From NCBI RefSeq assembly GCF_947623445.1, contig NC_135241.1, positions 23,314,501-23,378,500 of the forward strand: a stretch of DNA of 64,000 bases, given 5' to 3'. Position 1 is the first letter of the stretch, and each line of letters opens with the position of its first letter. The notes under the pieces are model-generated. The model was not told where the DNA came from, did no database searches, and was given only the letters and a program-made list of their open reading frames with translations. Position numbers and translations under genes: made by a program. Shown here one piece after another: positions 1 to 64,000 of the stretch. The stretch comes from Clavelina lepadiformis (lineage: Eukaryota > Chordata > Ascidiacea > Aplousobranchia > Clavelinidae).

Positions 1-1878
1 TATCGACCGATAACATTACTGAATGTCGATTATAAGATATTTAGCAAAATGATGACATTACGATTGAAAAGCTTTGTACCAAAACTTATCAATGACACGC
101 AGTTTGCTGTGTGTGGCAGAGATATAAACGATGGAACAGCGCTGCTTAGAGACTGTATTGAATATATTAAAAATAGAAACACCGATGGATACATTGTATC
201 TCTTGACATCTACAAAGCTTTTGACTGCGTCGACCATGAATTCTTGGCTGAAATTCTGAAAAAATTCGGGTTTGGTGAAATTTTTACGAAAATGATTACA
301 ACTACGCTGATAAATAATCAGACATGTGTAATGATCAATGGGCACATAGGGGCAGATTTTCGCGTCGAACGCGGTTTACGACAAGGAGATCCATTAAGTT
401 TGTATTTGTTCCTGTTAGCAATGGAGCCGGTTATAATTGCTTTAAACAAAAATACAGCTATACAAGGTTTACATCTACCAGCTTCAGGCGGTAAAGTTGT
501 GAAAACTATAGCATACGCTGATGATACAACCTTGGTCCTCCAAGATGAACAATCGGTGTCACAAGCCTTTTTTGTATTAGGTGAATACCTTACAGCGACG
601 GGAATAAAAGTGAACTTCAGTAAAGTAACGGCTTTGAAACTAGGTAGGAAGCAAAGCAAAAACTCTCAGCTTCCCACGCTTTCCTGGGTCGATTCGATAA
701 ATGTTTTGAACGTTCCTTATGGTAAACCTCAGGCAATTACTGATTGGCTCGAAAACAAGGTGCGTAGCATGCGTTTGAAGGTATCGAATTTCTCAAAATT
801 TAGATCGACGTATGATGGAAAATCGCTAATTGTAAAAACACTATTATTGCCCATTTTTGTGTATGGTTCTAGAGTGTATGATCTTGCGCTTCAGCAGCGC
901 CGAAATGTACGCAAAATTGTTGAAAATTATGTTTTTAGCACTGGTGCAAGATTAAACATGGAAACGATAAGTAAAACCAGGGAAAACGGTGGATACGACT
1001 TTATTGACATCCCACTGTATTTAGATATCTTGAAGTTAAAAGTTGTTAAGAAATATTACAACGCTCGAAAGCAAAATAACAGCATACACTTACCGCTGTA
1101 TTTCCTTGAATATTACATTGGCTTTACTTTGTGTAATATGCTGGCAATGCCTGTAAATAATTCTGTGCTGCATGCTACACAGCCCACGTCATATTATAGC
1201 AACGTAGTTGATATCCTGAAACGTTACAGCATTACCATAGATGAAATTGCTGAAAAGACAACCAAACAAATTTACAGGAGAATTGTAAACGAGAGAAATG
1301 CACAAGTACTAGTACCTATGTTCTCCATAAATATGCAAAACATGTGGACTGGCATTCACAATAAGGTACTACCAAATTATTTAAAAACTTTTGGTTACAA
1401 GATGGTATGGAATGTGCTACCCTTATGTATTAATGAGCGCATAGCACGTATACAAAAAACATCAAGATGCCCATTATGTGACCTTCATGATGAAGATGTA
1501 TATCATTTGTTTTATGATTGTGTATGTATACAACCCATATGGGATTATGTAAACGTGATAATATTTAACATCAGTGGTGTTTTGATGCCGAAAGTTTCTC
1601 CACAAATGTGTATTGCCTTGGACTTGAGTTCACTAAAACAACTTTGTGTTTGCGAAACCAATTTAAATGCAACAATATTATTGTTAAGCATTTCAAGGTA
1701 CTGCATATGGCTATCTAGGAACAAAGTGATTTTCGAACAAGAACCGTTTCTCTATCAAAAGGTGATAAACAGAATAAAAGCCATGTCAAAAGCGCGCAAT
1801 AGCGCAAAGAAAAGTCGCCAGACAAGTGTTCACAACTCAGTAACACAAACCCTTTGGAATAGTATGTGGTCAAATTAA
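1..1878 (+). CDS. LINE ORF2 reverse transcriptase, C-terminal part
   Basis: RNA-dependent DNA polymerase that copies LINE RNA at a nicked genomic target. Frame 1 is open from base 1, so the true start lies upstream; the first internal ATG is at 49. Numbered from codon 1, the motif YRPITLLN opens the RT fingers (2-8), DIYKAFD is at about 69-75, GLRQGDPLS at about 125-133, and the catalytic YADD box at about 172-175. Near the end (about 490-507) a CPLC...H...C cluster matches the zinc-binding region found after RT in many LINEs. The endonuclease and ORF1 would lie outside the window. The frame has no stop before the natural one at 1876-1878, so this insertion is fairly young or recently homogenised. 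Confidence 0.9.
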   Translation, partial: YRPITLLNVDYKIFSKMMTLRLKSFVPKLINDTQFAVCGRDINDGTALLRDCIEYIKNRNTDGYIVSLDIYKAFDCVDHEFLAEILKKFGFGEIFTKMITTTLINNQTCVMINGHIGADFRVERGLRQGDPLSLYLFLLAMEPVIIALNKNTAIQGLHLPASGGKVVKTIAYADDTTLVLQDEQSVSQAFFVLGEYLTATGIKVNFSKVTALKLGRKQSKNSQLPTLSWVDSINVLNVPYGKPQAITDWLENKVRSMRLKVSNFSKFRSTYDGKSLIVKTLLLPIFVYGSRVYDLALQQRRNVRKIVENYVFSTGARLNMETISKTRENGGYDFIDIPLYLDILKLKVVKKYYNARKQNNSIHLPLYFLEYYIGFTLCNMLAMPVNNSVLHATQPTSYYSNVVDILKRYSITIDEIAEKTTKQIYRRIVNERNAQVLVPMFSINMQNMWTGIHNKVLPNYLKTFGYKMVWNVLPLCINERIARIQKTSRCPLCDLHDEDVYHLFYDCVCIQPIWDYVNVIIFNISGVLMPKVSPQMCIALDLSSLKQLCVCETNLNATILLLSISRYCIWLSRNKVIFEQEPFLYQKVINRIKAMSKARNSAKKSRQTSVHNSVTQTLWNSMWSN

Positions 1879-2005
1879 TTTCGATTGTGACAGTATCAAA
1901 AGAAGTATTTATGTACATAAGTGTATTGCATATCGAATATTGTTTTAGTGTATTGATCGTGTATTGTCGTGTTAAAACCCATGAAAGGGTTAAAAAATAA
2001 AAAAA
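1..2005 (+). mobile_element. 3' part of an L1/Tx1-like LINE
   Basis: Non-LTR retrotransposon cut by the left edge of the window. It holds the open reverse transcriptase part of ORF2, a short 3' UTR (about 1879-1990) and an A-rich 3' tail (about 1991-2010). The tail merges with the A-rich start of the tRNA-array spacer at about 2006, so the exact junction is ambiguous. No LTR is seen. The start of the RT finger region and the C-terminal CxxC...H...C cluster resemble L1/Tx1-type elements, but the clade is inferred by eye. Insertion into the spacer of the tRNA array, or at its edge, is inferred from the junction; the other flank lies outside the window. Confidence 0.85.
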
Positions 2006-2054
2006 AAATAAAATTACAATTTATGAGTGATTCGGGAAAAGAGCGATTTTATCT

Positions 2055-2062
2055 ATTTGCAT
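2055..2062 (+). promoter_or_regulatory. Octamer-like motif upstream of tRNA, one example of many
   Basis: ATTTGCAT is the reverse complement of the POU/Oct octamer ATGCAAAT, used in distal elements of animal snRNA genes. It recurs 15 nt before base 1 of most tRNA copies in the array, at about -23 to -16. Variants with ATTTTCAT or ACTTTGCAT context lack it. That is also where TFIIIB would sit, so a function is only an inference; array homogenisation alone could explain the conservation. Confidence 0.4.
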
Positions 2063-2077
2063 TTAACATTAAGTACA

Positions 2078-2159
2078 GTTGTCGTGGCCGAGTGGTTAAG
2101 GCGACAGACTAGAAATCTGTTGGGCTCTGCCCGCGTAGGTTCGAATCCTGCCGACAACG
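2078..2159 (+). tRNA. tRNA-Ser(AGA), first copy in the window
   Basis: Matches the array consensus in all stems. Anticodon loop CTAGAAA gives AGA, read as IGA after deamination, for TCT and TCC. An octamer ATTTGCAT lies 15 nt upstream. It is the first tRNA after the LINE tail. Confidence 0.93.
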
Positions 2160-2234
2160 CTCAAATAAAATTACAATTTATGAGTGATTCGGAAAAAGTG
2201 CGAATTTATCTATTTGCATTTAACATTAAGTACA

Positions 2235-2316
2235 GTTGTCGTGGCCGAGTGGTTCAGGCGACAGACTAGAAATCTGTTGGGCTCTGCCCGCGTAGGTTCG
2301 AATGCTGCCGACAACG
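2235..2316 (+). tRNA. tRNA-Ser(AGA), D-loop and T-stem variant
   Basis: D-loop reads GTGGTTCAGG instead of GTGGTTAAGG, and the T stem has CTGC changed to GCTGC context (box B ends ATGC), which removes one T-stem pair. Otherwise like the consensus. May be a weak or inactive copy. Confidence 0.85.
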
Positions 2317-2390
2317 CTGAAATAAATTACAATTTATGAGTGATTCGTGAATAGTGCCACTTTAACTATTTGCATTGAACATTAAGTACA

Positions 2391-2472
2391 GTTGTCGTGG
2401 CCGAGTGGTTAAGGCGACAGACTTGAAATCTGTTGGGCTCTGCCCGCGTAGGTTCGAATCCTGCCGACAACT
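2391..2472 (+). tRNA. tRNA-Ser(TGA), discriminator T
   Basis: Anticodon loop CTTGAAA gives TGA, for TCA codons. Stems fit the consensus, but base 73 is T instead of G. G73 is a major element for animal SerRS, so charging may be poor. Confidence 0.88.
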
Positions 2473-2547
2473 CTGAAATAAAATTACAATTTATGAGTGA
2501 TTCGGGAAAAGTGCGATTTTATCTATTTGCATTGAACATTAAGTACA

Positions 2548-2629
2548 GTTGTCGTGGCCGAGTGGTTAAGGCGACAGTTTAGAAATCTGTTGGGCTCTGC
2601 CCGCGTAGGTTCGAATCCTGCCGACAACG
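2548..2629 (+). tRNA. tRNA-Ser(AGA), anticodon-stem variant
   Basis: Anticodon stem 5' strand is ACAGT against TCTGT, so the pair next to the loop is lost. Loop TTAGAAA keeps AGA. Acceptor, variable and T arms are consensus. Confidence 0.85.
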
Positions 2630-2703
2630 CTCAAATAAATTACAATTTATGAGTGATTCGTGAATAGTGCCACTTTAACTATTTGCATTGAACATTAAGT
2701 ACA

Positions 2704-2785
2704 GTTGTCGTGGCCGAGTGGTTAAGGCGACAGACTAGAAATCTGTTGGGCTCTGCCCGCGTAGGTTCGAATCCTGCCGACAACG
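2704..2785 (+). tRNA. tRNA-Ser(AGA), consensus copy
   Basis: Representative intact copy. All stems pair, box A and box B are near-consensus, and discriminator is G. The first run of four T downstream is at 2830-2833, about 45 nt after the mature 3' end, so a long trailer is expected. Confidence 0.95.
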
Positions 2786-2829
2786 CTCAAATAAAAATAC
2801 AATTTATGAGTGATTCGGGAATAGTGCGA

Positions 2830-2833
2830 TTTT
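2830..2833 (+). terminator. Candidate Pol III terminator (T4), one example
   Basis: Shortest T run able to stop Pol III after the tRNA at 2704-2785. In units whose spacer reads cgatttt the T4 lies about 44-47 nt past the tRNA. Units reading caacttt or ccacttt have only TTT and no T4 before the next tRNA. Confidence 0.4.
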
Positions 2834-2860
2834 CACACTTTGCATTGAACATTAAGCACA

Positions 2861-2942
2861 GTTGTCGTGGCCGAGTGGTTAAGGCGACAGACTAGAAATC
2901 TGTTGGGCTCTGCCCGCGTAGGTTCGAATTCTGCCGACAACG
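2861..2942 (+). tRNA. tRNA-Ser(AGA), box B variant
   Basis: One change in the 3' T stem (CGAATTC in place of CGAATCC) also alters box B. Other arms are consensus. Confidence 0.87.
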
Positions 2943-3018
2943 CTGAAATAAAATTACGTTTTCATGAGTGATTCCAGAAAAGAGCGATTTTATTTATTTG
3001 CATTGAACATTAAGTACA

Positions 3019-3100
3019 GTTGTCGTGGCCGAGTGGTTAAGGCGACAGACTAGAAATCTGTTGGGCTCTGCCCGCGTAGGTTCGAATCCTGACGACAACG
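3019..3100 (+). tRNA. tRNA-Ser(AGA), T-stem variant
   Basis: The last T-stem base is A instead of C (CCTGA before the acceptor strand), losing one pair. Other arms are consensus. It is the last full copy before the first nested insertion. Confidence 0.87.
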
Positions 3101-3175
3101 CTCAAATAAAATTACAATTTATGAGTAATTCGGGAAAAGTGCGATTTTCACTGTTTGCATTGATCATTAAGCACA

Positions 3176-3197
3176 ATTGTCGTGGTCGAGTGGTTAA
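3176..3197 (+). pseudogene. 5' half of split tRNA-Ser (insertion copy 1)
   Basis: The 22 bases from the acceptor stem to the D-loop TTAA of a tRNA gene, ending exactly at the TTAA element. The matching 3' half is 4947-5010. The same halves flank every nested copy: 5' halves begin at 8064, 13911, 17702, 32593, 36700, 44868, 48975, 54647 and 58438. Confidence 0.9.
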
Positions 3198-3603
3198 GTG
3201 GTCACTTCCCAATAGAATGAAACTTTTGTACCGGCAAAACGGCGATTGTGACGATTTCGCACTCAAAGCGTCATATTAAAAAAATTAAGAAATTTTCCCG
3301 TTCAATGTGCATGTGACGCCGATGTGGACTATTTTGTTAATATTTTGGCGATAGCCGGTTCCAGGTCTAGGCTTAGTTGTAAGTTTTGTGTGGGTTTGAA
3401 TTTTTGGTATTTTGGAATATTTGTCTTAAAATTTTAAGATAAAAACTTGTTGTAAAGTTTAGGCAGTTGTCATAGAAAACTGGTTACATGGATTCTGTCT
3501 AAATTAAGACTGTAGGCAGTCAAAACCTAGGTCTCGCTGCAAGCCAAAATTCAGGATAAGTTTATGATGTAGTTTTGCGATGGTAGCTTCTTGATTTAAT
3601 GTA

Positions 3604-4900
3604 GGGGAAGGTGGGGTAAAGCCGACCAACTTGGTAAAGTGGCACACCCATCTTATTTTCTTAATAAAGTTTTTTAACCGCGCGGATACCACTAAGTTTA
3701 GTGAAGCATGACATAACGTGGTTGCACACGCCATTATTCGAGGTTACGTGGAAAAACAGGCAAGAAAAGGCACGGAATTCGTTTTTTGTACTCTCTGATC
3801 TATTGAAAGGTATGTCTTGTAACTTAGATTTTATTTTACAAACATAAGGTAGAAGTTTGGTTGAATGGTAGAAAGAAGTTTTACTGAATCACGTACGCAT
3901 TACATAGGGGTGGGGGTAAAGTGGACCTATGATCCTGATCCTGATCCTGATCCTGATCCATATTGATCCTGTTCCAACCAACACCGAATCTTACTCCGTT
4001 AATGTTAGTTCAACTAGCATTGACTTGTGTGATGGCAGAAATATTGGCTTAGATGCGGCTGGTCTTCCCGAGATGCCTGAATCGTTACCTGCACAGCCAA
4101 TAGATGTAGCCCAACCGGCCTCTCCTGAAGATGCAAATTTCAGTTTCACAATTATAAGTCCTGTTGAACTGCTTCCTATGCCGAAAGCAGCTCACACTCG
4201 CCAAAAGAGGAAGTCTAAGACAGGTGCAACTGCTATTTTAACCAGTTCACCATACAAGAAGCAGTTGGCTGCAACGAATCGTAGTCAATCCGCGGTATCT
4301 GGCAACAGCAGTAAAATAAGTTCATCGAAAAAGCGTTCTATGAAGAAAGCTAAGGTTTCCAGGTCATCAATGCAGCAGAAGGACACAGTCGATGAAAGTG
4401 ATAACAACGTAGATGCAGAATGCTTTTACTGCAACGAAATGTATTGCAAATCATCCTAGAATGATGGGTGGATCCAGTGCTCCAAATGCATGCGATGGGC
4501 GCATGAAGCCTGCTCTGGGTGTAATGAAGAGGATGACAACATTATTTGTGAATTAAGTTTTTTAAAATTGATGGTGAACTGCGATTACTTTCATAACTAC
4601 TTCGCTTATGATGACAATTTGTAAATAAATTGATTGTGATGTGGAACAAATTGCCTTGTTTACTCAAAACTTACGGTGGTCCACTTTAGCCCACATGTGT
4701 GGGGTAAAGTGGACTATTGGAGGTTCTTTTAAATCAAAAAAAAGTTATGTAAGAAAGCAAGCAATCAATAAAAGGGCACTTCAAAAATTAGCGAAATACC
4801 TTTGATTTAACTCTCAAAACAAAAAAGTCAAATGTTTTGGTGAAATCAGTGAATTGTAACGATTTAAGACTTAGGTGGTCCGCTTTACCCCACCCTCCCC
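3604..4900 (+). mobile_element. pogo/Tigger-like non-autonomous transposon, copy 1
   Basis: A 1297-bp element flanked by TA (3602-3603, 4901-4902) inside the TTAA element. Terminal inverted repeats begin GGGGAAGGTGGGGTAAAG on the left and GGGGAGGGTGGGGTAAAG on the complement of the right. GGTAAAGTGG recurs inside near 3633, near 3916 and in an inverted pair near 4680-4712, like repeated transposase-binding sites. The interior keeps only the transposase tail; the N-terminal DNA-binding and catalytic DDE parts are missing. A possible splice donor (AAAGGTATGT, near 3807) may mark an old 5' UTR intron. Confidence 0.85.
3929..4459 (+). pseudogene. pogo-like transposase C-terminal remnant, copy 1
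   Basis: Open frame of 176 codons. The first ten residues come from a GATCCT hexamer repeat and are not native. Residues 77-87 (SPVELLPMPKA) and 103-113 (ILTSSPYKKQL) match the conserved tail after the DDE domain in pogo/Tigger transposases. Residues 134-142 are basic, and CFYC (165-168) opens a cysteine-rich finger. A TAG stops the frame at 176, but the same frame continues with WIQCSKCMRWAHEACSGC, the rest of a PHD-like finger. The stop is in all ten copies, so it predates amplification. No catalytic residues remain. Confidence 0.8.
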
Positions 4901-4946
4901 TACTTTCCATTGAAAAGCCTATCCTTTTGAATTGGGACATGACCCC

Positions 4947-5010
4947 TTAAGGCGAAAGACTAGCAATCTGTTTGGCTCTGCCCTCGTAGTTTCGAATTCT
5001 GTTCACAACG
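4947..5010 (+). pseudogene. 3' half of split tRNA-Ser (insertion copy 1)
   Basis: From the duplicated TTAA through the anticodon, variable and T arms to the 3' end, with several changes: loop CTAGCAA, T-loop flank TTTCGAATTC, acceptor TCACAAC. Equivalent halves start at 9854, 15682, 19473, 34364, 38471, 46639, 50746, 56418 and 60202. More decayed than intact neighbours, so it evolved as a dead copy. Confidence 0.88.
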
Positions 5011-5087
5011 CTGGAAAAAAATGACGTTTTCATAAGTGTTTCGGGAAAAGTGCGATTTTATCTATTTGCATTGAACATTAAGCCCCG

Positions 5088-5169
5088 TTTTTCGTGGCCG
5101 AGTGGTTAAGGCGACAGACTTGAAATCTGTTGGGATCTGCACGCGTAGGTTCGAATCCTGTCGACAACG
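5088..5169 (+). pseudogene. tRNA-Ser(TGA)-like with TTTTTCG acceptor strand
   Basis: The 5' acceptor strand is TTTTTCG against CGACAAC, breaking pairs 1 and 4. The same copy follows every nested insertion (9995, 15823, 19614, 34505, 38612, 46780, 50887, 56559, 60343). The T5 run could stop transcripts coming from upstream but makes this copy a poor tRNA. Variable arm is also altered (GGATCTGCACGC). Confidence 0.75.
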
Positions 5170-5400
5170 CTGAAATAAAATTACAATTTATGAGTGATTC
5201 GTGAAAAGTGTCAATTTCAATATTTGCATTGAACATTAAGCACAGTTGTCGTGGCCGAGTGGTTAAGGCGACAGATTAGAAATCTGTTGGGCTCTGCCCG
5301 CGTAGGTTCGAATCCTGCCGACAACGCTGAAATAAATTACAATTTATGAGTGATTCGGGAAAAGTGCGAATTTATCTATTTTCATTTAACATTAAGTACA

Positions 5401-5482
5401 GTTGTCGTGGCCGAGTGGTTAAGGCGACAGACTTGAAATCTGTTGGGCTCTGCCCGCGTAGGTTCGAATCCTGCCGACAACG
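5401..5482 (+). tRNA. tRNA-Ser(TGA), representative intact copy
   Basis: Consensus in all arms except the wobble base: loop CTTGAAA gives anticodon TGA for TCA codons. It shows that isoacceptors in the array can differ by base 34 alone. The spacer after it carries ACGTTTTC, an early T4 about 14 nt past the tRNA. Confidence 0.94.
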
Positions 5483-7906
5483 CTCAAATAAAATTACGTT
5501 TTCATGAGTGATTCGAGAATAGTGCGATTATATCTATTTGCATTGAACATTAAGTACTGTTGTCGTGGCCGACAGGTTAAGGCGACAGACTAGAAATCTG
5601 TTGGGCTCTGCCCGCGTAGGTTCGAATCCTGCCGACAACGCTGAAATAAATTACAATTTATGAGTGATTCGTGAAAAGTGCCACTTTAACTATTTGCATT
5701 GAACATTAAATACAATTGTCGTGGCCGAGTCGTTAAGGCGACAGACTTGAAATCTGTTGGGCTCTGCCCGCGTAGGTTCGAATCCTGCCGACAACGCTCA
5801 AATAAAATTACAATTTATGAGTGATTCGGGAAAAGTGCGATTTTATCTATTTGCATTGAACATTAAGCACAGTTGTCGTGGCCAAGTGGTTAAGGCGACA
5901 GACTCGAAATCTGTTGGGCTCTGCCCGCGTAGGTTCGAATCCTGCCGACAACGCTGAAATAAAATTACAATTCATGAGTGATTCGAGAAAAGAGCGATTT
6001 TATCTATTTGCATTGAACATTAAGCACAGTTGTCGTGGCCGAGTGGTTAAAGCGACAGACTAGAAATCTGTTATGCTCTGCCCGCGTAGGTTCGAATCCT
6101 GCCGACAACGCTCAAATAAAATTACAATTTATGAGTGATTCGAGAAAAGAACGATTTTATCTATTTGCATTGAACATTAAGTACAGTTGTCGTGGCCGAG
6201 TAGTTAAGGTGACAAACTAGAAATCTGTTAGGCTCTGCCCGCGTAGGTTCGAATCCTGCCGACAACGCTGAAATAAATTACAATTTATGAGTGATTCGTG
6301 AATAGTGCGATTTTATCTATTTGCATTGAACATTAAGTACAGTTGTCGTGGCCGAGTGGTTAAGGCGACAGACTAGAAATTTGTTGGGCTCTGCCCGCGT
6401 AGGTTCGAATCCTGCCGACAACGCTCAAATAAAATTACAATTTATGAGTGATTCGGGAAAAGTGCGATTTTCAGTATTTGCATTGAACATTAAGCAAAGT
6501 TGTCGTGGCCGAGTGGTTAAGGCGACAGACTTGAAATCTGTTGGGCTCTGCCCGCGTAGCTTCGAATCAAGTCGACAACGCTGAAATAAAATTACGTTTT
6601 CATGAGTGATTCGAAAAAAGAGCGATTTTATCTATTTGCATTGAACATTAAGTACAGTTGTCGTGGCCTAGTGGTTAAGGCGATAGACTAGAAATTTGTT
6701 GGGCTCTGCCCGCGTAGGTTCGAATCCTGCCGTAAACGCTCAAATAAATTACAATTTATGAGTGATTCGTGAAAAGTGCAACTTTAACTATTTGCATTGA
6801 ACATTAAGTACAGTTGTCGTGGCCGAGTGGTTAAGGCGACAGATTAGAAATCTGTTAGGCTCTGCCCGCGTAGGTTCGAATCCTGCCGACAACGCTGAAA
6901 TAAATTACAATTTATGAGTGATTCGTGAATAGTGCGATTTTATCTATTTGCATTGAAAATTAAGCACAGTTGTCGTGGCCGAGTGGTTAAGGCGACAGAT
7001 TAGAAATCTGTTGGGCTCTGCCCGCGTAGCTTCGAATCCTGCCGACAACGCTCAAATAAAATTACAATTTATGAGTGATTCGGGAAAAGTGCGAATTTAT
7101 CTATTTTCATTTAACATTAAGTACAGTTGTCGTGGCCGAGTGGTTAAGGCGACAGACTCGAAATCTGTTGGGCTCTGCCCGCGTAGGTTCGAATCCTGCC
7201 GACAACGCTCAAATAAATTACAATTTATGAGTGATTCGGGAATAGTGCGATTTTATCTATTTGCATTGAACATTAAGTACAGTTGTCGTGGCCGAGTGGT
7301 TAAGGCGACAGACTTGAAATCTGTTGGGCTCTGCCCGAGTAGGTTCGAATGCTGCCGACAAAGGTGAAATAAATTACAATTTATGAGTGATTCGTGAAAA
7401 GTGCAACTTTAACTATTTGCATTGAACATTAAGTACAGTTGTCGTGGCCGAGTGGTTAAGGCGACAGACTAGAAATCTGTTGGGCTCCGCCCGCGTAGGT
7501 TCGAATCCTGCCGACAACGCTCAAATAAATTACAATTTATGAGTGATTCGTGAATAGTGCAACTATAACTATTTGCATTGAACATTAAGTACAGTTGTCG
7601 TGGCCGAGTGGTTAAGGCGACAGACTAGAAATCTGTTGGGCTCTGCCCGCGTAGGTTCGAATGCTGCCGACAACGCTGAAATAAATTACAATTTATGAGT
7701 GATTCGTGAATAGTGCGATTTTATCTATTTGCATTGAACATTAAGTACAGTTGTCGTGGCCGAGTGGTTAAGGCGACAGATTAGAAATCTGTTGGGCTCT
7801 GCCCGCGTAGGTTCGAATCCTGCCGACAACGCTCAAATAAAATTACAATTTATGAGTGATTCGGGAAAAGTGCGATTTTATCTATTTGCATTGAACATTA
7901 AGCAAA

Positions 7907-7988
7907 GTTGTCGTGGCCGAGTGGTTAAGGCGACAGACTCGAAATCTGTTGGGCTCTGCCCGCGTAGGTTCGAATCCTGCCGACAACG
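7907..7988 (+). tRNA. tRNA-Ser(CGA), representative intact copy
   Basis: Consensus in all arms except loop CTCGAAA, giving anticodon CGA for TCG codons. A CGA copy occupies this same place, one unit before the TTAA insertion, in front of insertion copies 2 through 10 (13754, 17545, 32436, 36543, 44711, 48818, 54490, 58281). Confidence 0.94.
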
Positions 7989-8498
7989 CTCAAATAAAAT
8001 TACAATTTATGAGTAATTCGGGAAAAGTGCGATTTTCACTGTTTGCATTGATCATTAAGCACAATTGTCGTGGTCGAGTGGTTAAGTGGTCACTTCCCAA
8101 TAGAATGAAACTTTTGTACCGGCAAAACGGCGATTGTGACGTTTTCGCACTCAAAGCGTCATATTAAAAAAATTAAGAAATTTTCCCGTTCAATGTGCAT
8201 GTGACGCCGATGTGGACTATTTTGTTAATATTTTGGCGATAGCCGGTTCCAGGTCTAGGCTTAGTTGTAAGTTTTGTGTGGGTTTGAATTTTTGGTATTT
8301 TGGAATATTTGTCTTAAAATTTTAAGATAAAAACTTGTTGTAAAGTTTAGGCAGTTGTCATAGAAAACTGGTTACATGGATTCTGTCTAAATTAAGACTG
8401 TAGGGCGTAGGCAGTCAAAACCTAGGTCTCGCTGCAAGCCAAAATTCAGGATAAGTTTATGATGTAGTTTTGCGATGGTAGCTTCTTGATTTAATGTA

Positions 8499-9807
8499 GG
8501 GGAAGGTGGGGTAAAGCCGACCAACTTGGTAAAGTGGCACACCCCTCTTATTTTCTTAATAAAGTTTTTTAAGCGCGCGGATACCACTAAGTTTAGTGAA
8601 GCATGACATAACGTGGTTGCACACGCCATTATTCGAGGTTACGTGGAAAAACAGGCAAGAAAAGGCACGGAATTCGTTTTTTGTACTCTCTGATCTATTG
8701 AAAGGTATGTCTTGTAACTTAGATTTTATTTTACAAACATAAGGTAGACGTTTGGTTGAATGGTAGAAAGAAGTTTTACTGAATCACGTACGCATTACAT
8801 AGGGGTGGGGGTAAAGTGGACCTATGATCCTGATCCTGATCCTGATCCTGATCCTGATCCTGATCCATATTGATCCTGTTCCAACCAACACCGAATCTTA
8901 CTCCGTTAATGTTAGTTCAACTAGCATTGACTTGTGTGATGGCAGAAATATTGGCTTAGATGCGCCTGGTCTTCCCGAGATGCCTGAATCGTTACCTGCA
9001 CAGCCAATAGATGTAGCCCAACCGGCCTCTCCTGAAGATGCAAATTTCAGTTTCACAATTATAAGTCCTGTTGAACTGCTTCCTATGCCGAAAGCAGCTC
9101 ACACTCGCCAAAAGAGGAAGTCTAAGACAGGTGCAACTGCTATTTTAACCAGTTCACCATACAAGAAGCAGTTGGCTGCAACGAATCGTAGTCAATCCGC
9201 GGTATCTGGCAACAGCAGTAAAATAAGTTCATCGAAAAAGCGTTCTATGAAGAAAGCTAAGGTTTCCAGGTCATCAATGCAGCAGAAGGACACAGTCGAT
9301 GAAAGTGATAACAACGTAGATGCAGAATGCTTTTACTGCAACGAAATGTATTGCAAATCATCCTAGAATGATGGGTGGATCCAGTGCTCCAAATGCATGC
9401 GATGGGCGCATGAAGCCTGCTCTGGGTGTAATGAAGAGGATGACAACATTATTTGTGAATTAAGTTTTTAAAAATTGATGGTGAACTGCGATTACTTTCA
9501 TAACTACTTCGCTTATGATGACAATTTGTAAATAAATTGATTGTGATGTGGAACAAATTGCCTTGTTTACTCAAAACTTACGGTGGTCCACTTTAGCCCA
9601 CATGTGTGGGGTAAAGTGGACTATTGGGGGTTCTTTTAAATCAAAAAAAAGTTATGTAAGAAAGCAAGCAATCAATAAAAGGGCACTTCAAAAATTAGCG
9701 AAATACCTTTGATTTAACTCTCAAAACAAAAAAGTCAAATGTTTTGGTGAAATCAGTGAATTGTAACGATTTAAGACTTAGGTGGTCCGCTTTACCCCAC
9801 CCTCCCC
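8499..9807 (+). mobile_element. pogo-like non-autonomous transposon, copy 2
   Basis: 1309 bp, 12 bp longer than the usual 1297 because the GATCCT tract has two extra hexamers. TA flanks at 8497-8498 and 9808-9809. Confidence 0.85.
8824..9366 (+). pseudogene. pogo-like transposase tail remnant, copy 2
   Basis: 180 codons, like copy 1 plus four residues (LILI) from two extra hexamers, and A43 changed to P at the matching site. Ends at the shared TAG inside the cysteine finger. Confidence 0.78.
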
Positions 9808-9853
9808 TACTTTCCATTGAAAAACCTATCCTTTTGAATTGGAACATGACCCC

Positions 9854-12800
9854 TTAAGGCGACAGACAAGCAATCTGTTTGGTTCTGCCCTCGAAGTTTC
9901 GAATTCTGTTCACAACGCTGGAAAAAAATGACGTTTTCATAAGTGTTTCGGGAAAAGTACGATTTTATCTATTTGCATTGAACATTAAGCCCCGTTTTTC
10001 GTGGCCGAGTGGTTAAGGCGACAGACTTGAAATCTGTTGGGATCTGCACGCGTAGGTTCGAATCCTGTCGACAACGCTGAAATAAAATTACAATTTATGA
10101 GTGATTCGTGAAAAGTGTCAATTTCAATATTTGCATTGAACATTAAGCACAGTTGTCGTGGCCGAGTGGTTAAGGCGACAGATTAGAAATCTGTTGGGCT
10201 CTGCCCGCGTAGGTTCGAATCCTGCCGACAACGCTGAAATAAATTACAATTTATGAGTGATTCGGGAAAAGTGCGAATTTATCTATTTTCATTTAACATT
10301 AAGTACAGTTGTCGTGGCCGAGTGGTTAAGGCGACAGACTTGAAATCTGTTGGGCTCTGCCCGCGTAGGTTCGAATCCTGCCGACAACGCTCAAATAAAA
10401 TTACGTTTTCATGAGTGATTCGAGAATAGTGCGATTATATCTATTTGCATTGAACATTAAGTACTGTTGTCGTGGCCGAGTGGTTAAGGCGACAGACTCG
10501 AAATCTGTTGGGCTCTGCCCGCGTAGGTTCGAATCCTGCCGACAACGCTGAAATAAAATTACAATTCATGAGTGATTCGAGAAAAGAGCGATTTTATCTA
10601 TTTGCATTTAACATTAAGTACAGTTGTCGTGGCCGAGTGGTTAAGGCGACAGACTTGAAATCTGTTGGGATCTGCACGCGTAGGTTCGAATCCTGCCGAC
10701 AACGCTGAAATAAAATTACAATTCATGAGTGATTCGAGAAAAGAGCGATTTTATCTATTTGCATTGAAAATTAAGCACAGTTGTCGTGGCCGAGTGGTTA
10801 AGGCGATAGACTAGAAATCTGTTGGGCTCTGCCCGCGTAGGTTCGAATCCTGCCGACAACGCTCAAATAAAATTACAATTTATGAGTGATTCGGGAAAAG
10901 TGCGATTTTATCTATTTGCATTGAACATTAAGCACAGTTGTCGTGGCCAAGTGGTTAAGGCGACAGACTCGAAATCTGTTGGGCTCTGCCCGCGTAGGTT
11001 CGAATCCTGCCGACAACGCTGAAATAAAATTACAATTCATGAGTGATTCGAGAAAAGAGCGATTTTATCTATTTGCATTGAACATTAAGCACAGTTGTCG
11101 TGGCCGAGTGGTTAAAGCGACAGACTAGAAATCTGTTATGCTCTGCCCGCGTAGGTTCGAATCCTGCCGACAACGCTCAAATAAAATTACAATTTATGAG
11201 TGATTCGAGAAAAGAGCGATTTTATCTATTTGCATTGAACATTAAGTACAGTTGTCGTGGCCGAGTAGTTAAGGTGACAAACTAGAAATCTGTTAGGCTC
11301 TGCCCGCGTAGGTTCGAATCCTGCCGACAACGCTGAAATAAATTACAATTTATGAGTGATTCGTGAATAGTGCGATTTTATCTATTTGCATTGAACATTA
11401 AGTACAGTTGTCGTGGCCGAGTGGTTAAGGCGACAGACTCGAAATTTGTTGGGCTCTGCCCGCGTAGGTTCGAATCCTGCCGACAACGCTCAAATAAAAT
11501 TACAATTTATGAGTGATTCGGGAAAAGTGCGATTTTCAGTATTTGCATTGAACATTAAGCAAAGTTGTCGTGGCCGAGTGGTTAAGGCGACAGACTTGAA
11601 ATCTGTTGGGCTCTGCCCGCGTAGCTTCGAATCCTGTCGACAACGCTGAAATAAAATTACGTTTTCATGAGTGATTCGAAAAAAGAGCGATTTTATCTAT
11701 TTGCATTGAACATTAAGTACAGTTGTCGTGGCCTAGTGGTTAAGGCGATAGACTAGAAATTTGTTGGGCTCTGCCCGCGTAGGTTCGAATCCTGCCGTAA
11801 ACGCTGAAATAAATTACAATTTATGAGTGATTCGTGAAAAGTGCAACTTTAACTATTTGCATTGAACATTAAGTACAGTTGTCGTGGCCGAGTGGTTAAG
11901 GCGACAGATTAGAAATCTGTTGGGCTCTGCCCGCGTAGGTTCGAATCCTGCCGACAACGCTGAAATAAATTACAATTTATGAGTGATTCGTGAATAGTGC
12001 GATTTTATCTATTTGCATTGAAAATTAAGCACAGTTGTCGTGGCCGAGTGGTTAAGGCGACAGATTAGAAATCTGTTGGGCTCTGCCCGCGTAGCTTCGA
12101 ATCCTGCCGACAACGCTCAAATAAAATTACAATTTATGAGTGATTCGGGAAAAGAGCGAATTTATCTATTTTCATTTAACATTAAGTACAGTTGTCGTGG
12201 CCGAGTGGTTAAGGCGACAGACTAGAAATCTGTTGGGCTCTGCCCGAGTAGGTTCGAATGCTGCCGACAAAGGTGAAATAAATTACAATTTAAGAGTGAT
12301 TCGTGAAAAGTGCAACTTTAACTATTTGCATTGAACATTAAGTACAGTTGTCGTGGCCGAGTGGTTAAGGCGACAGACTAGAAATCTGTTGGGCTCTGCC
12401 CGCGTAGGTTCGAATCCTGCCGACAACGCTGAAATAAATTACAATTTATGAGTGATTCGTGAATAGTGCGATTTTATCTATTTGCATTGAAAATTAAGCA
12501 CTGTTGTCGTGGCCGAGTGGTTAAGGCGACAGACTAGAAATCTGTTGGGCTCTGCCCGCGTAGGTTCGAATGCTGCCGACAACGCTCAAATAAATTACAA
12601 TTTATGAGTGATTCGTGAAAAGTGCAACTTTAACTATTTGCATTGAACATTAAGTACAGTTGTCGTGGCCGAGTGGTTAAGGCGACAGACTAGAAATCTG
12701 TTGGGCTCTGCCCGCGTAGGTTCGAATCCTGCCGACAACGCTGAAATAAATTACAATTTATGAGTGATTCGTGAATAGTGCGATTTTATCTATTTGCATT

Positions 12801-13932
12801 GAACATTAAGTAAAGTTGTCGTGGCCGAGTGGTTAAGGCGACAGATTAGAAATCTGTTGGGCTCTGCCCGCGTAGGTTCGAATCCTGCCGACAACGCTCA
12901 AATAAAATTACAATTTATGAGTGATTCGGGAAAAGTGCGAATTTATCTATTTGCATTTAACATTAAGTACAGTTGTCGTGGCCGAGTGGTTAAAGCGACA
13001 GACTCGAAATCTGTTGGGCTCTGCCCGCGTAGGTTCGAATCCTGCCGACAACGCTCAAATAAATTACAATTTATGAGTGATTCGTGAATAGTGCCACTTT
13101 AACTATTTGCATTGAACATTAAGTACAGTTGTCGTGGCCGAGTGGTTAAGGCGACAGACTAGAAATCTGTTGGGCTCCGCCCGCGTAGGTTCGAATCCTG
13201 CCGACAACGCTGAAATAAAATTACAATTTATGAGTGATTCGGGAAAAGTGCGATTTTATCTATTTGCATTGAACATTAAGTACAGTTGTCGTGACCGAGT
13301 GGTTAAGGCGACAGACTAGAAATCTGTTGGGCTCCGCCCGCGTAGGTTCGAATCCTGCCGACAACGCTCAAATAAATTACAATTTATGAGTGATTCGTGA
13401 ATAGTGCAACTATAACTATTTGCATTGAACATTAAGTACAGTTGTCGTGGCCGAGTGGTTAAGGCGACAGACTAGAAATCTGTTGGGCTCTGCCCGCGTA
13501 GGTTCGAATGCTGCCGACAACGCTGAAATAAATTACAATTTATGAGTGATTCGTGAATAGTGCGATTTTATCTATTTGCATTGAACATTAAGTACAGTTG
13601 TCGTGGCCGAGTGGTTAAGGCGACAGATTAGAAATCTGTTGGGCTCTGCCCGCGTAGGTTCGAATCCTGCCGACAACGCTCAAATAAAATTACAATTTAT
13701 GAGTGATTCGGGAAAAGTGCGATTTTATCTATTTGCATTGAACATTAAGCAAAGTTGTCGTGGCCGAGTGGTTAAGGCGACAGACTCGAAATCTGTTGGG
13801 CTCTGCCCGCGTAGGTTCGAATCCTGCCGACAACGCTCAAATAAAATTACAATTTATGAGTAATTCGGGAAAAGTGCGATTTTCACTGTTTGCATTGATC
13901 ATTAAGCACAATTGTCGTGGTCGAGTGGTTAA
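9854..13932 (+). repeat. tRNA-Ser block C (25 copies)
   Basis: 3' half, 25 full copies (first 9995, last 13754) and a 5' half at 13911-13932. By hand 16 AGA, 4 TGA, 5 CGA. The copy at 10466 has CGA and an intact D arm where the related blocks have the CCGACAGG lesion, and is followed by an extra TGA copy near 10623. The CGA copy at 11407 has a C-to-T change in the 3' anticodon stem (TTTGT). Confidence 0.92.
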
Positions 13933-14338
13933 GTGGTCACTTCCCAATAGAATGAAACTTTTGTACCGGCAAAACGGCGATTGTGACGTTTTCGCACTCA
14001 AAGCGTCATATTAAAAAAATTAAGAAATTTTCCCGTTCAATGTGCATGTGACGCCGATGTGGACTATTTTGTTAATATTTTGGCGATAGCCGGTTCCAGG
14101 TCTAGGCTTAGTTGTAAGTTTTGTGTGGGTTTGAATTTTTGGTATTTTGGAATATTTGTCTTAAAATTTTAAGATAAAAACTTGTTGTAAAGTTTAGGCA
14201 GTTGTCATAGAAAACTGGTTACATGGATTCTGTCTAAATTAAGACTGTAGGCAGTCAAAACCTAGGTCTCGCTGCAAGCCAAAATTCAGGATAAGTTTAT
14301 GATGTAGTTTTGCGATGGTAGCTTCTTGATTTAATGTA

Positions 14339-15635
14339 GGGGAAGGTGGGGTAAAGCCGACCAACTTGGTAAAGTGGCACACCCCTCTTATTTTCTTAAT
14401 AAAGTTTTTTAAGCGCGCGGATACCACTAAGTTTAGTGAAGCATGACATAACGTGGTTGCACACGCCATTATTCGAGGTTACGTGGAAAAACAGGCAAGA
14501 AAAGGCACGGAATTCGTTTTTTGTACTCTCTGATCTATTGAAAGGTATGTCTTGTAACTTAGATTTTATTTTACAAACATAAGGTAGACGTTTGGTTGAA
14601 TGGTAGAAAGAAGTTTTACTGAATCACGTACGCATTACATAGGGGTGGGGGTAAAGTGGACCTATGATCCTGATCCTGATCCTGATCCTGATCCATATTG
14701 ATCCTGTTCCAACCAACACCGAATCTTACTCCGTTAATGTTAGTTCAACTAGCATTGACTTGTGTGATGGCAGAAATATTGGCTTAGATGTGGCTGGTCT
14801 TCCCGAGATGCCTGAATCGTTACCTGCACAGCCAATAGATGTAGCCCAACCGGCCTCTCCTGAAGATGCAAATTTCAGTTTCACAATTATAAGTCCTGTT
14901 GAACTGCTTCCTATGCCGAAAGCAGCTCACACTCGCCAAAAGAGGAAGTCTAAGACAGGTGCAACTGCTATTTTAACCAGTTCACCATACAAGAAGCAGT
15001 TGGCTGCAACGAATCGTAGTCAATCCGCGGTATCTGGCAACAGCAGTAAAATAAGTTCATCGAAAAAGCGTTCTATGAAGAAAGCTAAGGTTTCCAGGTC
15101 ATCAATGCAGCAGAAGGACACAGTCGATGAAAGTGATAACAACGTAGATGCAGAATGCTTTTACTGCAACGAAATGTATTGCAAATCATCCTAGAATGAT
15201 GGGTGGATCCAGTGCTCCAAATGCATGCGATGGGCGCATGAAGCCTGCTCTGGGTGTAATGAAGAGGATGACAACATTATTTGTGAATTAAGTTTTTAAA
15301 AATTGATGGTGAACTGCGATTACTTTCATAACTACTTCGCTTATGATGACAATTTGTAAATAAATTGATTGTGATGTGGAACAAATTGCCTTGTTTACTC
15401 AAAACTTACGGTGGTCCACTTTAGCCCACATGTGTGGGGTAAAGTGGACTATTGGGGGTTCTTTTAAATCAAAAAAAAGTTATGTAAGAAAGCAAGCAAT
15501 CAATAAAAGGGCACTTCAAAAATTAGCGAAATACCTTTGATTTAACTCTCAAAACAAAAAAGTCAAATGTTTTGGTGAAATCAGTGAATTGTAACGATTT
15601 AAGACTTAGGTGGTCCGCTTTACCCCACCCTCCCC
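14339..15635 (+). mobile_element. pogo-like non-autonomous transposon, copy 3
   Basis: 1297 bp, TA flanks, same inner architecture. Nearly identical to copy 4. Confidence 0.85.
14664..15194 (+). pseudogene. pogo-like transposase tail remnant, copy 3
   Basis: 176 codons. Differs from the majority by A43 to V (LDVAGL). Same TAG. Confidence 0.78.
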
Positions 15636-15681
15636 TACTTTCCATTGAAAAACCTATCCTTTTGAATTGGAACATGACCCC

Positions 15682-17723
15682 TTAAGGCGACAGACTAGCA
15701 ATCTGTTTGGTTCTGCCCTCGAAGTTTCGAATTCTGTTCACAACGCTGGAAAAAAATGACGTTTTCATAAGTGTTTCGGGAAAAGTACGATTTTATCTAT
15801 TTGCATTGAACATTAAGCCCCGTTTTTCGTGGCCGAGTGGTTAAGGCGACAGACTTGAAATCTGTTGGGATCTGCACGCGTAGGTTCGAATCCTGCCGAC
15901 AACGCTGAAATAAATTACAATTTATGAGTGATTCGGGAAAAGTGCGAATTTATCTATTTTCATTTAACATTAAGTACAGTTGTCGTGGCCGAGTGGTTAA
16001 GGCGACAGACTTGAAATCTGTTGGGCTCTGCCCGCGTAGGTTCGAATCCTGCCGACAACGCTCAAATAAAATTACGTTTTCATGAGTGATTCGAGAATAG
16101 TGCGATTATATCTATTTGCATTGAACATTAAGTACTGTTGTCGTGGCCGACAGGTTAAGGCGACAGACGAGAAATCTGTTGGGCTCTGCCCGCGTAGGTT
16201 CGAATCCTGCCGACAACGCTGAAATAAATTACAATTTATGAGTGATTCGTGAAAAGTGCCACTTTAACTATTTGCATTGAACATTAAGTACAGTTGTCGT
16301 GGCCGAGTGGTTAAGGCGACAGACTTGAAATCTGTTGGGCTCTGCCCGCGTAGGTTCGAATCCTGCCGACAACGCTCAAATAAAATTACAATTTATGAGT
16401 GATTCGGGAAAAGTGCGATTTTATCTATTTGCATTGAACATTAAGCACAGTTGTCGTGGCCAAGTGGTTAAGGCGACAGACTCGAAATCTGTTGGGCTCT
16501 GCCCGCGTAGGTTCGAATCCTGCCGACAACGCTGAAATAAATTACAATTTATGAGTGATTCGTGAATAGTGCAACTTTAACTATTTGCATTGAACATTAA
16601 GTACAGTTTTTCGTGGCCGAGTGGTTAAGGCGACAGACTTGAAATCTGTTGGGCTCTGCCCGCGTAGGTTCGAATCCTGCCGACAACGCTGAAATAAATT
16701 ACAATTTATGAGTGATTCGTGAATAGTGCGATTTTATCTATTTGCATTGAACATTAAGTACAGTTGTCGTGGCCGAGTGGTTAAGGCGACAGACTAGAAA
16801 TCTGTTGGGCTCTTCTCGCGTAGGTTCGAATCCTGCCGACAACGCTCAAATAAAATTACAATTTATGAGTGATTCGGGAAAAGTGCGATTTTCACTATTT
16901 GCATTGAACATTAAGCAAAGTTGTCGTGGCCGAGTGGTTAAGGCGACAGAGTAGAAATCTGTTGGGCTCTGCCCGCGTAGGTTCGAATGCTGCCGACAAC
17001 GCTGAAATAAATTACAATTTATGAGTGATTCGTGAAAAGTGCAACTTTAACTATTTGCATTGAACATTAAGTACAGTTGTCGTGGCCGAGTGGTTAAGGC
17101 GACAGACTAGAAATCTGTTGGGCTCTGCCCGCGTAGCTTCGAATCCTGCCGACAACGCTCAAATAAATTACAATTTATGAGTGATTCGTGAACAGTGCGA
17201 TTTTATCTATTTGCATTTAACATTAAGTACAGTTGTCGTGGCCGAGTGGTTAAGGCGACAGATTAGAAATCTGTTGGGCTCTGCCCGCGTAGGTTCGAAT
17301 CCTGCCGACAACGCTCAAATAAATTACAATTTATGAGTGATTCGTGAATAGTGCGATTTTATCTATTTGCATTGAACATTAAGTACAATTGTCGTGGCCG
17401 AGTGGTTAAGGCGACAGACTAGAAATCTGTTGGGCTCTGCCCGCGTAGGTTCGAATCCTGCCGACAACGTTCAAATAAAATTACAATTTATGAGTGATTC
17501 GGGAAAAGTGCGATTTTATCTATTTGCATTGAACATTAAGCAAAGTTGTCGTGGCCGAGTGGTTAAGGCGACAGACTCGAAATCTGTTGGGCTCTGCCCG
17601 CGTAGGTTCGAATCCTGCCGACAACGCTCAAATAAAATTACAATTTATGAGTAATTCGGGAAAAGTGCGATTTTCACTGTTTGCATTGATCATTAAGCAC
17701 AATTGTCGTGGTCGAGTGGTTAA
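15682..17723 (+). repeat. tRNA-Ser block D (12 copies)
   Basis: 3' half, 12 full copies (first 15823, last 17545) and a 5' half at 17702-17723. Anticodon order: TGA, TGA, AGA, TGA, CGA, TGA, AGA x5, CGA. The third copy has both the CCGACAGG D-arm lesion and a loop of CGAGAAA, losing the universal T33. The sixth copy has the TTTTTCG acceptor strand. Compared with block B the second unit is missing, a one-unit deletion. Confidence 0.92.
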
Positions 17724-18129
17724 GTGGTCACTTCCCAATAGAATGAAACTTTTGTACCGGCAAAACGGCGATTGTGACGTTTTCGCACTCAAAGCGTCAT
17801 ATTAAAAAAATTAAGAAATTTTCCCGTTCAATGTGCATGTGACGCCGATGTGGACTATTTTGTTAATATTTTGGCGATAGCCGGTTCCAGGTCTAGGCTT
17901 AGTTGTAAGTTTTGTGTGGGTTTGAATTTTTGGTATTTTGGAATATTTGTCTTAAAATTTTAAGATAAAAACTTGTTGTAAAGTTTAGGCAGTTGTCATA
18001 GAAAACTGGTTACATGGATTCTGTCTAAATTAAGACTGTAGGCAGTCAAAACCTAGGTCTCGCTGCAAGCCAAAATTCAGGATAAGTTTATGATGTAGTT
18101 TTGCGATGGTAGCTTCTTGATTTAATGTA

Positions 18130-19426
18130 GGGGAAGGTGGGGTAAAGCCGACCAACTTGGTAAAGTGGCACACCCCTCTTATTTTCTTAATAAAGTTTTT
18201 TAAGCGCGCGGATACCACTAAGTTTAGTGAAGCATGACATAACGTGGTTGCACACGCCATTATTCGAGGTTACGTGGAAAAACAGGCAAGAAAAGGCACG
18301 GAATTCGTTTTTTGTACTCTCTGATCTATTGAAAGGTATGTCTTGTAACTTAGATTTTATTTTACAAACATAAGGTAGACGTTTGGTTGAATGGTAGAAA
18401 GAAGTTTTACTGAATCACGTACGCATTACATAGGGGTGGGGGTAAAGTGGACCTATGATCCTGATCCTGATCCTGATCCTGATCCATATTGATCCTGTTC
18501 CAACCAACACCGAATCTTACTCCGTTAATGTTAGTTCAACTAGCATTGACTTGTGTGATGGCAGAAATATTGGCTTAGATGCGGCTGGTCTTCCCGAGAT
18601 GCCTGAATCGTTACCTGCACAGCCAATAGATGTAGCCCAACCGGCTTCTCCTGAAGATGCAAATTTCAGTTTCACAATTATAAGTCCTGTTGAACTGCTT
18701 CCTATGCCGAAAGCAGCTCACACTCGCCAAAAGAGGAAGTCTAAGACAGGTGCAACTGCTATTTTAACCAGTTCACCATACAAGAAGCAGTTGGCTGCAA
18801 CGAATCGTAGTCAATCCGCGGTATCTGGCAACAGCAGTAAAATAAGTTCATCGAAAAAGCGTTCTATGAAGAAAGCTAAGGTTTCCAGGTCATCAATGCA
18901 GCAGAAGGACACAGTCGATGAAAGTGATAACAACGTAGATGCAGAATGCTTTTACTGCAACGAAATGTATTGCAAATCATCCTAGAATGATGGGTGGATC
19001 CAGTGCTCCAAATGCATGCGATGGGCGCATGAAGCCTGCTCTGGGTGTAATGAAGAGGATGACAACATTATTTGTGAATTAAGTTTTTAAAAATTGATGG
19101 TGAACTGCGATTACTTTCATAACTACTTCGCTTATGATGACAATTTGTAAATAAATTGATTGTGATGTGGAACAAATTGCCTTGTTTACTCAAAACTTAC
19201 GGTGGTCCACTTTAGCCCACATGTGTGGGGTAAAGTGGACTATTGGGGGTTCTTTTAAATCAAAAAAAAGTTATGTAAGAAAGCAAGCAATCAATAAAAG
19301 GGCACTTCAAAAATTAGCGAAATACCTTTGATTTAACTCTCAAAACAAAAAAGTCAAATGTTTTGGTGAAATCAGTGAATTGTAACGATTTAAGACTTAG
19401 GTGGTCCGCTTTACCCCACCCTCCCC
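18130..19426 (+). mobile_element. pogo-like non-autonomous transposon, copy 4
   Basis: 1297 bp, TA flanks, same architecture as copy 3. Confidence 0.85.
18455..18985 (+). pseudogene. pogo-like transposase tail remnant, copy 4
   Basis: 176 codons with the majority protein sequence and one silent change (ccggcttct). Same TAG. Confidence 0.78.
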
Positions 19427-22277
19427 TACTTTCCATTGAAAAACCTATCCTTTTGAATTGGAACATGACCCCTTAAGGCGACAGACTAGCAATCTGTTTG
19501 GCTCTGCCCTCGAAGTTTCGAATTCTGTTCACAACGCTGGAAAAAAATGACGTTTTCATAAGTGTTTCGGGAAAAGTGCGATTTTATCTATTTGCATTGA
19601 ACATTAAGCCCCGTTTTTCGTGGCCGAGTGGTTAAGGCGACAGACTTGAAATCTGTTGGGATCTGCACGCGTAGGTTCGAATCCTGTCGACAACGCTGAA
19701 ATAAAATTACAATTTATGAGTGATTCGTGAAAAGTGTCAATTTCAATATTTGCATTGAACATTAAGCACAGTTGTCGTGGCCGAGTGGTTAAGGCGACAG
19801 ATTAGAAATCTGTTGGGCTCTGCCCGCGTAGGTTCGAATCCTGCCGACAACGCTGAAATAAATTACAATTTATGAGTGATTCGGGAAAAGTGCGAATTTA
19901 TCTATTTTCATTTAACATTAAGTACAGTTGTCGTGGCCGAGTGGTTAAGGCGACAGACTTGAAATCTGTTGGGCTCTGCCCGCGTAGGTTCGAATGCTGC
20001 CGACAACGCTCAACTAAAATTACGTTTTCATGAGTGATTCGAGAATAGTGCGATTATATCTATTTGCATTGAACATTAAGTACTGTTGTCGTGGCCGACA
20101 GGTTAAGGCGACAGACGAGAAATCTGTTGGGCTCTGCCCGCGTAGGTTCGAATCCTGCCGACAACGCTGAAATAAATTACAATTTATGAGTGATTCGTGA
20201 AAAGTGCCACTTTAACTATTTGCATTGAACATTAAGTACAGTTGTCGTGGCCGAGTGGTTAAGGCGACAGACTAGAAATCTGTTGGGCTCTGCCCGCGTA
20301 GGTTCGAATCCTGCCGACAACGCTCAAATAAAATTACAATTTATGAGTGATTCGGGAAAAGTGCGATTTTATCTATTTGCATTGAACATTAAGCACAGTT
20401 GTCGTGGCCAAGTGGTTAAGGCGACAGACTCGAAATCTGTTGGGCTCTGCCCGCGTAGGTTCGAATCCTGCCGACAACGCTCAAATAAAATTACAATTCA
20501 TGAGTGATTCGAGAAAAGAGCGATTTTATCTGTTTGCATTGAACATTAAGCACAGTTGTCGTGGCCGAGTGGTTAAAGCGACAGACTAGAAATCTGTTAT
20601 GCTCTGCCCGCGTAGGTTCGAATCCTGCCGACAACGCTCAAATAAAATTACAATTTATGAGTGATTCGAGAAAAGAACGATTTTATCTATTTGCATTGAA
20701 CATTAAGTACAGTTGTCGTGGCCGAGTAGTTAAGGTGACAAACTAGAAATCTGTTAGGCTCTGCCCGCGTAGGTTCGAATCCTGCCGACAACGCTGAAAT
20801 AAATTACAATTTATGAGTGATTCGTGAATAGTGCGATTTTATCTATTTGCATTGAACATTAAGTACAGTTGTCGTGGCCGAGTGGTTAAGGCGACAGACT
20901 AGAAATTTGTTGGGCTCTGCCCGCGTAGGTTCGAATCCTGCCGACAACGCTCAAATAAAATTACAATTTATGAGTGATTCGGGAAAAGTGCGATTTTCAG
21001 TATTTGCATTGAACATTAAGCAAAGTTGTCGTGGCCGAGTGGTTAAGGCGACAGACTTGAAATCTGTTGGGCTCTGCCCGCGTAGCTTCGAATCCTGTCG
21101 ACAACGCTGAAATAAAATTACGTTTTCATGAGTGATTCGAAAAAAGAGCGATTTTATCTATTTGCATTGAACATTAAGTACAGTTGTCGTGGCCTAGTGG
21201 TTAAGGCGATAGACTAGAAATTTGTTGGGCACTGCCCGCGTAGGTTCGAATCCTGCCGTAAACGCTGAAATAAATTACAATTTATGAGTGATTCGTGAAA
21301 AGTGCAACTTTAACTATTTGCATTGAACATTAAGTACAGTTGTCGTGGCCGAGTGGTTAAGGCGACAGACTAGAAATCTGTTGGGCTCCGCCCGCGTAGG
21401 TTCGAATCCTGCCGACAACGCTGAAATAAATTACAATTTATGAGTGATTCGTGAATAGTGCAACTTTAACTATTTGCATTGAACATTAAGTACAGTTTTT
21501 CGTGGCCGAGTGGTTAAGGCGACAGACTTGAAATCTGTTGGGCTCTGCCCGCGTAGGTTCGAATCCTGCCGACAACGCTGAAATAAATTACAATTTATGA
21601 GTGATTCGTGAATAGTGCGATTTTATCTATTTGCATTGAACATTAAGTACAGTTGTCGTGGCCGAGTGGTTAAGGCGACAGACTAGAAATCTGTTGGGCT
21701 CTGCCCGCGTAGGTTCGAATCCTGTCGACAACGCTGAAATAAATTACAATTTATGAGTGATTCGGGAAAAGTGCGAATTTATCTATTTGCATTTAACATT
21801 AAGTACAGTTGTCGTGGCCGAGTGGTTAAAGCGACAGACTAGAAATCTGTTGGGCTCCGCCCGCGTAGGTTCGAATCCGGCCGACAACGCTGAAATAAAT
21901 TACAATTTATGAGTGATTCGTGAATAGTGCAACTTTAACTATTTGCATTGAACATTAAGTACAGTTTTTCGTGGCCGAGTGGTTAAGGCGACCGACTTGA
22001 AATCTGTTGGGCTCTGCCCGCGTAGGTTCGAATCCTGCCGACAACGCTGAAATAAATTACAATTTATGAGTGATTCGTGAATAGTGCGATTTTATCTATT
22101 TGCATTGAACATTAAGTACAGTTGTCGTGGCCGAGTGGTTAAGGCGACAGACTAGAAATCTGTTGGGCTCTTCTCGCGTAGGTTCGAATCCTGCCGACAA
22201 CGCCCAAATAAAATTACAATTTATGAGTGATTCGGGAAAAGTGCGATTTTCACTATTTGCATTGAACATTAAGCAAA

Positions 22278-22359
22278 GTTGTCGTGGCCGAGTGGTTAAG
22301 GCGACAGAGTAGTAATCTGTTGGGCTCTGCCCGCGTAGGTTCGAATGCTGCCGACAACG
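22278..22359 (+). tRNA. tRNA-Ser body with anticodon AGT (copy 1 of 2)
   Basis: Loop GTAGTAA places AGT (threonine ACT codon) in a serine tRNA body with long variable arm and G73. Base 32 is G instead of C, and box B ends ATGC, costing one T-stem pair. A related copy near 16919 has GTAGAAA, so the loop gained G32 first and then the change at 36. SerRS does not read the anticodon, so if expressed this tRNA could put serine at threonine codons. It may equally be dead. Confidence 0.75.
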
Positions 22360-24310
22360 CTGAAATAAATTACAATTTATGAGTGATTCGTGAAAAGTGC
22401 AACTTTAACTATTTGCATTGAACATTAAGTACAGTTGTCGTGGCCGAGTGGTTAAGGCGACAGACTAGAAATCTGTTGGGCTCTGCCCGCGTAGCTTCGA
22501 ATCCTGCCGACAACGCTCAAATAAATTACAATTTATGAGTGATTCGTGAACAGTGCGATTTTATCTATTTGCATTGAACATTAAGCACAGTTGTCGTGGC
22601 CGAGTGGTTAAGGCGACAGATTAGAAATTTGTTGGGCTCCACCCGCGTAGGTTCGAATCCTGCCGACAACGCTCAAATAAAATTACAATTTATGAGTGAT
22701 TCGGAAAAAGTGCGAATTTATCTATTTGCATTTAACATTAAGTACAGTTGTCGTGGCCGAGTGGTTAAGGCGACAGATTAGAAATATGTTGGGCTCTGCC
22801 CGCGTAGGTTCGAATCCTGTCGACAACGCTCAAATAAATTACAATTTATGAGTGATTCGTGAATAGTGCGATTTTATCTATTTGCATTGAACATTAAGTA
22901 CAGTTGTCGTGGCCGAGTGGTTAAGGCGACAGACTAGAAATCTGTTGGGCTCTGCCCGCGTAGGTTCGAATCCTGCCGACAACGCTCAAATAAAATTACA
23001 ATTTATGAGTGATTCGGGAAAAGTGCGAATTTATCTATTTTCATTTAACATTAAGTACAGTTGTCGTGGCCGAGTGGTTAAGGCGACAGACTAGAAATCT
23101 GTTGGGCTCTGCCCGAGTAGGTTCGAATGCTGCCGACAAAGGTGAAATAAATTACAATTTATGAGTGATTCGTGAAAAGTGCAACTTTAACTATTTGCAT
23201 TGAACATTAAGTACAGTTGTCGTGGCCGAGTGGTTAAGGCGACAGACTAGAAATCTGTTGGGCTCTGCCCGCGTAGGTTCGAATCCTGCCGACAACGCTG
23301 AAATAAATTACAATTTATGAGTGATTCGTGAACAGTGCGATTTTATCTATTTGCATTGAACATTAAGTACAGTTGTCGTGGCCGAGTGGTTAAGGCGACA
23401 GATTAGAAATCTGTTGGGCTCTGCCCGCGTAGGTTCGAATCCTGTCGACAACGCTGAAATAAATTACAATTTATGAGTGATTCGGGAAAAGTGCGAATTT
23501 ATCTATTTGCATTTAACATTAAGTACAGTTGTCGTGGCCGAGTGGTTAAGGCGACAGACTCGAAATCTGTTGGGCTCTGCCCGCGGAGGTTCGAATCCTG
23601 CCGACAACGCTAAAATAAATTACAATTTATGAGTGATTCGTGAATAGTGCCACTTTAACTATTTGCATTGAACATTAAGCACAGTTGTCGTGGCCGAGTG
23701 GTTAAGGCGACAGACTAGAAATCTGTTGGGCTCTGCCCGCGTAGGTTCGAATCCTGCCGACAACGCTGAAATAAATTACAATTTATGAGTGATTCGTGAA
23801 TAGTGCGATTTTATCTATTTGCATTGAAAATTAAGCACAGTTGTCGTGGCCGAGTGGTTAAGGCGACAGACTAGAAATCTGTTGGGCTCTGCCCGCGTAG
23901 GTTCGAATGCTGCCGACAACGCTCAAATAAATTACAATTTATGAGTGATTCGTGAAAAGTGCAACTTTAACTATTTGCATTGAACATTAAGTACAGTTTT
24001 TCGTGGCCGAGTGGTTAAGGCGACAGACTAGAAATCTGTTGGGCTCTGCCCGCGTAGGTTCGAATCCTGCCGACAACGCTCAAATAAAATTACAATTTAT
24101 GAGTGATTCGTGAATAGTGCGATTTTATCTATTTGCATTGAACATTAAGTACAGTTGTCGTGGCCGAGTGGTTAAGGCGACAGACTAGAAATCTGTTGGG
24201 CTCTTCTCGCGTAGGTTCGAATCCTGCCGACAACGCCCAAATAAAATTACAATTTATGAGTGATTCGGGAAAAGTGCGATTTTCACTATTTGCATTGAAC
24301 ATTAAGCAAA

Positions 24311-24392
24311 GTTGTCGTGGCCGAGTGGTTAAGGCGACAGAGTAGTAATCTGTTGGGCTCTGCCCGCGTAGGTTCGAATGCTGCCGACAACG
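24311..24392 (+). tRNA. tRNA-Ser body with anticodon AGT (copy 2 of 2)
   Basis: Same variant as at 22278, exactly 2033 bp downstream in the next higher-order repeat, so it was copied by duplication and did not arise twice. Confidence 0.75.
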
Positions 24393-27300
24393 CTGAAATA
24401 AATTACAATTTATGAGTGATTCGTGAAAAGTGCAACTTTAACTATTTGCATTGAACATTAAGTACAGTTGTCGTGGCCGAGTGGTTAAGGCGACAGACTA
24501 GAAATCTGTTGGGCTCTGCCCGCGTAGCTTCGAATCCTGCCGACAACGCTCAAATAAATTACAATTTATGAGTGATTCGTGAACAGTGCGATTTTATCTA
24601 TTTGCATTGAACATTAAGCACAGTTGTCGTGGCCGAGTGGTTAAGGCGACAGATTAGAAATTTGTTGGGCTCCACCCGCGTAGGTTCGAATCCTGCCGAC
24701 AACGCTCAAATAAAATTACAATTTATGAGTGATTCGGAAAAAGTGCGAATTTATCTATTTGCATTTAACATTAAGTACAGTTGTCGTGGCCGAGTGGTTA
24801 AGGCGACAGATTAGAAATATGTTGGGCTCTGCCCGCGTAGGTTCGAATCCTGTCGACAACGCTCAAATAAATTACAATTTATGAGTGATTCGTGAATAGT
24901 GCGATTTTATCTATTTGCATTGAACATTAAGTACAGTTGTCGTGGCCGAGTGGTTAAGGCGACAGACTAGAAATCTGTTGGGCTCTGCCCGCGTAGGTTC
25001 GAATCCTGCCGACAACGCTCAAATAAAATTACAATTTATGAGTGATTCGGGAAAAGTGCGAATTTATCTATTTTCATTTAACATTAAGTACAGTTGTCGT
25101 GGCCGAGTGGTTAAGGCGACAGACTAGAAATCTGTTGGGCTCTGCCCGAGTAGGTTCGAATGCTGCCGACAAAGGTGAAATAAATTACAATTTATGAGTG
25201 ATTCGTGAAAAGTGCAACTTTAACTATTTGCATTGAACATTAAGTACAGTTGTCGTGGCCGAGTGGTTAAGGCGACAGACTAGAAATCTGTTGGGCTCTG
25301 CCCGCGTAGGTTCGAATCCTGCCGACAACGCTGAAATAAATTACAATTTATGAGTGATTCGTGAACAGTGCGATTTTATCTATTTGCATTGAACATTAAG
25401 TACAGTTGTCGTGGCCGAGTGGTTAAGGCGACAGACTAGAAATCTGTTGGGCTCTGCCCGCGTAGGTTCGAATCCTGCCGACAACGCTCAAATAAAATTA
25501 CAATTTATGAGTGATTCGGGAAAAGTGCGAATTTATCTATTTTCATTTAACATTAAGTACAGTTGTCGTGGCCGAGTGGTTAAGGCGACAGACTAGAAAT
25601 CTGTTGGGCTCTGCCCGAGTAGGTTCGAATGCTGCCGACAAAGGTGAAATAAATTACAATTTATGAGTGATTCGTGAAAAGTGCAACTTTAACTATTTGC
25701 ATTGAACATTAAGTACAGTTGTCGTGGCCGAGTGGTTAAGGCGACAGACTTGAAATCTGTTGGGCTCTGCCCGCGTAGGTTCGAATCCTGCCGACAACGC
25801 TGAAATAAATTACAATTTATGAGTGATTCGTGAACAGTGCGATTTTATCTATTTGCATTGAACATTAAGTACAGTTGTCGTGGCCGAGTGGTTAAGGCGA
25901 CAGATTAGAAATCTGTTGGGCTCTGCCCGCGTAGGTTCGAATCCTGTCGACAACGCTGAAATAAATTACAATTTATGAGTGATTCGGGAAAAGTGCGAAT
26001 TTATCTATTTGCATTTAACATTAAGTACAGTTGTCGTGGCCGAGTGGTTAAGGCGACAGACTCGAAATCTGTTGGGCTCTGCCCGCGGAGGTTCGAATCC
26101 TGCCGACAACGCTAAAATAAATTACAATTTATGAGTGATTCGTGAATAGTGCCACTTTAACTATTTGCATTGAACATTAAGCACAGTTGTCGTGGCCGAG
26201 TGGTTAAGGCGACAGACTAGAAATCTGTTGGGCTCTGCCCGCGTAGGTTCGAATCCTGCCGACAACGCTGAAATAAATTACAATTTATGAGTGATTCGTG
26301 AATAGTGCGATTTTATCTATTTGCATTGAAAATTAAGCACAGTTGTCGTGGCCGAGTGGTTAAGGCGACAGACTAGAAATCTGTTGGGCTCTGCCCGCGT
26401 AGGTTCGAATGCTGCCGACAACGCTCAAATAAATTACAATTTATGAGTGATTCGTGAAAAGTGCAACTTTAACTATTTGCATTGAACATTAAGTACAGTT
26501 TTTCGTGGCCGAGTGGTTAAGGCGACCGACTTGAAATCTGTTGGGCTCTGCCCGCGTAGGTTCGAATCCTGCCGACAACGCTCAAATAAATTATAATTTA
26601 TGAGTGATTCGTGAATAGTGCGATTTTATCTATTTGCATTGAACATTAAGCACAGTTGTCGTGGCCGAGTGGTTAAGGCGACAGATTAGAAATTTGTTGG
26701 GCTCCACCCGCGTAGGTTCGAATCCTGCCGACAACGCTCAAATAAAATTACAATTTATGAGTGATTCGGAAAAAGTGCGAATTTATCTATTTGCATTTAA
26801 CATTAAGTACAGTTGTCGTGGCCGAGTGGTTAAGGCGACAGATTAGAAATATTTTGGGCTCTGCCCGCGTAGGTTCGAATCCTGTCGACAACGCTCAAAT
26901 AAATTACAATTTATGAGTGATTCGTGAATAGTGCGATTTTATCTATTTGCATTGAACATTAAGTACAGTTGTCGTGGCCGAGTGGTTAAGGCGACAGACT
27001 AGAAATCTGTTGGGCTCTGCCCGCGTAGGTTCGAATCCTGCCGACAACGCTCAAATAAAATTACAATTTATGAGTGATTCGGGAAAAGTGCGAATTTGTC
27101 TATTTTCATTTAACATTAAGTACAGTTGTCGTGGCCGAGTGGTTAAGGCGACAGACTAGAAATCTGTTGGGCTCTGCCCGAGTAGGTTCGAATGCTGCCG
27201 ACAAAGGTGAAATAAATTACAATTTATGAGTGATTCGTGAAAAGTGCAACTTTAACTATTTGCATTGAACATTAAGTACAGTTGTCGTGGCCGAGTGGTT

Positions 27301-30300
27301 AAGGCGACAGACTAGAAATCTGTTGGGCTCTGCCCGCGTAGGTTCGAATCCTGCCGACAACGCTGAAATAAATTACAATTTATGAGTGATTCGTGAACAG
27401 TGCGATTTTATCTATTTGCATTGAACATTAAGTACAGTTGTCGTGGCCGAGTGGTTAAGGCGACAGATTAGAAATCTGTTGGGCTCTGCCCGCGTAGGTT
27501 CGAATCCTGTCGACAACGCTGAAATAAATTACAATTTATGAGTGATTCGGGAAAAGTGCGAATTTATCTATTTGCATTTAACATTAAGTACAGTTGTCGT
27601 GGCCGAGTGGTTAAGGCGACAGACTCGAAATCTGTTGGGCTCTGCCCGCGGAGGTTCGAATCCTGCCGACAACGCTGAAATAAATTACAATTTATGAGTG
27701 ATTCGTGAATAGTGCCACTTTAACTATTTGCATTGAACATTAAGCACAGTTGTCGTGGCCGAGTGGTTAAGGCGACAGACTAGAAATCTGTTGGGCTCTG
27801 CCGGCGTAGGTTCGAATCCTGCCGACAACGCTGAAATAAATTACAATTTATGAGTGATTCGTGAAAAGTGCAACTTTAACTATTTGCATTGAACATTAAG
27901 TACAGTTGTCGTGGCCGAGTGGTTAAGGCGACAGACTAGAAATCTGTTGGGCTCTGCCCGCGTAGGTTCGAATCCTGCCGACAACGCTGAAATAAATTAC
28001 AATTTATGAATGATTCGTGAATAGTGCGATTTTATCTATTTGCATTGAAAATTAAGCACAGTTGTCGTGGCCGAGTGGTTAAGGCGACAGACTAGAAATC
28101 TGTTGGGCTCTGCCCGCGTAGGTTCGAATGCTGCCGACAACGCTCAAATAAATTACAATTTATGAGTGATTCGTGAAAAGTGCAACTTTAACTATTTGCA
28201 TTGAACATTAAGTACAGTTGTCGTGGCCGAGTGGTTAAGGCGACAGATTAGAAATCTGTTGGGCTCTGCCCGCGTAGGTTCGAATCCTGCCGACAACGCT
28301 GAAATAAATTACAATTTATGAGTGATTCGTGAACAGTGCGATTTTATCTATTTGCATTGAACATTAAGTACAGTTGTCGTGGCCGAGTGGTTAAGGCGAC
28401 AGATTAGAAATCTGTTGGGCTCTGCCCGCGTAGCTTCGAATCCTGCCGACAACGCTCAAATAAATTACAATTTATGAGTGATTCGTGAACAGTGCGATTT
28501 TATCTATTTGCATTGAACATTAAGCACAGTTGTCGTGGCCGAGTGGTTAAGGCGACAGATTAGAAATTTGTTGGGCTCCACCCGCGTAGGTTCGAATCCT
28601 GCCGACAACGCTCAAATAAAATTACAATTTATGAGTGATTCGGAAAAAGTGCGAATTTATCTATTTGCATTTAACATTAAGTACAGTTGTCGTGGCCGAG
28701 TGGTTAAGGCGACAGATTAGAAATATGTTGGGCTCTGCCCGCGTAGGTTCGAATCCTGTCGACAACGCTCAAATAAATTACAATTTATGAGTGATTCGTG
28801 AATAGTGCGATTTTATCTATTTGCATTGAACATTAAGTACAGTTGTCGTGGCCGAGTGGTTAAGGCGACAGACTAGAAATCTGTTGGGCTCTGCCCGCGT
28901 AGGTTCGAATCCTGCCGACAACGCTCAAGTAAAATTACAATTTATGAGTGATTCGGGAAAAGTGCGAATTTATCTATTTTCATTTAACATTAAGTACAGT
29001 TGTCGTGGCCGAGTGGTTAAGGCGACAGACTAGAAATCTGTTGGGCTCTGCCCGAGTAGGTTCGAATGCTGCCGACAAAGGTGAAATAAATTACAATTTA
29101 TGAGTGATTCGTGAAAAGTGCAACTTTAACTATTTGCATTGAACATTAAGTACAGTTGTCGTGGCCGAGTGGTTAAGGCGACAGACTAGAAATCTGTTGG
29201 GCTCTGCCCGCGTAGGTTCGAATCCTGCCGACAACGCTGAAATAAATTACAATTTATGAGTGATTCGTGAAAAGTGCAACTTTAACTATTTGCATTGAAC
29301 ATTAAGTACAGTTGTCGTGGCCGAGTGGTTAAGGCGACAGACTAGAAATCTGTTGGGCTCTGCCCGCGTAGGTTCGAATCCTGCCGACAACGCTGAAATA
29401 AATTACAATTTATGAGTGATTCGTGAATAGTGCGATTTTATCTATTTGCATTGAAAATTAAGCACAGTTGTCGTGGCCGAGTGGTTAAGGCGACAGACTA
29501 GAAATCTGTTGGGCTCTGCCCGCGTAGGTTCGAATGCTGTCGACAACGCTCAAATAAATTACAATTTATGAGTGATTCGTGAAAAGTGCAACTTTAACTA
29601 TTTGCATTGAACATTAAGTACAGTTGTCGTGGCCGAGTGGTTAAGGCGACAGACTAGAAATCTGTTGGGCTCTGCCCGCGTAGGTTCGAATCCTGCCGAC
29701 AACGCTGAAATAAATTACAATTTATGAGTGATTCGTGAATAGTGCGATTTTATCTATTTGCATTGAACATTAAGTACAGTTGTCGTGGCCGAGTGGTTAA
29801 GGCGACAGATTAGAAATCTGTTGGGCTCTGCCCGCGTAGCTTCGAATCCTGCCGACAACGCTCAAATAAATTACAATTTATGAGTGATTCGTGAACAGTG
29901 CGATTTTATCTATTTGCATTGAACATTAAGCACAGTTGTCGTGGCCGAGTGGTTAAGGCGACAGATTAGAAATTTGTTGGGCTCCACCCGCGTAGGTTCG
30001 AATCCTGCCGACAACGCTCAAATAAAATTACAATTTATGAGTGATTCGGAAAAAGTGCGAATTTATCTATTTGCATTTAACATTAAGTACAGTTGTCGTG
30101 GCCGAGTGGTTAAGGCGACAGATTAGAAATATGTTGGGCTCTGCCCGCGTAGGTTCGAATCCTGTCGACAACGCTCAAATAAATTACAATTTATGAGTGA
30201 TTCGTGAATAGTGCGATTTTATCTATTTGCATTGAACATTAAGTACAGTTGTCGTGGCCGAGTGGTTAAGGCGACAGACTAGAAATCTGTTGGGCTCTGC

Positions 30301-33020
30301 CCGCGTAGGTTCGAATCCTGCCGACAACGCTCAAATAAAATTACAATTTATGAGTGATTCGGGAAAAGTGCGAATTTATCTATTTTCATTTAACATTAAG
30401 TACACTTGTCGTGGCCGAGTGGTTAAGGCGACAGACTAGAAATCTGTTGGGCTCTGCCCGAGTAGGTTCGAATGCTGCCGACAAAGGTGAAATAAATTAC
30501 AATTTATGAGTGATTCGTGAAAAGTGCAACTTTAACTATTTGCATTGAACATTAAGTACAGTTGTCGTGGCCGAGTGGTTAAGGCGACAGACTAGAAATC
30601 TGTTGGGCTCTGCCCGCGTAGGTTCGAATCCTGCCGACAACGCTGAAATAAATTACAATTTATGAGTGATTCGTGAACAGTGCGATTTTATCTATTTGCA
30701 TTGAACATTAAGTACAGTTGTCGTGGCCGAGTGGTTAAGGCGACAGATTAGAAATCTGTTGGGCTCTGCCCGCGTAGGTTCGAATCCTGTCGACAACGCT
30801 GAAATAAATTACAATTTATGAGTGATTCGGGAAAAGTGCGAATTTATCTATTTGCATTTAACATTAAGTACAGTTGTCGTGGCCGAGTGGTTAAGGCGAC
30901 AGACTCGAAATCTGTTGGGCTCTGCCCGCGGAGGTTCGAATCCTGCCGACAACGCTGAAATAAATTACAATTTATGAGTGATTCGTGAATAGTGCCACTT
31001 TAACTATTTGCATTGAACATTAAGCACAGTTGTCGTGGCCGAGTGGTTAAGGCGACAGACTAGAAATCTGTTGGGCTCTGCCCGCGAAGGTTCGAATCCT
31101 GCCGACAACGCTGAAATAAATTACAATTTATGAGTGATTCGTGAATAGTGCGATTTTATCTATTTGCATTGAAAATTAAGCACAGTTGTCGTGGCCGAGT
31201 GGTTAAGGCGACAGACTAGAAATCTGTTGGGCTCTGCCCGCGTAGGTTCGAATGCTGCCGACAACGCTCAAATAAATTACAATTTATGAGTGATTCGTGA
31301 AAAGTGCAACTTTAACTATTTGCATTGAACATTAAGTACAGTTGTCGTGGCCGAGTGGTTAAGGCGACAGACTAGAAATCTGTTGGGCTCTGCCCGCGTA
31401 GGTTCGAATCCTGCCGACAACGCTGAAATAAATTACAATTTATGAGTGATTCGTGAATAGTGCGATTTTATCTATTTGCATTGAACATTAAGTACAGTTG
31501 TCGTGGCCGAGTGGTTAAGGCGACAGATTAGAAATCTGTTGGGCTCTGCCCGCGTAGGTTCGAATCCTGCCGACAACGCTCAAATAAAATTACAATTTAT
31601 GAGTGATTCGGGAAAAGTGCGAATTTATCTATTTGCATTTAACATTAAGTATAGTTGTCGTGGCCGAGTGGTTAAAGCGACAGACTCGAAATCTGTTGGG
31701 CTCTGCCCGCGTAGGTTCGAATCCTGCCGACAACGCTCAAATAAATTACAATTTATGAGTGATTCGTGAATAGTGCCACTTTAACTATTTGCATTGAACA
31801 TTAAGTACAGTTGTCGTGGCCGAGTGGTTAAGGCGACAGACTAGAAATCTGTTGGGCTCCGCCCGCGTAGGTTCGAATCCTGCCGACAACGCTGAAATAA
31901 AATTACAATTTATGAGTGATTCGGGAAAAGTGCGATTTTATCTATTTGCATTGAACATTAAGTACAGTTGTCGTGACCGAGTGGTTAAGGCGACAGACTA
32001 GAAATCTGTTGGGCTCCGCCCGCGTAGGTTCGAATCCTGCCGACAACGCTCAAATAAATTACAATTTATGAGTGATTCGTGAATAGTGCAACTATAACTA
32101 TTTGCATTGAACATTAAGTACAGTTGTCGTGGCCGAGTGGTTAAGGCGACAGACTAGAAATCTGTTGGGCTCTGCCCGCGTAGGTTCGAATGCTGCCGAC
32201 AACGCTGAAATAAATTACAATTTATGAGTGATTCGTGAATAGTGCGATTTTATCTATTTGCATTGAACATTAAGTACAGTTGTCGTGGCCGAGTGGTTAA
32301 GGCGACAGATTAGAAATCTGTTGGGCTCTGCCCGCGTAGGTTCGAATCCTGCCGACAACGCTCAAATAAAATTACAATTTATGAGTGATTCGGGAAAAGT
32401 GCGATTTTATCTATTTGCATTGAACATTAAGCAAAGTTGTCGTGGCCGAGTGGTTAAGGCGACAGACTCGAAATCTGTTGGGCTCTGCCCGCGTAGGTTC
32501 GAATCCTGCCGACAACGCTCAAATAAAATTACAATTTATGAGTAATTCGGGAAAAGTGCGATTTTCACTGTTTGCATTGATCATTAAGCACAATTGTCGT
32601 GGTCGAGTGGTTAAGTGGTCACTTCCCAATAGAATGAAACTTTTGTAACGGCAAAACGGCGATTGTGACGTTTTCGCACTCAAAGCGTCATATTAAAAAA
32701 ATTAAGAAATTTTCCCGTTCAATGTGCATGTGACGCCGATGTGGACTATTTTGTTAATATTTTGGCGATAGCCGGTTCCAGGTCTAGGCTTAGTTGTAAG
32801 TTTTGTGTGGGTTTGAATTTTTGGTATTTTGGAATATTTTTCTTAAAATTTTAAGATAAAAACTTGTTGTAAAGTTTAGGCAGTTGTCATAGAAAACTGG
32901 TTACATGGATTCTGTCTAAATTAAGACTGTAGGCAGTCAAAACCTAGGTCTCGCTGCAAGCCAAAATTCAGGATAAGTTTATGTTGTAGTTTTGCGATGG
33001 TAGCTTCTTGATTTAATGTA

Positions 33021-34317
33021 GGGGAAGGTGGGGTAAAGCCGACCAACTTGGTAAAGTGGCACACCCCTCTTATTTTCTTAATAAAGTTTTTTAAGCGCGC
33101 GGATACCACTAAGTTTAGTGAAGCATGACATAACGTGGTTGCACACGCCATTATTCGAGGTTACGTGGAAAAACAGGCAAGAAAAGGCACGGAATTCGTT
33201 TTTTGTACTCTCTGATCTATTGAAAGGTATGTCTTGTAACTTAGACTTTATTTTACAAACATAAGGTAGACGTTTGGTTGAATGGTAGAAAGAAGTTTTA
33301 CTGAATCACGTACGCATTACATAGGGGTGGGGGTAAAGTGGACCTATGATCCTGATCCTGATCCTGATCCTGATCCATATTGATCCTGTTCCAACCAACA
33401 CCGAATCTTACTCCGTTAATGTTAGTTCAACTAGCATTGACTTGTGTGATGGCAGAAATATTGGCTTAGATGCGGCTGGTCTTCCCGAGATGCCTGAATC
33501 GTTACCTGCACAGCCAATAGATGTAGCCCAACCGGCCTCTCCTGAAGATGCAAATTTCAGTTTCACAATTATAAGTCCTGTTGAACTGCTTCCTATGCCG
33601 AAAGCAGCTCACACTCGCCAAAAGAGGAAGTCTAAGACAGGTGCAACTGCTATTTTAACCAGTTCACCATACAAGAAGCAGTTGGCTGCAACGAATCGTA
33701 GTCAATCCGCGGTATCTGGCAACAGCAGTAAAATAAGTTCATCGAAAAAGCGTTCTATGAAGAAAGCTAAGGTTTCCAGGTCATCAATGCAGCAGAAGGA
33801 CACAGTCGATGAAAGTGATAACAACGTAGATGCAGAATGCTTTTACTGCAACGAAATGTATTGCAAATCATCCTAGAATGATGGGTGGATCCAGTGCTCC
33901 AAATGCATGCGATGGGCGCATGAAGCCTGCTCTGGGTGTAATGAAGAGGATGACAACATTATTTGTGAATTAAGTTTTTAAAAATTGATGGTGAACTGCG
34001 ATTACTTTCATAACTACTTCGCTTATGATGACAATTTGTAAGTAAATTGATTGTGATGTGGAACAAATTGCCTTGTTTACTCAAAACTTACGGTGGTCCA
34101 CTTTAGCCCACATGTGTGGGGTAAAGTGGACTATTGGGGGTTCTTTTAAATCAAAAAAAAGTTATGTAAGAAAGCAAGCAATCAATAAAAGGGCACTTCA
34201 AAAATTAGCGAAATACCTTTGATTTAACTCTCAAAACAAAAAAGTCAAATGTTTTGGTGAAATCAGTGAATTGTAACGATTTAAGACTTAGGTGGTCCGC
34301 TTTACCCCACCCTCCCC
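33021..34317 (+). mobile_element. pogo-like non-autonomous transposon, copy 5
   Basis: 1297 bp, TA flanks. Counterpart of copy 7, 12275 bp to the right. Confidence 0.85.
33346..33876 (+). pseudogene. pogo-like transposase tail remnant, copy 5
   Basis: 176 codons, majority protein sequence, same TAG. Confidence 0.78.
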
Positions 34318-34363
34318 TACTTTCCATTGAAAAACCTATCCTTTTGAATTGGAACATGACCCC

Positions 34364-36721
34364 TTAAGGCGACAGACTAGCAATCTGTTTGGTTCTGCCC
34401 TCGAAGTTTCGAATTCTGTTCACAACGCTGGAAAAAAATGACGTTTTCATAAGTGTTTCGGGAAAAGTACGATTTTATCTATTTGCATTGAACATTAAGC
34501 CCCGTTTTTCGTGGCCGAGTGGTTAAGGCGACAGACTTGAAATCTGTTGGGATCTGCACGCGTAGGTTCGAATCCTGTCGACAACGCTGAAATAAAATTA
34601 CAATTTATGAGTGATTCGTGAAAAGTGTCAATTTCAATATTTGCATTGAACATTAAGCACAGTTGTCGTGGCCGAGTGGTTAAGGCGACAGATTAGAAAT
34701 CTGTTGGGCTCTGCCCGCGTAGGTTCGAATCCTGCCGACAACGCTGAAATAAATTACAATTTATGAGTGATTCGGGAAAAGTGCGAATTTATCTATTTTC
34801 ATTTAACATTAAGTACAGTTGTCGTGGCCGAGTGGTTAAGGCGACAGACTTGAAATCTGTTGGGCTCTGCCCGCGTAGGTTCGAATCCTGCCGACAACGC
34901 TCAAATAAAATTACGTTTTCATGAGTGATTCGAGAATAGTGCGATTATATCTATTTGCATTGAACATTAAGTACTGCTGTCGTGGCCGACAGGTTAAGGC
35001 GACAGACGAGAAATCTGTTGGGCTCTGCCCGCGTAGGTTCGAATCCTGCCGACAACGCTGAAATAAATTACAATTTATGAGTGATTCGTGAAAAGTGCCA
35101 CTTTAACTATTTGCATTGAACATTAAGTACAGTTGTCGTGGCCGAGTGGTTAAGGCGACAGACTTGAAATCTGTTGGGCTCTGCCCGCGTAGGTTCGAAT
35201 CCTGCCGACAACGCTCAAATAAAATTACAATTTATGAGTGATTCGGGAAAAGTGCGATTTTATCTATTTGCATTGAACATTAAGCACAGTTGTCGTGGCC
35301 AAGTGGTTAAGGCGACAGACTCGAAATCTGTTGGGCTCTGCCCGCGTAGGTTCGAATCCTGCCGACAACGCTGAAATAAAATTACAATTCATGAGTGATT
35401 CGAGAAAAGAGCGATTTTATCTATTTGCATTGAACATTAAGCACAGTTGTCGTGGCCGAGTGGTTAAAGCGACAGACTAGAAATCTGTTATGCTCTGCCC
35501 GCGTAGGTTCGAATCCTGCCAACAACGCTCAAATAAAATTACAATTTATGAGTGATTCGAGAAAAGAACGATTTTATCTATTTGCATTGAACATTAAGTA
35601 CAGTTGTCGTGGCCGAGTAGTTAAGGTGACAAACTAGAAATCTGTTAGGCTCTGCCCGCGTAGGTTCGAATCCTGCCGACAACGCTGAAATAAATTACAA
35701 TTTATGAGTGATTCGTGAATAGTGCGATTTTATCTATTTGCATTGAACATTAAGTACAGTTGTCGTGGCCGAGTGGTTAAGGCGACAGACTAGAAATTTG
35801 TTGGGCTCTGCCCGCGTAGGTTCGAATCCTGCCGACAACGCTCAAGTAAAATTACAATTTATGAGTGATTCGGGAAAAGTGCGATTTTCAGTATTTGCAT
35901 TGAACATTAAGCAAAGTTGTCGTGGCCGAGTGGTTAAGGCGACAGACTTGAAATCTGTTGGGCTCTGCCCGCGTAGCTTCGAATCCTGTCGACAAAGCTG
36001 AAATAAAATTACGTTTTCATGAGTGATTCGAAAAAAGAGCGATTTTATCTATTTGCATTGAACATTAAGTACAGTTGTCGTGGCCTAGTGGTTAAGGCGA
36101 TAGACTAGAAATTTGTTGGGCTCTGCCCGCGTAGGTTCGAATCCTGCCGTAAACGCTGAAATAAATTACAATTTATGAGTGATTCGTGAAAAGTGCAACT
36201 TTAACTATTTGCATTGAACATTAAGTACAGTTGTCGTGGCCGAGTGGTTAAGGCGACAGACTAGAAATCTGTTGGGCTCTGCCCGCGTAGGTTCGAATCC
36301 TGCCGACAACGCTCAAATAAATTACAATTTATGAGTGATTCGTGAATAGTGCGATTTTATCTATTTGCATTGAACATTAAGTACAATTGTCGTGGCCGAG
36401 TGGTTAAGGCGACAGACTAGAAATCTGTTGGGCTCTGCCCGCGTAGGTTCGAATCCTGCCGACAACGTTCAAATAAAATTACAATTTATGAGTGATTCGG
36501 GAAAAGTGCGATTTTATCTATTTGCATTGAACATTAAGCAAAGTTGTCGTGGCCGAGTGGTTAAGGCGACAGACTCGAAATCTGTTGGGCTCTGCCCGCG
36601 TAGGTTCGAATCCTGCCGACAACGCTCAAATAAAATTACAATTTATGAGTAATTCGGGAAAAGTGCGATTTTCACTGTTTGCATTGATCATTAAGCACAA
36701 TTGTCGTGGTCGAGTGGTTAA
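34364..36721 (+). repeat. tRNA-Ser block F (14 copies)
   Basis: 3' half, 14 full copies (first 34505, last 36543) and a 5' half at 36700-36721. Order: TGA, AGA, TGA, AGA (T33 lost), TGA, CGA, AGA x3, TGA, AGA x3, CGA. Matches block H copy for copy. Confidence 0.93.
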
Positions 36722-37127
36722 GTGGTCACTTCCCAATAGAATGAAACTTTTGTACCGGCAAAACGGCGATTGTGACGTTTTCGCACTCAAAGCGTCATAT
36801 TAAAAAAATTAAGAAATTTTCCCGTTCAATGTGCATGTGACGCCGATGTGGACTATTTTGTTAATATTTTGGCGATAGCCGGTTCCAGGTCTAGGCTTAG
36901 TTGTAAGTTTTGTGTGGGTTTGAATTTTTGGTATTTTGGAATATTTTTCTTAAAATTTTAAGATAAAAACTTGTTGTAAAGTTTAGGCAGTTGTCATAGA
37001 AAACTGGTTACATGGATTCTGTCTAAATTAAGACTGTAGGCAGTCAAAACCTAGGTCTCGCTGCAAGCCAAAATTCAGGATAAGTTTATGATGTAGTTTT
37101 GCGATGGTAGCTTCTTGATTTAATGTA

Positions 37128-38424
37128 GGGGAAGGTGGGGTAAAGCCGACCAACTTGGTAAAGTGGCACACCCCTCTTATTTTCTTAATAAAGTTTTTTA
37201 AGCGCGCGGATACCACTAAGTTTAGTGAAGCATGACATAACGTGGTTGCACACGCCATTATTCGAGGTTACGTGGAAAAACAGGCAAGAAAAGGCACGGA
37301 ATTCGTTTTTTGTACTCTCTGATCTATTGAAAGGTATGTCTTGTAACTTAGACTTTATTTTACAAACATAAGGTAGACGTTTGGTTGAATGGTAGAAAGA
37401 AGTTTTACTGAATCACGTACGCATTACATAGGGGTGGGGGTAAAGTGGACCTATGATCCTGATCCTGATCCTGATCCTGATCCATATTGATCCTGTTCCA
37501 ACCAACACCGAATCTTACTCCGTTAATGTTAGTTCAACTAGCATTGACTTGTGTGATGGCAGAAATATTGGCTTAGATGCGGCTGGTCTTCCCGAGATGC
37601 CTGAATCGTTACCTGCACAGCCAATAGATGTAGCCCAACCGGCCTCTCCTGAAGATGCAAATTTCAGTTTCACAATTATAAGTCCTGTTGAACTGCTTCC
37701 TATGCCGAAAGCAGCTCACACTCGCCAAAAGAGGAAGTCTAAGACAGGTGCAACTGCTATTTTAACCAGTTCACCATACAAGAAGCAGTTGGCTGCAACG
37801 AATCGTAGTCAATCCGCGGTATCTGGCAACAGCAGTAAAATAAGTTCATCGAAAAAGCGTTCTATGAAGAAAGCTAAGGTTTCCAGGTCATCAATGCAGC
37901 AGAAGGACACAGTCGATGAAAGTGATAACAACGTAGATGCAGAATGCTTTTACTGCAACGAAATGTATTGCAAATCATCCTAGAATGATGGGTGGATCCA
38001 GTGCTCCAAATGCATGCGATGGGCGCATGAAGCCTGCTCTGGGTGTAATGAAGAGGATGACAACATTATTTGTGAATTAAGTTTTTAAAAATTGATGGTG
38101 AACTGCGATTACTTTCATAACTACTTCGCTTATGATGACAATTTGTAAATAAATTGATTGTGATGTGGAACAAATTGCCTTGTTTACTCAAAACTTACGG
38201 TGGTCCACTTTAGCCCACATGTGTGGGGTAAAGTGGACTATTGGGGGTTCTTTTAAATCAAAAAAAAGTTATGTAAGAAAGCAAGCAATCAATAAAAGGG
38301 CACTTCAAAAATTAGCGAAATACCTTTGATTTAACTCTCAAAACAAAAAAGTCAAATGTTTTGGTGAAATCAGTGAATTGTAACGATTTAAGACTTAGGT
38401 GGTCCGCTTTACCCCACCCTCCCC
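37128..38424 (+). mobile_element. pogo-like non-autonomous transposon, copy 6
   Basis: 1297 bp, TA flanks. Counterpart of copy 8. Confidence 0.85.
37453..37983 (+). pseudogene. pogo-like transposase tail remnant, copy 6
   Basis: 176 codons, majority protein sequence, same TAG. Confidence 0.78.
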
Positions 38425-38470
38425 TACTTTCCATTGAAAAACCTATCCTTTTGAATTGGAACATGACCCC

Positions 38471-41400
38471 TTAAGGCGACAGACTAGCAATCTGTTTGGT
38501 TCTGCCCTCGAAGTTTCGAATTCTGTTCACAACGCTGGAAAAAAATGACGTTTTCATAAGTGTTTCGGGAAAAGTACGATTTTATCTATTTGCATTGAAC
38601 ATTAAGCCCCGTTTTTCGTGGCCGAGTGGTTAAGGCGACAGACTTGAAATCTGTTGGGATCTGCACGCGTAGGTTCGAATCCTGTCGACAACGCTGAAAT
38701 AAAATTACAATTTATGAGTGATTCGTGAAAAGTGTCAATTTCAATATTTGCATTGAACATTAAGCACAGTTGTCGTGGCCGAGTGGTTAAGGCGACAGAT
38801 TAGAAATCTGTTGGGCTCTGCCCGCGTAGGTTCGAATCCTGCCGACAACGCTGAAATAAATTACAATTTATGAGTGATTCGGGAAAAGTGCGAATTTATC
38901 TATTTTCATTTAACATTAAGTACAGTTGTCGTGGCCGAGTGGTTAAGGCGACAGACTTGAAATCTGTTGGGCTCTGCCCGCGTAGGTTCGAATCCTGCCG
39001 ACAACGCTCAAATAAAATTACGTTTTCATGAGTGATTCGAGAATAGTGCGATTATATCTATTTGCATTGAACATTAAGTACTGTTGTCGTGGCCGACAGG
39101 TTAAGGCGACAGACTAGAAATCTGTTGGGCTCTGCCCGCGTAGCTTCGAATCCTGCCGACAACGCTCAAATAAATTACAATTTATGAGTGATTCGTGAAC
39201 AGTGCGATTTTATCTATTTGCATTGAACATTAAGCACAGTTGTCGTGGCCGAGTGGTTAAGGCGACAGATTAGAAATTTGTTGGGCTCCACCCGCGTAGG
39301 TTCGAATCCTGCCGACAACGCTCAAATAAAATTACAATTTATGAGTGATTCGGAAAAAGTGCGAATTTATCTATTTGCATTTAACATTAAGTACAGTTGT
39401 CGTGGCCGAGTGGTTAAGGCGACAGATTAGAAATATGTTGGGCTCTGCCCGCGTAGGTTCGAATCCTGTCGACAACGCTCAAATAAAATTACAATTTATG
39501 AGTGATTCGTGAATAGTGCGATTTTATCTATTTGCATTGAACATTAAGTACAGTTGTCGTGGCCGAGTGGTTAAGGCGACAGACTAGAAATCTGTTGGGC
39601 TCTGCCCGCGTAGGTTCGAATCCTGCCGACAACGCTCAAATAAAATTACAATTTATGAGTGATTCGGGAAAAGTGCGAATTTATCTATTTTCATTTAACA
39701 TTAAGTACAGTTGTCGTGGCCGAGTGGTTAAGGCGACAGACTAGAAATCTGTTGGGCTCTGCCCGAGTAGGTTCGAATGCTGCCGACAAAGGTGAAATAA
39801 ATTACAATTTATGAGTGATTCGTGAAAAGTGCAACTTTAACTATTTGCATTGAACATTAAGTACAGTTGTCGTGGCCGAGTGGTTAAGGCGACAGACTAG
39901 AAATCTGTTGGGCTCTGCCCGCGTAGGTTCGAATCCTGCCGACAACGCTGAAATAAATTACAATTTATGAGTGATTCGTGAACAGTGCGATTTTATCTAT
40001 TTGCATTGAACATTAAGTACAGTTGTCGTGGCCGAGTGGTTAAGGCGACAGATTAGAAATCTGTTGGGCTCTGCCCGCGTAGGTTCGAATCCTGTCGACA
40101 ACGCTGAAATAAATTACAATTTATGAGTGATTCGGGAAAAGTGCGAATTTATCTATTTTCATTTAACATTAAGTACAGTTGTCGTGGCCGAGTGGTTAAG
40201 GCGACAGACTCGAAATCTGTTGGGCTCTGCCCGCGGAGGTTCGAATCCTGCCGACAACGCTGAAATAAATTACAATTTATGAGTGATTCGTGAATAGTGC
40301 CACTTTAACTATTTGCATTGAACATTAAGCACAGTTGTCGTGGCCGAGTGGTTAAGGCGACAGACTAGAAATCTGTTGGGCTCTGCCCGCGTAGGTTCGA
40401 ATCCTGCCGACAACGATGAAATAAATTACAATTTATGAGTGATTCGTGAATAGTGCGATTTTATCTATTTGCATTGAAAATTAAGCACAGTTGTCGTGGC
40501 CGAGTGGTTAAGGCGACAGACTAGAAATCTGTTGGGCTCTGCCCGCGTAGGTTCGAATGCTGCCGACAACGCTCAAATAAATTACAATTTATGAGTGATT
40601 CGTGAAAAGTGCAACTTTAACTATTTGCATTGAACATTAAGTACAGTTGTCGTGGCCGAGTGGTTAAGGCGACAGACTAGAAATCTGTTGGGCTCTGCCC
40701 GCGTAGGTTCGAATCCTGCCGACAACGCTGAAATAAATTACAATTTATGAGTGATTCGTGAATAGTGCGATTTTATCTATTTGCATTGAACATTAAGTAC
40801 AGTTGTCGTGGCCGAGTGGTTAAGGCGACAGATTAGAAATCTGTTGGGCTCTGCCCGCGTAGCTTCGAATCCTGCCGACAACGCTGAAATAAATTACAAT
40901 TTATGAGTGATTCGTGAACAGTGCGATTTTATCTATTTGCATTGAACATTAAGCACAGTTGTCGTGGCCGAGTGGTTAAGGCGACAGATTAGAAATTTGT
41001 TGGGCTCCACCCGCGTAGGTTCGAATCCTGCCGACAACGCTCAAATAAAATTACAATTTATGAGTGATTCGGAAAAAGTGCGAATTTATCTATTTGCATT
41101 TAACATTAAGTACAGTTGTCGTGGCCGAGTGGTTAAGGCGACAGATTAGAAATATGTTGGGCTCTGCCCGCGTAGGTTCGAATCCTGTCGACAACGCTCA
41201 AATAAATTACAATTTATGAGTGATTCGTGAATAGTGCGATTTTATCTATTTGCATTGAACATTAAGTACAGTTGTCGTGGCCGAGTGGTTAAGGCGACAG
41301 ACTTGAAATCTGTTGGGCTCTGCCCGCGTAGGTTCGAATCCTGCCGACAACGCTCAAATAAAATTACAATTTATGAGTGATTCGGGAAAAGTGCGAATTT

Positions 41401-44400
41401 ATCTATTTTCATTTAACATTAAGTACAGTTGTCGTGGCCGAGTGGTTAAGGCGACAGACTAGAAATCTGTTGGGCTCTGCCCGAGTAGGTTCGAATGCTG
41501 CCGACAAAGGTGAAATAAATTACAATTTATGAGTGATTCGGGAAAAGTGCGAATTTATCTATTTGCATTTAACATTAAGTACAGTTGTCGTGGCCGAGTG
41601 GTTAAGGCGACAGACTCGAAATCTGTTGGGCTCTGCCCGCGGAGATTCGAATCCTGCCGACAACGCTGAAATAAATTACAATTTATGAGTGATTCGTGAA
41701 TAGTGCCACTTTAACTATTTGCATTGAACATTAAGCACAGTTGTCGTGGCCGAGTGGTTAAGGCGACAGACTAGAAATCTGTTGGGCTCTGCCCGCGTAG
41801 GTTCGAATCCTGCCGACAACGCTGAAATAAATTACAATTTATGAGTGATTCGTGAATAGTGCGATTTTATCTATTTGCATTGAAAATTAAGCACAGTTGT
41901 CGTGGCCGAGTGGTTAAGGCGACAGACTAGAAATCTGTTGGGCTCTGCCCGCGTAGGTTCGAATCCTGCCGACAACGCTCAAATAAAATTACAATTTATG
42001 AGTGATTCGGGAAAAGTGCGAATTTATCTATTTTCATTTAACATTAAGTACAGTTGTCGTGGCCGAGTGGTTAAGGCGACAGACTAGAAATCTGTTGGGC
42101 TCTGCCCGCGTAGGTTCGAATGCTGCCGACAACGCCCAAATAAAATTACAATTTATGAGTGATTCGTGAATAGTGCCACTTTAACTATTTGCATTGAACA
42201 TTAAGCACAGTTGTCGTGGCCGAGTGGTTAAGGCGACAGACTAGAAATCTGTTGGGCTCTGCCCGCGTAGGTTCGAATGCTGCCGACAAAGGTGAAATAA
42301 ATTACAATTTATGAGTGATTCGGGAAAAGTGCGAATTTATCTATTTGCATTTAACATTAAGTACAGTTGTCGTGGCCGAGTGGTTAAGGCGACAGACTAG
42401 AAATCTGTTGGGCTCTGCCCGAGTAGGTTCGAATGCTGCCGACAAAGGTGAAATAAATTACAATTTATGAGTGATTCGGGAAAAGTGCGAATTTATCTAT
42501 TTGCATTTAACATTAAGTACAGTTGTCGTGGCCGAGTGGTTAAGGCGACAGACTAGAAATCTGTTGGGCTCTGCCCGCGTAGGTTCGAATGCTGCCGACA
42601 ACGCCCAAATAAAATTACAATTTATGAGTGATTCGTGAATAGTGCCACTTTAACTATTTGCATTGAACATTAAGCACAGTTGTCGTGGCCGAGTGGTTAA
42701 GGCGACAGACTAGAAATCTGTTGGGCTCTGCCCGCGTAGGTTCGAATCCTGCCGACAACGCTGAAATAAATTACAATTTATGAGTGATTCGTGAATAGTG
42801 CGATTTTATCTATTTGCATTGAAAATTAAGCACAGTTGTCGTGGCCGAGTGGTTAAGGCGACAGACTAGAAATCTGTTGGGCTCTGCCCGCGTAGGTTCG
42901 AATGCTGCCGACAACGCTCAAATAAATTACAATTTATGAGTGATTCGTGAAAAGTGCAACTTTAACTATTTGCATTGAACATTAAGTACAGTTGTCGTGG
43001 CCGAGTGGTTAAGGCGACAGACTAGAAATCTGTTGGGCTCTGCCCGCGTAGGTTCGAATCCTGCCGACAACGCTGAAATAAATTACAATTTATGAGTGAT
43101 TCGTGAATAGTGCGATTTTATCTATTTGCATTGAACATTAAGTACAGTTGTCGTGGCCGAGTGGTTAAGGCGACAAATTAGAAATCTGTTGGGCTCTGCC
43201 CGCGTAGGTTCGAATCCTGCCGACAACGCTCAAATAAAATTACAATTTATGAGTGATTCGGGAAAAGTGCGAATTTATCTATTTGCATTTAACATTAAGT
43301 ACAGTTGTCGTGGCCGAGTGGTTAAAGCGACAGACTCGAAATCTGTTGGGCTCTGCCCGCGTAGGTTCGAATCCTGCCGACAACGCTGAAATAAATTACA
43401 ATTTATGAGTGATTCGTGAATAGTGCGATTTTATCTATTTGCATTGAAAATTAAGCACAGTTGTCGTGGCCGAGTGGTTAAGGCGACAGACTAGAAATCT
43501 GTTGGGCTCTGCCCGCGTAGGTTCGAATGCTGCCGACAACGCTCAAATAAATTACAATTTATGAGTGATTCGTGAAAAGTGCAACTTTAACTATTTGCAT
43601 TGAACATTAAGTACAGTTGTCGTGGCCGAGTGGTTAAGGCGACAGACTAGAAATCTGTTGGGCTCTGCCCGCGTAGGTTCGAATCCTGCCGACAACGCTG
43701 AAATAAATTACAATTTATGAGTGATTCGTGAATAGTGCGATTTTATCTATTTGCATTGAACATTAAGTACAGTTGTCGTGGCCGAGTGGTTAAGGCGACA
43801 AATTAGAAATCTGTTGGGCTCTGCCCGCGTAGGTTCGAATCCTGCCGACAACGCTCAAATAAAATTACAATTTATGAGTGATTCGGGAAAAGTGCGAATT
43901 TATCTATTTGCATTTAACATTAAGTACAGTTGTCGTGGCCGAGTGGTTAAAGCGACAGACTCGAAATCTGTTGGGCTCTGCCCGCGTAGGTTCGAATCCT
44001 GCCGACAACGCTCAAATAAATTACAATTTATGAGTGATTCGTGAATAGTGCCACTTTAACTATTTGCATTGAACATTAAGTACAGTTGTCGTGGCCGAGT
44101 GGTTAAGGCGACAGACTAGAAATCTGTTGGGCTCCGCCCGCGTAGGTTCGAATCCTGCCGACAACGCTGAAATAAAATTACAATTTATGAGTGATTCGGG
44201 AAAAGTGCGATTTTATCTATTTGCATTGAACATTAAGTACAGTTGTCGTGACCGAGTGGTTAAGGCGACAGACTAGAAATCTGTTGGGCTCCGCCCGCGT
44301 AGGTTCGAATCCTGCCGACAACGCTCAAATAAATTACAATTTATGAGTGATTCGTGAATAGTGCAACTATAACTATTTGCATTTAACATTAAGCACAGTT

Positions 44401-44889
44401 GTCGTGGCCGAGTGGTTAAGGCGACAGACTAGAAATCTGTTGGGCTCTGCCCGCGTAGGTTCGAATGCTGCCGACAACGCTGAAATAAATTACAATTTAT
44501 GAGTGATTCGTGAATAGTGCGATTTTATCTATTTGCATTGAACATTAAGTACAGTTGTCGTGGCCGAGTGGTTAAGGCGACAGATTAGAAATCTGTTGGG
44601 CTCTGCCCGCGTAGGTTCGAATCCTGCCGACAACGCTCAAATAAAATTACAATTTATGAGTGATTCGGGAAAAGTGCGATTTTATCTATTTGCATTGAAC
44701 ATTAAGCAAAGTTGTCGTGGCCGAGTGGTTAAGGCGACAGACTCGAAATCTGTTGGGCTCTGCCCGCGTAGGTTCGAATCCTGCCGACAACGCTCAAATA
44801 AAATTACAATTTATGAGTAATTCGGGAAAAGTGCGATTTTCACTGTTTGCATTGATCATTAAGCACAATTGTCGTGGTCGAGTGGTTAA
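38471..44889 (+). repeat. tRNA-Ser block G (40 copies)
   Basis: 3' half, 40 full copies (first 38612, last 44711) and a 5' half at 44868-44889. By hand 32 AGA, 3 TGA, 5 CGA. It opens like blocks F and H for three copies, then switches at the CCGACAGG copy into the TTTGT/ATATG higher-order series known from block E, a sign of unequal exchange. A four-unit segment (about 625 bp) near 43150 is repeated near 43775. Confidence 0.92.
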
Positions 44890-45295
44890 GTGGTCACTTC
44901 CCAATAGAATGAAACTTTTGTACCGGCAAAACGGCGATTGTGACGTTTTCGCACTCAAAGCGTCATATTAAAAAAATTAAGAAATTTTCCCGTTCAATGT
45001 GCATGTGACGCCGATGTGGACTATTTTGTTAATATTTTGGCGATAGCCGGTTCCAGGTCTAGGCTTAGTTGTAAGTTTTGTGTGGGTTTGAATTTTTGGT
45101 ATTTTGGAATATTTTTCTTAAAATTTTAAGATAAAAACTTGTTGTAAAGTTTAGGCAGTTGTCATAGAAAACTGGTTACATGGATTCTGTCTAAATTAAG
45201 ACTGTAGGCAGTCAAAACCTAGGTCTCGCTGCAAGCCAAAATTCAGGATAAGTTTATGATGTAGTTTTGCGATGGTAGCTTCTTGATTTAATGTA

Positions 45296-46592
45296 GGGGA
45301 AGGTGGGGTAAAGCCGACCAACTTGGTAAAGTGGCACACCCCTCTTATTTTCTTAATAAAGTTTTTTAAGCGCGCGGATACCACTAAGTTTAGTGAAGCA
45401 TGACATAACGTGGTTGCACACGCCATTATTCGAGGTTACGTGGAAAAACAGGCAAGAAAAGGCACGGAATTCGTTTTTTGTACTCTCTGATCTATTGAAA
45501 GGTATGTCTTGTAACTTAGACTTTATTTTACAAACATAAGGTAGACGTTTGGTTGAATGGTAGAAAGAAGTTTTACTGAATCACGTACGCATTACATAGG
45601 GGTGGGGGTAAAGTGGACCTATGATCCTGATCCTGATCCTGATCCTGATCCATATTGATCCTGTTCCAACCAACACCGAATCTTACTCCGTTAATGTTAG
45701 TTCAACTAGCATTGACTTGTGTGATGGCAGAAATATTGGCTTAGATGCGGCTGGTCTTCCCGAGATGCCTGAATCGTTACCTGCACAGCCAATAGATGTA
45801 GCCCAACCGGCCTCTCCTGAAGATGCAAATTTCAGTTTCACAATTATAAGTCCTGTTGAACTGCTTCCTATGCCGAAAGCAGCTCACACTCGCCAAAAGA
45901 GGAAGTCTAAGACAGGTGCAACTGCTATTTTAACCAGTTCACCATACAAGAAGCAGTTGGCTGCAACGAATCGTAGTCAATCCGCGGTATCTGGCAACAG
46001 CAGTAAAATAAGTTCATCGAAAAAGCGTTCTATGAAGAAAGCTAAGGTTTCCAGGTCATCAATGCAGCAGAAGGACACAGTCGATGAAAGTGATAACAAC
46101 GTAGATGCAGAATGCTTTTACTGCAACGAAATGTATTGCAAATCATCCTAGAATGATGGGTGGATCCAGTGCTCCAAATGCATGCGATGGGCGCATGAAG
46201 CCTGCTCTGGGTGTAATGAAGAGGATGACAACATTATTTGTGAATTAAGTTTTTAAAAATTGATGGTGAACTGCGATTACTTTCATAACTACTTCGCTTA
46301 TGATGACAATTTGTAAATAAATTGATTGTGATGTGGAACAAATTGCCTTGTTTACTCAAAACTTACGGTGGTCCACTTTAGCCCACATGTGTGGGGTAAA
46401 GTGGACTATTGGGGGTTCTTTTAAATCAAAAAAAAGTTATGTAAGAAAGCAAGCAATCAATAAAAGGGCACTTCAAAAATTAGCGAAATACCTTTGATTT
46501 AACTCTCAAAACAAAAAAGTCAAATGTTTTGGTGAAATCAGTGAATTGTAACGATTTAAGACTTAGGTGGTCCGCTTTACCCCACCCTCCCC
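45296..46592 (+). mobile_element. pogo-like non-autonomous transposon, copy 7
   Basis: 1297 bp, TA flanks. Confidence 0.85.
45621..46151 (+). pseudogene. pogo-like transposase tail remnant, copy 7
   Basis: 176 codons, majority protein sequence, same TAG. Confidence 0.78.
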
Positions 46593-46638
46593 TACTTTCC
46601 ATTGAAAAACCTATCCTTTTGAATTGGAACATGACCCC

Positions 46639-48996
46639 TTAAGGCGACAGACTAGCAATCTGTTTGGTTCTGCCCTCGAAGTTTCGAATTCTGTTCACAA
46701 CGCTGGAAAAAAATGACGTTTTCATAAGTGTTTCGGGAAAAGTACGATTTTATCTATTTGCATTGAACATTAAGCCCCGTTTTTCGTGGCCGAGTGGTTA
46801 AGGCGACAGACTTGAAATCTGTTGGGATCTGCACGCGTAGGTTCGAATCCTGTCGACAACGCTGAAATAAAATTACAATTTATGAGTGATTCGTGAAAAG
46901 TGTCAATTTCAATATTTGCATTGAACATTAAGCACAGTTGTCGTGGCCGAGTGGTTAAGGCGACAGATTAGAAATCTGTTGGGCTCTGCCCGCGTAGGTT
47001 CGAATCCTGCCGACAACGCTGAAATAAATTACAATTTATGAGTGATTCGGGAAAAGTGCGAATTTATCTATTTTCATTTAACATTAAGTACAGTTGTCGT
47101 GGCCGAGTGGTTAAGGCGACAGACTTGAAATCTGTTGGGCTCTGCCCGCGTAGGTTCGAATCCTGCCGACAACGCTCAAACAAAATTACGTTTTCATGAG
47201 TGATTCGAGAATAGTGCGATTATATCTATTTGCATTGAACATTAAGTACTGTTGTCGTGGCCGACAGGTTAAGGCGACAGACGAGAAATCTGTTGGGCTC
47301 TGCCCGCGTAGGTTCGAATCCTGCCGACAACGCTGAAATAAATTACAATTTATGAGTGATTCGTGAAAAGTGCCACTTTAACTATTTGCATTGAACATTA
47401 AGTACAGTTGTCGTGGCCGAGTGGTTAAGGCGACAGACTTGAAATCTGTTGGGCTCTGCCCGCGTAGGTTCGAATCCTGCCGACAACGCTCAAATAAAAT
47501 TACAATTTATGAGTGATTCGGGAAAAGTGCGATTTTATCTATTTGCATTGAACATTAAGCACAGTTGTCGTGGCCAAGTGGTTAAGGCGACAGACTCGAA
47601 ATCTGTTGGGCTCTGCCCGCGTAGGTTCGAATCCTGCCGACAACGCTGAAATAAAATTACAATTCATGAGTGATTCGAGAAAAGAGCGATTTTATCTATT
47701 TGCATTGAACATTAAGCACAGTTGTCGTGGCCGAGTGGTTAAAGCGACAGACTAGAAATCTGTTATGCTCTGCCCGCGTAGGTTCGAATCCTGCCGACAA
47801 CGCTCAAATAAAATTACAATTTATGAGTGATTCGAGAAAAGAACGATTTTATCTATTTGCATTGAACATTAAGTACAGTTGTCGTGGCCGAGTAGTTAAG
47901 GTGACAAACTAGAAATCTGTTAGGCTCTGCCCGCGTAGGTTCGAATCCTGCCGACAACGCTGAAATAAATTACAATTTATGAGTGATTCGTGAATAGTGC
48001 GATTTTATCTATTTGCATTGAACATTAAGTACAGTTGTCGTGGCCGAGTGGTTAAGGCGACAGACTAGAAATTTGTTGGGCTCTGCCCGCGTAGGTTCGA
48101 ATCCTGCCGACAACGCTCAAGTAAAATTACAATTTATGAGTGATTCGGGAAAAGTGCGATTTTCAGTATTTGCATTGAACATTAAGCAAAGTTGTCGTGG
48201 CCGAGTGGTTAAGGCGACAGACTTGAAATCTGTTGGGCTCTGCCCGCGTAGCTTCGAATCCTGTCGACAAAGCTGAAATAAAATTACGTTTTCATGAGTG
48301 ATTCGAAAAAAGAGCGATTTTATCTATTTGCATTGAACATTAAGTACAGTTGTCGTGGCCTAGTGGTTAAGGCGATAGACTAGAAATTTGTTGGGCTCTG
48401 CCCGCGTAGGTTCGAATCCTGCCGTAAACGCTGAAATAAATTACAATTTATGAGTGATTCGTGAAAAGTGCAACTTTAACTATTTGCATTGAACATTAAG
48501 TACAGTTGTCGTGGCCGAGTGGTTAAGGCGACAGACTAGAAATCTGTTGGGCTCTGCCCGCGTAGGTTCGAATCCTGCCGACAACGCTCAAATAAATTAC
48601 AATTTATGAGTGATTCGTGAATAGTGCGATTTTATCTATTTGCATTGAACATTAAGTACAATTGTCGTGGCCGAGTGGTTAAGGCGACAGACTAGAAATC
48701 TGTTGGGCTCTGCCCGCGTAGGTTCGAATCCTGCCGACAACGTTCAAATAAAATTACAATTTATGAGTGATTCGGGAAAAGTGCGATTTTATCTATTTGC
48801 ATTGAACATTAAGCAAAGTTGTCGTGGCCAAGTGGTTAAGGCGACAGACTCGAAATCTGTTGGGCTCTGCCCGCGTAGGTTCGAATCCTGCCGACAACGC
48901 TCAAATAAAATTACAATTTATGAGTAATTCGGGAAAAGTGCGATTTTCACTGTTTGCATTGATCATTAAGCACAATTGTCGTGGTCGAGTGGTTAA
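46639..48996 (+). repeat. tRNA-Ser block H (14 copies)
   Basis: Duplicate of block F: 3' half, 14 full copies (first 46780, last 48818), 5' half at 48975-48996, same anticodon order. The last copy has CCAAGTGG in its D arm where block F has CCGAGTGG, so a few changes have built up since duplication. Confidence 0.93.
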
Positions 48997-49402
48997 GTGG
49001 TCACTTCCCAATAGAATGAAACTTTTGTACCGGCAAAACGGCGATTGTGACGTTTTCGCACTCAAAGCGTCATATTAAAAAAATTAAGAAATTTTCCCGT
49101 TCAATGTGCATGTGACGCCGATGTGGACTATTTTGTTAATATTTTGGCGATAGCCGGTTCCAGGTCTAGGCTTAGTTGTAAGTTTTGTGTGGGTTTGAAT
49201 TTTTGGTATTTTGGAATATTTTTCTTAAAATTTTAAGATAAAAACTTGTTGTAAAGTTTAGGCAGTTGTCATAGAAAACTGGTTACATGGATTCTGTCTA
49301 AATTAAGACTGTAGGCAGTCAAAACCTAGGTCTCGCTGCAAGCCAAAATTCAGGATAAGTTTATGATGTAGTTTTGCGATGGTAGCTTCTTGATTTAATG
49401 TA

Positions 49403-50699
49403 GGGGAAGGTGGGGTAAAGCCGACCAACTTGGTAAAGTGGCACACCCCTCTTATTTTCTTAATAAAGTTTTTTAAGCGCGCGGATACCACTAAGTTTAG
49501 TGAAGCATGACATAACGTGGTTGCACACGCCATTATTCGAGGTTACGTGGAAAAACAGGCAAGAAAAGGCACGGAATTCGTTTTTTGTACTCTCTGATCT
49601 ATTGAAAGGTATGTCTTGTAACTTAGACTTTATTTTACAAACATAAGGTAGACGTTTGGTTGAATGGTAGAAAGAAGTTTTACTGAATCACGTACGCATT
49701 ACATAGGGGTGGGGGTAAAGTGGACCTATGATCCTGATCCTGATCCTGATCCTGATCCATATTGATCCTGTTCCAACCAACACCGAATCTTACTCCGTTA
49801 ATGTTAGTTCAACTAGCATTGACTTGTGTGATGGCAGAAATATTGGCTTAGATGCGGCTGGTCTTCCCGAGATGCCTGAATCGTTACCTGCACAGCCAAT
49901 AGATGTAGCCCAACCGGCCTCTCCTGAAGATGCAAATTTCAGTTTCACAATTATAAGTCCTGTTGAACTGCTTCCTATGCCGAAAGCAGCTCACACTCGC
50001 CAAAAGAGGAAGTCTAAGACAGGTGCAACTGCTATTTTAACCAGTTCACCATACAAGAAGCAGTTGGCTGCAACGAATCGTAGTCAATCCGCGGTATCTG
50101 GCAACAGCAGTAAAATAAGTTCATCGAAAAAGCGTTCTATGAAGAAAGCTAAGGTTTCCAGGTCATCAATGCAGCAGAAGGACACAGTCGATGAAAGTGA
50201 TAACAACGTAGATGCAGAATGCTTTTACTGCAACGAAATGTATTGCAAATCATCCTAGAATGATGGGTGGATCCAGTGCTCCAAATGCATGCGATGGGCG
50301 CATGAAGCCTGCTCTGGGTGTAATGAAGAGGATGACAACATTATTTGTGAATTAAGTTTTTAAAAATTGATGGTGAACTGCGATTACTTTCATAACTACT
50401 TCGCTTATGATGACAATTTGTAAATAAATTGATTGTGATGTGGAACAAATTGCCTTGTTTACTCAAAACTTACGGTGGTCCACTTTAGCCCACATGTGTG
50501 GGGTAAAGTGGACTATTGGGGGTTCTTTTAAATCAAAAAAAAGTTATGTAAGAAAGCAAGCAATCAATAAAAGGGCACTTCAAAAATTAGCGAAATACCT
50601 TTGATTTAACTCTCAAAACAAAAAAGTCAAATGTTTTGGTGAAATCAGTGAATTGTAACGATTTAAGACTTAGGTGGTCCGCTTTACCCCACCCTCCCC
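49403..50699 (+). mobile_element. pogo-like non-autonomous transposon, copy 8
   Basis: 1297 bp, TA flanks. Confidence 0.85.
49728..50258 (+). pseudogene. pogo-like transposase tail remnant, copy 8
   Basis: 176 codons, majority protein sequence, same TAG. Confidence 0.78.
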
Positions 50700-50745
50700 T
50701 ACTTTCCATTGAAAAACCTATCCTTTTGAATTGGAACATGACCCC

Positions 50746-53700
50746 TTAAGGCGACAGACTAGCAATCTGTTTGGTTCTGCCCTCGAAGTTTCGAATTCTG
50801 TTCACAACGCTGGAAAAAAATGACGTTTTCATAAGTGTTTCGGGAAAAGTACGATTTTATCTATTTGCATTGAACATTAAGCCCCGTTTTTCGTGGCCGA
50901 GTGGTTAAGGCGACAGACTTGAAATCTGTTGGGATCTGCACGCGTAGGTTCGAATCCTGTCGACAACGCTGAAATAAAATTACAATTTATGAGTGATTCG
51001 TGAAAAGTGTCAATTTCAATATTTGCATTGAACATTAAGCACAGTTGTCGTGGCCGAGTGGTTAAGGCGACAGATTAGAAATCTGTTGGGCTCTGCCCGC
51101 GTAGGTTCGAATCCTGCCGACAACGCTGAAATAAATTACAATTTATGAGTGATTCGGGAAAAGTGCGAATTTATCTATTTTCATTTAACATTAAGTACAG
51201 TTGTCGTGGCCGAGTGGTTAAGGCGACAGACTTGAAATCTGTTGGGCTCTGCCCGCGTAGGTTCGAATCCTGCCGACAACGCTCAAATAAAATTACGTTT
51301 TCATGAGTGATTCGAGAATAGTGCGATTATATCTATTTGCATTGAACATTAAGTACTGTTGTCGTGGCCGACAGGTTAAGGCGACAGACTAGAAATCTGT
51401 TGGGCTCTGCCCGCGTAGCTTCGAATCCTGCCGACAACGCTCAAATAAATTACAATTTATGAGTGATTCGTGAACAGTGCGATTTTATCTATTTGCATTG
51501 AACATTAAGCACAGTTGTCGTGGCCGAGTGGTTAAGGCGACAGATTAGAAATTTGTTGGGCTCCACCCGCGTAGGTTCGAATCCTGCCGACAACGCTCAA
51601 ATAAAATTACAATTTATGAGTGATTCGGAAAAAGTGCGAATTTATCTATTTGCATTTAACATTAAGTACAGTTGTCGTGGCCGAGTGGTTAAGGCGACAG
51701 ATTAGAAATATGTTGGGCTCTGCCCGCGTAGGTTCGAATCCTGTCGACAACGCTCAAATAAATTACAATTTATGAGTGATTCGTGAATAGTGCGATTTTA
51801 TCTATTTGCATTGAACATTAAGTACAGTTGTCGTGGCCGAGTGGTTAAGGCGACAGACTAGAAATCTGTTGGGCTCTGCCCGCGTAGGTTCGAATCCTGC
51901 CGACAACGCTCAAATAAAATTACAATTTATGAGTGATTCGGGAAAAGTGCGAATTTATCTATTTTCATTTAACATTAAGTACAGTTGTCGTGGCCGAGTG
52001 GTTAAGGCGACAGACTCGAAATCTGTTGGGCTCTGCCCGCGTAGGTTCGAATCCTGCCGACAACGCTGAAATAAAATTACAATTCATGAGTGATTCGAGA
52101 AAAGAGCGATTTTATCTATTTGCATTGAACATTAAGCACAGTTGTCGTGGCCGAGTGGTTAAAGCGACAGACTAGAAATCTGTTATGCTCTGCCCGCGTA
52201 GGTTCGAATCCTGCCGACAACGCTCAAATAAAATTACAATTTATGAGTGATTCGAGAAAAGAACGATTTTATCTATTTGCATTGAACATTAAGTACAGTT
52301 GTCGTGGCCGAGTAGTTAAGGTGACAAACTAGAAATCTGTTAGGCTCTGCCCGCGTAGGTTCGAATCCTGCCGACAACGCTGAAATAAATTACAATTTAT
52401 GAGTGATTCGTGAATAGTGCGATTTTATCTATTTGCATTGAACATTAAGTACAGTTGTCGTGGCCGAGTGGTTAAGGCGACAGACTAGAAATTTGTTGGT
52501 CTCTGCCCGCGTAGGTTCGAATCCTGCCGACAACGCTCAAATAAAATTACAATTTATGAGTGATTCGGGAAAAGTGCGATTTTCAGTATTTGCATTGAAC
52601 ATTAAGCAAAGTTGTCGTGGCCGAGTGGTTAAGGCGACAGACTTGAAATCTGTTGGGCTCTGCCCGCGTAGCTTCGAATCCTGTCGACAACGCTGAAATA
52701 AAATTACGTTTTCATGAGTGATTCGAAAAAAGAGCGATTTTATCTATTTGCATTGAACATTAAGTACAGTTGTCGTGGCCTAGTGGTTAAGGCGATAGAC
52801 TAGAAATTTGTTGGAATCTGCCCGCGTAGGTTCGAATCCTGCCGTAAACGCTGAAATAAATTACAATTTATGAGTGATTCGTGAAAAGTGCAACTTTAAC
52901 TATTTGCATTGAACATTAAGTACAGTTGTCGTGGCCGAGTGGTTAAGGCGACAGACTAGAAATCTGTTGGGCTCCGCCCGCGTAGGTTCGAATCCTGCCG
53001 ACAACGCTGAAATAAATTACAATTTATGAGTGATTCGTGAATAGTGCAACTTTAACTATTTGCATTGAACATTAAGTACAGTTTTTCGTGGCCGAGTGGT
53101 TAAGGCGACAGACTTGAAATCTGTTGGGCTCTGCCCGCGTAGGTTCGAATCCTGCCGACAACGCTGAAATAAATTACAATTTATGAGTGATTCGTGAATA
53201 GTGCGATTTTATCTATTTGCATTGAACATTAAGTACAGTTGTCGTGGCCGAGTGGTTAAGGCGACAGACTAGAAATCTGTTGGGCTCTGCCCGCGTAGGT
53301 TCGAATCCTGTCGACAACGCTGAAATAAATTACAATTTATGAGTGATTCGGGAAAAGTGCGAATTTATCTATTTGCATTTAACATTAAGTACAGTTGTCG
53401 TGGCCGAGTGGTTAAGGCGACAGACTAGAAATCTGTTGGGCTCCGCCCGCGTAGGTTCGAATCCTGCCGACAACGCTGAAATAAATTACAATTTATGAGT
53501 GATTCGTGAATAGTGCAACTTTAACTATTTGCATTGAACATTAAGTACAGTTTTTCGTGGCCGAGTGGTTAAGGCGACCGACTTGAAATCTGTTGGGCTC
53601 TGCCCGCGTAGGTTCGAATCCTGCCGACAACGCTGAAATAAATTACAATTTATGAGTGATTCGTGAATAGTGCGATTTTATCTATTTGCATTGAACATTA

Positions 53701-54668
53701 AGTACAGTTGTCGTGGCCGAGTGGTTAAGGCGACAGACTAGAAATCTGTTGGGCTCTTCTCGCGTAGGTTCGAATCCTGCCGACAACGCCCAAATAAAAT
53801 TACAATTTATGAGTGATTCGGGAAAAGTGCGATTTTCACTATTTGCATTGAACATTAAGTACAGTTGTCGTGGCCGAGTGGTTAAGGCGACAGACTAGAA
53901 ATCTGTTGGGCTCTGCCCGCGTAGCTTCGAATCCTGCCGACAACGCTCAAATAAATTACAATTTATGAGTGATTCGTGAACAGTGCGATTTTATCTATTT
54001 GCATTGAACATTAAGCACAGTTGTCGTGGCCGAGTGGTTAAGGCGACAGATTAGAAATCTGTTGGGCTCCACCCGCGTAGGTTCGAATCCTGCCGACAAC
54101 GCTCAAATAAAATTACAATTTATGAGTGATTCGGGAAAAGTGCGAATTTATCTATTTGCATTTAACATTAAGTACAGTTGTCGTGGCCGAGTGGTTAAGG
54201 CGACAGATTAGAAATATGTTGGGCTCTGCCCGCGTAGGTTCGAATCCTGTCGACAACGCTCAAGTAAATTACAATTTATGAGTGATTCGTGAATAGTGCG
54301 ATTTTATCTATTTGCATTGAACATTAAGTACAGTTGTCGTGGCCGAGTGGTTAAGGCGACAGACTAGAAATCTGTTGGGCTCTGCCCGCGTAGGTTCGAA
54401 TCCTGCCGACAACGCTCAAATAAAATTACAATTTATGAGTGATTCGGGAAAAGTGCGATTTTATCTATTTGCATTGAACATTAAGCAAAGTTGTCGTGGC
54501 CGAGTGGTTAAGGCGACAGACTCGAAATCTGTTGGGCTCTGCCCGCGTAGGTTCGAATCCTGCCGACAACGCTCAAATAAAATTACAATTTATGAGTAAT
54601 TCGGGAAAAGTGCGATTTTCACTGTTTGCATTGATCATTAAGCACAATTGTCGTGGTCGAGTGGTTAA
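50746..54668 (+). repeat. tRNA-Ser block I (24 copies)
   Basis: 3' half, 24 full copies (first 50887, last 54490) and a 5' half at 54647-54668. By hand 17 AGA, 5 TGA, 2 CGA. It is a mosaic: the first seven copies match block G, copies 9-13 match the middle of blocks B/C/F, and copies 14-19 match the 21-22-kb part of block E, including the TTTTTCG and CTTCTCGCG variants. Confidence 0.92.
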
Positions 54669-55074
54669 GTGGTCACTTCCCAATAGAATGAAACTTTTGT
54701 ACCGGCAAAACGGCGATTGTGACGTTTTCGCACTCAAAGCGTCATATTAAAAAAATTAAGAAATTTTCCCGTTCAATGTGCATGTGACGCCGATGTGGAC
54801 TATTTTGTTAATATTTTGGCGATAGCCGGTTCCAGGTCTAGGCTTAGTTGTAAGTTTTGTGTGGGTTTGAATTTTTGGTATTTTGGAATATTTGTCTTAA
54901 AATTTTAAGATAAAAACTTGTTGTAAAGTTTAGGCAGTTGTCATAGAAAATTGGTTACATGGATTCTGTCTAAATTAAGACTGTAGGCAGTCAAAACCTA
55001 GGTCTCGCTGCAAGCCAAAATTCAGGATAAGTTTATGATGTAGTTTTGCGATGGTAGCTTCTTGATTTAATGTA

Positions 55075-56371
55075 GGGGAAGGTGGGGTAAAGCCGACCAA
55101 CTTGGTAAAGTGGCACACCCCTCTTATTTTCTTAATAAAGTTTTTTAAGCGCGCGAATACCACTAAGTTTAGTGAAGCATGACATAACGTGGTTGCACAC
55201 GCCATTATTCGAGGTTACGTGGAAAAACAGGCAAGAAAAGGCACGGAATTCGTTTTTTGTACTCTCTGATCTATTGAAAGGTATGTCTTGTAACTTAGAT
55301 TTTATTTTACAAACATAAGGTAGACGTTTGGTTGAATGGTAGAAAGAAGTTTTACTGAATCACGTACGCATTACATAGGGGTGGGGGTAAAGTGGACCTA
55401 TGATCCTGATCCTGATCCTGATCCTGATCCATATTGATCCTGTTCCAACCAACACCGAATCTTACTCCGTTAATGTTAGTTCAACTAGCATTGACTTGTG
55501 TGATGGCAGAAATATTGGCTTAGATGCGGCTGGTCTTCCCGAGATGCCTGAATCGTTACCTGCACAGCCAATAGATGTAGCCCAACCGGCCTCTCCTGAA
55601 GATGCAAATTTCAGTTTCACAATTATAAGTCCTGTTGAACTGCTTCCTATGCCGAAAGCAGCTCACACTCGCCAAAAGAGGAAGTCTAAGACAGGTGCAA
55701 CTGCTATTTTAACCAGTTCACCATACAAGAAGCAGTTGGCTGCAACGAATCGTAGTCAATCCGCGGTATCTGGCAACAGCAGTAAAATAAGTTCATCGAA
55801 AAAGCGTTCTATGAAGAAAGCTAAGGTTTCCAGGTCATCAATGCAGCAGAAGGACACAGTCGATGAAAGTGATAACAACGTAGATGCAGAATGCTTTTAC
55901 TGCAACGAAATGTATTGCAAATCATCCTAGAATGATGGGTGGATCCAGTGCTCCAAATGCATGCGATGGGCGCATGAAGCCTGCTCTGGGTGTAATGAAG
56001 AGGATGACAACATTATTTGTGAATTAAGTTTTTAAAAATTGATGGTGAACTGCGATTACTTTCATAACTACTTCGCTTATGATGACAATTTGTAAATAAA
56101 TTGATTGTGATGTGGAACAAATTGCCTTGTTTACTCAAAACTTACGGTGGTCCACTTTAGCCCACATGTGTGGGGTAAAGTGGACTATTGGGGGTTCTTT
56201 TAAATCAAAAAAAAGTTATGTAAGAAAGCAAGCAATCAATAAAAGGGCACTTCAAAAATTAGCGAAATACCTTTGATTTAACTCTCAAAACAAAAAAGTC
56301 AAATGTTTTGGTGAAATCAGTGAATTGTAACGATTTAAGACTTAGGTGGTCCGCTTTACCCCACCCTCCCC
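55075..56371 (+). mobile_element. pogo-like non-autonomous transposon, copy 9
   Basis: 1297 bp, TA flanks. Confidence 0.85.
55400..55930 (+). pseudogene. pogo-like transposase tail remnant, copy 9
   Basis: 176 codons, majority protein sequence, same TAG. Confidence 0.78.
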
Positions 56372-56417
56372 TACTTTCCATTGAAAAACCTATCCTTTTG
56401 AATTGGAACATGACCCC

Positions 56418-58459
56418 TTAAGGCGACAGACTAGCAATCTGTTTGGCTCTGCCCTCGAAGTTTCGAATTCTGTTCACAACGCTGGAAAAAAATGACGTTT
56501 TCATAAGTGTTTCGGGAAAAGTGCGATTTTATCTATTTGCATTGAACATTAAGCCCCGTTTTTCGTGGCCGAGTGGTTAAGGCGACAGACTTGAAATCTG
56601 TTGGGATCTGCACGCGTAGGTTCGAATCCTGTCGACAACGCTGAAATAAAATTACAATTTATGAGTGATTCGTGAAAAGTGTCAATTTCAATATTTGCAT
56701 TGAACATTAAGCACAGTTGTCGTGGCCGAGTGGTTAAGGCGACAGATTAGAAATCTGTTGGGCTCTGCCCGCGTAGGTTCGAATCCTGCCGACAACGCTG
56801 AAATAAATTACAATTTATGAGTGATTCGGGAAAAGTGCGAATTTATCTATTTTCATTTAACATTAAGTACAGTTGTCGTGGCCGAGTGGTTAAGGCGACA
56901 GACTAGAAATCTGTTGGGCTCTGCCCGCGTAGGTTCGAATGCTGCCGACAACGCTCAAATAAATTACAATTTATGAGTGATTCGTGAAAAGTGCAACTTT
57001 AACTATTTGCATTGAACATTAATTACAGTTGTCGTGGCCGAGTGGTTAAGGCGACAGACTAGAAATCTGTTGGGCTCTGCCCGCGTAGGTTCGAATCCTG
57101 CCGACAACGCTGAAATAAATTACAATTTATGAGTGATTCGTGAAAAGTGCAACTTTAACTATTTGCATTGAACATTAAGTACAGTTGTCGTGGCCGAGTG
57201 GTTAAGGCGACAGACTAGAAATCTGTTGGGCTCTGCCGGCGTAGGTTCGAATCCTGCCGACAACGCTGAAATAAATTACAATTTTTGAGTGATTCGTGAA
57301 TAGTGCGATTTTATCTATTTGCATTGAACATTAAGTACAGTTGTCGTGGCCGAGTGGTTAAGGCGACCGATTAGAAATCTGTTGGGCTCTGCCCGCGTAG
57401 GTTCGAATCCTGCCGACAACGCTCAAATAAAATTACAATTTATGAGTGATTCGGGAAAAGTGCGAATTTATCTATTTGCATTTAACATTAAGTACAGTTG
57501 TCGTGGCCGAGTGGTTAAGGCGACAGACTCGAAATCTGTTGGGCTCTGCCCGCGTAGGTTCGAATCCTGCCGACAACGCTGAAATAAATTACAATTCATG
57601 AGTGATTCGAGAAAAGAGCGATTTTATCTATTTGCATTGAACATTAAGCACAGTTGTCGTGGCCGAGTGGTTAAGGTGACAAACTAGAAATCTGTTAGGC
57701 TCTGCCCGCGTAGGTTCGAATCCTGCCGACAACGCTCAAATAAAATAAAAATTTATGAGTGATTCGGGAAAAGTGCGATTTTCATTATTTGCATTGAACA
57801 TTAAGCCCCGTTTTTCGTGGCCGAGTGGTTAAGGCGACAGACTTGAAATCTGTTGAGCTCTGCCCGCGTAGGTTCGAATCCTGTCGACAACGCTGAAATA
57901 AAATTACGTTTTCATGAGTGATTCGAGAAAAGAGCGATTTTATCTATTTGCTTTGAACATTAAGTACAGTTGTCGTGGCCGAGTGGTTAAGGCGATAGAC
58001 TAGAAATTTGTTGGGCTCTGCCCGCGTAGGTTCGAATGCTGCCGACAACGCTGAAATAAATTACAATTTATGAGTGATTCGTGAAAAGTGCAACTTTAAC
58101 TATTTGCATTGAACATTAAGTACAGTTGTCGTGGCCGAGTGGTTAAGGCGACAGACTAGAAATTTGTTGGGCTCTGCCCGCGTAGGTTCGAATCCTGCCG
58201 ACAACGCTGAAATAAATTACAATTTATGAGTGATTCGGGAAAAGTGCGATTTTATCTATTTGCATTGAACATTAAGCAAAGTTGTCGTGGCCGAGTGGTT
58301 AAGGCGACAGACTCGAAATCTGTTGGGCTCTGCCCGCGTAGGTTCGAATCCTGCCGACAACGCTCAAATAAAATTACAATTTATGAGTAATTCGGGAAAA
58401 GTGCGATTTTCACTGTTTGCATTGATCATTAAGCACAATTGTCGTGGTCGAGTGGTTAA
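56418..58459 (+). repeat. tRNA-Ser block J (12 copies)
   Basis: 3' half, 12 full copies (first 56559, last 58281) and a 5' half at 58438-58459. Order: TGA, AGA x5, CGA, AGA, TGA, AGA x2, CGA. Several copies carry private changes (variable arm GCCGGCG near 57180, D-arm end GGTGACAAA near 57652), in line with nearness to the right edge. Confidence 0.92.
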
Positions 58460-58865
58460 GTGGTCACTTCCCAATAGAATGAAACTTTTGTACCGTCAAA
58501 ACGGCGATTGTGACGATTTCGCACTCAAAGCGTCATATTAAAAAAATTAAGAAATTTTCCGATTCAATGTGCATGTGACGCCGATGTGGACTATTTTGTT
58601 TATATTTTGGCGATAGCCGGTTCCAGGTCTAGGCTTAGTTGTAAGTTTTGTGTGTGTTTGAATTTTTGGTATTTTGGAATATTTGTCTTAAAATTTTAAG
58701 ATAAAAACTTGTTGTAAAGTTTAGGCAGTTGTCATAGAAAATTGGTTACATGGATTCTGTCTAAATTAAGACTGTAGGCAGTCATAACTTAGGTCTCGTT
58801 GCAAGCCAAAATTCAGGATAAGTTTATGACGTAGTTTTGCGATGGTAGCTTCTTGATTTAATGTA

Positions 58866-60155
58866 GGGGAAGGTGGGGTAAAGCGGACCAACGGGGTAAA
58901 GTGGCACACCCCTCTTATTTTCTTAATAAAGTTTTTTAACCGCGCGGATACCACTAAGTTTAGTGAAGCATGACATAACGTGGTTGCACACGCCATTATT
59001 CGAGGTTACGTGGATAAGCAGGCAAGAAAAGGCACGGAATTCGTTTTTTGTACTCTCTGATCTATTGAAAGGTATGTCTTGTAACTTAGATTTTATTTTA
59101 CAAACATAAGGTAGAAGTTTGGTTGAATGGTAGAAAGGAGTTTTACTGTATCACGTACGCATTACATAGGGGTGGGGGTAAAGTGGACCTAAGATCCTGA
59201 TCTTGATCCTGATCCATATTGATCCTGTTCCAACCAACACCGAATCTTACTCCGTTAATGTTAGTTCAACTAGCATTGACTTGTGTGATGGCAGAAATAT
59301 TGGTTTAGATGCGGCTGGTCTTCCCGAGATGCCTGAATCGTTACCTGCACAGCCAATAGATGTAGCCCAACCGTCCTCTCCTGAAGATGCAAATTTCAGT
59401 TTCACAATTATAAGTCCTGTTGAACTGCTTCCTATGCCGAAAGCAGCTCACACTCGCCAAAAGAGGAAGTCTAAGACAGGTGCAACTGCTATTTTAACCA
59501 GTTCACCATACAAGAAGCAGTTGGCTGCAACGAATCGTAGCCAATCCGCGGTATCTGGCAACAGCAGTAAAATAAGTTCATCGAAAAAGCGTTCTATGAA
59601 GAAAGCTAAGGTTTCCAGGTCATCAATGCAGCAGAAGGACACAGTCGATGAAAGTGATAACAACGTAGATTCAGAATGCTTTTACTGCAACGAAATGTAT
59701 TCCAAATCATCCTAGAATGATGGGTGGATCCAGTGCTCCAAATGAATGCGATGGGCGCATGAAGCCTGCTCTGGGTGTAATGAAGAGTATGACAACTTTA
59801 TTTATGAATTAATTTTTTAAAAATTGATGATGAACTGCGATTACTTTCATAACTACTTCGCTTATGATGACAATTTGTAAATAAATTGATTGTGATGTGG
59901 AACAAATTGCCTTGTTTACTCAAAACTTACGGTGGTCCACTTTACCCCACATGTGTGGGGTAAAGTGGACTATTGGAAGTGCTTTTAAATCAAAAAAAAG
60001 TTATGTAAGAAAGCAAGCAATCAATAAAAGGGCACTTCAAAAATTAGCGAAATACCTTTGAGTTAACTCTCAAAAAAACAAGTCAAATGTTTTGGTGAAA
60101 TCAGTGAATTGTAACGATTTAAGACTTAGGTGGTCCACTTTACCTAACCCTCCCC
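58866..60155 (+). mobile_element. pogo-like non-autonomous transposon, copy 10
   Basis: 1290 bp, TA flanks at 58864-58865 and 60156-60157. The GATCCT tract is shorter and interrupted. Its left end reads GTAAAGCGGACCA, which pairs better with the right end than in other copies. The inner inverted pair at 59935-59970 is perfect here: two 17-nt arms around a 2-nt centre. Confidence 0.85.
59203..59715 (+). pseudogene. pogo-like transposase tail remnant, copy 10
   Basis: 170 codons from a later ATG, because the first ATG is AAG here. Differences include AQPSSPE for AQPASPE, VDSEC for VDAEC and MYSKSS for MYCKSS, so one finger cysteine is lost. Same TAG as in the other nine. Confidence 0.78.
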
Positions 60156-60342
60156 TACATTCCATTGAAAAGCCTATCCCTTTGAATTGGGACATGATCT
60201 CTTAAGGCGACAGACTAGCAATCTGTTTGGCTCTGCCCTCGTAGGTTCGAATTCTGTTCACAACGCTGGAATAAAATAACGTTTTCATAAGTGTTTCGGG
60301 AAAAGTGCGATTTTATCTATTTGCATTGAACATTAAGCCCCG

Positions 60343-60424
60343 TTTTTCGTGGCCGAGTGGTTAAGGCGACAGACTTGAAATCTGTTGGGATCTGCCCTCG
60401 TAGGTTCGAATCCTGTCGACAACG
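60343..60424 (+). pseudogene. tRNA-Ser(TGA)-like, TTTTTCG acceptor strand
   Basis: Equivalent of the first copy after each insertion, with variable arm GGATCTGCCCTC. Acceptor pairs 1 and 4 are broken. Confidence 0.75.
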
Positions 60425-60498
60425 CTGAAATAAATTACAATTTATGAGTTATTCGTGAATAGTGCCACTTTCACTATTTGCATTGAACATTAAGTACA

Positions 60499-60580
60499 GT
60501 TGTCGTGGCCGAGTGGTTAAGGCGACAGACTTGAAATCTGTTGGGCTCTGCCCGCGTAGGTTCGAATCCTGCCGACAACG
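60499..60580 (+). tRNA. tRNA-Ser(TGA), consensus copy
   Basis: All arms match the array consensus, loop CTTGAAA. Followed by an early T4 in ACGTTTTC and later an eight-T run near 60626, the best terminator in the array. Confidence 0.94.
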
Positions 60581-60656
60581 CTGAAATGAAATTACGTTTT
60601 CATAAGTGATTCGGGAAAAGTTCTATTTTTTTTCTTTGCATTGAACATTAAGCAAA

Positions 60657-60738
60657 GTTGTCGTGGCCGAGTGGTTAAGGCGACAGACTTGAAATCTGTT
60701 GGGCTCTGCCCGCGTAGGTTCGAATCCTGCCGATAACG
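60657..60738 (+). tRNA. tRNA-Ser(TGA), acceptor variant
   Basis: 3' acceptor strand CGATAAC in place of CGACAAC turns one G-C pair into G-T, which is tolerable. Other arms are consensus. Confidence 0.9.
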
Positions 60739-60814
60739 CTGAAATAAAATTACGCTTTCATGAGTGATTCGAGAAAAGAGCGATTTTATCTATTTGCATT
60801 GAACATTAAGCACA

Positions 60815-60896
60815 GTTGTCTTGGTCGAGTGGTTAAAGCGACAGACTAGAAATCTGTTGGGCTCTGCCCGCGTAGGTTCGAATCCTGCCGACAACG
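60815..60896 (+). tRNA. tRNA-Ser(AGA), acceptor and box A variant
   Basis: 5' strand GTTGTCT ends in T instead of G, and the D arm reads GGTCGAG. One acceptor pair is lost. Other arms are consensus. Confidence 0.87.
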
Positions 60897-60972
60897 CTGA
60901 AATGAAATCACGTTTTCATATGTGATTCGGGAAAAGTGCGATTTTATTTCTTTGCATTGAACATTAAGCAAA

Positions 60973-61054
60973 GTTGTCGTGGCCGAGTGGTTAAGGCGAC
61001 AGACTAGAAATCTGTTGGGCTCTGCCCGCGTAGGTTCGAATCCTGCCGATAACG
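60973..61054 (+). tRNA. tRNA-Ser(AGA), acceptor variant
   Basis: As at 60657 for the acceptor (CGATAAC, one G-T pair), with loop CTAGAAA. Confidence 0.9.
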
Positions 61055-61129
61055 CTCAAATAAAATTACGTTTTATGATTCATTCGGGAAAAGTGCGAGT
61101 TTCACTATTTGCATTGAACATTAAGCACA

Positions 61130-61211
61130 GTTGTCGTGGCCGAGCGGTTAAGGCGACAGACTTGAAATCTGTTGAGCTCTGCCCGCGTAGGTTCGAATCC
61201 TGCCGACAACG
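61130..61211 (+). tRNA. tRNA-Ser(TGA), last well-formed copy
   Basis: D-loop reads GAGCGGTTAAGG, the only such change here, and the variable arm TGAGCTC. Acceptor, anticodon and T arms pair fully. Because it lies at the edge it may be closest to the ancestral single-copy gene. Confidence 0.92.
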
Positions 61212-61287
61212 CTGACAGAAAGTTACGTTTCCATGAGTGATTTGGGAGAATTGCGAGTTTCTTTATTTCTATTGAACATTAAGCACA

Positions 61288-61357
61288 GTTGTTGTTGCCG
61301 CGTTGTTAAGGCGAAAGACTGGATATCTGTTGGGCTTTGACAAATTCGGGTTTCAGT
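61288..61357 (+). pseudogene. Decayed tRNA-Ser at the array's right edge
   Basis: The 5' half is recognisable (GTTGTTGTTGCCGCGTTG...AAGGCG), the anticodon region is ACTGGATATCTG, and the variable and T arms no longer fold. It marks the limit of the array. Confidence 0.75.
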
Positions 61358-62252
61358 AATTCTGTATTGTACAGTGTACACCTATGCTAGTTAACCTTAT
61401 ATCAGGTATAGTATATATTTAGATCCGCGATACTGAACAACTATGTTTCGTTGTTATATGGCGACAAACTGGAATTATTTTGCCTTTATTACTTTGCTTT
61501 ATTTTTCTTCAAGGTAGCCTACTAACCTATTTTCATAACCTAGTTACATAACCTACTTTGTGAAACTTGTTATTGATAGAATAATTGTTAATTGAACACT
61601 ACTTACCTGCTTGTCTATGGGCTTCGTTCTTACTGAAACGTTTCCAAAATCCAAATGTACTTGAGGCAATTTCGCTTTTGGTGTTTCAGTGTGTTTTATA
61701 GTATCTTGGTACGCGGCGATTTTACATCAAATACCCAACCGCCTCGGTCTAACAGTAATCCTAAGCTGGAAAGCCACGTTTCGTCTTCGATTCTGTGCTG
61801 TGTTATACCCTGCATGTTTTTTCAATCTTTTTTCGCATTCTTATACTTTTGTCCACTAATGTTTGTGAACAATACATGTATTTTTATTAAATTTTATGTG
61901 TTTAGGCAGAGCGTAATTTTATCACAGAATAAATTGAATCAAGTTTTCGTTTACAGCGAAACTCACTGCGCATAATACTATCTTTCGTTTTCTTATTTCT
62001 TTTATTTTCAGGGAACACCTTTTAGTTGCTTAAAGTTTGCTCAGCAAAAAGTTAATGCGATATTAAACTAATTACCACAGCTTATATTTTCAAGTCACTT
62101 ATAACTCATTAAACTTGCACTGAAGCAGATTTTTCCAACTGAAACCGCACGCTTGTCATAAGTTCACTGAACAATATAAGTACGATTTATGGAAAGATCA
62201 TTTAAGCAAGATTAAGATATCAACTCATTAAGTGGCATTTTCTTGTTTAAAA
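61358..62252 (+). other. AT-rich stretch with no recognised feature
   Basis: No convincing gene, tRNA or transposon end was found. A 106-codon + frame at 61655-61975 has no recognisable motif and looks like chance. A short run of related CCTA-type words lies at about 61517-61558. Confidence 0.5.
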
Positions 62253-62572
62253 CAGTGGTTCACAACTGCAGGTCTGCGTAAACTTTTTGCCAGTTCGCAA
62301 AGTATCTTACTTTCTGCCAAGCTAGTATTAATATGGACTCATAAGCATTGCAAAGTTGTTACTCCCTGAAAAACTCATTTCACGGCTGTCAGATTCACAG
62401 CAGTAAAACTGGCGTATCTCGCCTTTGTTGATACCGCAAACGCAACAACAACTTTGGTTAACAAAAATGTGACACATATATGTTGTATTAACTACGATCT
62501 TTTGTTGCCGGTCAGTAAACATTTTTTTTAATCTGTACCGGTCCTCCGGTGTAGAAAGGTTGGAAACCACTG
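62253..62572 (+). mobile_element. hAT-type MITE, 320 bp
   Basis: Ends are CAGTGGTTCACAAC on the left and, on the complement of the right, CAGTGGTTTCCAACC, the classic hAT-type terminal repeat. The flanks are a perfect 8-bp target duplication, GTTTAAAA at 62245-62252 and 62573-62580. The right subterminal part has the CACCGGAGGACCGG-like box common in hAT MITEs. It has no transposase. The perfect duplication suggests a fairly recent insertion, or simply little decay. Confidence 0.9.
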
Positions 62573-62651
62573 GTTTAAAAGAATAACGATTTCAAATAGC
62601 ATCATTTTACAAACACCTCCACTTGCTTTTGATGATAAAGATTCATTCATC

Positions 62652-62657
62652 TTTATT
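62652..62657 (-). promoter_or_regulatory. Candidate poly(A) signal AATAAA
   Basis: AATAAA on the minus strand, about 170 nt after the stop codon of the oxygenase gene. It is the nearest canonical hexamer after the stop. The cleavage site is not visible. Confidence 0.5.
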
Positions 62658-62753
62658 AATTTTAAATATTGTCTCAAGTGATATTTTAGAGTCCATTACA
62701 GGGAGAATGTTCAATGAAATGAAGGTTTTGCATATTCTTTTTATACACCTTTG

Positions 62754-62769
62754 ACAACAACAACAACAA
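62754..62769 (+). repeat. Short (CAA)n microsatellite
   Basis: About five CAA repeats, lying in the inferred 3' UTR of the minus-strand oxygenase gene. Confidence 0.7.
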
Positions 62770-62828
62770 ACAATTCACCATTAAAAGAATTATTAACGTG
62801 GATTTTCTGGGAAATCTGCAGGCTCACT

Positions 62829-64000
62829 TCACATTGAAGAATTGTTGCCTACTTTTGGCGGAATGACGTCATAACCAAGCTTCCTTCCAAGAACTAGATA
62901 TTTGCTCTTGACATGATCCAGACGCAAGTAGGTTCCCTATTATCATAATTAGAAATATTATGTAATCACTTTTATAAAAGTATTGTTAATAAAGCAATTT
63001 TGTGGACATGGGAACGGATACTAAAAGCTTACTACACTCGTCTGAGGTGTGTCCGAGTTACAATTAAACCACTTACTCGTAAATGACGGACACCGCCATT
63101 GCTTTTGTAAGCGTCTCTGGCGTGCACCATTCTTCTGTTATTGAAAATTATCATATCTCCAGCGGAAAGTTTAAATTTGTACTAGAAATTGGAAGAATAT
63201 TCACAAATGCCCCGAACAATGCATGGTTAATAAAGTGGGGCACATACCATAGAATAGAGTGTGTAATAAGTCTAGTGGTCGTAATGTGTCGACACCTGTA
63301 ATTCTTTTCTCCGTATTATCTCCATCATTTTGTTATGGGCTTTATAATATCTTTCCACATCTCTCTCACGAACTTGCAATGTTGAATGTGTTCCTGGCTG
63401 CCATACACAGCCGACTACCTTCAGAGATAAGTATCTGTTATCGCACGAGTCTTAATCCATGACCAATTTATTACCGTAAGTTCTCAGCATATGTTACCTT
63501 TCCAAAATAGTCCAAAGTAATGTGAGGTTTCTGGTGCTCCAAGTACACTGGTTCGATGCTGGTCGGATTATATTCCACTTGGCACCAAGTTGCCGGAACC
63601 TCAACAAATGTTTGAAAATCTTCCAGCGATTCTTTTCGCATAATTTCCACTGCCTCAAACATATCAACCATGGTGGAGTCTCCGCCGGTAACAACTGAAT
63701 CAAATCTTAAAATCAAAAGCATTTATAAACCTATTTTTGTTTTCATTCGGTAATTCCGATGCTTTATAAAATTTGATAATTTCCAATGATGATAAATCAT
63801 CTTACAAGCCTCAATAATGTTTTCTTGGTCTAAAGTTATGCGAAACTATATCTTTAGCTTTTACGAACCTGAATGCATGCAAAAGCAGTAATCCAGGAGC
63901 TGTTTCATAAGTGGGTTGGTCTTGATGTAGCGGAAGCGCTATTGGGAAATAAGAGCCGTTGTCAACTCCAGTGTCCATCACATTCCAAACCTTGTTTTCA
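62829..64000 (-). CDS. gamma-butyrobetaine / trimethyllysine dioxygenase-like oxygenase, last five exons
   Basis: Fe(II)/2-oxoglutarate-dependent hydroxylase of the TauD/TfdA type; BBOX1 and TMLHE relatives act in carnitine synthesis. Minus-strand exons: 64000 (cut by edge)-63869, 63705-63498, 63418-63296, 63181-63077, 62936-62829 with stop. All four introns (163, 79, 114, 140 nt) are GT-AG and keep one frame, giving about 224 C-terminal residues. The first exon has the iron-binding H-x-D as LHQDQP, then LLLLHAF joined to TGGDSTMVD. The fourth has KFKLSAGDMIIF, the distal iron histidine in MVHAR, and RHL, matching the 2OG-binding Arg region of BBOX1. The last exon (GTYLRLDHVKSKY) matches the family's C-terminal DxxxSR segment with a longer tail. 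Substrate cannot be settled: the family is expanded in invertebrates. The N-terminal domain lies outside the window. Confidence 0.85.

Follow-up and report, generated by a model that had tools for sequence, protein, structure and literature searches.

The 64-kb window examined here, i.e., the whole stretch of Clavelina lepadiformis DNA that was analysed, contains a satellite of about 59 kb (approximately 2006 to 61352, + strand) built from serine tRNA genes, with 256 complete units of 156 to 158 bp, ten units split by an insertion and one degenerate terminal unit, as determined by ARAGORN, Rfam, TRF and unit parsing. We consider it likely that a genuine cluster of tRNA-Ser(UCN) genes became a satellite through unequal crossing-over and gene conversion, and that it is now mostly under relaxed selection.

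Anchored parsing divided the 256 complete units into 131 distinct sequences, with lengths of 156 bp (135 units), 157 bp (100 units) and 158 bp (21 units), in addition to the ten split tRNA copies and the degenerate copy at 61288-61352. ARAGORN called 255 tRNAs in the 64-kb window, all of them on the + strand, and Rfam RF00005 gave 255 matches over the whole window, including the copy at 6499 that has no ARAGORN call. These figures agree well with the original prediction, which had placed about 256 tRNA-Ser copies, head to tail on a 156/157-bp unit, at positions 2078 to 61357. The monomer consists of an 82-nt tRNA and a spacer of about 74 nt. The units are near-identical, lie on a single strand and carry one tRNA gene each, as is characteristic of a tandem tRNA array, and TRF scores of single arrays reached 22,639, ruling out chance as an issue. 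The first complete unit in the window carries a canonical tRNA-Ser(AGA) (2078 to 2159, + strand, Rfam score of 61.6 bits).

To the left, the array is bordered by the 3' part of an L1-type LINE (1 to 2005, + strand; RVT_1 and zf-RVT), which runs off the left edge of the window and whose ORF ends at 1878. The best solved-structure relatives of this LINE include human L1 ORF2p. Its A-rich 3' end joins the array spacer in phase, a few nucleotides past the point where a tRNA would end. To the right, six non-duplicated units (60343 to 61212, + strand), four of them TGA and three with a T4 run at +17, precede the degenerate last unit (61288 to 61352, + strand). Beyond it lie unique sequence and, on the minus strand, a gene for a TauD-family dioxygenase in exon-like pieces.

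The consensus sequence of 82 nt describes a complete tRNA-Ser of eukaryotic type, in which the long variable arm, both promoter boxes (A and B) and G73 are present. Contrary to the original prediction of one repeated tRNA gene, three serine isoacceptors are present: AGA in 181 copies, TGA in 43 and CGA in 30, so that 254 of the 256 copies have UCN anticodons. AGA, TGA and CGA together are the usual eukaryotic anticodon set covering the four UCN codons. Examples of the two less frequent types are a canonical tRNA-Ser(TGA) at 5401 to 5482 (64.4 bits) and a canonical tRNA-Ser(CGA) at 7126 to 7207 (62.9 bits), both on the + strand. The remaining two copies are mutants in which a tRNA-Ser body carries the threonine anticodon AGT (22278 to 22359, + strand, 47.6 bits; and 24311-24392). 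With the exception of this mutant type, anticodon positions 35 and 36 are constant as G and A, while position 34 is A, T or C and never G in the 256 units. When the anticodon column was removed, the unit tree required 22 anticodon changes, as compared with a mean of 35.6 and a minimum of 32 after shuffling; as the units recombine, we do not claim independent anticodon switches from this tree.

The many decayed copies described below, and a unit in which about 74 nt are spacer, might bring to mind a tandem tRNA-derived SINE or a tRNA-pseudogene satellite that never consisted of working genes in place. We regard this as most improbable, given the Rfam scores of 41-64 bits, the G73, the long variable arm, the retention of three genuine UCN anticodons and a strict head-to-tail arrangement in which the spacer leads straight into the next tRNA. 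Moreover, the poly-A or LINE-like tail that a tRNA-derived SINE would carry after an unrelated body was found in none of the units. Descent of the array from working genes is the origin that these features suggest.

The array is interrupted only by copies of a single nested insertion, as had been predicted. There are ten copies of 1742-1768 bp, all on the + strand and all located at the same TTAA in the tRNA D-loop: 3198 to 4946 (copy 1, 1749 bp), 8086 to 9853 (copy 2, 1768 bp), 13933 to 15681 (copy 3), 17724 to 19472 (copy 4), 32615 to 34363 (copy 5), 36722 to 38470 (copy 6), 44890 to 46638 (copy 7), 48997 to 50745 (copy 8), 54669 to 56417 (copy 9) and 58460 to 60201 (copy 10). The outer element (452 bp) is flanked by a duplication of the TTAA, and its inverted termini, GTGGTCACTTCCCAAT / GGGGTCATGTCCCAAT, are imperfect; the inner element (1297 bp, at 3604-4900 in copy 1) has the ends GGGGAAGGTGGGGTAAAGCCGACCA / GGGGAGGGTGGGGTAAAGCGGACCA with TA on both sides, and contains a 176-aa ORF in eight of the ten copies. 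A Pfam search with this ORF returned no family; we presume a resemblance to the C-terminal end of pogo-type transposases, as a lead only. The copies are 97-100% identical to one another, and the types of the units flanking them recur, mostly 28/29 or 28/104 before the insert and 10/11/12 after it. Since all ten lie at the same TTAA with the same flanking unit types, there was one insertion, which was then amplified with the array.

Neighbouring units share 93.1% identity, equal to that of any two units (93.3%), whereas the best match of each unit averages 99.5%, and for 171 of the 256 units an exact duplicate exists elsewhere in the array. Adjacent units are therefore less alike than units one period apart, the hallmark of higher-order repeats in satellites, with periods that are irregular (several lags) and do not form a single clean higher-order repeat. 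In a shift-based scan, blocks of 1.5-8.5 kb recurred at several shifts with 98.7-99.7% identity, the largest being an 8.5-kb segment (30991 to 39500, + strand) with a copy at +12,275 bp that is 99.67% identical.

Exact repeats reach 2932 bp, a length beyond short reads, and a short or collapsed tRNA cluster could in principle have been over-expanded by the assembler. We think such an artefact very unlikely: the window is without any N, the units fall into 131 distinct sequences, the substitutions between blocks are scattered, and the edges of the array are more divergent than its core, with the right end passing into unique sequence. Scattered differences together with divergent edges form the pattern of real unequal exchange rather than that of mechanical duplication.

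Exchange between units is also evident at a finer scale. The r2 between common sites drops from 0.15 for sites no more than 15 bp apart to 0.03-0.04 for more distant ones. Of 171 site pairs, 93 do not pass the four-gamete test, an outcome to which recurrent mutation may contribute. As linkage disequilibrium decays inside one unit and so many pairs fail this test, the exchange tracts are shorter than one unit. The most divergent units and the most divergent insert (copy 10, 97% identical to the others) are those closest to the right edge, as would be expected if most exchange takes place towards the middle of the array; together with the decay of linkage disequilibrium and the four-gamete failures, this indicates that the core is more homogenised than the edges. 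The original prediction did not include the three isoacceptors, the higher-order repeats, the origin of all ten inserts from a single insertion, or the recombination among units.

These results suggest the following history: a small tRNA-Ser(UCN) cluster with AGA, TGA and CGA anticodons may have expanded through unequal crossing-over; a transposon inserted a single time, at the D-loop TTAA of one tRNA copy; later duplications of multi-kb blocks carried the transposon along, giving rise to the higher-order-repeat structure; short tracts, the anticodon base included, may have been shuffled between units by gene conversion or crossing-over; and with hundreds of redundant copies, structure-breaking changes could have accumulated almost freely, leaving about half of the copies canonical.

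All 256 copies scored between 41.0 and 64.4 bits against the Rfam threshold of 29, about 153 of them at least 55 bits (our own count from the score tables). According to the original prediction, paired stems, both boxes and G73 are preserved in most copies. This is true of the boxes and G73 taken singly (box A intact in 238/256, box B in 203/256 and G73 in 255/256), but all stem pairs are unbroken in only about half of the copies (127/256), and every tested feature (stem pairs, both promoter boxes and conserved residues) is intact in 121/256, or 47%. These 121 fully canonical copies (87 AGA, 20 CGA and 14 TGA) exceed a simple random expectation of about 93, calculated by hand. With all copies above the Rfam threshold and so many canonical, the concern raised with the prediction, that nearly all copies might be pseudogenes, did not materialise. 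Among the 135 damaged copies, the pairs lost most often are 62-70 of the T stem (G53-C61 by standard numbering), broken in 52 copies, and the acceptor pairs 1-81 and 4-78. Compensated pair changes were found at none of the tabulated pairs, i.e., no damaged pair had been restored from the opposite side.

The substitution pattern was examined with P values that serve only as guides, since the units are non-independent. When anticodon base 34 was left out, 42 of the 61 distinct tRNA substitutions (69%) damaged a pair, a box or a tested conserved base; single substitutions placed at random would do so in 67% of cases (P=0.89). Low-frequency variants occur at a similar density in the tRNA (40/77 sites) and the spacer (35/61 sites; P=0.61), whereas common, and hence older, variants are rarer in the tRNA (5/82 sites versus 13/74 spacer sites; P=0.04), and the mean diversity of the tRNA (0.045) is about half that of the spacer (0.088). 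We read this as older constraint, with little present constraint on individual copies. Indeed, single copies look nearly unconstrained, because structure-breaking changes are as common as predicted at random, and redundancy would explain such a relaxation of selection. Between recently duplicated blocks, the tRNA differs by 0.84%, as compared with 1.22% for the spacer (P=0.013), and the inserts differ by 0.35%. As recent duplicates differ less in the tRNA than in the spacer, and as G34 never appears, weak selection on the tRNA pool is possible. Three observations count against the explanation that we favour, namely this lower tRNA divergence in recent duplicates, the lack of G34 and the excess of canonical copies.

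An alternative is that the amplification was selected for dosage, the array being a bank of working serine tRNA genes for high demand, such as that for serine-rich secreted proteins in one tissue. The 121 canonical copies with all three UCN isoacceptors represented, the almost unchanged G35 and A36, the missing G34 and the halved diversity of the tRNA are consistent with this notion, and the SYY cluster of Arabidopsis, which is silent in most tissues and active in root cap cells, offers a precedent (PMC12308677). Nevertheless, we find it unlikely, as substitutions do not avoid damaging sites, 135 copies are damaged without compensated changes at the tabulated pairs, and terminators near the tRNA genes are scarce.

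In 20 units, a run of four or more T residues begins at +17; in 143 units, such a run begins between +44 and +54; and 93 units have no such run ahead of the following tRNA. A T4 run within 20 nt of the tRNA end is thus limited to 20 copies, and most of the 256 units are without the nearby Pol III terminator of nuclear tRNA-Ser(UCN) genes, and the canonical copies likewise mostly lack one. With near T4 runs this scarce, and 93 units without any, most units would not be complete transcription units of the usual form. Judging from the T-run positions, most units, if transcribed, would give long trailers or read-through into the next unit. Under the relaxed-selection reading, transcription of the array would be mostly silent or come from a subset only. 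The T run at +17 is found mainly in TGA units (16/43, versus 4/181 AGA units) and is frequent among the right-edge units, possibly an older form that has been homogenised less. The prediction of a satellite that doubles as a reservoir of possibly functional genes was a fair one, but the reservoir is weakened by the lack of avoidance of structure-breaking changes and by the few nearby terminators.

One could also imagine a serine tRNA bank that works and is regulated: gene conversion would continually reshuffle the AGA/TGA/CGA anticodon base and thereby tune isoacceptor ratios, and Pol III read-through, because most units are without a nearby terminator, would produce long-trailer or multi-tRNA precursors. 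We regard this as quite improbable.

Another possibility is that the array is a structural element or chromatin boundary, and that what is kept is not the tRNA products but the TFIIIC sites (boxes A and B) repeated along it. The numbers of intact boxes (238/256 for box A and 203/256 for box B) and a 156-bp unit near nucleosome size agree with this idea, as does the implication of the human tRNA VNTR at 1q23.3 as a boundary (PMC4041453). However, common mutations fall within box B, where positions 62 and 70 are changed in 53 copies, as expected without selection for TFIIIC binding, and we give such a role hardly any credence. A gene cluster turned satellite still appears to be the best explanation for the data.

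Tandem tRNA arrays are a known but rare kind of locus, and the present one is unusually dense and mixed. Entamoeba has 25 types of tRNA arrays with up to five tRNA genes per unit, comprising more than 10% of the genome and almost all cellular tRNA genes (PMC2652664). Those arrays and the present one share long head-to-tail runs of tRNA genes, attributed in Entamoeba to concerted evolution (PMC2652664), whereas here each short unit has one near-identical Ser gene, the anticodons are mixed, many copies are decayed and an internal transposon has been amplified. Tandem tRNA arrays in Hydractinia and Nematostella, an organisation called unusual outside Entamoeba (PMC11067881), differ from this array with its 74-nt spacer, three isoacceptors per array and higher-order repeats. 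The Arabidopsis SYY cluster, with Ser/Tyr/Tyr units in about 27 repeats, resembles it in being a tandem array that includes tRNA-Ser genes and whose core lies between more variable regions rich in pseudogenes (PMC12308677, PMC11700998); the expression of the SYY cluster has been assayed. The human 1q23.3 VNTR also consists of tandemly repeated tRNA genes; its unit of 7.3 kb, present 9-43 times, includes five tRNA genes of several isotypes, and it has CTCF sites (PMC4041453). We found no description of the present array in the open-access literature that we searched; the spacer-tRNA junction had no exact-pattern match in viral and prokaryotic genome contigs, nor did the conserved tRNA-Ser core in viral contigs. 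This array is distinguished by its very short spacer, by the presence of three isoacceptors together, by a higher-order structure within which a transposon was amplified, and by decay in about half of the copies.

The array is a clear case, at the sequence level, of genes becoming a satellite: every degree of decay is represented among its many copies, one transposon insertion serves as a marker of the amplification that followed, and exchange between units can be measured. With such a locus it becomes testable whether redundancy leaves tRNA genes free to decay or whether they are maintained as a pool. It also serves as a warning that one locus can inflate the tRNA gene counts in genome annotations.

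Variation in the spacer between the tRNA-Ser genes of the array is concentrated at unit positions 114-131, counted along one repeat, and there is little variation in the TATTTGCATTGAACATTAAG block that lies directly upstream of each tRNA and occupies positions 133-152 of the unit (in one of the repeats, at about 2210-2229). Downstream of the tRNA, a proximal Pol III terminator run of four Ts (GTTTTC), located 17 nt after the tRNA end (+17), was associated with the TGA anticodon, being present in 16 of 43 TGA units (e.g., that at 5401-5482) versus 4 of 181 AGA units. This run is also common among the units at the right edge of the array (60343-61212), and it may be the ancestral terminator, missing from the amplified units through loss.

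The first copy of the transposon insert contains an inner 1297-bp element (3604-4900), also present in the nine other inserts, with inverted ends GGGGARGGTGGGGTAAAGCSGACCA and a flanking TA at either side. A Pfam search with its 176-aa ORF gave no match; the ORF closes with a C-terminal cysteine motif, FYCNEMYC, an ending that we take to be reminiscent of a pogo-type transposase tail. An L1-type LINE (1-2005) sits in an array spacer, inserted a few nucleotides 3' of a tRNA in this single case. The nearest host gene, a TauD/TfdA-family dioxygenase in exon-like pieces on the minus strand (63032-63999), is, as judged by its motifs, gamma-butyrobetaine-dioxygenase-like.

Two copies (22278-22359 and 24311-24392) carry the anticodon AGT, corresponding to threonine codons, on a tRNA-Ser body. 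Because their tRNA sequences are identical, they probably reflect one mutation that was later duplicated. If expressed and charged by SerRS, these copies would place serine at threonine codons.
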